Of a stretch of 42,381 bases of DNA, positions 1 to 42,381 are shown piece by piece (positions within the stretch are counted from its first letter, which is position 1; the number at the start of each line of letters is the position of its first letter). The notes beneath the pieces were generated by a model. The model worked only from the letters and a program-made list of their open reading frames with translations, searched no databases and was not told where the DNA came from. Both the position numbers and the translations under genes were made by a program. The DNA comes from Acetobacter persici JCM 25330 (GTDB taxonomy: Bacteria; Pseudomonadota; Alphaproteobacteria; Acetobacterales; Acetobacteraceae): assembly GCF_000613905.1 (NCBI RefSeq), contig NZ_BAJW01000030.1, positions 1-42,381 of the forward strand. The letters are read 5' to 3'.

Positions 1-1078
1 CCGCCGGGTCCGGCCGGGCGGGCATGCGGTCAATAAAGCCGGTCAGGGCGCGATACATGGCCATATGGGCGTTCGGGCCGGGCAGGGGCAGAACGGTCTC
101 ACCCGCCAGAGCGGCGGCAAGAGCCGTTTCCGTTGTAAAATCCCGGGCATCCAGACGGTTGCGTGTGCTGGGGGCCAGCCGCCCATCCGGGCGGAGCAGG
201 GAGAACACCGGGGCCAGACCGCAGGCTTCCACGCCCAGCAACCCGTCTACCGCGCTGCATGTGGAAAAGCCGGTTTCCACTGTTGCGAGCGGCGTTTCCG
301 TTGCAACAGCCGCTTCCCGCCAGACGGCGCGGAGCGTTTCGCTCAGGCCGGGCAGCACGGTGCGCACGGGCGGCAGCGGCAGGGACTCGGGGCCAGTGCC
401 GGAATGGGCCGTCAGGGTGGCCAGCGTGGCAATGGCGCAGGCAGCGGCACGGCCATCTTCACTATCATAATCCAGACCGACTCCGGCCAGACACGCATCC
501 AGATTGGTCAGCATGATATCGCCCGCGATAACCGGAGGAGCGGGCTGATCCTCGCTGTCTTTGGCGGTCTGGCTTTTTGCCGTTGGTTTTGCCGGGGCTT
601 CCGCCACAGGGGCGGGGGCAAACAGGTCGGGCAGCGGCAGTTCCCCGTTCCGCTGGGCCGCCGTGGTCCGCGCGGCGTTGCGCAGAACAGAAGACAGCAG
701 GCGAATGGCCGCGACAAAGGTTTCGGCCGCAAAGCCCTCACCGGGGGAGATAAAGGCAGCCAGATTGACCAGAAAGCCCGGCGGGCGATCAAACTCGCAG
801 GACCAGACGGCTTCCGTCGGGGCGGCCTGCCGCAGCAGCAGCAGCCACACCAGAGAACGGGCCGTGGATTCATCCTGCGTCAGCGCATCCACCCAGCGGG
901 AGGCTGTGCTGGCAAGATCAATAGGTCCTGTGCCGGGTACAAGCTGGGCCAGAGCGGAGGCTGCCTCGGCATCCCACTCAGCGGGCAGCGTTACGGAGCG
1001 CAGGGGGGCATCCGGGTCTGCTGCGGCGTGCAGCGTGCTCATAAGCACGCCGTTCCAATGGCGTCTGGCTTTTGTCAT
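1..1078 (-). CDS. TSCPD / ribonucleotide-reductase-like protein, N-terminal part (partial)
   Basis: This minus-strand frame is open from an ATG at 1076-1078 to the window edge, so only about the first 359 residues are present. It begins MTKARRHWNGVLMSTL and is rich in Ala, Leu and Pro. Residues near 270-350 include GVEACGLAPVFSLLRP and later GPNAHMAMYRAL. From memory, this resembles Acetobacteraceae proteins annotated as TSCPD-domain or B12-dependent ribonucleotide-reductase-like; the diagnostic TSCPD region would lie outside the window, so the family call is tentative. The frame is long, stop-free and has GC-rich third positions, while the opposing plus-strand frames look compositional. It is transcribed divergently from the NDUFA12 gene across a 221-base gap. 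A weak purine stretch precedes the start. Confidence 0.6.
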   Translation of the reverse strand, partial: MTKARRHWNGVLMSTLHAAADPDAPLRSVTLPAEWDAEAASALAQLVPGTGPIDLASTASRWVDALTQDESTARSLVWLLLLRQAAPTEAVWSCEFDRPPGFLVNLAAFISPGEGFAAETFVAAIRLLSSVLRNAARTTAAQRNGELPLPDLFAPAPVAEAPAKPTAKSQTAKDSEDQPAPPVIAGDIMLTNLDACLAGVGLDYDSEDGRAAACAIATLATLTAHSGTGPESLPLPPVRTVLPGLSETLRAVWREAAVATETPLATVETGFSTCSAVDGLLGVEACGLAPVFSLLRPDGRLAPSTRNRLDARDFTTETALAAALAGETVLPLPGPNAHMAMYRALTGFIDRMPARPDPA

Positions 1079-1199
1079 GCAGGCAGTCTACGCCCGCCCC
1101 AAATGCCGGTGGAACCCGTGCGGACCGTCATTTGCGGTATACAATGCCCGGTATAACGAGGATATGGGGGATAACTTTTCCACAGCGCGATTTTGCCCG

Positions 1200-1221
1200 T
1201 GCCGCACGGTTGCCGCACGGT
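1200..1221. repeat. 11-bp perfect tandem repeat
   Basis: The sequence TGCCGCACGGT occurs twice head to tail, at 1200-1210 and 1211-1221. It lies in the gap between the minus-strand gene ending its start at 1078 and the NDUFA12 gene starting at 1300. It could be a paired operator or a chance duplication; nothing else in the window tells which. Confidence 0.6.
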
Positions 1222-1299
1222 TTCTGATCGAGTGGAGTTGATCACACAGCCCGCAAAAATCATGGACCGCCGGGGCGGTGGAGTCCTATTCTCTGGTCC

Positions 1300-1668
1300 A
1301 TGGCAAACTTCGGAACATGGCTGCATACGCGCCGCAAAGGTCGCCTTATTGGCAAGGATTGTGACGGCCGGTGCTATTACGAATCCACAGGACCGGCCCG
1401 GCGTGGCGGCGGGGTGGACCGGCCCGAACGCTGGGTGATTTACCTGAAGGGGGAAGACCCTTCCGCCGTGCCCGCGGAGTGGTGGGGCTGGCTGCATCAT
1501 ACAATGGATGCGCCAATCCCGCAGGAAGAGCGCAAGCCATGGCAGTTGCCGCATCAGCCGAATTTAACCGGGACCACACAGGCGTATCGCCCCGCGGGCA
1601 GCCCCTATAAAACCGGCCAGCATCCCCCCGCGACGGGAGATTATGAGTCCTGGTCTCCTGAGGCGTGA
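1300..1668 (+). CDS. NADH:ubiquinone oxidoreductase accessory subunit, NDUFA12 family
   Basis: This 122-residue protein belongs to the NDUFA12 (B17.2) family, an accessory subunit of respiratory complex I found in mitochondria and alphaproteobacteria. It sits at the membrane-facing side of the matrix/cytoplasmic arm and supports assembly. Visible family features are the early stretch GRLIGKDCDGRCYYE, the central RPERWVIYLKG and the strongly conserved AEWWGWLHHTMDAP around residues 58-72. The C-terminal tail is Pro/Gly-rich. Length fits the family. The ATG at 1300 is the natural start because the conserved GTWLHT region begins directly after it; its ribosome-binding site is weak. It is followed by mlaD after 55 bases and may share its transcript. 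Confidence 0.93.
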   Translation: MANFGTWLHTRRKGRLIGKDCDGRCYYESTGPARRGGGVDRPERWVIYLKGEDPSAVPAEWWGWLHHTMDAPIPQEERKPWQLPHQPNLTGTTQAYRPAGSPYKTGQHPPATGDYESWSPEA

Positions 1669-1723
1669 TCTGAAACACATTCCCTGCTAAGGTATGTCTC
1701 CAGACAGGGAGTAAACAGGACGC

Positions 1724-2272
1724 ATGGCTTCAGTAACGGCAGTAAAACCCCGGCGCACGTCACTTGAACTGCTGACGGGTGTTCTTGTTCTCGGCCTGCT
1801 CGGGCTGATGCTTGTTGCCGCTGTGGTGGGGGAAGGCCGCAAGACCGACACCACAGGCTACCGGCTGCATGCCGGTTTTTCCCATATTGATGGTCTGGGC
1901 GTTGGCTCGGATGTGCGGCTGGCCGGGGTGACCGTCGGGCAGGTGGTGTCGGAACACGTCAATCCGGCAACCTACAAGGCGGAAGTGACCTTTACCGTGC
2001 GGCCGGATATCAAACTCCCGACCGACAGTGCGGCCATCATCACCAGTGACAGCCTTCTGGGCGGGAAATATATCGCCCTGTCTCCCGGTGGGGATGACCA
2101 TACAATGGCGCCTGATGCGACCATCAGTGAGACGCAGGGCTCCATCAGTCTGGAACAGTTGCTCAGCAAATTCATTTTCTCAGTCACCGATACGCTGACC
2201 CGCGCCAACAAAGACGCGGCAGGCGCAAAAGCGCCCGCCACAGGGGACGCCGGTAAAGCTGATCTTCCATGA
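1724..2272 (+). CDS. mlaD: MlaD-like MCE-domain lipid transport protein
   Basis: This 182-residue protein is an MCE-family substrate-binding component of a phospholipid transporter that keeps the outer membrane asymmetric. A single N-terminal membrane anchor (about residues 13-36, rich in Leu and Val) is followed by one MCE domain. Visible MCE signatures are FSHIDGLGVGSDVRLAGV and the later DSLLGGKYIALSPGG. The C-terminal part (from about residue 135) carries QGSISLEQLLSKF, the helix that lines the hexamer pore in MlaD proteins. AGGA lies just before the ATG. No mlaE, mlaF or mlaC partner is in the window, so the rest of the transporter must be encoded elsewhere. The neighbours suggest a cell-envelope transcript. 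Confidence 0.9.
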   Translation: MASVTAVKPRRTSLELLTGVLVLGLLGLMLVAAVVGEGRKTDTTGYRLHAGFSHIDGLGVGSDVRLAGVTVGQVVSEHVNPATYKAEVTFTVRPDIKLPTDSAAIITSDSLLGGKYIALSPGGDDHTMAPDATISETQGSISLEQLLSKFIFSVTDTLTRANKDAAGAKAPATGDAGKADLP

Positions 2273-2317
2273 GCCGCCACGCTCTGGTGCTGGCCGCCTG
2301 AAGAGGACGATTCCCGC

Positions 2318-2536
2318 ATGGAAAGCCAAAAATTATGGGTGCAGGAGGACGGGCAGCCCGTCTCCTGTCAGGAAAAACTGCGTGTGCTGGATGAAAACTG
2401 GCTGGAAGTGCAGGAGATCCTGCGCGATGCCTTTGAGGACGCTGTGCTGATGGGCGTGAGCGAGCAGGGCATGCGCGCCCGCCTGACGGATCTTGTCGCC
2501 TCCCTCACATCCCCGCATCAGGGAAAGAAAGCATGA
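2318..2536 (+). CDS. Small conserved-looking protein of unknown function
   Basis: This 72-residue acidic protein starts MESQKLWVQEDGQPV and continues with a predicted helical segment (LDENWLEVQEILRDAFEDA) and a second helix ending in a Lys-Lys tail. I recognise no family. It has no signal peptide, membrane segment or Cys pair, so it is probably cytoplasmic. It is supported as a gene by a good ribosome-binding site (AGAGGACG) upstream of the ATG, GC-rich third positions and a four-base ATGA overlap with the DUF2155 gene that follows, which implies translational coupling. Position between mlaD and DUF2155 suggests an envelope-related or regulatory role, but that is inference only. Confidence 0.75.
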   Translation: MESQKLWVQEDGQPVSCQEKLRVLDENWLEVQEILRDAFEDAVLMGVSEQGMRARLTDLVASLTSPHQGKKA

Positions 2537-3141
2537 GCATGAAGCATTTTTCCCGTCTGGCTGCACTGAGCAGTCTGCTGGCTGTGGCTGTAACTGTGAC
2601 GGGGCCGGGTGGTCTGGGCATGGTACCGGCGGCGCTGGCTGTGGGCACGCCCCTTGCTCCCCCGGCGGTTTACGGGTCTGGCGTGTGGCAGGGGAAGGGC
2701 ACGGCGGTTGTGCGGGTGCTGGACCGGCTGGATGCGCATGTGGAAGTGATTTCGGTCCCGGCGGGAACCACGGCGCACTATAAGAGTTTGGATATCACTG
2801 CAGGCCGGTGTCTGGAGCGGCCTAAAACGCTGTCTCCCGATGCCGCAGGCTGGCTGGAGCTGCATGATACGCACCCCGATGGTGCGACATTCAAGGGCTG
2901 GATGCTGGCGGCGGAGCCGGGGCTGGGTGTGTTTGAAAGCGCTGTCTATGATGTGCGGATGGTGCGGTGTGAGGGGGCGGATGTTGCCCCGATGGCACCC
3001 CCTCTGCCCACGCCAGCCGTGCCTGTGCTGGCACCGTCCGGGGAGGATAAATCCGCCCCTGCGCAGGGTGCTCCCGGTTCTGATGCACCGCCTGCGGGGG
3101 ATGCGCCCCCGGCCTCTCCTGAATCAGGGGGAGAATACTGA
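2533..3141 (+). CDS. DUF2155 domain-containing exported protein
   Basis: This 202-residue protein has an N-terminal signal sequence (about residues 1-36, ending near ALA-VGTPL), a DUF2155 domain (about 45-145), and a low-complexity Pro/Ala tail (about 150-202). DUF2155 features visible are the strand TAVVRVLDRLDAHVEVISV, a Cys near residue 94, FKGWMLAAEPGLGVFE and the final YDVRMVRC with a second conserved Cys. The function of DUF2155 is unknown; it is common in alphaproteobacteria and is often found near the NDUFA12 gene, as here. The start overlaps the stop of the 72-residue gene (ATGA). A short internal Met (residue 3) is an alternative start. Confidence 0.85.
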   Translation: MSMKHFSRLAALSSLLAVAVTVTGPGGLGMVPAALAVGTPLAPPAVYGSGVWQGKGTAVVRVLDRLDAHVEVISVPAGTTAHYKSLDITAGRCLERPKTLSPDAAGWLELHDTHPDGATFKGWMLAAEPGLGVFESAVYDVRMVRCEGADVAPMAPPLPTPAVPVLAPSGEDKSAPAQGAPGSDAPPAGDAPPASPESGGEY

Positions 3142-3295
3142 GGGCGGGCAGGCCTGATCGTTTATGACTGTGTGGTCTGTCTTGCCTTTTGGGGGTGTTG
3201 TCTGGCCGTTCCGGCTCAGGCATCGTTCAGAGACATAACGCAGGGCCAGCCCGCTTCCGGCCGGACGGTCCTGCGGCAAAACGAGAGAGGTTTAC

Positions 3296-4039
3296 GTGAT
3301 CAGTTCTTCTTCCAGTCAGGACTTTCGCTTTCAGGTTCCCTCTCTGGATCAGGCAGCGTTCCTTTTAGATTTTGACGGCACTCTGGTCGATATTGCTCCG
3401 ACGCCAGACTCTGTTGTGGTGCCGGAGGGGCTGCCGGAAACCCTGCGCCGCCTGCGTGCGGCCTGTGGAGATGCGCTGGCCATTGTGTCGGGCCGCTCGA
3501 TTGATCAGATTGACCATTTTCTGGGGGATATCCCGTTTGCCGTGGCGGGTGAGCATGGCATTGCCGTGCGGCATCGTCCCGGAGGCCCGGTTGAGCGCGC
3601 GGCCCTGCCGCAGGTTCCGCAGTCATGGTTTGCCGAGGCACGGGAGCTTGTTGCAGGCTGGCCGGGTGCGCGGCTTGAGCACAAGCCCGGCGGCTTTGTG
3701 CTGCATTACCGCGCCGTGCCGGAAGCCGGAGCCGCGTTGCGTCAGGCAGCCGAAAGCTGGGTCAAGGGTACCAATGGCACCTTTGAAGTTCAGACGGCAA
3801 AAATGGCGTGGGAAATCCGGGCTGCCGGGGTGGATAAAGGGTATGCCGTCAGCATGCTGATGAAGTCCGCGCCGTTTACAGGCCGCAAACCCGTTTTTGT
3901 CGGGGATGATGTCACGGATGAAGATGGCATGGCCGCGGCAAAACGCCTTGGGGGTGTTGGCCTGCGTATTCCGACAGATTTCCCAAACCCCACGGCGTTT
4001 CGGGCCTGGCTGGCCTCTCTGGTTGAAGGGAAGGGCTGA
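3296..4039 (+). CDS. otsB: Trehalose-6-phosphate phosphatase
   Basis: OtsB removes phosphate from trehalose 6-phosphate, the second step of trehalose synthesis and a common osmotic or acid-stress response. The 247-residue protein is a HAD-family phosphatase. Motif I is LLDFDGTLVD, with Asp25 as nucleophile and Asp27 as acid/base; motif II is in IVSGRS (about residues 62-67); the Lys of motif III is near AGVDKGYAV; motif IV is VFVGDDVTDEDGM (about 201-213). The start is a GTG at 3296, preceded by GAGAGAGG, which places it correctly for the family. otsA begins 4 bases after the stop, so the two are one operon in the order otsB-otsA. Confidence 0.95.
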   Translation: MISSSSSQDFRFQVPSLDQAAFLLDFDGTLVDIAPTPDSVVVPEGLPETLRRLRAACGDALAIVSGRSIDQIDHFLGDIPFAVAGEHGIAVRHRPGGPVERAALPQVPQSWFAEARELVAGWPGARLEHKPGGFVLHYRAVPEAGAALRQAAESWVKGTNGTFEVQTAKMAWEIRAAGVDKGYAVSMLMKSAPFTGRKPVFVGDDVTDEDGMAAAKRLGGVGLRIPTDFPNPTAFRAWLASLVEGKG

Positions 4040-4042
4040 GCA

Positions 4043-5388
4043 ATGGGGCGTCTCGTTGTTGTCTCCAACCGGGTGCCGCACCGCGGGACCGGTTGCAGCC
4101 TGCCGGTGGGCTGGCCGTGGCCCTCCGCGCGGCGCTGAAGGAGGGGAGCTGCCTGTGGTTTGGCTGGTCAGGCCAGCAGGTCCCTGAAGAAGACGGGCAT
4201 GACCCGGAGGTGAGTGTCGATAAGGTTGAGAATGTCATCTACGCGACAATCGACCTGACACACGCGGAATATGACGGATTTTACCAGAAATATTCCAACG
4301 GTATCCTGTGGCCGCTCTGCCATTACCGCGCTGGTCTGATGGATTATGAGCGCAAGGACCAGACAGTCTATCAGAACGTCAATGCGCTGTTTGCCCGTAA
4401 ATTGCTGCCCCTATTGCAGCCGGGCGATATGATCTGGATCCATGATTATCACCTATTCCCGCTGGGGCAGGCGTTGCGGGATCTGGGTGTTACCGCGCCG
4501 ATCGGCTTCTTCCTGCATATCCCGTTCCCGCCATGGAGCCTGATGCGCGCTCTGCCGGATGCGGATACCCTGCTGCGGACCATGCAGGCGTATGATGTGA
4601 TCGGCGTGCAGACCGAGGACGATGCCCGGAACATGAATGACGGGTTTGCCATTGTCGGCGTGGAGGCAAAGGCTGAGGTCTTCCCCATCGGCATTGACCC
4701 GGACAGTTTTGCAAAGCAGGCGGAAGAAGGGCTGAGCAACCCGGATGTTCAGCGCCTGAAGGAAAGCCTGCGTGGAAAGCCCTTTATTATCGGGGTGGAC
4801 CGGCTGGACTATTCCAAAGGCCTGCCGGAGCGGTTCCGGGGGTATGAGGTCTTTCTGGAACGCTACCCGGAGCATCGGGGCAAGGTGGTGTACCTTCAGG
4901 TAACCCCGGTCTCCCGTGGCAATGTGCCGGAATATCGGGCCTTGCGGCGGGAACTGGATGAAGCCGCCGGGCGCATTAACGGCACCTATGGGGATTTTGA
5001 CTGGACGCCCATCCGGTATCTGACTCACCCTGTGCCGCGTGCGCTGCTGGCCAGTTTTTACCGCCTTGCGGACGCAGCTCTTGTGACGCCCCTGCGGGAT
5101 GGCATGAATCTGGTGGCCAAGGAATATGTGGCAGCGCAGAACAAGTCTAATCCCGGTGTGCTGATCCTCTCCCATTTTGCAGGGGCGGCACCTGATATGG
5201 AGGCGGCCCTGATGGTCAACCCGCACGATGCGGATGAGATTGCGGACGCCCTGCATAAAGCCCTGACCATGCCGGATGGGGAGCGGCGCGCCCGCTGGGA
5301 TCATCTGGAGCCGGATGTCTGGCGGGTGACGGCTGTTACGTGGGCGCGTGACTTTATTCAGGCTCTGGGAAAGGCGCGTATCGCGTGA
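4043..5388 (+). CDS. otsA: Trehalose-6-phosphate synthase, frameshifted near 4079
   Basis: OtsA joins glucose from UDP-glucose to glucose 6-phosphate. The N-terminus MGRLVVVSNRVP is read from the ATG at 4043, but that frame then hits a stop about 30 codons in. The family sequence continues in another frame as PRDRLQPAGGLAVALR and runs intact to 5388. Adding one base between 4078 and 4081 restores a protein of about 448 residues, the usual length. GT20 features in the long frame include WFGWSG, IWIHDYHL, HIPFPPWS and the nucleotide-sugar region DGMNLVAKEY. A TTG at 4093 could be called as a start but would remove the substrate-binding N-terminus. I interpret the break as a lost base in the assembly. 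The dsbB start overlaps the otsA stop. Confidence 0.88.
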
Positions 5389-5899
5389 GATCAGCATTAC
5401 CTGCCAGAAAAATGGGTCTTTTTCTTGCGCTGGCCGGGGCCATGGCGCTGGGTGTGGCGTGGTGGGTGGAGCATGTGCTCCACATCATGCCCTGTGAATT
5501 ATGTCTGGTTGAGCGCTGGCCCTGGCGTGTCCTGTTTCTCATTGGTCTGGTGGATATTCTGCTGCCCGGCGCTGCGGGTGGCCCGGTGCTGTGGCTGTGT
5601 GTGCCAACCCTGCTGGCCTCCGTAGGCTGGCGTTCTGCCATGCCGGTGTGGAGTGGGGCTGGTGGCCAAGCCCGCTTCCCGGTTGCCAAGCGCCTCATAT
5701 TACGGGCACAACCATGGCGGAACGTCTGGCATCCATGCCGCTTCTGCCGTCTAAACCGTGTGACGCGCCAACTTATCTGCTGCCCGGCCTGCCGTTATCC
5801 ATGTCTGTCATGGGCGGGCTGTATGCGGCGGCTGTGCTGGGGGTGTTTGGCGTTTGGCGCTATCGTGTGAGCCATACCGCCCGCAGAATTTTTTACTAA
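5385..5899 (+). CDS. dsbB: DsbB-family disulfide bond formation protein, frameshifted near 5625
   Basis: DsbB is the inner-membrane quinone reductase that reoxidises DsbA. The first frame (from GTG 5385) gives membrane segments and the MPCELCLVERWPWR motif, with the CxxC pair at about residues 37-40. After LLASV near 5624 the family sequence moves to another frame: LAFCHAGVEWGWWPSPLPG, then GCQAP and KPCDAP, the second redox cysteine pair, then a last membrane segment ending at 5899. One missing base at 5625-5627 (GG run) explains this, giving about 171 residues. The GTG overlaps the otsA stop by four bases; ATG 5412 is an alternative start. Coupling to otsA appears to be by gene packing only. 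Confidence 0.82.
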
Positions 5900-6087
5900 A
5901 TTCCGCCTCTGCGCGGAACCGGAGCGCACTGAGGTTTGGGCACAGGCATTTTCAGTCTGTGCGCCTCACGGTTTTCTGTTCCCGGTTCTGATCCTGTGAT
6001 AGCATTTAGGCAAGCAACGCGGGGCCTGCTGGCAGGCTCCGCCAAAATATAGAGCCACAGCCTAACAGGAAGCCCCGGGAATTTTTT

Positions 6088-9027
6088 ATGACGACATATG
6101 ATAACGAAAAGAAGCTCGACTGGAGCGTATTTGACTGTGTCTGGTATAAAGAAAAATATTCAGAGCTTCTGACATTCCTGAACATTCAAACAGATGCGGA
6201 TGTTCAGGATTTTTATCAGAAAGAAGGGGTGGGGCTTAAACACTCACCCAACCCTTATTTTGATGAAGACTGGTATCTGAGCAAATACCCCGGCGTGTCG
6301 GAACAGATTATCCGGGGGGAGTTCCGCTCAGGGTTTGAGCATTATTGCCAGAAGGGCTTTGCCTCCCACAATCCGCACTGGCTGTTTGATGAAAGCTATT
6401 ATCTGAAGCGGCGTCAGGACGTGTCTGACGTCAGCCTTGCGGAAGAGGGCTTCCGGAACGGGTATGACCATTATCTGAATATCGGGGATTTTCAGTATAG
6501 CAGCGGGTCATGGTTTTTCGACCCCAATGCCTATCTGAAAGGCGGCCAGCCCACCACCACCGAACTGGGGCCTTATGCCCAGTGTGTGCGGGCAACAACG
6601 CCCGTCACGGGGTATGGCCACAGACTTTCTTGGTATTTTGACCCGGAATGGTATCTGGAAACCTATCCGCAGGTGCGGAAGGAACTGGACGCCGGGGAAT
6701 GGACGTCCGCCCTGCACCATTATCTGGCCAATAAAACGCCGACACTCTTCAACCCGGACCCGTATTTTTCAGAAGAGTTTTACGGCAGCATCAATAACGA
6801 CGTGTCGGGTGCTGTTGAAAACGGAAATTTCCGCAATTTCTTTGAGCATTTCCTGAAATATGGGGTGCATGAACTGCGTAAGCCGCTCTCCACCGTGGAT
6901 CTGGAAGGATATTACCGCAACCCGGCGGTGCAGCAGGAAGTCAGTCGCGGGGATTATCCGGACGCGTTCGCACACTATATCGCGCATGGCGGTAAGGTTG
7001 AGGATAATGCGGCCTTCCAGCAGGAAAGCGAGCATATTTCCAAAAAGCTTTATCACGAAATGTGCCGAATCCGGATGCCGCTGCTGCTCAATCAGACGCT
7101 GGATTTTACGTACGACTATCCTGATCTGACCGTCATTATTATCGCGCACAACCATTTTGCCATGACGCTGAGCGCGCTTGCGTCTCTGCGGGCCAACTAT
7201 AATGGGCCTATGCAGGTTATTGTGGTGGATTCCGGCTCTACTGACGGGATGCGCACGATTGAACAGCATGTGCGCGGTCTGGAAGTCATCCGCTTTCCGG
7301 GGAATATCGGTTTTCTGCTGGGCTGTAACGCAGCGCTTGAAAAAGTGCGTGGTCCTTTCACGCTCTATCTGAATAATGATCTGGAGTTGATGCCGGGCGC
7401 TGTGGGTAATGCGCTGGCGCGCCTGCGCAATGAGCCGCAGACGGGGGCAGTAGGGGCCAAGCTGGTCCGTACCAACGGGATGTTGCAGGAAGCTGGCAGC
7501 ATTGTCTGGCGTGACGGGTCTGTCTGCGGCTATCTGCGGGATAGGCGCCCGGATGTGCCGGAAGCCAATTTTGTGCGCTCGGTTGATTTCTGCTCCGGCG
7601 CGTTCCTGCTGGTCAGAACCACTCTGCTCAAAGAACTGGGTGGTTTTGATACCGATTATGCTCCGGCCTATTTTGAGGAAACAGATCTGTGCCTCCGTAT
7701 TCATGAGGCCGGGTCGGACGTGGTGTATGACCCCTCGATTGTGGTTATTCATTATGAATATGGTACATCCGGCTTTATCAGCGGCGCCTCCATGATTGCG
7801 CGGAATCAGGAAACTTTCCGCAGGAAGCACGGTGCCTATCTGCGGCAGAAAAATCTGTTCCATGAGCGTCTGCTGGTGCGGGCACGCTCTTCCGCCACGC
7901 GGCAGAAGCGGATTCTGTTTATTGAAGACCGGCTGCCGTACCGGTTCCTCGGGTCAGGCTTTACGCGGTCTAATGACGTCATCCGGAGCATGATTGATCT
8001 GGGGTATCATGTCACGGTGTATCCGGTTTACCGGCCCACAGAACCGATGGAAGAAATCTGCAGCGCCTTCCCGGACCGCGCTGAGGTGATCTGGGACCGG
8101 GAACTGCCGGAACTGGAGGACTTTATTAAATCCCGTGCCGGATATTATGATCTTGTGTGGATTGCCCGCACCCATAATGCGGACCGTCTGGCTCCCGTGC
8201 TGATGCAGTGTGCGGATGCCATTTCATCCCATGCCGTAATTATTGATACCGAGGCTGTGGCGGCGCCGCGTGAGCACCAGAAGCATCTTCTGCGCGGCAC
8301 AGGTGCGCCGGAGCAGACCGTTGATGAAATGCTGAAACACGAATTCCGTCATTTGTTCATGGCTGAGAAAATTGTTGCTGTGAACAGAAAGGATGCTGAG
8401 ATTCTGAAGAAGAACGGCTTCCCGAATGTCGGTGTTCTGGGGCATATGCAAAAGCCATTGCCCTATAGTCCGGGGTGGGACGCACGGCGAGATATTCTCT
8501 TCCTCGGTGCGATGCATGATGCAGATTCCCCCAATGTGGATTCCCTTGCATGGTTTAGTAGTGAGGTCCTGCCGCGGCTGGAAGGGCGTCTGCCCGCGGA
8601 TGTGAAATTTACTGTGTGTGGCTATATCAGCCCCAGAGTTGATCTCTCTCTGCTGGCAAAAAATCCGCGCGTGAACCTGCTGGGTCGCGTTTCCGCCGTT
8701 GGCCCGGTGTATGACAGCCACCGGATTTTTGTGGCCCCGACGCGATTTGCTGCCGGTATTCCCTACAAAATTCACGAGGCCGCAGCGCATGGTCTTCCCA
8801 TTGTGGCCTCTTCCATCCTGTGTGAGCAGGTGGGCTGGACGCCGGGTGAGGACATGCTGAGTGTCAGCACGACGGACCCGCAGGCCTTCGCGGATGCTGT
8901 TGTCCGGCTGTATGAAGATAAGGTGCTGTGGGAGAGCATCCGTGAGCATGAGCTTGCCCGTGTGCGAGAGGAACACTCCCGCGAGATATATCTCGAACAG
9001 CTAAAGGGTATTCTCAGCTTTTCATAA
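6088..9027 (+). CDS. Bifunctional glycosyltransferase (GT2 plus GT4-like) with N-terminal repeat modules
   Basis: This 979-residue cytoplasmic protein has three parts. Residues about 15-305 hold five to seven degenerate copies of a module with an aromatic-Tyr pair, a Tyr/Asn-Pro-x-Val and a closing His-Tyr (for example DEDWYLSKYPGV and later FEHYCQKG). Residues about 347-560 are a GT2 GT-A domain: LTVIIIAHNH, VVDSGSTDG, the metal-site-like LYLNNDLEL and FEETDLCLRI. Residues about 607-970 are a GT-B, GT4-like domain starting KRILFIEDRLP with a donor-binding region near GIPYKIHEAAAHGLPIVAS. Two domains suggest two consecutive sugar additions in lipopolysaccharide or exopolysaccharide synthesis; acceptor and sugars are unknown. 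The gene stands alone: 188 bases upstream are non-coding, and a strong hairpin follows it. Confidence 0.9.
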   Translation: MTTYDNEKKLDWSVFDCVWYKEKYSELLTFLNIQTDADVQDFYQKEGVGLKHSPNPYFDEDWYLSKYPGVSEQIIRGEFRSGFEHYCQKGFASHNPHWLFDESYYLKRRQDVSDVSLAEEGFRNGYDHYLNIGDFQYSSGSWFFDPNAYLKGGQPTTTELGPYAQCVRATTPVTGYGHRLSWYFDPEWYLETYPQVRKELDAGEWTSALHHYLANKTPTLFNPDPYFSEEFYGSINNDVSGAVENGNFRNFFEHFLKYGVHELRKPLSTVDLEGYYRNPAVQQEVSRGDYPDAFAHYIAHGGKVEDNAAFQQESEHISKKLYHEMCRIRMPLLLNQTLDFTYDYPDLTVIIIAHNHFAMTLSALASLRANYNGPMQVIVVDSGSTDGMRTIEQHVRGLEVIRFPGNIGFLLGCNAALEKVRGPFTLYLNNDLELMPGAVGNALARLRNEPQTGAVGAKLVRTNGMLQEAGSIVWRDGSVCGYLRDRRPDVPEANFVRSVDFCSGAFLLVRTTLLKELGGFDTDYAPAYFEETDLCLRIHEAGSDVVYDPSIVVIHYEYGTSGFISGASMIARNQETFRRKHGAYLRQKNLFHERLLVRARSSATRQKRILFIEDRLPYRFLGSGFTRSNDVIRSMIDLGYHVTVYPVYRPTEPMEEICSAFPDRAEVIWDRELPELEDFIKSRAGYYDLVWIARTHNADRLAPVLMQCADAISSHAVIIDTEAVAAPREHQKHLLRGTGAPEQTVDEMLKHEFRHLFMAEKIVAVNRKDAEILKKNGFPNVGVLGHMQKPLPYSPGWDARRDILFLGAMHDADSPNVDSLAWFSSEVLPRLEGRLPADVKFTVCGYISPRVDLSLLAKNPRVNLLGRVSAVGPVYDSHRIFVAPTRFAAGIPYKIHEAAAHGLPIVASSILCEQVGWTPGEDMLSVSTTDPQAFADAVVRLYEDKVLWESIREHELARVREEHSREIYLEQLKGILSFS

Positions 9028-9063
9028 AAACCGGTTTGCGGTTTTAGAAGACTGATCCGGGGG

Positions 9064-9102
9064 TTTTGTGAGAGACAGGCCATTCTGTGGCCTCTCACAA
9101 AA
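9064..9102. terminator. Bidirectional terminator-like hairpin
   Basis: TTTTGTGAGA at the left arm pairs with TCTCACAAAA at the right arm, and GGCCA pairs with TGGCC inside, with a 4-base bulge (GACA) on the left. T and A runs flank the stem, so it could work in both directions between the converging glycosyltransferase and Nudix genes. Confidence 0.75.
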
Positions 9103-9183
9103 CCTGCCGGATTTTACAGGCCTTGCGTGCTGGCCTGACCGGAAAATCAGTTCTTTCTTCTAACAGAATATGTGCTCGTGCGT

Positions 9184-9711
9184 TTATTCGGCCTGACGGG
9201 GCGGGATAATTTTCTGCGTCAGTTCAAATAGCCGGGCGCAGGCTTTGGGGCCAAGAGCCTGCACGTCTTCATAAGAAAACCAGCGGGCCTCAAGGGCATC
9301 ATCTGCGGCGTGGGGTGCTGTGGGGTGCCGGGCTGTTTCCTCACACAGGACAGCAACAATCACGTAATGGAAGGCCAGTGTGCCCTCTGGTGTGCGGTGG
9401 ATGCTGTCAAACACATCAACGGTTTGCAGGGCGCGTGCGTTCAGTCCGGTTTCTTCCCGTAATTCACGCTCCGCGGCCTGAAACAGGGTTTCTCCGGCTT
9501 CCACCCGCCCACCGGGAAAGCCCCACAGGCCAGCATCAGGCGCATTGGCCCGGCGCACCAGCACAACATTACGGCCATGCCGCACAAGAGCCAGAACGCC
9601 CACGCGCGGCATAAGAGGGGGAGATGCAGAAGTCATGCTCAGAAAATGCAAAAATTTTCTGGTCATGGTCAAGCATTCTGCAGGGCGTTGTGCCGGGTTT
9701 GTGGTGCGCAT
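9184..9711 (-). CDS. Nudix hydrolase
   Basis: This protein hydrolyses a nucleoside diphosphate linked to another group, releasing a nucleoside monophosphate derivative. The Nudix box is complete: GGRVEAGETLFQAAEREL followed by REETGL, with the metal-binding Glu residues of REETGL present. The core starts at PRVGVLALVRHGRNVVLVRR, and WGFPGG precedes the box; the pattern is typical of ADP-ribose or NADH pyrophosphatases of the short type. The longest frame starts at 9711, but the start is more likely Met16 (9666) or Met26 (9636, MTSASPPL), because the first 25 residues look non-conserved and none of the starts has a clear ribosome-binding site. Substrate cannot be told from the sequence. Confidence 0.85.
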   Translation of the reverse strand: MRTTNPAQRPAECLTMTRKFLHFLSMTSASPPLMPRVGVLALVRHGRNVVLVRRANAPDAGLWGFPGGRVEAGETLFQAAERELREETGLNARALQTVDVFDSIHRTPEGTLAFHYVIVAVLCEETARHPTAPHAADDALEARWFSYEDVQALGPKACARLFELTQKIIPPRQAE

Positions 9712-9858
9712 CCCGTCAGGAACATGCCCGCCTTTCGCATGTGTAATGCAACAGGTGAGGCGTGCTGCGTTTAAAACAGAGGTCTTCTGTCAGGCAGGGT
9801 CCGGCGCGTGGCTCGTCTGATGGACAGTTTTTTATGACGTTACGAGGAGTGTCTGATC

Positions 9859-10842
9859 ATGACAGCAGAAACCCTTTCCATTCCGGGTCTTGCCAAGCCT
9901 GCGTCCCGCATTGCGCTTGGAACATGGGCCATTGGTGGGTCCATGTGGGGTGGCCCGGATGATGTAAATGCTGCAAAAACCATTGATAAGGCACTGGAAC
10001 TGGGCATCAACGTCATTGATACGGCTCCGGTTTACGGGTTCGGTCATTCAGAAGAGGTGATTGGCCGCGCGCTGGAAGGCAAGCGGGACAAAGTCATTCT
10101 GGCGACCAAGGTGGCGCTGAACTGGCAGGACGGCAAAGTGTTCCGTGATAGCCGCCCGGCGCGGATCGCGCAGGAGATTGAAGACTCTCTGCGCCGCCTG
10201 CGGACGGACCATATTGACCTGTATCAGGTGCACTGGCCTGACCCCAAAACACCGCTGGAAGAAACGGCCCGCGCGCTGGAAAAACTGGTGAAGGACGGCA
10301 AGGTGCGGGCGCTGGGTGTCAGTAATTTCTCGCCGGAGCAAATGGATGAATTCCGGAAATTTGCGCCTCTCGCCACAATCCAGCCGCCCTATAATCTGTT
10401 TGAGCGTGAGATTGAAAAGGACGTTCTGCCTTACGCCATTAAAAACAATCTGGTTGTGCTGGCCTACGGGCCGCTGTGCCGTGGCCTGCTGTCCGGCCGC
10501 ATGACGGCGGACCGCAAGTTTGAAGGCGATGATCTGCGCAAGAGCGACCCCAAATTCCAGCAGCCGCGCTTTGGCCAGTATCTGAAAGCGGTGGATGATC
10601 TGAAGGCCATTGCGGACAAGCATGGCAAGAGCATGCTGGCCCTTGCCATCCGCTGGGTGCTGGACCGTGGACCGACCATTGCACTCTGGGGTGCCAGAAA
10701 GCCCGAGCAGATTACCGGGGTGGATGAAGCTTTTGGCTGGACGCTGGATGAGGCGGATATGAAGGCCATTGACGCCATTCTGACGCGCGACATTTCTGAC
10801 CCTGTGGGGCCGGAGTTTATGGCGCCTTCCGCCAGAAGCTGA
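9859..10842 (+). CDS. Aldo/keto reductase
   Basis: A 327-residue NADPH-dependent oxidoreductase of the aldo/keto reductase superfamily (TIM barrel). The catalytic tetrad is present: Asp54 and Tyr59 in [10 protein letters not shown], Lys84 in LATKVAL and His125 in LYQVHWPDP. The cofactor-phosphate region near residues 255-290 includes [20 protein letters not shown]. It resembles the subgroup that includes YajO and Tas-like or general stress AKRs, so its substrate is open. GAGGAG lies 11-16 bases before the ATG. It is transcribed alone, divergent from the Nudix gene, with uvrB starting about 118 bases downstream. Soluble cytoplasmic protein; no anomalies. Confidence 0.92.
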
Positions 10843-10960
10843 CCCTTTTTTTGAAGGTTCGGGCGATATCCGGCAGCGAAGCGCTGGCGCGGATACCGCC
10901 GGGAACGGTCTGACGCACTCAGGCTTGCAGCAAACCGGTTCGCACACCATGTTGAGGCCT

Positions 10961-13243
10961 ATGGCATCCCGCACCGTTCCCGATTCCGCGTCTCGTTCTT
11001 CCTCCGCTCCGGCGGCTGCCCGTGGTAAAAAACGCGGCACGCTGAGCGAGCGTGCCGCCAGCCTCCCGGCTGTCACGTTTGAGCCTGACCGTCAGGCGGC
11101 GCGGCCCAAGCTGCGGCGTATGGAAGTGGTCTCGGAATACGAACCGGCAGGGGACCAGCCACAGGCGATTGCCGATCTCCTTAAAGGGATTGAGGCGAAT
11201 GAGCGTGATCAGGTCCTGCTGGGGGTTACCGGGTCCGGTAAAACCTTCACCATGGCGAAGGTGATTGAGGCCACACAGAAACCAACCCTTATTCTGGCGC
11301 CTAACAAAACACTGGCCGCACAGCTTTACGGGGAAATGAAACAGTTTTTCCCGAATAATGCGGTTGAGTATTTTGTCAGCTACTATGACTATTATCAGCC
11401 GGAAGCCTATGTGCCCCGGTCTGATACCTATATTGAAAAAGACAGCCAGATCAACGAACAGATTGACCGGATGCGCCACGCCGCCACGCAGGCGCTGCTG
11501 GAGCGGAACGATGTGATTATCGTGGCGTCTGTCTCCTGCATTTACGGTATCGGCTCGGTCGAGACGTATTCCCGCATGGTCGTCAAGCTGGAGCTGGGCG
11601 GGGAGATTGACCGGGACCGTCTGGTGCGCGGACTGGTCGAACTGCAATACCGCCGCAATGATGCAGCCTTTACCCGTGGCACCTTCCGGGTGCGCGGGGA
11701 AACGGTTGATATTTTCCCGGTGCAGAATGAAGACCGGGCCTGGCGCGTTTCCCTGTTTGGGGATGAGATTGACGGAATTATCGAGTTTGATCCGCTGACG
11801 GGTGAAAAGACGGCTGATCTTCAGGAAATTACTATTTACGCTAACAGCCATTACGTCACACCTCGGCCGACCTTGCAGCAGGCTATTGTGGGGATCAAAC
11901 AGGAACTTCGTCAGCAACTCGATCAATTTACGAAGGACGGCAAGCTGCTTGAGGCCGAGCGGCTGGACCAGCGCACGACGTTTGATCTGGAAATGATTGA
12001 AACGACTGGCGTGTGCAAAGGGATTGAAAACTATTCCCGCTACCTGTCAGGCCGCAAACCGGGTGATCCGCCACCGACCCTGTTTGAATATCTGCCGGAA
12101 GATGCCTTGCTGATTGTGGATGAAAGTCATGTTACGGTGCCGCAGATTGGCGGCATGGAGCGCGGCGATAACGCGCGGAAATCCATTCTGGCCGAGTTTG
12201 GGTTCCGTCTGCCCTCCTGCCTTGATAACCGCCCGCTGAATTTTGCGGAGTGGGACAAGTTCCGTCCGCAAAGTCTCTTTGTCAGCGCCACACCCGGCCC
12301 GTGGGAAATGGAACGGACAGGCGGCGTGTTTGCCGAGCAGGTTATTCGCCCGACCGGCCTGATCGACCCGGTCACGGATATTCGCCCCGTGGAGCATCAG
12401 GTGGATGATCTTCTGGCGGAATGTCGGGCGACGGTTGCCAAGGGTGGCCGTGTGCTGGTGACAACCCTCACCAAGCGCATGGCGGAAGATCTGACTGATT
12501 ATCTGCACGAAGCTGGCATCAAAGTGCGGTATCTCCATTCCGATGTGGATACGCTGGAGCGGATTGAGATTATCCGGGATCTGCGGATTGGCGCGTTTGA
12601 CGTGCTGATAGGCATCAACCTGCTGCGTGAGGGGCTGGATATTCCGGAATGTTCGCTGGTTGCCATTCTGGATGCGGATAAGGAAGGTTTCCTGCGCTCC
12701 CGTACTTCTCTGATTCAGACCATTGGCCGTGCTGCCCGTAACGTGGAAGGACGGGTGCTGCTTTATGCTGATAAAATGACGGACTCTTTGCAATACGCGG
12801 TGGAGGAAACAGCCCGGCGGCGTGAAAAGCAGATGGCGTGGAACGAGGCGCACGGCATTACGCCGCAAAGTGTGCGCAAAAATATTGGTGCCATTGTCTC
12901 CTCCGTGTTTGAGCAGGATTACGTAACTGTCGCGCCGGATGAAGATACGGGTGTTGCTGAATTTGTCGGGCAGGATCTGGATACCGCGATTGCCGGGCTG
13001 GAAAAGCGGATGCGTGAAGCCGCTGCCGATCTGGAATTTGAAACAGCAGGCCGCCTGCGGGATGAAATCAAGCGGCTGGAAGCCTTGCAACTGGGGCTGG
13101 ATGCGCCTCCGGCACCCTCTTCAACCGCCGGGCAGAAAGCCGGAGCGCGCCGCAAGGCAAAAAAGGATCAGGTGCCACGCCCGCTGGGGCCGGGCGGCGG
13201 CGGATATGAGCCCAAACCTAAACGCGGACGCAGCCGGAGTTAA
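10961..13243 (+). CDS. uvrB: Excinuclease ABC subunit B
   Basis: UvrB is the damage-verifying helicase of nucleotide excision repair, acting with UvrA and UvrC. The protein has Walker [11 protein letters not shown], the beta-hairpin [12 protein letters not shown] that is inserted into DNA, the DESH box in LIVDESHVT, the helicase region [12 protein letters not shown] and QTIGRAARN, and a C-terminal UVR helix pair ([15 protein letters not shown]) that binds UvrC. A basic tail rich in Lys, Arg and Gly closes the protein. The ATG at 10961 follows TTGAGG at suitable spacing; ATG 10949 and TTG 10925 are upstream alternatives. The N-terminal 45 residues before [15 protein letters not shown] are a low-complexity extension. 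Length (about 760) is slightly above the usual 670 for this reason. Confidence 0.95.
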
Positions 13244-13263
13244 GGGGCCGAAGTTAAGGGGAA

Positions 13264-13282
13264 GGGGTGGTTCTGCCGCCCC
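13264..13282. terminator. Weak hairpin between uvrB and the permease gene
   Basis: GGGGTGG at 13264-13270 pairs with CCGCCCC at 13276-13282 (one G-T pair), with a 5-base loop. There is no T run on either side, so this is a weak candidate for the convergent gap after uvrB. Confidence 0.3.
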
Positions 13283-13304
13283 CATGCTGCGCGGAAGGCG
13301 CGCC

Positions 13305-14470
13305 TCACTCTGTCTCAGTGGTGGAGGAGCGGGTCTGTGCCGTTGTGGGCAGGCTTGGCAGAGGGTCGTTCAGATCAGACGTCTGGAAATCTGTTTCTGA
13401 AAGCCAGCTTTTCACGAGTGTATAGGTGACGGACAGGATCATCGGTCCGACAAAAATCCCCACAAGCCCGAACGCCGCCAGCCCGCCAATCACGCCCACC
13501 ATAATCAGCACCAACGGCACATTGGCCTGTTTGCGGATAAGGAAGGGGCGCAGCAGGTTATCAATCACAATCGCAAGAATGGTAAACACCAGCAGCACAA
13601 TGGCCGGGCCAGCGCCGCGCAAGAAAAACATCCAGATTACTGCCGGAATGAGCGTCACGCCGGGGCCGGCCTGAAGCAGGCAGACAATAAAGGTCACGGC
13701 TGTCAGAATACTGGCCCAGGCACCCCGGTTAAGGCCATGCCGATCCCGCCGACCGCGCTTTCCGCAATCGCCGTTACGGTCACACCTACAGCCACGCCCC
13801 GAATGGTCCGCCCGGCCAGTAGCACCATCTCCCGGCCGCGTTCCCCCGCCAGAGCAGCCCCGAAGTTCATGACCAGACTGGCGGCGGCCTCCCCACGTGT
13901 GTGGAGGGCGGCCAGAATAATCAGGGTCAGCAGAAATTGCAGCGCGAGCATGCCAAAGCTACCCGCATAATCCAGCACCCAGCCGATCACCTTGCCCGTA
14001 TCAGGCAAAATGCGGTTGGCGAGCTGCGGCAGGCGTACATTTTCAATCTGCTGCCACCAGTCGGCCGTTTTGGGGCCGATCAGCGGCAGATGCTGGATCC
14101 ATTGCGGTTCTGAGGGGATGCGGAACGCCAGAGCAGAATCCGCGAGGGTTTTCAGTTCTGCCGTGTGTGTCAGGACGGTGGTGGTCGCCAGCCAGAAGGG
14201 CAGGACATAGACCATCAGCGCCACCAGACAGGTCACGGTGACCGCCAGCCCGCGGCTGCCCCACAGAAATTTCTGAATATGCAGGAGCAGGGGCCATGTG
14301 GTGATCCCGATTGTCACGGCCCAGATGGTGGCAGGCAGAAAGGGGCGCACAACCCAGAGCGAGCAGAGGATCATCCCCACCGCCGTCATGGCAGCCAGAA
14401 CGACTCGTGTCTGGTGTGCGGGTATGTCACTGGGGGGGAGGGTCTTGTTCGTCATTTCGTCCGTTTTCAT
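13305..14470 (-). CDS. AI-2E family transporter (permease), frameshifted near 13715
   Basis: This is a PF01594-family (YdiK/TqsA-like) integral membrane protein of about 388 residues. The N-terminal frame runs from MKTDEMTNKTL (ATG at 14470, alternative 14455) through several membrane segments to GGIGMALTGVPG. The family sequence then continues in another frame as ASILTAVTFIVCLLQAGPG and on to FLRGAGPAIVLLVF and LIRKQANVPLVLIM, ending at 13305. One extra G in the GGG run opposite 13715-13717 joins the halves without loss. The family exports varied small molecules; substrate is unknown. The large frame extending upstream to 15181 is an artefact of the opposite coding strand. It diverges from the AsmA-like gene. 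Confidence 0.85.
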
Positions 14471-14685
14471 CCTCAGGGAGGAAGGCTCTTTGCGCTGCTC
14501 CGCCGCCACAGTGGGGATAGAAAGACGACCCGGCAAGGCACAGAGGTATCTGAGGTTCTCTGCTATGCCAATCATGGACATGACGCGGGCGTCATTTTTT
14601 CCTACAAGAGCACCCGATCCTGCCAGTGGGCAGAAAAAGCGCATCGTTCCGGCTGGAAACAGGGTGCGGGAAATTGAGGATTTGA

Positions 14686-16648
14686 ATGTCAGATCAGACC
14701 AGTGATAACGCCGCCAGACCCGAGAGCCAGAAGAGCGGCCCGGCCAGTGGCCAGACCAGACGGCGCGGCGCTGGCTTCTGGGCGCTGTGGGGTGGCGTGG
14801 GGGCTGTCGCACTTGTTGCACCTCTGGCGGTGCGGGCTGGGTTTTTCTCAGCAACGCTGATCTGGGGCGTTTTGTTGCCCGCCGCGCAACGGCGGCTCTG
14901 GGGCGGACGGTGGAAATCGGCAGTCTGCATGTCACGCCCGGACGCTGGCTGAAGGTTGAGATTGCCAATGCCCGTCTGGCCAATATTCCCGGCGGCACGG
15001 GGCCGGATATGGTGCGGGTGGGGCGTCTTGCTGCGGAAGTGAATGTGTCCTCCCTGCTGCATGGTCCGATGCTGGTGCGGCATGTCGCTATTTCAGATGT
15101 GTATGTGATGGTGGAGCGTACGCCGCAGCGCGTGCCAAACTGGCGGTTCGGGAAGCAGGCGGAAGCCGGAGCAAAGCCCACGCCACATCCGACCCAGAGC
15201 GGCCCGGACGACCGGAGTGATTATCCCACGGCGCTTGATGTTGCTGTGCAGAAGGGGGAGGTCATTTACCGCACGGCGCATGGTTCAGAGTTCCGCACCA
15301 CGCTGAAAACCGTCACACTTCAGACAGATGGTGCGGACAAACCCGTCCATCTGGCGGTTGACGGAGCGTATAATGAAACCCCGGTGACCATGACAGCCAC
15401 CATGCAGCCTTTCTCCATCCTGCGGCAGACAAAGACGCCTATGGGATAGATATGGAGGCGAAGTCTGGTGACATGACCATCACGTTCAAGGGGACGGCGA
15501 CGGACCCGATCAACGCCGATGGTATCAGGGGGGCTGTCACCTTTAACAGCCCGACCTCCCGCCCGATGATGCAGATTGCCGGACTGCCCGCGCAACAGGA
15601 TATTGCCGTGCAGATGTCCGGCCAGTTTGAGCATGAGGGAGATCTGTGGAGCGTCACGCAGGGTCAGGGGATGGTGAAGGACAACCCCATGACGATCACC
15701 CTGATGCGCCTTGTGGAAGGCAGCCACGGCAAGCCGGATCATATCACCGCGGATATTGCCTTCAGTCAGCTAAACCTGAATGAATTTCTCAGCCATCAGA
15801 AAGCCGCCAGCCCGACGCAGACGGATATGCCGCTCACGGTTGATCCCGCGCCGGACCCGCTGGTTGATGCGCATCTGTCCGTCAAAAAGCTGTCCTACAA
15901 TGTTCTGACGTTCTCAAACATGACGCTGGCGGCGTCTGTTGCCCCCGGCGCGGTTGCGGTGGATACGCTGAGCCTTGATTATCTCGGCGCCAATCTGAAG
16001 GCCTCCGGTAAAATTGAGGCGGCTGACAAAGGGGCATCGCATGTCGGGGCGTCTGTGAATGTCTCCGGCGCGGATATTGAAAAACTGCGTCAGGTTCTGG
16101 GCTTTGGCCCTGTGCCACTGCAAGGGCGGGTGGACATGCAGATGCGGGCGGATGCGACTCAGAAGACGCTGAACGCGGCTGTGCATGCGGCGGATGTGGC
16201 GGCCGCTGTCTCCATGACCAGCGGCAGTCTGGACCGTAAGGTGATCGGCCTTGTCTCGGCTGATTTGCGGATGCTGTTTAACAAGCCGAAGGGTATGACG
16301 CCGGTGGCCTGTATGCTCGGCGTGGTGAGTTCCCGTGCCGGGGTGGGGCAGGCTCTGCCTCTGCGCATCCGGACGGGGGATGGCACCGTGGCGGCCAATG
16401 CCCGTTTTGACCTGAACAGGAAGTGGTTTGATCTGACATTTGGCAGTCAGGCCTCCACAACCGGGCGTTTTGCGCTGGATATTCCGGTGCGTGTCAGCGG
16501 TAGCTTCAGCAGCCCGAAGGTGCGTCCGGCAAGCTGGTCGGCGGAGGGGCGGGCCATGATGGCCCAGACCGAGCGGCTGAACACGCTGCCTGCGGGCGTG
16601 AAGCAGTTTGCCCTGAAAAATGCCTGTTACCGGGCTATCGGGCAGTAA
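14686..16648 (+). CDS. AsmA-like envelope protein, two frameshifts near 14842 and 15431
   Basis: AsmA-like proteins span the periplasm and are linked to lipid transport and outer membrane assembly. The reconstructed 654-residue protein has a cytoplasmic Arg-rich start, one membrane anchor (about residues 30-50), then the signature FFLSNADLGRF and TVEIGSLHVTPG. The first break is a lost T in the five-T run at 14842-14846. The second is a lost A at 15431-15433, after which the frame continues as KDAYGIDMEAKSGDMTITF. The long C-terminal part (15452-16648) is beta-rich with repeated LxVxxxxL patterns and ends in a Cys-containing tail. TTGAGGA precedes the ATG at 14686. Three separate ORF calls would miss the anchor or domain continuity. 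Confidence 0.85.
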
Positions 16649-16733
16649 GAAGGGGGGGCAGGGCTTGTTCCTGCCGCACTTCCCTTCTACCGTCGTCTTG
16701 CAAAGGGTTCATATCTGGACGGAACGCAAGACC

Positions 16734-17390
16734 ATGTCAGACACCTCGATACAGCCGGATTATGCGGCTCTGGCCACAGCACCTGTCTGTGCTGACCCGT
16801 TTCCGCATGTGGTTGTCCCGCATTTTATCCGGCAGGATGATCTGCCCCGGCTGTTTGCCAGCCTGCCCGAAATCCGCTCTGGCGGGTCTTTCCCGCCTTC
16901 GGCCCTGACCCTTTCTCCGCTGATGCAGTCTGTGGTGGCGGCCATGGAAGGGCCGGAGCTGCGGCGCATTATTGCGGAAAAATTCCATCTTGATCTGGAC
17001 CACGCGCCCACAATGCTGACCATCCGTGGCCGCACGCGGGAGAAGGATGGCCGGATTCACACAGATTCCCTCGCCAAGCGCGTGACGGTTCTGCTGTATC
17101 TGAACCCTGCTGAAAAAGAGAGTTGGCAGAAGCAGGAAGGCTGTGTCCGTCTGCTGCGTGGCCCGCATGATATTGAAGATTACGCCAAGGAAGTGCCGCC
17201 CGTGGAAGGCACATTGCTGATTTTCCCCAACGGCCCCACCACATGGCATGGGCATCGGCAGTTTGTGGGCCAGCGTTACACCATTCAGCTGAATTATATG
17301 ACGGAAGATGCCCGTGCCCGGTCTGAACTGCGGCGGCATCAGTTGTCGGCTATGGCGAAAAAATTCTCACTGCCGGGTGTCAGTGTCTGA
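16734..17390 (+). CDS. 2-oxoglutarate and Fe(II)-dependent oxygenase family protein
   Basis: This protein of 218 residues has the jelly-roll iron-site pattern: the HxD pair in RIHTDSLAKR (about residues 101-108) and a distal His in TTWHGHRQF, followed by Arg in VGQRYTIQLNY, which would bind 2-oxoglutarate. DPFPHVVVPHFI near residue 22 is typical of the N-terminus of this superfamily. The likely start is the ATG at 16734 (MSDTSIQPDY); an in-frame ATG at 16620 would add 38 residues overlapping the AsmA-like gene end. Reaction and substrate cannot be told; related proteins hydroxylate sugars, amino acids or proteins. It lies 86 bases after the AsmA-like gene and 45 bases before the M16 gene. Confidence 0.75.
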   Translation: MSDTSIQPDYAALATAPVCADPFPHVVVPHFIRQDDLPRLFASLPEIRSGGSFPPSALTLSPLMQSVVAAMEGPELRRIIAEKFHLDLDHAPTMLTIRGRTREKDGRIHTDSLAKRVTVLLYLNPAEKESWQKQEGCVRLLRGPHDIEDYAKEVPPVEGTLLIFPNGPTTWHGHRQFVGQRYTIQLNYMTEDARARSELRRHQLSAMAKKFSLPGVSV

Positions 17391-17435
17391 GGTTCTGATT
17401 TCTGTAAATAAATTATACGGACAAAGGATTTAAGA

Positions 17436-20216
17436 ATGGCTTTTCCCTTTTCTATATCAGGTAATGTAAAACAGTCTGGCAGACCGGCGCGGTTACGGGC
17501 GTCGGGCGTATCGCCTCTTATTCTGGGTGCGGCCATTCTGGCAGGCACCGCGCTGTCCTCAGTCGTGTCCATACCGGCCGCTCTGGCACAACAGGCCCCG
17601 TCTGCGCTGGTGCCTGCCGCTCTCAGCAGTGCACAGGTGGTGCGCGCAACCCTGCCTAACGGCCTGCGGGTGGTCATTGTGCCCAACCGTCTGGCACCCG
17701 TCGTGACAACGGAAATCAATTATCTGGTTGGTTCGTCAGAGGCGCCGGAGGGGTTCCCCGGCACGGCCCATGCGCTGGAACATATGATGTTCCGCGGTAG
17801 CACCGGGCTGGATAAGGACCAGCTTGCTGCTGTGGGTACCCGTCTGGGTGGCAGCTACAATGCGGATACGACTGAGGACGTTACGCAGTATTTCTATACC
17901 GCGCAGGCGCAGGACCTTCCTGTTCTTCTGAAAATTGAAGCTCTGCGCATGAAAGGTCTGACTCTGTCTGAAGCAGACTGGAGCAAGGAACGCGGGGCGA
18001 TTGAGCAGGAAGTCTCACGGGATCTGTCCAGCCCGGCCTATCTGTATCTGCAACAGTTGCAGTCCATCCTGTTTGCAGGGACACCTTACGCGCATGACGC
18101 GCTGGGCACACGTCCGTCTTTTGAGAAGACAGACGCAGCTCATCTGCGCACTTTTTACGAAAAATGGTATGCGCCCAACAATGCCGTTCTGGTCATTGTG
18201 GGGGATGTAAACCCTGTGACGGCGCTGGATCAGGTGCGGGACGCCTTCGGAGCTGTGCCGCGTAAAACCCTGCCGGAGCGGCCAAAAGTGGCTCCGGTGC
18301 CGCCTCCGGCTAAAACGCTTAGCTTCCCAACGGATTATCCGGTGGGCTTTGCAACGCTCGCCTACCCCATGCCGGGGCGCACGGCGGACACCTTTGCTGT
18401 TGCGGATATTCTGTCTGACGTGCTGGGGAGCCAGCGCGGCGCGTTGTATGATCTGGTGCCGCAGGGCAAGGCGCTGTTTGCTGGTTTTGAATACGCACCC
18501 AAAAAAGAAGCAGGGTTTGGTCTGGCGCTTGCCGCGTTTCCCAAAGGAGGAGACTCCGCAAAAGCTCTGAACGATCTGCGCGGTGTTCTGGAGAAAATCC
18601 GTAAAGACGGCGTTCCGGCGGAGCTGGTGGAAGCGGCGAAAAAGCGGGAGATAGCCCAGCTTCAGTTTTCCGCAAACTCCGTGAGTGGTCTGGCGGCCCA
18701 GTGGTCCACCGCACTGGCGTTCCACAATCTTGACGCACCGGGCGATATCGTTGCCGCCTATCAGGCTGTTACGCCGGAGGCAGTTAATCGTCTGGCCGCA
18801 AAACTACTGGACCCCGCTCACGCTGTGACCGCAGTGCTGACGCCGGAAGCATCTGGCAAGCCTGTGGCCGGAAAAGGGTTTGGTGGCGCGGAATCCTTTG
18901 CCTCTACGCCTGACAAGCCGGTTAAACTGCCGGACTGGGCAGAAAACGCTTTGTCCCATCTGGAAGAACCTAAACCCACGCCGCAGCCGGTCGTCAGCAT
19001 CTTGCCCAATGGGCTGAAGCTGATTATCTGGCCGTCTCACGTCAGCCACACCATTCAGCTTTCCGGTGAGATCCGCCAGAACGCGGCCATGCAGGAACCC
19101 GGGGGCAAAGAAGGGGTGGAGGACCTGACGGAGGGTCTGTTCTCCTACGGTACGGCAACACATGACCGTCTGGGCTTCCAGAAAGCACTGGATGATATTC
19201 CGGCATGGGAAAGTGCAGGAGGCAGCTTCTCACTTCAGGTTCTAACGCCTGATTTTGAAAAAGGCATTGCTCTGCTTGCAGAAAATGAACTGCATCCGGC
19301 TTTCCCGGAAAAGGCATTTCAGATTGTGCGGATGCAGGCCGCACAGGGGCAGGCTGGTTTGCTGGTGTCTCCCGGCTTCCTGTTCGGGCAGGCGATTAAA
19401 ACGGCCCTGTTGCCCGCAAAAGATCCGGAATTGCGTCACGCCACACCGCAATCTCTCATGAGCATTTCGCGGGATGATGTGCTGAAATACTATCAGGCAG
19501 CCTGGCGTCCTGACCTTACGACAATTGTTGTGACGGGTGACATCACGCCGGAAAAAGCGCGCTCTGTGGTAGAGCAGGCTTTTGGCGGCTGGAAAGCAGA
19601 CGGGCCAAAACCGGTGGTGGATTTGCCGGCTGTGCCGCTCAGCAAAGCGTCCCGTGCCAATGTGCCTGATAAAAGCAGCGTGCAGGATAGCGTGGTGCTG
19701 GCGGAAACGCTGGGCCTGACGGCGTCTCACCCGGACCATTTCCTGTTGCAGCTTGGCAATGAGGTGCTGGGGGGTGGTCTCTTTTCTTCTCGTCTGTATC
19801 GGGATCTGCGGGTCAAAACCGGCTATGTCTATTCCGTGGGCAGCAGCTTTGACTGGGGGCGTACACGGGGCTCTTATAATATTGAATACGGATCAGATCC
19901 GGACAAAGTTGGTAAAGCCCGTGTTGCTGCGTTGCAGGATCTGAAATCCATGCAGACGGCTCCCCCGACGGAGGATGAATTGTCTCTGGCAAAAGCCTCT
20001 CTTTTGCGGAGCTTGCCGCTGCGTCGTGCCAGCCTGAGCAGCATTGCCGCGCAATATCTGGGGCTGGAGGAGCTTGGACTGCCACTGGATAATACCGATC
20101 GTGCCGCGAAGGTATATTACAAAGCAACGGGCGCTGAAGTGCAGGCAGCATTCCAGAAATGGATCCGTCCGGATGATCTGGCTCAGATTGTCAAAGGACC
20201 AGCACCGACCTGGTAA
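17436..20216 (+). CDS. M16 family zinc metallopeptidase, exported, two-domain
   Basis: A 926-residue peptidase related to insulinase and PqqL-like proteins. A signal-type N-terminus (hydrophobic core at about residues 26-48, AALAQ end) suggests a periplasmic or envelope location. The first M16 domain carries the inverted zinc motif HALEH (His112, Glu115, His116) and a third ligand Glu192 in EQEVSRD. The second domain, beginning near PNGLKLIIWPS, has KEGVEDLTEGL in place of the motif, so it is catalytically inactive and presumably helps to form the substrate chamber. A purine-rich AAAGGA precedes the ATG. A strong terminator follows at 20227. It stands on the same strand as the oxygenase gene and may be cotranscribed. 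Confidence 0.93.
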   Translation: MAFPFSISGNVKQSGRPARLRASGVSPLILGAAILAGTALSSVVSIPAALAQQAPSALVPAALSSAQVVRATLPNGLRVVIVPNRLAPVVTTEINYLVGSSEAPEGFPGTAHALEHMMFRGSTGLDKDQLAAVGTRLGGSYNADTTEDVTQYFYTAQAQDLPVLLKIEALRMKGLTLSEADWSKERGAIEQEVSRDLSSPAYLYLQQLQSILFAGTPYAHDALGTRPSFEKTDAAHLRTFYEKWYAPNNAVLVIVGDVNPVTALDQVRDAFGAVPRKTLPERPKVAPVPPPAKTLSFPTDYPVGFATLAYPMPGRTADTFAVADILSDVLGSQRGALYDLVPQGKALFAGFEYAPKKEAGFGLALAAFPKGGDSAKALNDLRGVLEKIRKDGVPAELVEAAKKREIAQLQFSANSVSGLAAQWSTALAFHNLDAPGDIVAAYQAVTPEAVNRLAAKLLDPAHAVTAVLTPEASGKPVAGKGFGGAESFASTPDKPVKLPDWAENALSHLEEPKPTPQPVVSILPNGLKLIIWPSHVSHTIQLSGEIRQNAAMQEPGGKEGVEDLTEGLFSYGTATHDRLGFQKALDDIPAWESAGGSFSLQVLTPDFEKGIALLAENELHPAFPEKAFQIVRMQAAQGQAGLLVSPGFLFGQAIKTALLPAKDPELRHATPQSLMSISRDDVLKYYQAAWRPDLTTIVVTGDITPEKARSVVEQAFGGWKADGPKPVVDLPAVPLSKASRANVPDKSSVQDSVVLAETLGLTASHPDHFLLQLGNEVLGGGLFSSRLYRDLRVKTGYVYSVGSSFDWGRTRGSYNIEYGSDPDKVGKARVAALQDLKSMQTAPPTEDELSLAKASLLRSLPLRRASLSSIAAQYLGLEELGLPLDNTDRAAKVYYKATGAEVQAAFQKWIRPDDLAQIVKGPAPTW

Positions 20217-20226
20217 AAACACCCCT

Positions 20227-20270
20227 CCCCCCGTTTCTTATGAAATATCATGAAGAAAACGGGGGTTTTT
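20227..20270 (+). terminator. Intrinsic terminator after the M16 peptidase gene
   Basis: CCCCCGTTT at the left arm pairs with AAACGGGGG at the right arm, followed at once by TTTTT (20266-20270). It begins 10 bases after the stop codon at 20216. Confidence 0.85.
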
Positions 20271-20347
20271 AAAGGCTTGCGTTTCGGCGTAATAAACCTG
20301 CGGCCTGTTTTATGCGGGCAGGTTAAAAGATTTTTGAAGTATAAAAT

Positions 20348-20381
20348 AATGCCAGCCACACTCAGGAAGGTGGCTGGCATT
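20348..20381. terminator. Second hairpin in the M16/GT2 gap
   Basis: AATGCCAGCCAC at 20348-20359 is the perfect reverse complement of GTGGCTGGCATT at 20370-20381, with a 10-base loop. A T-rich stretch (TGTCTTTTC) follows on the plus strand. It may be a back-up terminator or a conserved stem-loop. Confidence 0.6.
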
Positions 20382-20444
20382 GTCTTTTCTGTGTCTTGGA
20401 TCAGCAGACAGGAAGTCTTGCATATCAGGGCAGGGGAAAAGACA

Positions 20445-20466
20445 GTCAGGCCCTGAGGGGCCTGAC
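20445..20466 (-). terminator. Terminator-like hairpin after the GT2 gene
   Basis: GTCAGGCCC at 20445-20453 pairs with GGGCCTGAC at 20458-20466. On the minus strand, downstream of the gene ending at 20489, it is followed by TGTCTTTTCC. Confidence 0.65.
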
Positions 20467-20488
20467 AAGATAGCCGATTTCTGAAAAA

Positions 20489-21265
20489 TCAGCTTTCTTT
20501 CTGAGGTGACGGGTGGCGGAATTCCATCACCAGTTCAAGATCATAATGCGCGGAAAGGGCTTCCGTGGCCGTGCGGGATGTGTTGTGAACACGGTAACGG
20601 CACAGAATTTCCGGCAGGTATCCGGGGCTGAGATCGCAATCAATAAATTTTAGCCAGAAATCATAATCTTCCCAGCCTTCTTCAATATGGCAGAAGCCGC
20701 CCACACGCGCCCACGCATCCTTACGGATCAGGGCCATAACGTCTACGTAGTTGTTCTGCTTCATCCGGGCTGGGTCCCAGATATCGGCATGGCCAATGCC
20801 CTTGCGGTCACCAAATTCTTCAATCTGGGTGTAAACGGCTGGAAAACCCCCGTTAATCAGGGCGGCGTACGTCTTTTCCAGAGCTTTAGGGTAAACGGTG
20901 TTGTCTGCATCCATGATGAAGACAGCTTCACCTAAAGCATTTTCAAAGGCGACGTTCCGGGAAAAAGACGGTCCCTGATTCCGCTTATTCTGGATCAGGG
21001 TTGTGCGGTAGAAGCGCTGCTTGTTCTCTTCCATCCATTCTGTGATGACCGCGATAGAATCATCACGTTCAGACAGATCATCCACAACAACGAGGTCAAT
21101 ATTCTCGTGCGTCTGGTCAACAATGGAGTCCAGACATTCACAGATAACAGCCGCATAATTGAAGTTTGTGACGCAGACTGTCACCAGATCTTTGGGTTTT
21201 CTTGATTTTTTCTTGAACGAAAATTCAATGTTACCAGCCGGAGCCCAAGGTTTCAGAATGCTCAT
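20489..21265 (-). CDS. Glycosyltransferase family 2 protein
   Basis: A single-domain GT2 (GT-A fold) of about 258 residues. The nucleotide-binding start is LVTVCVTNFNYA, followed by LVVVDDLSERDDS and the metal-binding DxD-type motif in VFIMDADNTVYP. The acceptor region includes GFCHIEEGWEDYDFWLKF, the ED motif of this family. The likely start is the ATG at 21265 (MSILKPWAP), which overlaps the stop of the preceding gene (ATGA) and indicates translational coupling; a frame Met at 21280 is inside the upstream gene. It probably adds one sugar to a surface glycan together with the upstream glycosyltransferase. Cytoplasmic, no membrane segment. Confidence 0.88.
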   Translation of the reverse strand: MSILKPWAPAGNIEFSFKKKSRKPKDLVTVCVTNFNYAAVICECLDSIVDQTHENIDLVVVDDLSERDDSIAVITEWMEENKQRFYRTTLIQNKRNQGPSFSRNVAFENALGEAVFIMDADNTVYPKALEKTYAALINGGFPAVYTQIEEFGDRKGIGHADIWDPARMKQNNYVDVMALIRKDAWARVGGFCHIEEGWEDYDFWLKFIDCDLSPGYLPEILCRYRVHNTSRTATEALSAHYDLELVMEFRHPSPQKES

Positions 21266-22810
21266 TTCAGGTTGCTCCACACGGAAGAGATATAGTTTTT
21301 CAGGTCCAGATTTTTGGAATTGAAGATGTCTTCGTTTTGCAGAACATCAAAAATGTTTTTCTGAATTCTGGCGGCCTCAGCCTGACCTTCTTCTGTGCGG
21401 ATCAGCCATTCAATCAGATTGGGCATATGGCGCGGTGTTTCAGTCAGATAATGTTCACCGTTTTTGTACAGAGGATGTGGGAAGCATTCTTCTGTTACAA
21501 TAATGGACCCGGATGCCATGCCCTGTTTGACAATGCGGTGCCATTCAAAAAAGCAGTTATCATCACGGTGAATATTGAGCGAAATTTTTGAATTCTCAGA
21601 AACGTAGCGCGGCAGACGTGAGAGAATGTCATACAGGCCGGAACTGGGAATAGGACCATCGGCCTTCCGGTAATATAAGAAATTCTGATAGTCGGCGAAG
21701 AATGCTGCGGCCCGGGAGAAAAACTTCTCTCTCTTGCGGGAGGCATTGCCGAAAAAGCTGACATCAATGCTGCGCTCATTGATGGGCGTGAACGGAGAAG
21801 AGGCTTTCTGCGCAGGCTGGGGCAGCACACGGAACAGCGGATGCTTCTTGTCTTCCGCTGAGAGGGCACAGGCCTCAATTTCCACAGGTGGATCAAAGTG
21901 GAAAACGTTCAGCCCGACATCCGAGAAGGATTTCAGGTTCTGGTAGCACAGATCCATCACGCCTGCGGACATCATGATGTAAATGATGCCCCGGGTGAAC
22001 CACAGTGTTTGTGGCTGCTCTGTATTGAACATGATGGAACGCTTGATGATTTCATCTTTTTTCCAGGCCTCATTCCCGGAAAGAAAGAAGAATTCATGCG
22101 GAGCGCAGAAGATGCAGAGTTCGGGAGCGTCCTCTTCCGGGGTATCTTCCGTCATGACGCGGGAATTGATCCCGCTATTCTTGAGGTAGTCATCCAGACA
22201 CTCTGCGAGTTCCTTGATAAAGGAATTGCCTTCTGAATGGTAAAAGACGCCGACGGTTTTGGGGAGTGCGTCGCTGGTGTCGTCTTTGTTAATTTTATAG
22301 TCGATGTCGTTCTTACATTCCTTACCCAGAAAACTGACGATCGACGCTTTGAGAAGATTTCACGCCCTTCTCCAATCCCGTAAAGCAATGCGTGACGGAC
22401 CGGGGACATTTTGGCGGATGAAATATCGGCATTCATCCGGAGATAGTCATCTGAGCTAAAGAACGGGTATTTTTTTAGACGATTCAGGCATTACTGATGG
22501 AATCATAACCATATTCCTGCAGAAGGCCTTTTTCAAAGAAATAAAGATTTTCATTATTTCTTATATAATGAGCAAACGGGTTTTCGTCCTGGCCAATAAC
22601 GTTTTTGTAAAGATTATAGTAAATTTCGGTATTAAAATTTTCGTTGGGGTTTCTGTTTTCCTGACAGCCGTAAAGAACATAATGAACAATAGGATCAAGA
22701 CCTGATTTTTTTACATCAGGATTTTCGGAAAAGTAAAAATCAAGATCAAATTTCTCTGAATCAACTATCGTTTTTATGTCTTTTTTGTTCCACGCTGTTA
22801 GAGTAGCCAT
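21262..22810 (-). CDS. Glycosyltransferase (GT-B, CgeB-like) with N-terminal repeat modules, two frameshifts
   Basis: The reconstructed protein of about 516 residues is split into three frames here. From ATG 22810 (MATLTAWNKKD, preceded by GGGA) the first part gives two modules: FYFSENPDVKKSGLDP with HYVLYG, then NEIYY-type and HYIRNNE. A lost base at 22487-22488 changes frame and the next part gives FFSSDDYLRMNADISS with HALLYGIGEGR. A lost base near 22347 leads to the catalytic part, starting KTVGVFYHSEGNS and ending at 21262. Donor-side features are SKISLNIHR, a WHRIVKQGMASGSIIVTE stretch and LTETPRHM, as in the Glyco_trans_1_2/CgeB group. It forms a two-gene operon with the GT2 gene. Alternative reading: two or three short genes, which would leave module and enzyme separated. 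Confidence 0.7.
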
Positions 22811-23416
22811 TATGTTTCCCGTTTGTGCCAAATGTAACTTGTGAAGTCTCGGCAAGCATACCGCAAAAATATTGTCCTGAGAACGACGAACTTCCCGGTA
22901 TTATGTGACAAATCTAAGGAGATATTGTTATAAAATAACAAACATAAAGTCAAATTAATTAGTCGCGGCAGTAGTGTTCATCAAAATAAATTTGTAACGG
23001 CACAATGAAATAATTTTTAAATAAGTGAATATTTTGATATTGGCTAACGATTTTGTTTGCGCTTTGAGATTGCGTAGTCTCGAGCTAAAATAGCTTTTTA
23101 TTATATGATGAATATTTGAGGTTCAAAGAAGGAAAATTAATTGCTCGGGAAGAATTGATGTGTTTTCGAGGGAGGTATCTCTTTGCTCTGAGCAATCTAT
23201 ATAAGTCATAGGGCGTCGATAAAAAAAATATTTTGTCTTTTTTTATAGAAGGGCACAGCTTTTCTTTTTCTGGCCACTGCCAATGCTTCGAAAAGTGATA
23301 TAGATGTCTTAATATGATGTCGCGATGAACCGGAGGCGTGCAAGCGCGTCCAAGAAATAGAAGCGCGCGGCATAAAGTGCGTTGAGATATTCGAGCGGAG
23401 CAGGAACAGAGTTATC
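22811..23416. other. AT-rich divergent intergenic region, no gene seen
   Basis: This 606-base gap separates the minus-strand glycosyltransferase from the plus-strand FkbH-like gene. It is conspicuously AT-rich compared with the coding DNA, has no ORF with coding character and holds a 17-bp palindrome at 22925-22941. It must contain promoters for both transcripts; I cannot place -35/-10 boxes with confidence in such AT-rich sequence. Confidence 0.6.
22925..22941. promoter_or_regulatory. Perfect 17-bp palindrome, possible operator
   Basis: TTGTTAT at 22925-22931 and ATAACAA at 22935-22941 are exact reverse complements separated by AAA. It lies between two divergent glycan genes, 115 bases upstream of the glycosyltransferase start. 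The regulator is unknown, and in AT-rich DNA some chance palindromes are expected. Confidence 0.4.
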
Positions 23417-25255
23417 ATGGTGCAAGAAGTCGAACGGGGTATGTCTGCGGCAGAATTTCTGTTTCCTTCCGATCTGGAGCGGACAGAAAAAAAAATTGAT
23501 CGGGTTCTTCTGATCGGTTCCTGCCTGACCGCTCTGTATTTTGAACAGTTCAAGGCCCGTTATCCTGAGACCGCTTTTGACTATATTCCCTATAACTTTG
23601 TCAGCATTCTTCCTCCGCAGCCGCCATCCCCGGTTGAAGGCTATGATCTGCAATATGTTCAGATCCCTTTGCGGACCCTGCTGAGTGATCGGGTTATCGA
23701 GGGCTTTCGCTTCAACGAACCTGGTTTTGCCGAGACAGTTTTTGAAGATGCGAAAAATCTTCTTGATGTCATGCTCTCCGCAGCAATGGTTTACAATAAA
23801 TCACACGGACTGCTGACATTCGTCTCGAATTTTATTGTGCCGCAAATGAGCAGTGCGTCCAGCCTGCGGGGTAAAGGCAGCCAGCGTGATCTTGTGACGC
23901 TGGTTCATCGCCTGAATGACTATCTGAATGAGCGTGTCGAAACCTATAAAAATGCCTATGTGCTGGATGTGGACGCCGTCGCCAGTGCGGTTGGGAAACG
24001 ACACATTCTGGATGATGTCATTTATTTCTATTCACACGGGGGGGTGGCGTTTCAGGACTGGGATGATTTTGGAGCCATTGCCCGTAATGAGCCGATCCCG
24101 CCTCTGGAGACAGTGTATCCTGTCAGGCGCGAGGAGTTTCTGGATGCAATTTACCGCCAGATTGTGACGTCCTATCGCACGGTGCATCAGGTCGATCAGG
24201 TCAAGGCTGTTATTTTTGATCTGGATAACACCCTGTGGCGGGGGCAACTTGCAGAGCATTATCGCCCGGACGTGCAGCCATGGCCGCGTACGGACGGCTG
24301 GCCGCTGGGGATCTGGGAGGCAATTCATTACCTGCGTGCCCGCGGTATTCTCGTCGCGATCTGCTCAAAAAATGACTATGAGACTGTCAGGCAGAGGTGG
24401 GATGATGTGGTCAACCCCGGATTTGTCTCTCTGGAAGATTTTGCGTCTCTGAAAATCAACTGGCAGCCCAAGGCGGAAAATATCGCGGCAATCTGCAAGG
24501 AATTCAACATCAAGCCCAAGAGCGTGGTTTTTGTTGACGATAATCCTGTAGAGCGGGCCGCAGTGGCCTCTGCTTTCCCGGATTTGCGTGTGATGGGCGG
24601 CAATCCTTATCTGACGCGGCGTATTCTGCTGTGGTCAGCCGAGACGCAAATTGCCCAGCTCACGGCAGAATCTGAACGGCGCGAAGACATGATTCGGAGT
24701 CAGATCGAGCGGGAAGAAACACGCTCCGCCATGAGCCGGGAAGAGTTTCTGGCTTCTCTCGACTGTCGTGTGACCATCAAATGTATTACCGACACGGCAC
24801 AACCTGAATTTGCACGTGCTCTCGAGCTGACAAACAAAACCAACCAGTTCAATACGTCTGGCAAACGGTGGGCCTTTAAGGAAGTCGCAGATTTTCTGAA
24901 GGACGGTGGGCAGCTACTGGCATTTAATGTGCAGGATAAATTCACGGAGTACGGGCTGGTTGGGGTGTTATATCTCAAAAAATCTGAAATTGTTCAGTAT
25001 GTTATGAGCTGCCGTGTGCTGGGGATGGAAGTGGAGGAGTTTGTTGTCGCGCAGGCGGTTGCCCATGTTCGCAAAGCGCATGGGAATGTTCGGGTGACGG
25101 CGTCTGTGCATGAACTGCCGGATAATACTCCTTGCCGGGATGTTTATGTTCGTGCCGGTTTCAGAGAAGACTGGGTTTCGGAAGGGATTCATTATTATAT
25201 TCTGGATGAAGGTCTTAACCCTAAAACTGCTGCCCATATCAAGGCCGTTGCATAG
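23417..25255 (+). CDS. FkbH-like protein (SGNH-like / HAD-IIIC / acetyltransferase)
   Basis: This 612-residue protein has an N-terminal SGNH-like part starting LLIGSC at residue 31, a HAD-IIIC domain and a C-terminal GNAT-like part (about 445-600). HAD motifs are clear: IFDLDNTLW with Asp268 and Asp270, ICSKND (about 315-320), and VFVDDNPVERAAV (about 372-384). FkbH domains load three-carbon glyceryl-type units onto carrier proteins in polyketide pathways; related proteins occur in lipopolysaccharide and O-antigen loci. With glycosyltransferases on both sides, a role in making or attaching a glycan substituent is plausible but inferred. No acyl carrier protein gene is visible nearby. The ATG at 23417 has only a weak ribosome-binding site. 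A terminator follows at 25287. Confidence 0.88.
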   Translation: MVQEVERGMSAAEFLFPSDLERTEKKIDRVLLIGSCLTALYFEQFKARYPETAFDYIPYNFVSILPPQPPSPVEGYDLQYVQIPLRTLLSDRVIEGFRFNEPGFAETVFEDAKNLLDVMLSAAMVYNKSHGLLTFVSNFIVPQMSSASSLRGKGSQRDLVTLVHRLNDYLNERVETYKNAYVLDVDAVASAVGKRHILDDVIYFYSHGGVAFQDWDDFGAIARNEPIPPLETVYPVRREEFLDAIYRQIVTSYRTVHQVDQVKAVIFDLDNTLWRGQLAEHYRPDVQPWPRTDGWPLGIWEAIHYLRARGILVAICSKNDYETVRQRWDDVVNPGFVSLEDFASLKINWQPKAENIAAICKEFNIKPKSVVFVDDNPVERAAVASAFPDLRVMGGNPYLTRRILLWSAETQIAQLTAESERREDMIRSQIEREETRSAMSREEFLASLDCRVTIKCITDTAQPEFARALELTNKTNQFNTSGKRWAFKEVADFLKDGGQLLAFNVQDKFTEYGLVGVLYLKKSEIVQYVMSCRVLGMEVEEFVVAQAVAHVRKAHGNVRVTASVHELPDNTPCRDVYVRAGFREDWVSEGIHYYILDEGLNPKTAAHIKAVA

Positions 25256-25286
25256 TATTGAAATCGTTACGAATAAGTGTTTCTTT

Positions 25287-25316
25287 AAATGCCGCATTTT
25301 AATGCGGCATTTTTTT
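25287..25316 (+). terminator. Intrinsic terminator after the FkbH-like gene
   Basis: AAATGCCGCATT and AATGCGGCATTT form a stem of at least ten pairs with a short TT-centred loop, followed by a T run to 25316. It sits 31 bases after the stop codon. Confidence 0.85.
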
Positions 25317-25536
25317 GGAAAATAGTTCTATTACAGTTTACAGATTAAATGGTTGTTGGTTTTTATTGAAACAAGTGCAGTTAATGCGTGAATGAAGGAT
25401 TAACGGAGTATTTATTATCGTTTTTTGACGTTACATAAAAGAAAATTAAACTCGGTTTATATCTGTTTTTGCTGGACAATATCCTCGAAAAATTATTAGT
25501 AAAAAACCGAATATATCTAAAGGTGTGAGTTGGCAT

Positions 25537-26019
25537 ATGAGTGTGCGTACGAGCAAGGGTCAGACCAAAGCGGCCAAGGGAACAGAACCGAAGTTGGTAA
25601 AGGACCTGAAGGTCGCACGCCGTTCCAGAGTGTCTAAGAAAGCTGTGGCTTTTGCTCCGGAACCCAGTGTTGAAGCACCAAAAGCAGAAGAGAGGCCGCA
25701 GGACATTGCGTCCGTGACAGCCTCGTTGCCAGATGAAATTAACGGAGCACAGCCGTCCATGCAGGAAAATCAGGAATTCCAGTCTGCTATTTATTTTGAT
25801 GGAGGCTGGTATCTGGATATGTATCCCGATGTACGCGCTGCAGGGATCGACCCGCTGGAGCATTTCCTGAATCATGGTTCTCAGGAAGGCCGCAGCCCGA
25901 ATGCGCTTTTTGATAGTCAGGCCTATCTGCGCGCGAACCCGGACGTCGCTGATTTTGAACGCGGCCCGTTTATTCATTATATTTGCTTCGGTTTTCAGGA
26001 AAAGCGCCCGTTGCGTTAA
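25537..26019 (+). CDS. Stand-alone repeat-module protein of unknown function
   Basis: A protein of 160 residues. The first 40 or so residues are basic (many Lys and Arg), followed by an acidic Pro/Glu/Ala linker to about residue 80. The remainder is two copies of the glycosyltransferase-associated module: YFDGGWYLDMYPDVRAAGID followed by HFLNHGSQEGRSPN, then FDSQAYLRANPDV followed by HYICFGFQEKRPLR. There is no glycosyltransferase or other enzyme domain, no signal peptide and no membrane segment. An adaptor or scaffold that holds glycan enzymes together is possible, but this is inference. ATG 25537 is preferred over GTG 25525; AAGGTG lies upstream of both. It is flanked by the FkbH-like terminator and the hairpin at 26029, so it is its own transcript. 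Confidence 0.75.
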   Translation: MSVRTSKGQTKAAKGTEPKLVKDLKVARRSRVSKKAVAFAPEPSVEAPKAEERPQDIASVTASLPDEINGAQPSMQENQEFQSAIYFDGGWYLDMYPDVRAAGIDPLEHFLNHGSQEGRSPNALFDSQAYLRANPDVADFERGPFIHYICFGFQEKRPLR

Positions 26020-26028
26020 AAGTTACCT

Positions 26029-26071
26029 CTTCACCCAGTATTCAGAGGAGCCATCTGGATACTGGGTGAAG
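26029..26071. terminator. Long inverted repeat after the module protein
   Basis: CTTCACCCAGTAT at 26029-26041 pairs with ATACTGGGTGAAG at 26059-26071, with further pairing (AGA/TCT) inside. There is no T run on the plus strand, so termination is probable but not certain; a structured RNA end is an alternative. Confidence 0.6.
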
Positions 26072-26612
26072 TGCGGAAGAAATCTGGGGCCTGTCACCTG
26101 CAACAGAAGCAGAGGCATCGCTCATTGCCTGTAAGGCAGGAGAGTGCGTTTGTTCTGTGAATTGGCTTAATTAGTCAACAGTCAGCCAATAAGCTGTATT
26201 TTTTCGTACAATCGAAATTTTCCGATCTAGTTCTAACAGGCATAGTTGGTGCCTAAGATATTATCAGTCGGCATTCTGGTTTGATGTCGGATTTAAGAAT
26301 AAATCCATCTTTATTTAAACGCTGGAGAATACTGGTGTTTTCGAACAAAGAGTTATGCGGGTATCGGCGTAAGGTTTCTTAAAATTTCACGCTATTTTTT
26401 AATAAGTTATTAACTTTTTTATTGCGGAATCTGTTTGTCCCTCGTGCGAGGGAGAGAGTCTTTAGGGTGTGGTTTCTGGCGCTGGCAGAGCATGTGTCAA
26501 AGTATATCTTTCTTATAGAGCCATATTTTTTTTGTAAGAAATAATTTTAAGAAAATATAAAATATCTAAATAGCGAAAAATAATCTTTATTTCCGTGAAT
26601 TCTGTATTGATA
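26072..26612. other. Non-coding AT-rich gap
   Basis: I see no gene in this stretch of about 540 bases between the module protein and dinB. It becomes strongly AT-rich after about 26150. A 16-base palindrome TCCCTCGTGCGAGGGA lies at 26438-26453. No tRNA cloverleaf, insertion sequence end or terminal repeat was recognised. Confidence 0.6.
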
Positions 26613-27701
26613 TTACTCAAAATCGGAAAGAAGCGAGAGTTGTCGTGAGGCAGGTTTTTCTTCTGTTGATGCCAGAGAAGAAACGGTAATGCCCAGAAGG
26701 CGCACAGGCCGGGGAAGAGGCAGCAGTGGGTGCAGCAGGAAACGCGCTGTTTCTTCCAGCGCTGTCGCTGACGTGACCGGGTCTGGAAAGGAGCGGCTGC
26801 GCGTGAGTTGCTGGAAATTTACGTAGCGCAGTTTGAGTGTGACTGTGCGGCCGGATGTCTGTCGCCGGGTGCAGGCGTGCCAGACGCTTTGGGATAATGT
26901 TGTCAGTGCTGCAAAGAGCGCCTCTTCCTGTAGCAGGTCTTTTTCGTAAGTCGTTTCTTTGCCGATCGACTTGCGGGGCCGGTGGGGTTCCACGGGTCTG
27001 GGGTCTTCTCCGCGGGCAATGCCATAATAAAAGGTCGCGGCTTTCCCAAAATGGCGGACAAGCGTGTCCAGCGTCTGCCTGCGCAGATCGGCTCCGGTAT
27101 AAATACCCAGAGCGTTCATGCGTGTTGCGGTGGCAGGCCCAACTCCGTGAAAACTCCCGACAGGCAGGTCTGCCACAAAGGCTTCTCCCGCGCCGGGTGG
27201 GATCACAAACTGGCCGTCTGGCTTGCGGTAATCGGATGCCAGTTTCGCCAGAAATTTGTTGTAGGAAATGCCGGCGGATGCGGTCAGGCCGGTTTCCGCA
27301 TAAATGGCGGCCCGAATTTCCTGCGCAATAGCTGTGGCCGAGGGGCGGGGCAGCAGCGGATTTGTCACGTCCAGATAGGCTTCATCCAGAGAAAGGGGCT
27401 GGATGATTGGGGTGTAGCGGGCAAAAACCGCATGAATCTGGGCCGAGACCGCACGATACACATCAAAGCGGGGCGGCACGAAAATCAGTTCCGGACATTT
27501 TCGTTGCGCAACCAGAGATGGCATGGCGGAACGGACGCCGAATTTTCGGGCTTCATAGCTGGCAGCCGCCACAACCCCACGTTCCTGACTGCGCCCGACA
27601 GCAACAGGCCGACCGCGCAGTTCTGGGGTGTCGCGTTGTTCAACGGACGCATAAAAAGCGTCCATGTCGATATGAATAATCCGGCGTACAGGCTCAGTCA
27701 T
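26613..27701 (-). CDS. dinB: DNA polymerase IV (Y-family translesion polymerase)
   Basis: DinB copies past damaged or mispaired template bases. The 362-residue protein has the full set of catalytic residues: Asp12 in HIDMDAFYASVE and Asp106-Glu107 in SLDEAYLDV. The steric gate Phe/Tyr pair follows the first Asp. The helix-hairpin-helix region GVGPATATRMNALGI lies near residue 195 and the little finger domain follows. The C-terminus QLSLLSDFE contains a beta-clamp binding motif (QLSLL), so it should bind the sliding clamp. Length and architecture are standard. It is a single gene on the minus strand, separated by more than 500 bases from the glycan cluster. I saw no LexA box. Confidence 0.95.
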   Translation of the reverse strand: MTEPVRRIIHIDMDAFYASVEQRDTPELRGRPVAVGRSQERGVVAAASYEARKFGVRSAMPSLVAQRKCPELIFVPPRFDVYRAVSAQIHAVFARYTPIIQPLSLDEAYLDVTNPLLPRPSATAIAQEIRAAIYAETGLTASAGISYNKFLAKLASDYRKPDGQFVIPPGAGEAFVADLPVGSFHGVGPATATRMNALGIYTGADLRRQTLDTLVRHFGKAATFYYGIARGEDPRPVEPHRPRKSIGKETTYEKDLLQEEALFAALTTLSQSVWHACTRRQTSGRTVTLKLRYVNFQQLTRSRSFPDPVTSATALEETARFLLHPLLPLPRPVRLLGITVSSLASTEEKPASRQLSLLSDFE

Positions 27702-27796
27702 TCCGCGCAGGATAACACGCCTTGAGGCGCAACAGGATAGCCACCGGGGAAAAACGAAGTCCGGGCTCCGGAAAAGACTGGCCCCGATCTTGCTCA

Positions 27797-27830
27797 GGGC
27801 CCGAGCCGTCGGGCTGACGGCTTTGGGCTC
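27797..27830 (-). terminator. GC-rich inverted repeat after the unknown gene
   Basis: AGCCGTC pairs with GACGGCT around a GGGCT loop, and the outer arms GGGCCCG and TTGGGCTC pair partly. It lies just downstream of the stop of the minus-strand gene at 27855. There is no T run, so a factor-independent terminator is only possible. Confidence 0.4.
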
Positions 27831-27854
27831 CTATGGGGGGGCAGTCTCTCAGGA

Positions 27855-28496
27855 TCAGTGCGGAATGGCGATTGCAGCGTCTGGTAACGGGGCGTGTCTC
27901 AGCGCCTGCGGCCAGCTTATGGGGGCGGACGTAATATCAAAATCATGCCAGCGCGTCAGAGACAGAGCCGCGGCTGTGGTATGCAGTTTGCGTGGTGAGG
28001 CAGCAGGCTTTTCGCCTCTGGGCATGGGGCCCGCCTGCATGGAGCCCGGACCGGGCCAGCCGGTGTGGTGTGAGAGCCAGTATCCGGCGCCTGCCAGACA
28101 GGCTCCCAGTGTTGTGATGGCTCTGGTCAGCCGGGCCAGAAGGGTGGGGAAGGACATGAGCGGCTTGAGCAGGGACTGGACCGTGGTGTCCTGCTCATTC
28201 TGCGCGGCTTCCGTTGCCAGAAGAAGGCTGTATTCTGTGGGCGTGATGGCCAGCGCGCTGCCTGAGCGGATATCCAGCGAGGGAAGTTCCAGCGCAGCCA
28301 TCTGGCTCAGGGTCTCATGGAAAGCATGGGCCACAGCCAGAAAGTCCTGCCGGAAGCACGGCAGAAACAGGCTGGTGGGTGTTGTGTTGCGGGCATGCTG
28401 GCAGCAGGAGGCCGTGCCGGCAAGGCGGCGAATGGTCCAGATGGTCAGCCGTTCGCTGCAGGCAAGGTCTGTCAGGTAAACCGGTGAGCGTGTCAT
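27855..28496 (-). CDS. Unknown protein behind a Fur-like palindrome
   Basis: A protein of about 213 residues starting MTRSPVYLTDLACSERL (ATG 28496; a longer frame starts at 28565 but would run through the palindrome). I do not recognise the family. Visible features are an N-terminal segment IWTIRRLAGTASCCQH with a Cys pair, several Leu-rich helices and one candidate hydrophobic segment near residues 145-160 (ITTLGACLAGAGYWL). There is no signal peptide. The start lies 58 bases from the palindrome at 28554-28574, suggesting iron control. Coding status is supported by GC-rich third positions and the regulatory site; the opposing plus-strand frame at 27790-28479 lacks any recognisable feature. 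Confidence 0.65.
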   Translation of the reverse strand: MTRSPVYLTDLACSERLTIWTIRRLAGTASCCQHARNTTPTSLFLPCFRQDFLAVAHAFHETLSQMAALELPSLDIRSGSALAITPTEYSLLLATEAAQNEQDTTVQSLLKPLMSFPTLLARLTRAITTLGACLAGAGYWLSHHTGWPGPGSMQAGPMPRGEKPAASPRKLHTTAAALSLTRWHDFDITSAPISWPQALRHAPLPDAAIAIPH

Positions 28497-28553
28497 GGCG
28501 TCATCCTGAAGGGGGCAGCCCTTCGGTCCTCTTTTGCGGTGATGTTCTGATTT

Positions 28554-28574
28554 AAATGAGAACAATTCTCATTT
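28554..28574. promoter_or_regulatory. Fur-box-like perfect palindrome
   Basis: AAATGAGAA at 28554-28562 and TTCTCATTT at 28566-28574 are exact reverse complements around CAA. TGAGAA/TTCTCA arms are typical of Fur-family operators. It is 58 bases upstream of the unknown minus-strand gene and about 105 bases upstream of pyrD, so either could be the target; the unknown gene is nearer. Confidence 0.65.
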
Positions 28575-28678
28575 TCAAGAGAAAAATGCGGGAGGCAGCC
28601 TCCCGTGGCAGGCGGTGTGTTGAGGAGGGCATGGTTTTTCCTCTTTTCTTGTCTGGCGGCTTGGGGCAGTACAGACGC

Positions 28679-29752
28679 ATGTCTCTGCTCGCATCTCTCT
28701 CCCTTCCGCTCCTTCGTAAGATGGACCCTGAAACCGCGCACGAGCTGGCGCTGGACGCCCTGCAACTGGGTGTGTCCGTGCCGGTCAACCGCCCGAAGGA
28801 TGATCCGGCTCTGGCTACCCGCGCCATGGGTATGCGCTTTTCAAACCCGCTGGGGATTGCCGCCGGGTTTGATAAAAATGCGCGCGTGATTCGCCCGCTG
28901 GCGAAACTCGGATTTGGGTTTGTGGAAGCCGGAACGGTTACGCCGCGCCCGCAGGCAGGCAACCCCAGACCGCGCCTGTTCCGCCTGACGGAAGACCACG
29001 CGGTGATTAACCGGATGGGTTTTAACAATCAGGGCATTGACCGCTTTACGGTCCGGCTGGCGCGCCTACACCGGCCATTGCCCTCTGGCCGCGGGGCCGG
29101 GGCCGGCGTGCCGGTTGGCGCTAATCTGGGGATTAATAAAACAGGCGCGGACCCGGAGCGGGATTACCCTGCTCTTGTGGCGCGTGTTAAGCCCTATGTG
29201 AATTACATTGTGCTGAACGTCTCCTCCCCCAACACGCCGGGATTGCGCGGCTTGCAGGATGCCGCCCGCCTGCGCGGTATTCTGGATGCCATTGCGGAGC
29301 GCCACCCGGAACGGCCTCCGCTGCTGGTCAAACTGGCCCCGGATCTGGAAAATGATGCGGTCGGCCCGATTGTGGAAGCGGCCATTGCCGGTGGCGCACA
29401 GGGGCTGATTGTGACCAACACCACGCTGGCTCGGCCTGCCACGCTGCTTAGCCCGAATAAAACGGAAAGCGGCGGTCTGTCCGGTCGTCCGCTGCGTGCG
29501 CGGGCCACGGAAATGCTGCGGCTGGTCGCGGAAGCCTCTGCGGGCCGTATGACGCTGATTGCCTGCGGCGGGATTGAATCCGGCGCGGATGTGCTGGAGC
29601 GCATCCGGTTGGGCGCGGATCTGGTGCAGTTCTACGCCGCATTTTCTTATGAAGGTCCGGCTATTCTTGCTCGCCTGAAGCAGGAAATGCTGGACCGTAT
29701 GCGGGCCGACGGCGTGGAAACGCTGGCAGATATCCGCGGGGTGGGCCTGTAA
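28679..29752 (+). CDS. pyrD: Dihydroorotate dehydrogenase (quinone), class 2
   Basis: PyrD oxidises dihydroorotate to orotate in pyrimidine synthesis and passes electrons to quinone at the inner membrane. The 357-residue protein has the class 2 N-terminal amphipathic helix (LSLPLLRKMDPETAHEL), then the FMN-binding barrel with NPLGIAAGFDKNA, INRMGFNNQG, the catalytic Ser region in NVSSPNTPGLR, VKLAPDL and the late ACGGIESGADV. The ATG at 28679 (MSLLASLSLP) gives the family-typical length; upstream frame starts at 28631 and 28556 extend into non-conserved sequence and into the Fur-like palindrome. The HAD hydrolase gene starts one base after the stop, so the two are one transcript. Confidence 0.95.
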   Translation: MSLLASLSLPLLRKMDPETAHELALDALQLGVSVPVNRPKDDPALATRAMGMRFSNPLGIAAGFDKNARVIRPLAKLGFGFVEAGTVTPRPQAGNPRPRLFRLTEDHAVINRMGFNNQGIDRFTVRLARLHRPLPSGRGAGAGVPVGANLGINKTGADPERDYPALVARVKPYVNYIVLNVSSPNTPGLRGLQDAARLRGILDAIAERHPERPPLLVKLAPDLENDAVGPIVEAAIAGGAQGLIVTNTTLARPATLLSPNKTESGGLSGRPLRARATEMLRLVAEASAGRMTLIACGGIESGADVLERIRLGADLVQFYAAFSYEGPAILARLKQEMLDRMRADGVETLADIRGVGL

Positions 29753-29753
29753 G

Positions 29754-30626
29754 ATGCCGGGCACACAGACCAACATGCAGACCCTGACGGGTCTGTCTTC
29801 CCTTGCGGACCAGTATGACGGGTACGTTATTGATCTGTGGGGCACGGTGCATGATGGCGTGCAGCCTTACCCCGGTGCAGTCGCCTGCCTCAAAGCTTTA
29901 CGGGCGGCAGGGAAGCGCGTGGTGATGCTCTCCAACGCGCCGCGTCCGGCGGATGTTGTCGCCCGTCAGCTTGAAGCGTTTGGGATCGACCGAGATCTGC
30001 ATGACGGTGTGATGACCAGTGGGGAAGAAGTACGCCGCCTGCTGCGTGAGCGTGCTGATCCGTGGTTTGCCCGCTTAGGCCAGCGCGTGCTGCATATGGG
30101 AGGCACGCATGATCTGGGCCTGTATGACGGGCTGGATCTGGAGCGGGTGGCAGACCCGGCAGAGGCGCAGTTTATTCTCAACACCGGGCCGGATGCCGAG
30201 CGTGGCACGGACTCGGTTGATCCTTATCTGCCGGAACTGCGGGTCGGTCTGGAACGCGGCCTGCCGATGCTGTGTGCAAATCCGGATATGGTTGTGGTCA
30301 AAGGCGGCCGCAGGATGATCTGTGCCGGGGCTCTGGCGGCGTTTTATGAGCAGGAAGGCGGCAATGTGCGGTGGGTTGGTAAGCCGTACAAAGAGATTTA
30401 TGCGCCCGTTTTTTCCATGCTCAATGTCCCGCAGGATCGTATTCTGGCCATTGGCGATGCGCTGGCGACGGATATGCGTGGGGCTGCTGTGGCCGGGATT
30501 GCCGGAGCATGGATTTTGGGCGGCATTCATCAGGAAATGGTGGGCGACGACGCGGAACTGGCCGCCAGAGAAGCGGATGCTGCCGGTCTGCGGCCTGTGG
30601 CAACCTTACCGCGACTGGTCTGGTAA
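29754..30626 (+). CDS. HAD-superfamily class IIA hydrolase, TIGR01459 type
   Basis: A 290-residue HAD phosphatase of the NagD-like class IIA group, family TIGR01459 by its layout. Motif I is VIDLWGTVHDG (about residues 25-35), where the usual DxDGT is Asp-Leu-Trp-Gly-Thr, as in that family. Motif II is VVMLSNAPRP, motif III contains the Lys of WVGKPYKEIY, and motif IV is ILAIGDALATDMRGA. Substrate is unknown. The start ATG at 29754 follows the pyrD stop by one base, so translation is probably coupled; an internal Met at residue 8 is an alternative. It converges with ymdB, the gap being 77 bases. Confidence 0.85.
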   Translation: MPGTQTNMQTLTGLSSLADQYDGYVIDLWGTVHDGVQPYPGAVACLKALRAAGKRVVMLSNAPRPADVVARQLEAFGIDRDLHDGVMTSGEEVRRLLRERADPWFARLGQRVLHMGGTHDLGLYDGLDLERVADPAEAQFILNTGPDAERGTDSVDPYLPELRVGLERGLPMLCANPDMVVVKGGRRMICAGALAAFYEQEGGNVRWVGKPYKEIYAPVFSMLNVPQDRILAIGDALATDMRGAAVAGIAGAWILGGIHQEMVGDDAELAAREADAAGLRPVATLPRLVW

Positions 30627-30679
30627 CCTGCTGGAAGGCAGATAAAGCCTTCTTCTGTGGTGGGACGACGGGGAGGCGT

Positions 30680-30702
30680 CCACGGGCCTGTGCGCTCCGT
30701 GG
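30680..30702. terminator. Hairpin in the HAD/ymdB convergent gap
   Basis: CCACGG at 30680-30685 pairs with CCGTGG at 30697-30702, followed by TTTAAAAA. A second small stem (GAAGGC at 30634-30639 with GCCTTC at 30647-30652) precedes it. Both are weak. Confidence 0.35.
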
Positions 30703-30703
30703 T

Positions 30704-31519
30704 TTAAAAATCTGGCAGCGTCTGGGCCAGATGTCCGCCCTGCCGGATGGGGGCGAGGCGGCGGGCCAGACCTGTCGCGTCGTCTGTTTCCACCATAATG
30801 CCGCACATCGTGGCGTCGCCTTCCGCCGGTTGCAGGCGTTCACCGGGCATTTTGCGGATAAACCGGGCCATGGCCGGTTCCTTGGTCATGCCAATCACAC
30901 TGTCATAATCCCCGCACATCCCGGCATCGGTCTGGAAGGCTGTTCCGGCAGGCAGAATGCGGTGGTCTGCGGTGGGGGTGTGGGTGTGCGTGCCCACAAC
31001 CAGAGAAACCCGGCCATCCAGCACGTTGCCAAAGGCCCATTTCTCACTGGTGGCTTCCGCATGAATATCCACCACAATGGCCTGTGTGGTCACACCAAGG
31101 CGGTGGCGGCTGAGGAGTTCATTCATGCAGCGGAAGGGGTCATCCAGCGGGTCCATGAACAGGCGGCCCATGGCGTTGACCACCAGCGCCTTGCGGCCAT
31201 CCGGCAGTTCAACCTGCACGCTGCCATTGCCGGGGGTGCCGGGCGGGAAGTTGATGGGGCGGATAATGCGGGGTGTGGCGTCGATATGCCCGATCAGATC
31301 CCGCCGGTCCCAGCTATGGTTGCCCAGCGTGATAACATCCACGCCGCCTTCAAACAGGCTTGTGGCAATGGCGGGGGAGAGACCGAATCCGTGGCTGGCG
31401 TTTTCCGCATTGACGACGACCAGATCCAGCGCGAGCGATTTCCGTAAAGCGGGCAGACGAGACAGAACGGCCTCACGGCCACACCGGCCAACAATATCAC
31501 CCAGAAACAGAATTCTCAC
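30704..31519 (-). CDS. YmdB-type metallophosphoesterase (TIGR00282)
   Basis: This 271-residue protein is a calcineurin-like phosphoesterase of the YmdB family, which in Bacillus hydrolyses 2',3'-cyclic nucleotides. Metal-binding motifs are ILFLGDIVGRCGREAV at the N-terminus, VVVNAENASHGFGL, ITLGNHSWD and, toward the C-terminal half, VVGTHTHTPTAD and TDAGMCGDYDSVIGM. Length fits. It starts 24 bases after the fau stop and is the last gene of the minus-strand zapA-fau-ymdB group. No signal peptide, so it is cytoplasmic. Biological role in this group of bacteria is unknown. Confidence 0.9.
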   Translation of the reverse strand: MRILFLGDIVGRCGREAVLSRLPALRKSLALDLVVVNAENASHGFGLSPAIATSLFEGGVDVITLGNHSWDRRDLIGHIDATPRIIRPINFPPGTPGNGSVQVELPDGRKALVVNAMGRLFMDPLDDPFRCMNELLSRHRLGVTTQAIVVDIHAEATSEKWAFGNVLDGRVSLVVGTHTHTPTADHRILPAGTAFQTDAGMCGDYDSVIGMTKEPAMARFIRKMPGERLQPAEGDATMCGIMVETDDATGLARRLAPIRQGGHLAQTLPDF

Positions 31520-31543
31520 GCCGTCGTCTTTCTTTGGTTACAG

Positions 31544-32104
31544 TCAGTCAAAATGCAGACTCTCCTGTTCTGTTACCAGAGAGGAGAGTGGCTGGTCATA
31601 CGGCCCGGTGGGAAGCTGCTCCACTTCCTGCGCAGCCAGTGCGTAGCCCATGCTGGCAATACCCGGCAGGGCGGCCAGTGTGCGGTCATAATAGCCGCCC
31701 CCATATCCCAGACGGTTGCCGGTGCGGTCAAACCCCAGCAGCGGGACCAGCACGAGGTCCGGCCTCATAAGCGGTCCATCAGGCACTTGCGTACCAAAGC
31801 GGCCGCGTAGCATGGCAGTCTGCGGTGTCCAGAGCCGGAAGGCCAGCGGCTGCCCGCGTGGCGGTGTCTCCGGCAGGAGAACGTGCCGCCCGGCGGCGTT
31901 TAGCTGATGGCAGAGCGGGCGGAGGTCAAGTTCATGCGGCAGGGGCCAGACGCAGGCAATATGGGCATGGTCTGTTACCAGCAGTATTTCGGCCAGACGT
32001 GCGCACAGAACGGCATCAACCCCGGCAGGCCGCGTTTTGAGAACGCTCAGGCAGCGGGTGCGCAGGGCCTGTTTGGCTTCGGCAATGGCTGGAGAGTCTG
32101 ACAT
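31544..32104 (-). CDS. fau: 5-formyltetrahydrofolate cyclo-ligase
   Basis: This enzyme (YgfA/FAU) converts 5-formyltetrahydrofolate to 5,10-methenyltetrahydrofolate with ATP. The conserved ATP-binding loop GYGGGYYDRTLA lies near residue 140, preceded by LVLVPLLGFDRTGNRLG; the N-terminal Lys/Arg region is AKQALRTRCL, and the central stretch VWPLPHELDLRPL also fits. The start is uncertain. ATG 32104 (MSDSPAIAEAK) gives the usual length of about 186 residues; ATG 32134 and a GTG at 32203 with upstream GGGAG would add up to 33 residues that do not resemble the family. I prefer 32104, which leaves about 115 bases after zapA, where 6S RNA is found in many proteobacteria. Confidence 0.88.
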   Translation of the reverse strand: MSDSPAIAEAKQALRTRCLSVLKTRPAGVDAVLCARLAEILLVTDHAHIACVWPLPHELDLRPLCHQLNAAGRHVLLPETPPRGQPLAFRLWTPQTAMLRGRFGTQVPDGPLMRPDLVLVPLLGFDRTGNRLGYGGGYYDRTLAALPGIASMGYALAAQEVEQLPTGPYDQPLSSLVTEQESLHFD

Positions 32105-32222
32105 GAGAGAAGAAGGAGAGTGCGAAGCCGCCATGGCCGTTGGTCTTTCAACCTCCAGGACCTGCGTGTGCAGGTGGGCGCCGGATAATGTGACCAGGGC
32201 CACAACAGAGCCAGCTCCCTTA
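32105..32222 (-). ncRNA. Candidate 6S RNA (ssrS) between zapA and fau
   Basis: In many proteobacteria the 6S RNA gene, whose product holds sigma70 RNA polymerase, lies between zapA and ygfA/fau, exactly the gap here. On the minus strand the stretch contains a perfect hairpin (ACCTGC, ACAC, GCAGGT), a second stem (GTTG/CAAC) and GGGAG near the 5' end that can pair with CTCCT near the 3' end, as in a long closing stem. I could not confirm the central bubble, and the ends are approximate. The alternative is that this stretch codes for the N-terminus of fau. Confidence 0.45.
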
Positions 32223-32624
32223 GGAAGTGCTTATCGGCCCAGGGGATGACTCGCCTGACGTGCCGGGCAGCTCCGCCTCTTCTATGTAGGCGTCCTCAAG
32301 GCTGGCTGCAATAGCTTCCGCATGGTCTGCCATTTCAGCCAGACGATTGTTCATCAGCATTTGCTCGACACGCAGGCGCTCGGCCTCTTCCACGGCCTGC
32401 GTCGTGCTTTCGGGCACATGCTGGCTTGAGAGATCCTGAATTTCATCGGCCATGAACAGCGCGGCCAGCACCAGTACCCGGCTTTCCCCGGTAAAACCGA
32501 GGTCCCGCACGCGCTGCACGCGGCGTTCAACCTGCTGGGCCATGGCCTGAACGTGCCGTTCTTCTCCGTTTTCACATCCGACGGAATAGCTGTGGCCATT
32601 AATGCGAATTGAAACAAGCGCCAT
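32220..32624 (-). CDS. zapA: Cell division protein ZapA
   Basis: ZapA binds and bundles FtsZ at the division site. The 134-residue protein has the typical N-terminal ZapA start (VSIRINGHSYSVGCENGEE), the HVQAMAQQVERRVQRVRD helix and the coiled-coil second half. The C-terminal 25 residues are Glu/Ser-rich and may be a disordered tail. It begins two bases after the stop of the 88-residue gene and precedes fau with a candidate 6S RNA in between. The family usually has about 100-130 residues, so the length is normal. Cytoplasmic. Confidence 0.9.
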   Translation of the reverse strand: MALVSIRINGHSYSVGCENGEERHVQAMAQQVERRVQRVRDLGFTGESRVLVLAALFMADEIQDLSSQHVPESTTQAVEEAERLRVEQMLMNNRLAEMADHAEAIAASLEDAYIEEAELPGTSGESSPGPISTS

Positions 32625-32626
32625 GA

Positions 32627-32893
32627 TTATTTATCTTCCGGTCGGTCCGCGTGGGCCAGAGCGTCGCGCACGCGGCTGATCAGCACATCAACATTAGCGA
32701 CGAGTTCCTGCGTATCAACGCTCTTGCGTTGTTCTGCCTGACTGCTTTTATCAAGCGCGAAGGAGATACGCTGCAAGGCACGATTCAGCCGGTCAATCGG
32801 GTCAGTTTCTGCAGGGGAGGGTGTTTCTGCCAGCGCATGGGCGGCAGAGGTCTGTGTGTCTGTCAAAGCTGGTCCGGGACCCTGATCTTGCAT
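32627..32893 (-). CDS. Small coiled-coil protein upstream of zapA
   Basis: An 88-residue protein of no confident family. The first 30 residues are polar and rich in Thr, Ala and Pro; the rest (DRLNRALQRISFALDKSSQ and QELVANVDVLISRVRDAL) forms two amphipathic helices suited to a coiled coil. In alphaproteobacteria a small DUF4164-type coiled-coil gene often lies directly before zapA, and this could be that gene, but the match is by position and shape only. The stop is two bases from the zapA start, so the genes are coupled. A role in division is inferred from position. Confidence 0.75.
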   Translation of the reverse strand: MQDQGPGPALTDTQTSAAHALAETPSPAETDPIDRLNRALQRISFALDKSSQAEQRKSVDTQELVANVDVLISRVRDALAHADRPEDK

Positions 32894-33062
32894 TCTTGTT
32901 TACCCTTCTCACAAAAGGAATCACCCGCAAACGCGGCGGCGTCAAGCATGGTCATGGAAAACACTCCAAATTTATTCCCCACTTTTCTGCTGCGGGTTCC
33001 TTACACTGCATGATTACGCCACCGGCATGGCAGCCTGCGCTGCCGCACGAAATACTGGCGTG

Positions 33063-33422
33063 ATGACAGCACAGGCGTCTGTTGCGCCGTTCGGGTTTCT
33101 CTCAGCACCGGGGGCGGCCGGATTTATGGGCGCCCTCTGGTGGCAGGCGCTGATCCGCCAGATGGAAGAGGAGACAGGCTGCCGGTACGTCCATGTTCTG
33201 GATTGCGGCAGCAGCGTCGGGCATGCGGTGCTGGCCCGGACGCAGGGTCAGAAAAATGTCATTTTACAGACCGACCCCGCACGCGCCGCCGCAGTTCGCG
33301 TTCTGTATCAGTCGGAAGGCGGGGTATTTTTTTCGGCGCGACCGCCATCATTTGACCTTACCGGGCCGCTATCTTCAAAAACGCATCTTGCCGCGTATTT
33401 CATGCGCAGTTATTGCCAATAA
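33063..33422 (+). CDS. Unknown protein upstream of the aldolase gene
   Basis: A protein of 119 residues starting MTAQASVAPFGFLSAPG (ATG 33063; a longer frame starts at 33027). I recognise no family. The middle shows a short beta-alpha pattern (YVHVLDCGSSVGHAVLARTQ then NVILQTDPARAAAVRVLY) that looks nucleotide-fold-like but is too short to assign. Two Cys and no signal peptide. It is supported by GC-rich third positions and by its position between the zapA group (divergent) and the aldolase gene, 52 bases downstream. Whether it has a role linked to the aldolase is unknown. Confidence 0.6.
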   Translation: MTAQASVAPFGFLSAPGAAGFMGALWWQALIRQMEEETGCRYVHVLDCGSSVGHAVLARTQGQKNVILQTDPARAAAVRVLYQSEGGVFFSARPPSFDLTGPLSSKTHLAAYFMRSYCQ

Positions 33423-33474
33423 ACGGTTCCGGGAAATAACGGCCCGGATAAAAGCCAAGAGGAAGGATTTCCCA

Positions 33475-34388
33475 ATGACGCTTACCCCCCAGGTTAAGGC
33501 TATTCTTGATCAGTACGAGAGCGATAATCCCGGTACAAAAACAAATCTCGCCCGTTTCCTGAATGCAGGTAAACTTGGTGGCACAGGTAAGCTGGTCATC
33601 CTGCCGGTTGATCAGGGTTTTGAGCACGGTCCGGCCCGCTCTTTTGCGGCAAACCCGGCCGCTTATGACCCGCACTATCATTTTGAACTGGCGATTGAAC
33701 CGGGCTGAGCGGCTATGCGGCTCCGCTGGGCATGCTGGAATGTGGCGCGGCCAAATATGCGTCTGAAATTCCGCTGATCCTGAAGTGCAACAGCTCCAAC
33801 AGCCTTGCGACGGAAAAAGATCAGGCCGTGACCGGCACCGTGGCGGACGCCCTGCGTCTGGGCTGTGCGGGTATCGGGTTTACCATCTATCCGGGTTCTG
33901 AATACTGCTTCGACCAGATGGAAGAATTCCGTGAACTGGCAGCAGAAGCCAAGGCGGCAGGTCTGGCCGTGATCCTGTGGAGCTACCCGCGTGGCCCGAT
34001 GCTGGACAAACCGGCTGAGACCGCTGTGGACGTCTGTGCTTACGCGGCCCATATGGCCGCTCTGTGTGGCGCGCACATCATCAAGGTAAAGCCGCCGACG
34101 GATCTGGTTGCTCTGCCCGCCAACAAGGCGGCTTATGAGCAGAATAAGATTGACATCTCCACGCTGCCGGCTCGTATCCAGCACGTGGTGCAGTCCAGCT
34201 TTGCCGGCCGCCGCATCGTGATCTTCTCCGGTGGTGAAAAAGCCGGGACGGACAACCTGCTGACGACGATTAAGGGCATTCACGATGGCGGCGGCTTCGG
34301 CTCCATCATTGGCCGTAACGTCTTCCAGCGTCCGAAGGCGGAAGCTCTCGATCTGCTGAACCAGATCATCACCATCTTCAAAAGCTGA
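33475..34388 (+). CDS. Class I fructose-bisphosphate aldolase (DhnA family), frameshifted near 33702
   Basis: This enzyme splits fructose 1,6-bisphosphate into two triose phosphates using a Lys Schiff base. The first frame from ATG 33475 (MTLTPQVKAILDQ, preceded by GAGGAAGGA) gives KLVILPVDQGFEHGPARSF and stops at a TGA after EPG. The family sequence resumes in another frame as LSGYAAPLGMLE and runs to 34388, including CNSSNSL, VILWSYPRGP and the IIKVKPP region that should hold the active-site Lys. One more G in the run 33702-33704 joins them into about 304 residues, the usual DhnA length. Since this is a central metabolic enzyme, I regard the break as an assembly deletion. Confidence 0.88.
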
Positions 34389-34422
34389 AACAGCGGACGT
34401 GACCACAGGACAGGGGGCCGGG

Positions 34423-35024
34423 ATGACGGCGTATGATGTCTATCTCGCCACCCCCGTTCTGCGGGACGCCGAGGCTTTTTTACCAGATCTGGCGCGGGGG
34501 ATGCAGCAGCATACCCCCGCGGCTGTTCTGCTGCGTCTGGCGGATGCGCCGGATGCGGACCTTATCAAAAAAATTCAGACCGTTCAGTCCGTGGTGCAGG
34601 CGCAGGATATTGCCTGATGCTGGAGGACAGACCCGCACTTGCGGCCCGTACGGGGTGTGATGGCGTGCATCTGTCCGCAGGTTTTACGGGGGCCTCCATC
34701 AAGGATGTACGCAGGCAGATTGGGAATGATCTGCAACTGGGTGTGTCCGTTGGCGGTAGCCGGGATGCCGCAATGCGTGCAGGTGAGGCTGGCGCGGATT
34801 ACATCAGCTTTTCCACAGCCAGTCCGGTGGTTGCGGCGGAAGGCGAGGCCCCGGAAAGCCTGACCGACCTTGTGCGCTGGTGGTGTCTGGTGATGGAACT
34901 GCCTGCTGTGGTGGAGGTTGAAACTCCGGCGCAGGTTGCTCCCTTTGCGGAGGTTGGAGCGGATTTTATCCAGCCCGGTCCGGTCTTCTGGGAAAACCCG
35001 TCTTTGTGGACGTTTTCTGGCTGA
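34423..35024 (+). CDS. Thiamine-phosphate synthase family protein, frameshifted near 34613
   Basis: ThiE joins the thiazole and pyrimidine halves of thiamine. From ATG 34423 (MTAYDVYLATP) the first frame ends with VVQAQDIA and a stop; the next frame begins LMLEDRPALAARTGCDGVHL, a typical ThiE motif, and goes on through LGVSVGGSRDAAMRAGEAG and ADFIQPGPVFW. One more C at 34613-34614 gives a single protein of about 200 residues. Some parts are unusual (YISFSTASPVVA where most ThiE have YVAFGPVF), so it may be a ThiE relative rather than a true synthase. A GTG at 34399 is an alternative start. It follows the aldolase gene by 34 bases. Confidence 0.7.
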
Positions 35025-35145
35025 ACACTGAGCTGCGCCTTAGTTCAGCCATGTGTCTGCGCCATGTCTGCACCCTGATCTTCAGCTTGAAGCCCGGCCT
35101 GTCTGGCCGCATACAGGCTGAGGACGTTTCAAAAAGGGTATTCCC

Positions 35146-35589
35146 ATGATGAACAAGAAAACTCTTCTGGCACTGGTTGCGGTTGCCGGGCTTACGGGTG
35201 CGGCCTCTTCCGCGCAGGCGCAGAGCTTTGGCAGCATCGGGCAGAACGCTCTGTCTGCTGCCACCAGCAGCGCCAAAAGCGGGATGACGGGTATGGTGGG
35301 GAACATGCTTCCCAGCCTGTCTTCCGCCAGCACAAGCAACCTGACCGGTATTCTGGGCTATTGCGTGCAGAACAACGTGCTTTCCGGCACGACGGCGACC
35401 TCAGCCAATTCTGTGCTGAACAACCTGACCCAGCAGCAGGGCGTGACCTCTTCCAGCGGCTATAGCGCCGGGCAGCAGGGTCTGCTTCAGACGGGGGACA
35501 ACCAGATGTTTTCCCTCGCCAATCTGAAAGGCCAGTTGAAGACCAAGCTGTGCAACATGGTGCTGAGCAAGGCGCAGTCTCTGCTGTAA
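35146..35589 (+). CDS. DUF2501 domain-containing exported protein
   Basis: A 147-residue secreted or periplasmic protein with a clear signal peptide (residues about 1-25, MMNKKTLLALVAVAGLTG, cleavage after AQA). The mature part is rich in Ser, Asn, Gln, Ala and Gly and has two Cys (GYCVQNN near residue 82 and TKLCNMV near 136), likely a disulfide. This pattern is that of DUF2501 (E. coli YjjA). The function is unknown; related proteins are periplasmic. An upstream SD-like stretch (AAAGGG) precedes the ATG; the next Met is one residue later. It is followed by a strong terminator at 35609. Confidence 0.88.
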   Translation: MMNKKTLLALVAVAGLTGAASSAQAQSFGSIGQNALSAATSSAKSGMTGMVGNMLPSLSSASTSNLTGILGYCVQNNVLSGTTATSANSVLNNLTQQQGVTSSSGYSAGQQGLLQTGDNQMFSLANLKGQLKTKLCNMVLSKAQSLL

Positions 35590-35608
35590 GGCTCTGACCC
35601 GCTGTATG

Positions 35609-35645
35609 AAAAAAGCCTGCCAGATAAAAACTGGCAGGCTTTTTT
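35609..35645. terminator. Bidirectional intrinsic terminator
   Basis: AAAAAAGCCTGCCAG at 35609-35623 pairs with CTGGCAGGCTTTTTT at 35631-35645 around a 7-base loop. The A and T runs on both sides let it serve the DUF2501 gene and the converging FAS1 gene. Confidence 0.9.
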
Positions 35646-35782
35646 GTGCTTAGCGGGACGCGCTGTTTTGCAGCACAGGCGGCGTTGCAAGGCTGCTGGC
35701 TACCCCGGTTATGCGGTGGCCCGGCTTGGGCTGGGGCACAACCGGCTGCACGGCAACCGGGGCGGGAAGGCCTTTGGGGGTA

Positions 35783-36553
35783 TCAGCGTGCGGCCTGCGT
35801 CGCCTGTTTTGCGACTGTCAGAGCAGGGTCACTCACTGGGGGCAGCAGCAGGGACTGGGTGAAATATAGGCGGCCGTTGGATTGCGGTACACCCGTCACC
35901 CACAGGCGGCTCGTCATGCCTGCGCCGTTCCCCAGAATGATCTGGCCGGTCGGCTGGTCAATCCAGGCGGAGAGGATACGGCCATTCAGAGTCGGCAGCC
36001 CGACGGAATGGGTGGGGGAAGCGAGAGCTGCGGCCCGCAACTGCTCGACCGACCATTCCCCTTTCACGATAGAATAGGCCAGAATTTCCCGCAGAAGGGC
36101 AGCGTTTTCCGGTGCATTCAGTTTGCTGCCGGTTGGCGTCTGGTAGTTTTCCAGCACGGCATTGGGGATGCCGAACACGGTAAACGGCCCGCTCTGCTGC
36201 AAGGTGCTGAACAGGCCGGTGCTGTTCAGACCGTGGACATAGTTTGCCATCTCAATGGCGGAGGGCAGCGTGTCAGACAGCGGGCGGTCACAAAAGGCCG
36301 GGCTTTCCGGGTCCGCGTAGGCAATGGCGCTGTCCGGAATGCCTTTCTGGTTTTCAGCCGCTTTTTTGCCCGGCGCGTAGGTGCGTTCCCCCGAGACGGT
36401 GGGGAGCATGTAGGAGCACGTAGAGTTATGCGTCACATACGTATCCTGCCGTGCGCCGCTCTGGCACCCGGCCAGAGCTGTCAGAGCGAGAAAGGCAGGG
36501 GCCAGCAGGGCCGGTTTTAACGGTGTACGAGCCGGAACGCAGCGATGCCGCAT
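35783..36553 (-). CDS. FAS1 (fasciclin) domain lipoprotein
   Basis: A cell-envelope lipoprotein of about 256 residues as read. The lipobox LTALAGC near residue 30 marks lipidation. A Cys-containing linker is followed by one FAS1 domain: MANYVHGLNSTGLFSTL, then the H1 box-like GPFTVFGIPNAVL and the H2 box-like ILAYSIVKGEWS. FAS1 domains mediate adhesion. The start ATG at 36553 has GGGAGA upstream; the frame extends further up to 36601 with no support. The stop at 35783 may not be true: a different frame continues as DTPKGLPAPVAVQPVVPQPK to a stop at 35650, just before the terminator. This would need a net gain of one base, opposite to the other breaks. See findings. Confidence 0.8.
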   Translation of the reverse strand: MRHRCVPARTPLKPALLAPAFLALTALAGCQSGARQDTYVTHNSTCSYMLPTVSGERTYAPGKKAAENQKGIPDSAIAYADPESPAFCDRPLSDTLPSAIEMANYVHGLNSTGLFSTLQQSGPFTVFGIPNAVLENYQTPTGSKLNAPENAALLREILAYSIVKGEWSVEQLRAAALASPTHSVGLPTLNGRILSAWIDQPTGQIILGNGAGMTSRLWVTGVPQSNGRLYFTQSLLLPPVSDPALTVAKQATQAAR

Positions 36554-36622
36554 GGGCGTCTCCCAAAAAATCATGCCGTAAAAATCAGAGTGGAGTCGCA
36601 ATGCAGACTGCGCCGGGCATGG

Positions 36623-37036
36623 TCAGCAGCCGTCTCCCCGCATTGTCCAGGCGGAGACAACTCCGTTCACCAGCTCAAAATTGGTCTGGCAGGTGTAGGT
36701 ATAGGCGGTTCCGCCCCAGCCACCACCCCAGCCGCCCCAGCCGGGTCCGCCCCAGCCGCCGCCCCAGCCACCAAAGCCGCCACCCCAGCCACCGCCCCAG
36801 CCGCCATAACCCCAGCCGCTCATGGGCATGGAGTAATCAGTCTGCTGGTTGATGTAGGACATGAACGTATGGTTGCCGGACACAAACTGGCGGGTGGGCA
36901 CGCCGTAGGTCCGCACCACGTCCACCGCCTGCTTGCCAATCATGGAATCAAGCTGGCGGCGTTCTTTGGCTGTCGGCACCTGGCAGGCAGCCAGAGAGAG
37001 CATGCTCACCAGAAGAAGAAATTTTCTATGCGTCAT
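36623..37036 (-). CDS. Gly/Trp-rich lipoprotein of unknown function
   Basis: A 137-residue lipoprotein: signal MTHRKFLLLVSMLSLAAC with a lipobox ending at Cys18, then an N-terminal half with TYGVPTRQFVSGNHTFMSY that resembles SmpA/OmlA-like folds. Residues about 73-110 are a low-complexity Gly/Trp stretch (repeats of GWGGG), and the C-terminus returns to normal sequence with TYTCQTNFELVNGVVSAW and a final Cys, probably a disulfide pair. Homologues in the group often have such Gly-rich stretches, but I do not know the function. It lies 21 bases after the FAS1 gene start region on the same strand; co-transcription with the FAS1 gene is likely. Confidence 0.8.
   Translation of the reverse strand: MTHRKFLLLVSMLSLAACQVPTAKERRQLDSMIGKQAVDVVRTYGVPTRQFVSGNHTFMSYINQQTDYSMPMSGWGYGGWGGGWGGGFGGWGGGWGGPGWGGWGGGWGGTAYTYTCQTNFELVNGVVSAWTMRGDGC
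36700..36822. repeat. Low-complexity repeat encoding Gly/Trp units
   Basis: Short copies of a CCACCCCAGCCGCC-type unit (read on plus) repeat irregularly in this stretch. They encode the GWGGG units of the lipoprotein. The copies are unequal and very short, so this is a coding microsatellite-like run, not a CRISPR array. Confidence 0.6.
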
Positions 37037-37131
37037 GACGAGATCCAGACAGGGTGAAACATGCTGCCCCGTTATGCTGCGTGCGGCCTAACGGGGGCGG
37101 GTTAACAGAGACATACGCTAAATCTTGCAGA

Positions 37132-38192
37132 CTAACGGCTCAGCCACAAGACATCCTGTATGCGGCGCGCGCCACAGCCTAGCATAACCAGCCTGTCAAA
37201 CCCCAGTGCAATACCAGAACAGGGGGGCATGTGGGGCAGGGCGTCCAGCAGGTTTTCATCCATCGGCCAGTCCGGCCGGGTGGGGTAAAGGGCTGTGCGG
37301 GCCGCGCGGTCAGCCAGAAAGCGGCGGCGCTGTTCCGCGGCGTCTGTCAGTTCTTCAAACGCGTTGGCCAGCTCCATGCCTGCGGCATAGAGCTCAAATC
37401 GCAGCGCCACGCGCGGGTCCGCAGGGTCTCGCCGGGCAAGGGCGGCCTGACTGGCGGGCCAGTGGGTCAGAAAGGTCGGGCGTGCGCGGCCAATGGCGGG
37501 TTCTACCCGCTCCAGCAGCAGCCGGAAAAACAGATCTTCCCAGTTTTCTCCGCTGCGGAGCGTGCACCCTGCGGCCTGCGCCAGCGCTGTGGCATCGCCT
37601 TCCGTGGGCAGCAGATCGACCCCGGCATGCAGGCGGAAGGCGTCCTGCATGGTCAGGCGTTCAAAAGGGGACTGAATGTCCAGCGTCTGGTCCAGCGTGG
37701 AGCCGGTATGTTCAAGGCAGGGCGGCAGGACGGCGCTCACCAGAGCCTCTGTCTCATCCATCAGCCCGTCCAGCCCGATGTTGGGGTGATACCATTCCAG
37801 CATGGTAAATTCCGGCGCGTGCAGGGCACTTTGCTCGCCATTGCGCCAGACTCGCGCAAACTGGAACACGGGCAGGCCCGTCGCGGCGACAATCCGCTTC
37901 ATGGCGAATTCCGGACTGGTGTGCAGGAAAAGGGTTTCCTGCTCCCCCTGTGGTGTTTCCCGCACGGTGCGGAAGGGGTGCAGATGCACTTCTTCCCCCG
38001 GTGTGGGCACGGCGTAAGGGGTTTCTACTTCCAGATGATCGCGGGCTTCCAGAAACGCGCGGATCCCCCGCATCATCAGCCACGGCGGCGCAAAAAGGGC
38101 AGGCGGTCCCGGATATGGGCCGGGTCAGGGTGTGTGGAACGAGACTGGAAATGAGACTGGGAATCAGTCTGTGGGATTGCAGGACTGGACAT
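37132..38192 (-). CDS. epmA: EF-P lysine lysyltransferase EpmA, frameshifted near 38080
   Basis: EpmA (GenX/PoxA) is a class II lysyl-tRNA synthetase paralogue that adds beta-lysine to elongation factor P. The catalytic core includes HTSPEFAMKRIVA, FARVWRNGEQSALHAPEFT and the closing GIALGFDRLVMLG. The long frame begins MMRGIRAFLEARDHLEVETP; the family N-terminus lies just upstream in a second frame, starting MSSPAIPQTD at ATG 38192 and ending RRRG. One more C at 38080-38081 joins them (RRGLMMRGIRAF) into about 353 residues. The start is only 20 bases from the epmB start on the opposite strand, so their promoters must overlap the coding ends or one start is later. The EF-P gene itself is not in the window. 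Confidence 0.85.
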
Positions 38193-38212
38193 GGTGAGAG
38201 TAGAGCCGTGAC

Positions 38213-39261
38213 ATGTCTCATCCGGTCAACCCCCCTTTACCCGCGCGCAGGTTGCTGCGCACTCCTGAGGATCTGATTGCCGCAGGGCTGGTCCCGCCTG
38301 AGCAGAGAGAGGCGCTGGCCGCCGTGGCGCAGGACTATGCCACCGCCATTCCTCCGGCATTTCTGGACCTGATTGAACAGCCGGACGACCCGATTGGCAT
38401 ACAGGTTATTCCCTCGCCTGAGGAACTGCTGGTCACGCCGGAAGAACGGTCCGACCCAATTGGGGATGATGCGCTCTCCCCAGTGCCGGGCATTGTGCAT
38501 CGATACGCGGACCGCGCTTTGCTCAAGCCCCTGCTGGTCTGCCCGCTTTATTGCCGCTTTTGTTTCCGGCGAGAGCATGTGGGGCCGGATGGCGGTGTGC
38601 TGGATGATGCCGCGCTGGAGGTGGCGCTGGACTGGCTGCGGGCGCATCCCGCAATCCGGGAAGTGATTCTGACGGGGGGAGACCCGCTGATGCTTTCCCC
38701 CCGCAGGCTTGGGCAAATTATTACGGCGCTGTCCGCCATGCCGCATGTCACCACCATTCGTCTGCATACGCGGGTGCCGGTTGCCGCACCGGAGCGTGTG
38801 ACGGATGCGTTGCTGAATGTGCTGGAGACGGACAAGCGTTGTGGATGGCCGTCCATATCAATCATGCGCGGGAAATGTCTGAGGCGGCACAGGCCTGCCT
38901 GAAGCGCCTTGTGCGGCGTGGCGTGCCGCTGCTGGGCCAGTCCGTGTTGCTGCGCGGCGTGAATGATAGTGAGCAGGCGCTGGAAGACCTGTTTCGCAGC
39001 ATGGTGGAAGTGCGGATGCGGCCTTATTACCTGCATCAGCTTGACCCGGCCCCCGGCACGGCGCGCTTCCATGTGCCGGTGGAAGAAGGGCAGCGGCTTC
39101 TGGCTGGCCTGCGCGGGCGCGTTACGGGACTCGCGTGGCCAACCTATGTGCTGGATATTCCCGGCGGCTACGGCAAGGTGCCGCTTGGCCCGGACTATGT
39201 GGATGGCGCGTTGCAGGTGCGGGACCCCGAGGGGCGGCTGCATCATTTGCAGCGTTTATAA
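38213..39261 (+). CDS. epmB: KamA/EpmB-type radical SAM aminomutase, frameshifted near 38836
   Basis: EpmB converts lysine to (R)-beta-lysine for EF-P modification. The radical SAM motif CPLYCRFCFRR places Cys110, Cys114 and Cys117 for the iron-sulfur cluster. TGGDPLMLSPRR follows near residue 158, and HTRVPVAAPERV is near 190. At LETDK the frame breaks; the next frame continues as ALWMAVHINHAREMSEA and RGVNDSEQALEDLF, ending with LDIPGGYGKVPLGP. One more G at 38836 joins the halves into about 349 residues. Pairing with divergent epmA supports EpmB over a fermentation KamA. Without efp nearby the pair must act on an EF-P encoded elsewhere. Confidence 0.85.
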
Positions 39262-39380
39262 AGCTTTCATAGAAGGCAACGGTCCATTGAGCGGTCGTGA
39301 CCGTGCGGGAGACACCAGTCTGGTGGGGTGATGAGACGGTCACCCGTATCTGCTCACAGACATAACAGTTCACAGACATG

Positions 39381-39414
39381 AAAAAAGCGACGCTCCGGGG
39401 AGGAGCGCCGCTTT
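39381..39414 (-). terminator. Intrinsic terminator after ggt
   Basis: On the minus strand AAAGCG-CGCTCC pairs with GGAGCG-CGCTTT, with one mismatch and a GGGGA-type loop, followed by TTTTTT. It sits 17 bases after the restored ggt stop at 39431. Confidence 0.8.
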
Positions 39415-39430
39415 GCGGGGTGGTGAGGGA

Positions 39431-41241
39431 TTATTCCCCGACTGCGCCACCGCCGGGGTGCCTGCGGTCATACCCGCCATAATAACGGGCGCTCCCTTTT
39501 TCACCCAGACGCGGACCGCCGACCAGAATCCCTTCCGGCATGCCCCACGGCGCGTGGGGTGAAAACTGATAGCTTCATGCTCCAGTGTTTTTTGCACATC
39601 GGGGGAGACCGCGCCGCTCTCCACTTCCACCGCTTCCGGCAGCCACTGCTGGTGCAGGCGTGGCAGGTCAATGGCCTGCTGGATATCCAGCCCGTAATCC
39701 ACCACGCCCAGAACCACGGACAGAACGATGGTGGGAATACGGGAGCCGCCGGGGCTGCCAATAACCATCACCGGTTTGCCATCGCGTGAGAGAATGGTGG
39801 GAGACATGGAGGAAAGCGGCGTCTTGCCCGGTGCAATGGCGTTGGCCGCACTGCCGACAATGCCAAACATGTTGGCGGAGCCGGGTTTGGCGGAGAAATC
39901 GTCCATTTCATCATTCATGAAGATGCCGGTATTGCCGCCAATCACCTTTGCGCCAAACCAGCCGTTCAGCGTGTAGGTGGTGGAGATGGCAAATCCATCT
40001 TTATCAATTACGGAAAACTGGGTCGTTTCATGCTTTTCCGGTGTGCTGTCCCCCGGCTGCAACGTGCTGGAGGGCACCGTTGTATCCGTTGGAATATGCG
40101 CCCGTACGGCGGCGGCATAAGCCGGGTCCAGCAGATGGGCTACCGGGTTTTTTACAAAAGCCGGGTCTCCGAGGTCACGCCGGTCGGAATAGGCATGGCG
40201 CATGGCTTCCAGCTCATAATGCAGGGCCGGAGCGGTGTGCAGGCCCAGTGCGTGCATGTCATAGCCAGAGAGAATGTCCAGAATTTCGCACAGCGCGATG
40301 CCTCCGCCGCTGGGAGGCGGCGCGGTTTCAACCTGAAAGCCCCGATAGGCGCAACTGAGCGGCGCAAGTTCACGCGGGGCATAGCTGGCAAAGTCTGCTG
40401 GCTGGAGCAGGCCGCCATTCTTGCGGGACTCCGCAACAATCGCCTGCATGATCGGGCCTTTATAAAAGGCATCCGGCCCGTGCTGCTCAATCTGCTCCAG
40501 AGACCGGGCAAGGTCTTTCTGCACCAGACGGTCCCCGACCTGAAGGGGGGCGCCATCAGGCCGCAGGAAAATGGAGCGGGCGAACGGATCGGCCCGGAAC
40601 GCTGCGGTTGAGGTATTCAGGAGGGCGACGTCTCCCTCCTCCAGCACAAAACCATCCCGTGCCAGAGCAATAGCCGGAGCCATGACGGCCTTGCGGGAGA
40701 GATACCCCCATTTCTGGTGAACACTGTCCAGCCCCGCCACGGTGCCCGGCACAGCAACGGCCTTCCAGCCGGTGACGGACAGATCCGGGATAACATTGCC
40801 TTTTGCGTCCAGATACATATCAGCACGGGCGGCTGCGGGAGCTTTTTCCCGGAAGTCGATAAAGATCGCCTGTTTGCCCGGTGCGCGCAGCAGCATGAAG
40901 CCGCCGCCGCCAATATTCCCGGCAGCAGGATAAACAACCGCCAGAGCATAGCCCATGGCAACGGCCGCATCCGCCGCGTTGCCACCCTGTGCCAGAATAC
41001 GCGCCCCGACCTGAGACGCCAGCTTCTGCGCGGAAACGGCCATCCCATGTTGCCCCGGCGTGGGGGAGAGGGGAGGCAGGCCTTCCGGCTGGCTGGTGCC
41101 GTAGGCCAGAGGGTCTGGCGCATCGGCGGCCTGTGGGGCGGCGGCAACGGACAGAGTGGGCAGACTGCCTGCGCCACAGGCCAGCAAAACCAGTGCGGCG
41201 GAACGCAGGGCAGAGAGGGTGCGGTCAGGCAGAACAGGCAT
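39431..41241 (-). CDS. ggt: Gamma-glutamyltranspeptidase, frameshifted near 39574
   Basis: GGT cleaves gamma-glutamyl bonds of glutathione in the periplasm and matures by self-cleavage. A signal-type N-terminus (about residues 1-35) is followed by the large-subunit region LASQVGARILAQGGNAADAA. The cleavage site has the nucleophile Thr in KHETTQFSVID, with the small-subunit glycine motif IGSPGGSRIPT. At EHE the frame shifts; the true end in the other frame is SYQFSPHAPWGMPEGILVGG and GYDRRHPGGGAVGE, stopping at 39431. One more T at 39574-39575 restores about 603 residues. As read it would run on to 39370 with an unrelated tail. It follows map by about 5 bases, making a map-ggt operon. Confidence 0.9.
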
Positions 41242-41246
41242 AGGGC

Positions 41247-42046
41247 TCAGCTTTCAATCGGGTAGGGCGGGCAGGTGTAGCCAGCGGGGGAGAGGGTGAA
41301 GATCTCACACCCGGTTTCCGTAACACCCAGCATATGCTCGAACTGTGCGGACAAAGACCGGTCCCGTGTGACGGCCGTCCAGCCATCATCCAGAATTTTC
41401 ACGTCAGCTTTGCCGAGATTGAGCATCGGTTCAATGGTAAACACCATCCCGGCTTTCAGCTTCATGCCCTCGCCGGGTTTGCCGAAGTGCAGAACAGTCG
41501 GTTCTGCATGAAAGGTACGACCGATTCCGTGCCCGCAGAAATCTTCCACAATGGAATAGCGATGTTTTTCAGCCAGTGTCTGAATGGCGTGGCCGATATC
41601 GCCAAGAGTAGCACCCGGACGCACAACATCAATGGCGCGCATCAGGCAGTCATAGGTTGTCTGCACCAGTTTTGCGGCTTTGATGGGAACTTTGCCAACG
41701 GTGTACATCCGGCTGTTATCACCATACCAGCCATCCACAATGGAGGTGACGTCAATATTGACGATATCCCCTTCCTGAAGGTTTTTTCCCCCGGAATACC
41801 GTGGCAGACCACATGATTGATGGAAATACAGCAGGATTTGGGGAAGCCACGATAGTTCAGCGGGGCCGGAATGGCGCCGTGTTCCAGCGTGTATTCATGA
41901 ATAATGCGGTCAAGCTCCCCTGTGGTGACGCCGGGTTTGACGTAGGGGGTGATCATATCCAGTGTGGCGGCCGCAAGGCGTCCCGCGGCGCGCAGACCCA
42001 CAAAATCCTGTTCGTTATGCAGAACAATGCCGTTCCTGCCCGCCAT
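41247..42046 (-). CDS. map: Methionine aminopeptidase, frameshifted near 41782
   Basis: MAP removes the initiator methionine and is normally essential. From ATG 42046 (MAGRNGIVLHNEQDFVGLR) the first part covers IHEYTLEHGAIPAPLNYRGFP and HVVCHGIPGEK. The next frame carries NLQEGDIVNIDVTSIVDGWY and GDNSRMYTVG (metal-binding Asp residues), then FCGHGIGRTFHAEP (His) and the late FTIEPM (Glu). The restored protein has about 266 residues with all five metal ligands. The break is in the six-T run at 41782-41787 (seven expected). AAGGGA lies before the start. The essential role argues that the break is not real. Confidence 0.93.
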
Positions 42047-42119
42047 GCTGAGACTCCCTTATTGATACAGCTCTCGTTTTAAAGAGAGGTGCAAAATGGA
42101 GTCAGGGCGCAGTAAAGGC

Positions 42120-42146
42120 AACCCGCTTCCGGGAAGGAAGCGGGTT
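42120..42146. terminator. Hairpin between map and the gene at the window end
   Basis: AACCCGCTTCC at 42120-42130 pairs perfectly with GGAAGCGGGTT at 42136-42146 around GGGAA. It lies 13 bases after the stop of the minus-strand gene ending at 42160 and upstream of map. Confidence 0.75.
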
Positions 42147-42159
42147 ATTGAGAGAAAAA

Positions 42160-42381
42160 TCAGGTATGATTACGTGAGGTATGGCCAGCACGCGCCCGAT
42201 GTGTTGTGGCCGTGGCGGGACGAACCTTTGCGCCGATCAGGCGGATATGGTGCCCGCCGGAAACCGGGGAGGCCAGCACATAACGGTGGCCGTGGCGGAG
42301 CGTGGTGCGGCGGCCTGCGGGCGCTTCCGCAACTTCCATCGGCGCATGGCGGGAGGAAGCTGCTGCCAGCATGATCACGCG
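42160..42381 (-). CDS. C-terminal end of an unknown protein (partial)
   Basis: A minus-strand frame open at the window edge and ending at 42160, giving the last 73 residues. The visible end includes ASSRHAPMEVAEAPAGRRTT and YVLASPVSGGHHIRLIG, then a Thr/Arg/His-rich tail. I recognise no family; the Arg-rich, low-complexity nature makes guessing unsafe. Coding is suggested by the terminator-like hairpin 13 bases downstream and by GC-rich third positions. The plus-strand frame on the same bases (42096-42374) has no such support. Confidence 0.5.
   Translation of the reverse strand, partial: RVIMLAAASSRHAPMEVAEAPAGRRTTLRHGHRYVLASPVSGGHHIRLIGAKVRPATATTHRARAGHTSRNHT

Follow-up and report, generated by a model that had tools for sequence, protein, structure and literature searches.

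Surface-binding repeats and polymerase-recruiting ends in described systems

CW_7 (PF08230) is a three-helix domain, and the SLH domain (PF00395) is a repeated surface-anchoring module similar in size to the module described in this study. As far as the available part of its description goes, CW_7 occurs in Cpl-7-type endolysins as short repeats in a C-terminal cell-wall-binding position, like the present module, whereas the latter is also carried by glycosyltransferases and is matched to no PDB chain by Foldseek. Pfam searches found CW_7 neither in the window proteins nor in the module-bearing lysins scanned, and PF08230 was absent from the 25 of 28 Pfam families listed for 48 module proteins. 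SLH gave no Pfam match on the window proteins, and its match in protein L205 (best stretch 354-373, none passing singly) falls outside the module array at 802-1115. DUF4214 (PF13946), an unnamed repeat, shares the viral-contig protein L284 with the module, but its best stretch there is 132-176 and the modules lie at 279-339; Pfam found none in the window proteins. On these Pfam scans, all three families were rejected as an identity for the module.

RsaA_NTD (PF19198) is presented, in the excerpt available, as the alpha-helical O-antigen-binding domain of the Caulobacter S-layer protein (PMC6978808). The module is likewise predicted to be alpha-helical, and a single RTX protein combines the module, RTX repeats, and RsaA_NTD. 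Homology between the two was rejected, as hhalign gave a probability of 0.3 percent for the module against the RsaA_NTD stretch of protein L219.

In chain terminators that carry a coiled-coil ruler, the membrane-proximal end serves to recruit polymerases, according to the portion of the account at hand (PMC11231755). Within that portion, these WbdD-type terminators resemble a module-bearing protein of an E. coli plasmid, likewise a methyltransferase, in having a long middle part that looks like a coiled coil (judged by eye in the plasmid protein) and a C-terminal end beside a polymerase gene in an ABC exporter cluster. The plasmid protein differs in that its C-terminus is made up of two modules and that no kinase domain was found in it by Pfam. 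The gene that follows encodes a GT2-GT2 protein starting with one module.

The module and its carriers in the window

The window, a 42,381-nucleotide stretch of Acetobacter persici JCM 25330, encodes three proteins (Table 1) in which the initial annotation had noticed a recurrent pattern of approximately 40 residues with no established name. The recurrence was borne out by HMMs built from the copies of one or two of these proteins, which scored the remaining proteins at 15-53 bits, with 0 of 3,000 shuffles equalling the score in each test, and the copies align over their full length, beyond chance matches. The module is 36-44 residues long. The motif as first written describes the short-form copies and fits those of the 979-residue protein only partly, because the latter are of a longer form (42-44 residues) with 4-6 residues inserted ahead of the third helix. 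F1, Y6, H28, Y/F29, and P40 are the most conserved residues, followed by D2 and N/H41; side-chain conservation across copies is strong, and most of the conserved residues could be accounted for by helix capping and packing, so that a binding site is not evident. In the long-form array, each regular unit is predicted by AlphaFold2 to form three short helices.

The absence of a name also held, since no Pfam or NCBIfam model covers the module in the window proteins and the sole PHROGs match is a stray one (phrog_37322, E 0.29, residues 124-159 of the 979-residue protein). The best match in a PDB sequence search had an E-value of 0.23, and Foldseek with the long-form array matched no solved fold, TPR/Sel1-type solenoids included (best E 1.3, probability 0.02); Pfam gave no such match either. 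The module thus lacks a model in the copies of Pfam, NCBIfam, and PHROGs searched and a fold relative in the searched copy of the PDB; motif-based literature searches, as set, returned no paper, and a published name for it may exist.

The 979-residue protein possesses a GT2 domain at residues 345-557 and a GT group 1 domain at 801-944 in Pfam, matches glycosyltransferase structures in Foldseek, and has relatives in Acetobacter, Komagataeibacter, Acidocella, Gluconobacter, and others. A refined HMM identified six module copies between residue 15 and approximately residue 301 and a second profile five, while the helix pattern from AlphaFold2 added a degenerate unit at approximately residues 144-183. 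The prediction for the whole is a contiguous array of seven units (pLDDT 87.4, pTM 0.80).

The second carrier is broken, and its pieces were searched separately. Its relatives have a single open frame of 517-537 residues; two of its modules sit in the open piece 22484-22855, and a third module is found at the corresponding place in the intact relatives L221, L224, and L227. The glycosyltransferase piece 21262-22155 lacks the module, its score being equalled by 704 to 3,000 of 3,000 shuffles. The adjoining GT2 gene also accompanies the relatives in L221 and L224, and the FkbH-domain gene keeps its position in L221. Homologues of the third carrier, the stand-alone protein, were found in L221, L225, and L058, with the gene neighbourhood conserved in L221; Pfam detects no catalytic domain in it, and no signal peptide was seen by eye. 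The initial annotation had placed all three proteins in one glycan cluster, which did not stand, as the 979-residue gene is 11 kb away from the other two, and the intervening open reading frames are presumably housekeeping genes.

Table 1. Module copies, their carrier genes, and neighbouring genes in the window
Feature	Coordinates	Strand	Evidence or remark
979-residue protein: N-terminal module array (residues 15-307), GT2 domain, GT4-type domain	6088..9027	+	
Array module 1 (long form)	6130..6258	+	Missed by window profile, found by refined profile; predicted helices at residues 17-23, 25-30, 36-47
Array module 2	6259..6384	+	E 1.7e-17, window profile (itself a profile member)
Array module 3	6385..6516	+	E 7.9e-16, window profile (itself a profile member)
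Array module 4, degenerate	6517..6636	+	Predicted helices at residues 146-151 and 162-168 only; missed by window profile
Array module 5	6637..6765	+	E 1.1e-16, window profile (itself a profile member)
Array module 6	6766..6894	+	E 6.3e-16, window profile (itself a profile member)
Array module 7, divergent	6895..7008	+	E 0.46, whole-genome search; predicted helices at residues 272-276, 279-287, 293-299
GT2 family gene adjoining broken gene	20489..21280	-	Pfam PF00535; no module detected
Broken gene, three reading frames: three N-terminal modules, unclassified glycosyltransferase-like C-terminal part	21262..22855	-	
Broken-gene module 3, weak, different frame	22362..22460	-	E 0.087
Broken-gene module 2	22526..22636	-	Profile match
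Broken-gene module 1	22637..22750	-	Profile match
FkbH-domain protein, between broken gene and stand-alone protein	23417..25255	+	TIGR01686, E 6e-63
Stand-alone protein: approximately 86 Lys- and Ala-rich residues, then two modules	25537..26019	+	
Stand-alone module 1	25795..25908	+	Profile match
Stand-alone module 2	25909..26016	+	Profile match

Distribution and partner domains

Of 200 genomes from the family to which the window belongs, 168 contain the module, which also occurs in scattered places elsewhere, among them phage endolysins and, on E. coli plasmids, glycan clusters linked to exporters; a protein has 1 to 18 copies. Glycosyltransferases, rhamnan synthesis protein F, and methyltransferases carry it as a fusion; the partner domains in 48 module proteins scanned with Pfam include GT2 (19), GT group 1 (14), RgpF (5), and WsaF_C (3). 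Glycosyltransferase fusion is thus more frequent than any other context among the proteins scanned, and the co-occurrence that the initial annotation proposed to look for was found. An HMM made from window copies only beat all 200 shuffles of each sequence for nine of nine Planctomycetota proteins, six of six RTX proteins, three of three E. coli plasmid proteins, and three of three other viral-contig proteins; it did so for 13 of 13 chosen lysin-set ORFs as well, scores that are partly selected because the lysins of two sets had been retrieved with motif-based DNA patterns.

Phage endolysins with GH25, CHAP, Amidase_2, glucosaminidase, or ELLD catalytic domains carry the module as a C-terminal pair, in the cell-wall-binding position beyond the catalytic domain. 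In 10 of 10 lysins chosen for having such a pair, the start of the last module is 39-44 residues away from the C-terminus, and 0-3 residues follow the module match in all 11 further ORFs found by relatedness; the pair is missing in seven of 18 pattern-found loci (L306, L309, L310, L321, L315, L316, and L318), of which the first four are exceptions to the placement behind a catalytic domain. An asymmetry between the first and the second module of a pair was not supported (30 pairs, 293 tests, lowest p 0.002 before correction). Each NCBIfam family matched at most two of 17 members of the lysin set, and all matches in the first member lay off its modules. A lysin tail retrieved a plasmid M10 protein (E 6e-13) and a plasmid glycosyltransferase (1e-8) and, in the phage collection, 14 places in one unannotated fecal record. 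In a search bearing on the bacterial hosts of the lysin phages, the window profile gave 0 of 149 in the phylum of G608 (titled Ammonifex). Viral-contig proteins of virion type and of other kinds contain the module as well; their PHROGs matches overlap it only weakly or at the edge.

Secreted proteins form another group. One Planctomycetota genome encodes proteins with arrays of 5-15 modules; in all eight whose end is known, the array stops 3-8 residues from the C-terminus (a ninth, L204, runs off its contig and was excluded), and five of eight scanned possess Ig-like, Calx-beta, FG-GAP, or laminin-G domains. Several RTX/M10 proteins end in the module. Four RTX proteins, two of them in L161 and one each in L185 and L250, have arrays that stop 3-13 residues short of the C-terminus, and the modules are distant from it in two others, L216 and L219.

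The initial annotation had suggested a scaffold or acceptor-recognition element for glycan assembly. Glycosyltransferase fusions are prevalent, but the module extends beyond glycan assembly and also stands at the C-termini of RTX/M10 proteins, Planctomycetota proteins, and endolysins, and recognition of an acceptor or surface glycan is therefore favoured over a scaffold for assembly enzymes.

Proposed function and rival explanations

The contexts of the module, namely enzymes that build sugar chains, secreted proteins, and the wall-binding end of phage lysins, suggest that it grips bacterial surface sugars. On balance, we lean toward the three-helix repeat being a putative binding module for bacterial envelope polysaccharide, either cell-wall or surface glycan, in which tandem copies would provide avidity. 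In the cytosol, on glycosyltransferases, chain-terminating methyltransferases, and small proteins that stand alone, the module would keep the enzyme attached to a growing chain or an acceptor glycan; outside, it would tether secreted proteins of the RTX, M10, and Planctomycetota groups to surface glycan; in phage endolysins, the C-terminal pair would act as the cell-wall-binding domain. The protein that joins the module to RsaA_NTD also speaks for this reading. Against it stand the lack of an evident binding site among the conserved residues, the pattern-found loci without a C-terminal pair, the two RTX proteins with modules distant from the C-terminus, and the copies in viral-contig proteins of virion type and other kinds. 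If glycan binding is correct, many glycosyltransferases, RTX proteins, and lysins with unexplained ends could be annotated at a stroke, there would be a handle on how large cytosolic polymerases remain on their chains, and cell-wall-binding domains would gain a new named class.

A broader proposal, plausible though less assured, is that a single family of helical repeats grips envelope polysaccharide in general, inside and outside the membrane, so that makers and readers of glycans would share a recognition module distributed over several phyla and their phages. Both the glycan ligand and the assignment of one ligand class to cytosolic and extracellular copies are inferred here from context, and the two kinds of copies could have different ligands.

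The main rival to glycan binding is a protein-protein docking repeat, which appears rather unlikely. Modules would here attach to one another or to a partner they have in common and so bring polymerase, terminator, and adaptor proteins into one complex, much as WbdD recruits WbdA through its membrane-proximal end. The E. coli plasmid pair, in which a methyltransferase ending in two modules precedes a GT2-GT2 protein starting with one, fits docking, as does the recruitment of polymerases by coiled-coil-ruler terminators in the part of that account available (PMC11231755). The stand-alone protein of the window is adaptor-like and retains its neighbourhood in L221, and its lack of a catalytic domain or visible signal peptide suits an adaptor equally, but no such partner is in view for phage endolysins, RTX proteases, or Planctomycetota proteins.

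It is improbable that the module is a structural spacer or stalk without specific ligand that sets the distance from membrane or surface in the manner of a ruler. The range of copy numbers and the contiguous predicted array would suit a spacer, but most lysins seen hold two copies at the extreme end with nothing beyond to space, and the strong side-chain conservation also argues against it. That the copies match by chance or reflect compositional bias, conceivable for a short module of common residues, can be practically dismissed given the shuffle controls, the confident predicted fold, and the presence in 168 of 200 family genomes.

Structural searches of BFVD returned, as best matches, mostly giant-virus proteins, several of them named glycan enzymes; the giant-virus connection is kept as a lead because the E-value is 0.014 at best. 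The E. coli plasmid module pair had zero matches in the phage collection, and the DNA of the methyltransferase and GT2-GT2 genes had matches in 17 of 5,426 E. coli genomes, with at least 80 percent covered in 16.

The module in the window and its predicted fold

The module, a repeat of 36–44 residues with three predicted helices and no family model identified in Pfam, NCBIfam, or PHROGs, is carried by three genes of the window, which is contig C207 of an assembly of 3.70 Mb in 236 contigs. HMMs built from the copies in one or two window proteins pick up the remaining ones, and the observed score was reached by 0 of 3,000 shuffles of each target. The refined profile has 41 positions, of which F1, Y6, H28, Y/F29, and P40 are the strongest, followed by D2 and N/H41; start-to-start spacing, counted over redundant loci, peaks at 38 for the short form and at 42–43 for the long form.

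The 979-aa glycosyltransferase has homologs in three Acetobacter species, A. malorum, A. orleanensis, and A. farinalis, with 88–91% identity over the best segment. It was modeled with AlphaFold2 both whole (29 homologs; pLDDT 87.7, pTM 0.67) and as its first 338 residues alone (30 homologs; pLDDT 87.4, pTM 0.80). Each regular module is predicted to form three short helices and module 4 two, in an array that spans residue 15 to approximately residue 307 and is followed by a long helix leading into the GT2 domain. The GT2 and GT4-type domains are supported by Pfam and by Foldseek. The array alone gave no Foldseek match in the PDB (six entries within an E cutoff of 10, the best of them at E 1.3 and probability 0.02); its top matches in BFVD were mostly giant-virus proteins (Fadolivirus, Hyperionvirus, and Indivirus; best E 0.014), several of them named glycosyltransferases or methyltransferases and singly not significant.

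The broken gene is split over three frames, which may reflect real decay or an assembly error. Its intact relatives form a single open frame of 517–537 residues in three loci of the same genus (L221, L224, and L226) and one of another genus of the family (L227), with three modules in L221, L224, and L227 and one detected in L226, followed by a glycosyltransferase-like C-terminal part; in the window, this part (piece 21262-22155) is covered by no Pfam model. The gene order GT2, broken-gene relative, FkbH, and stand-alone gene is conserved in L221, with the stand-alone gene on the opposite strand relative to the window. The FkbH-domain protein also lies beside module-bearing genes in L221 and in L224, where it is represented by two ORFs.

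Elsewhere in the same genome, contig C226 encodes a 220-aa protein that is 39% identical to the N-terminus of the 979-aa protein and constitutes a stand-alone paralog of its array; a nearby ORF resembles SecB. On contig C230, module sequence is also present in an open frame of 104 residues that is damaged.

Module-bearing features and their neighbors, in the window and in other loci
Feature	Location	Strand	Remark
979-aa glycosyltransferase	window, 6088-9027	+	
Broken gene	window, ~21262-22855	-	
Pieces of broken gene	window, 22487-22900; 22155-22490; 21265-22359	-	three frames
FkbH-domain protein	window, 23417-25255		
Stand-alone protein	window, 25537-26019	+	
220-aa paralog	C226, L022:9173-9835	-	
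Damaged open frame	C230, L015 around 1378-1689		
Methyltransferase and GT2-GT2 pair	L158:7607-12699		E. coli IncHI1B plasmid
RTX protein	L219:7296-10334		
796-aa viral-contig protein	L285, 3-2390	-	222-kb contig
ORF near the 796-aa protein	L285, 3345-4136	-	matches GT2 profile

Distribution and partner domains in bacteria

With the window profile and a per-genome threshold of E ≤ 0.001, the module was found in 168 of 200 genomes of the window's family, the Acetobacteraceae, 19 of 240 of a class sample, and 52 of 398 of the phylum sample (five from the same family, 32 from the same class, and 15 others), as well as in one of the 31 genomes that had contributed loci from other groups. Positive genomes numbered 3 of 149 in the Planctomycetota, with 60 matches in genome G615 alone, 7 of 198 in the Actinomycetota, 1 of 101 in the Chloroflexi, and 2 of 198 in the phylum that includes Kaistella; the phylum that includes Ammonifex had none among 149 genomes. 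With the stand-alone protein as query, 119 records of the plasmid collection match at E ≤ 0.001.

Partner domains were surveyed in 48 module proteins, a non-random set of mostly best matches from the phylum sample, plasmids (11), and a few other genomes. The main Pfam partners were GT2 (19/48), GT group 1 (14/48), RgpF (5/48), RTX repeats (4/48), and WsaF_C (3/48); methyltransferase PF13578 and peptidase M10_C occurred twice each, and WbsX, RsaA_NTD, CDP-glycerol glycerophosphotransferase, PIG-L, and GT61 once each. Arrays lie 3–13 residues from the end of the RTX proteins in L185, L250, and L161 (both proteins), and are placed otherwise in L216 and L219. In the L219 RTX protein, the module covers residues 438-478, and the RsaA N-terminal domain occupies the C-terminal end (residues 835-998); RsaA itself has the reverse order.

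The planctomycete G615 encodes nine module proteins (L201–L209) with arrays of 5–15 copies, which stop 3–8 residues short of the C-terminus in all eight proteins whose C-terminus is present; L204 runs off its contig. Among the eight scanned with Pfam (all but L202), five contain Ig-like, Calx-beta, FG-GAP, or laminin-G domains, one contains golvesin and cyclophilin domains, and two have no match. The terminal arrays, present in at least eight proteins of this genome, resemble a surface-sorting tail.

Phage endolysins and other viral proteins

Two DNA patterns of the motif retrieved 57 viral loci, 33 of which carry the module at E up to 0.001; a third retrieved 18, all of which match, with E no higher than 0.01, a profile into which viral copies had been incorporated. 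Endolysins are present among these loci, pre-selected as they are for part of the motif. A C-terminal module pair occurs in 11 of the 18 third-pattern loci and in none of the other seven, L313/L314 and L307/L320 appearing identical. A relatedness search with one lysin tail, the C-terminal module stretch of an endolysin, returned the query and 11 other loci (one of which, L323, is the same contig as L312), and the match ends 0–3 residues from the C-terminus in all 11 of these ORFs.

Pfam assigned CHAP (6), Amidase_2 (4), glucosaminidase (4), GH25 (3), and ELLD (2) in a set of 16 proteins, two of which come from the same contig and two of which (L306 and L310) lack the terminal pair. A set of 17, sharing five with the former and including non-lysins, gave Amidase_2 (5), ELLD (3), GH25 (1), CHAP (1), and glucosaminidase (1); no Pfam family occurs in more than five of these 17 proteins, and modules occur in all.

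The lysin tails are assigned to the module family of the window because the L257 tail matched two plasmid-borne proteins in tblastn (an M10 protein at E 6e-13 and a glycosyltransferase at E 1e-8), hhalign aligned lysin tails with the window family at a probability of 93.8% for a single tail and 96.8% for copies picked with a wider profile, and an HMM built exclusively from window copies scored 13 of 13 chosen lysin-set ORFs above 200 shuffles each. The module also occurs in a virion structural protein (phrog_6121) in L280 and in a viral-contig protein with a signal-peptide-like start in L271. The 796-aa protein of L285 has two modules.

Proposed envelope-glycan binding and possible protein docking

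In two papers, the C-terminal domains of endolysins from phages of Gram-positive hosts are described as usually cell-wall binding (PMC5968864; PMC9371310). That lysins, secreted proteins, and glycan-building enzymes carry the same module would be explained most simply by a shared ligand, envelope polysaccharide, to be met in the cell wall, at the outer surface, and during assembly in the cytosol. We infer, with somewhat more confidence than doubt, that the module binds envelope glycan. By analogy, it would work like a cell-wall-binding or S-layer-anchor module; by the tests made, it falls outside CW_7, SLH, RsaA_NTD, and DUF4214.

That the module instead joins proteins to one another is considered less probable, and such docking could apply to the cytosolic members. 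It is favored by the small stand-alone protein and by a gene cluster on an E. coli plasmid, WbdD-like in organization and including rfb genes and an ABC exporter, in which a methyltransferase has a long coiled-coil-like middle and two modules at its C-terminal end, and the following gene encodes a GT2-GT2 protein with one module at its start. The DNA of this gene pair has matches in 17 of 5,426 E. coli genomes, at least 80% covered in 16, and 14 of the 17 places are plasmid-borne.
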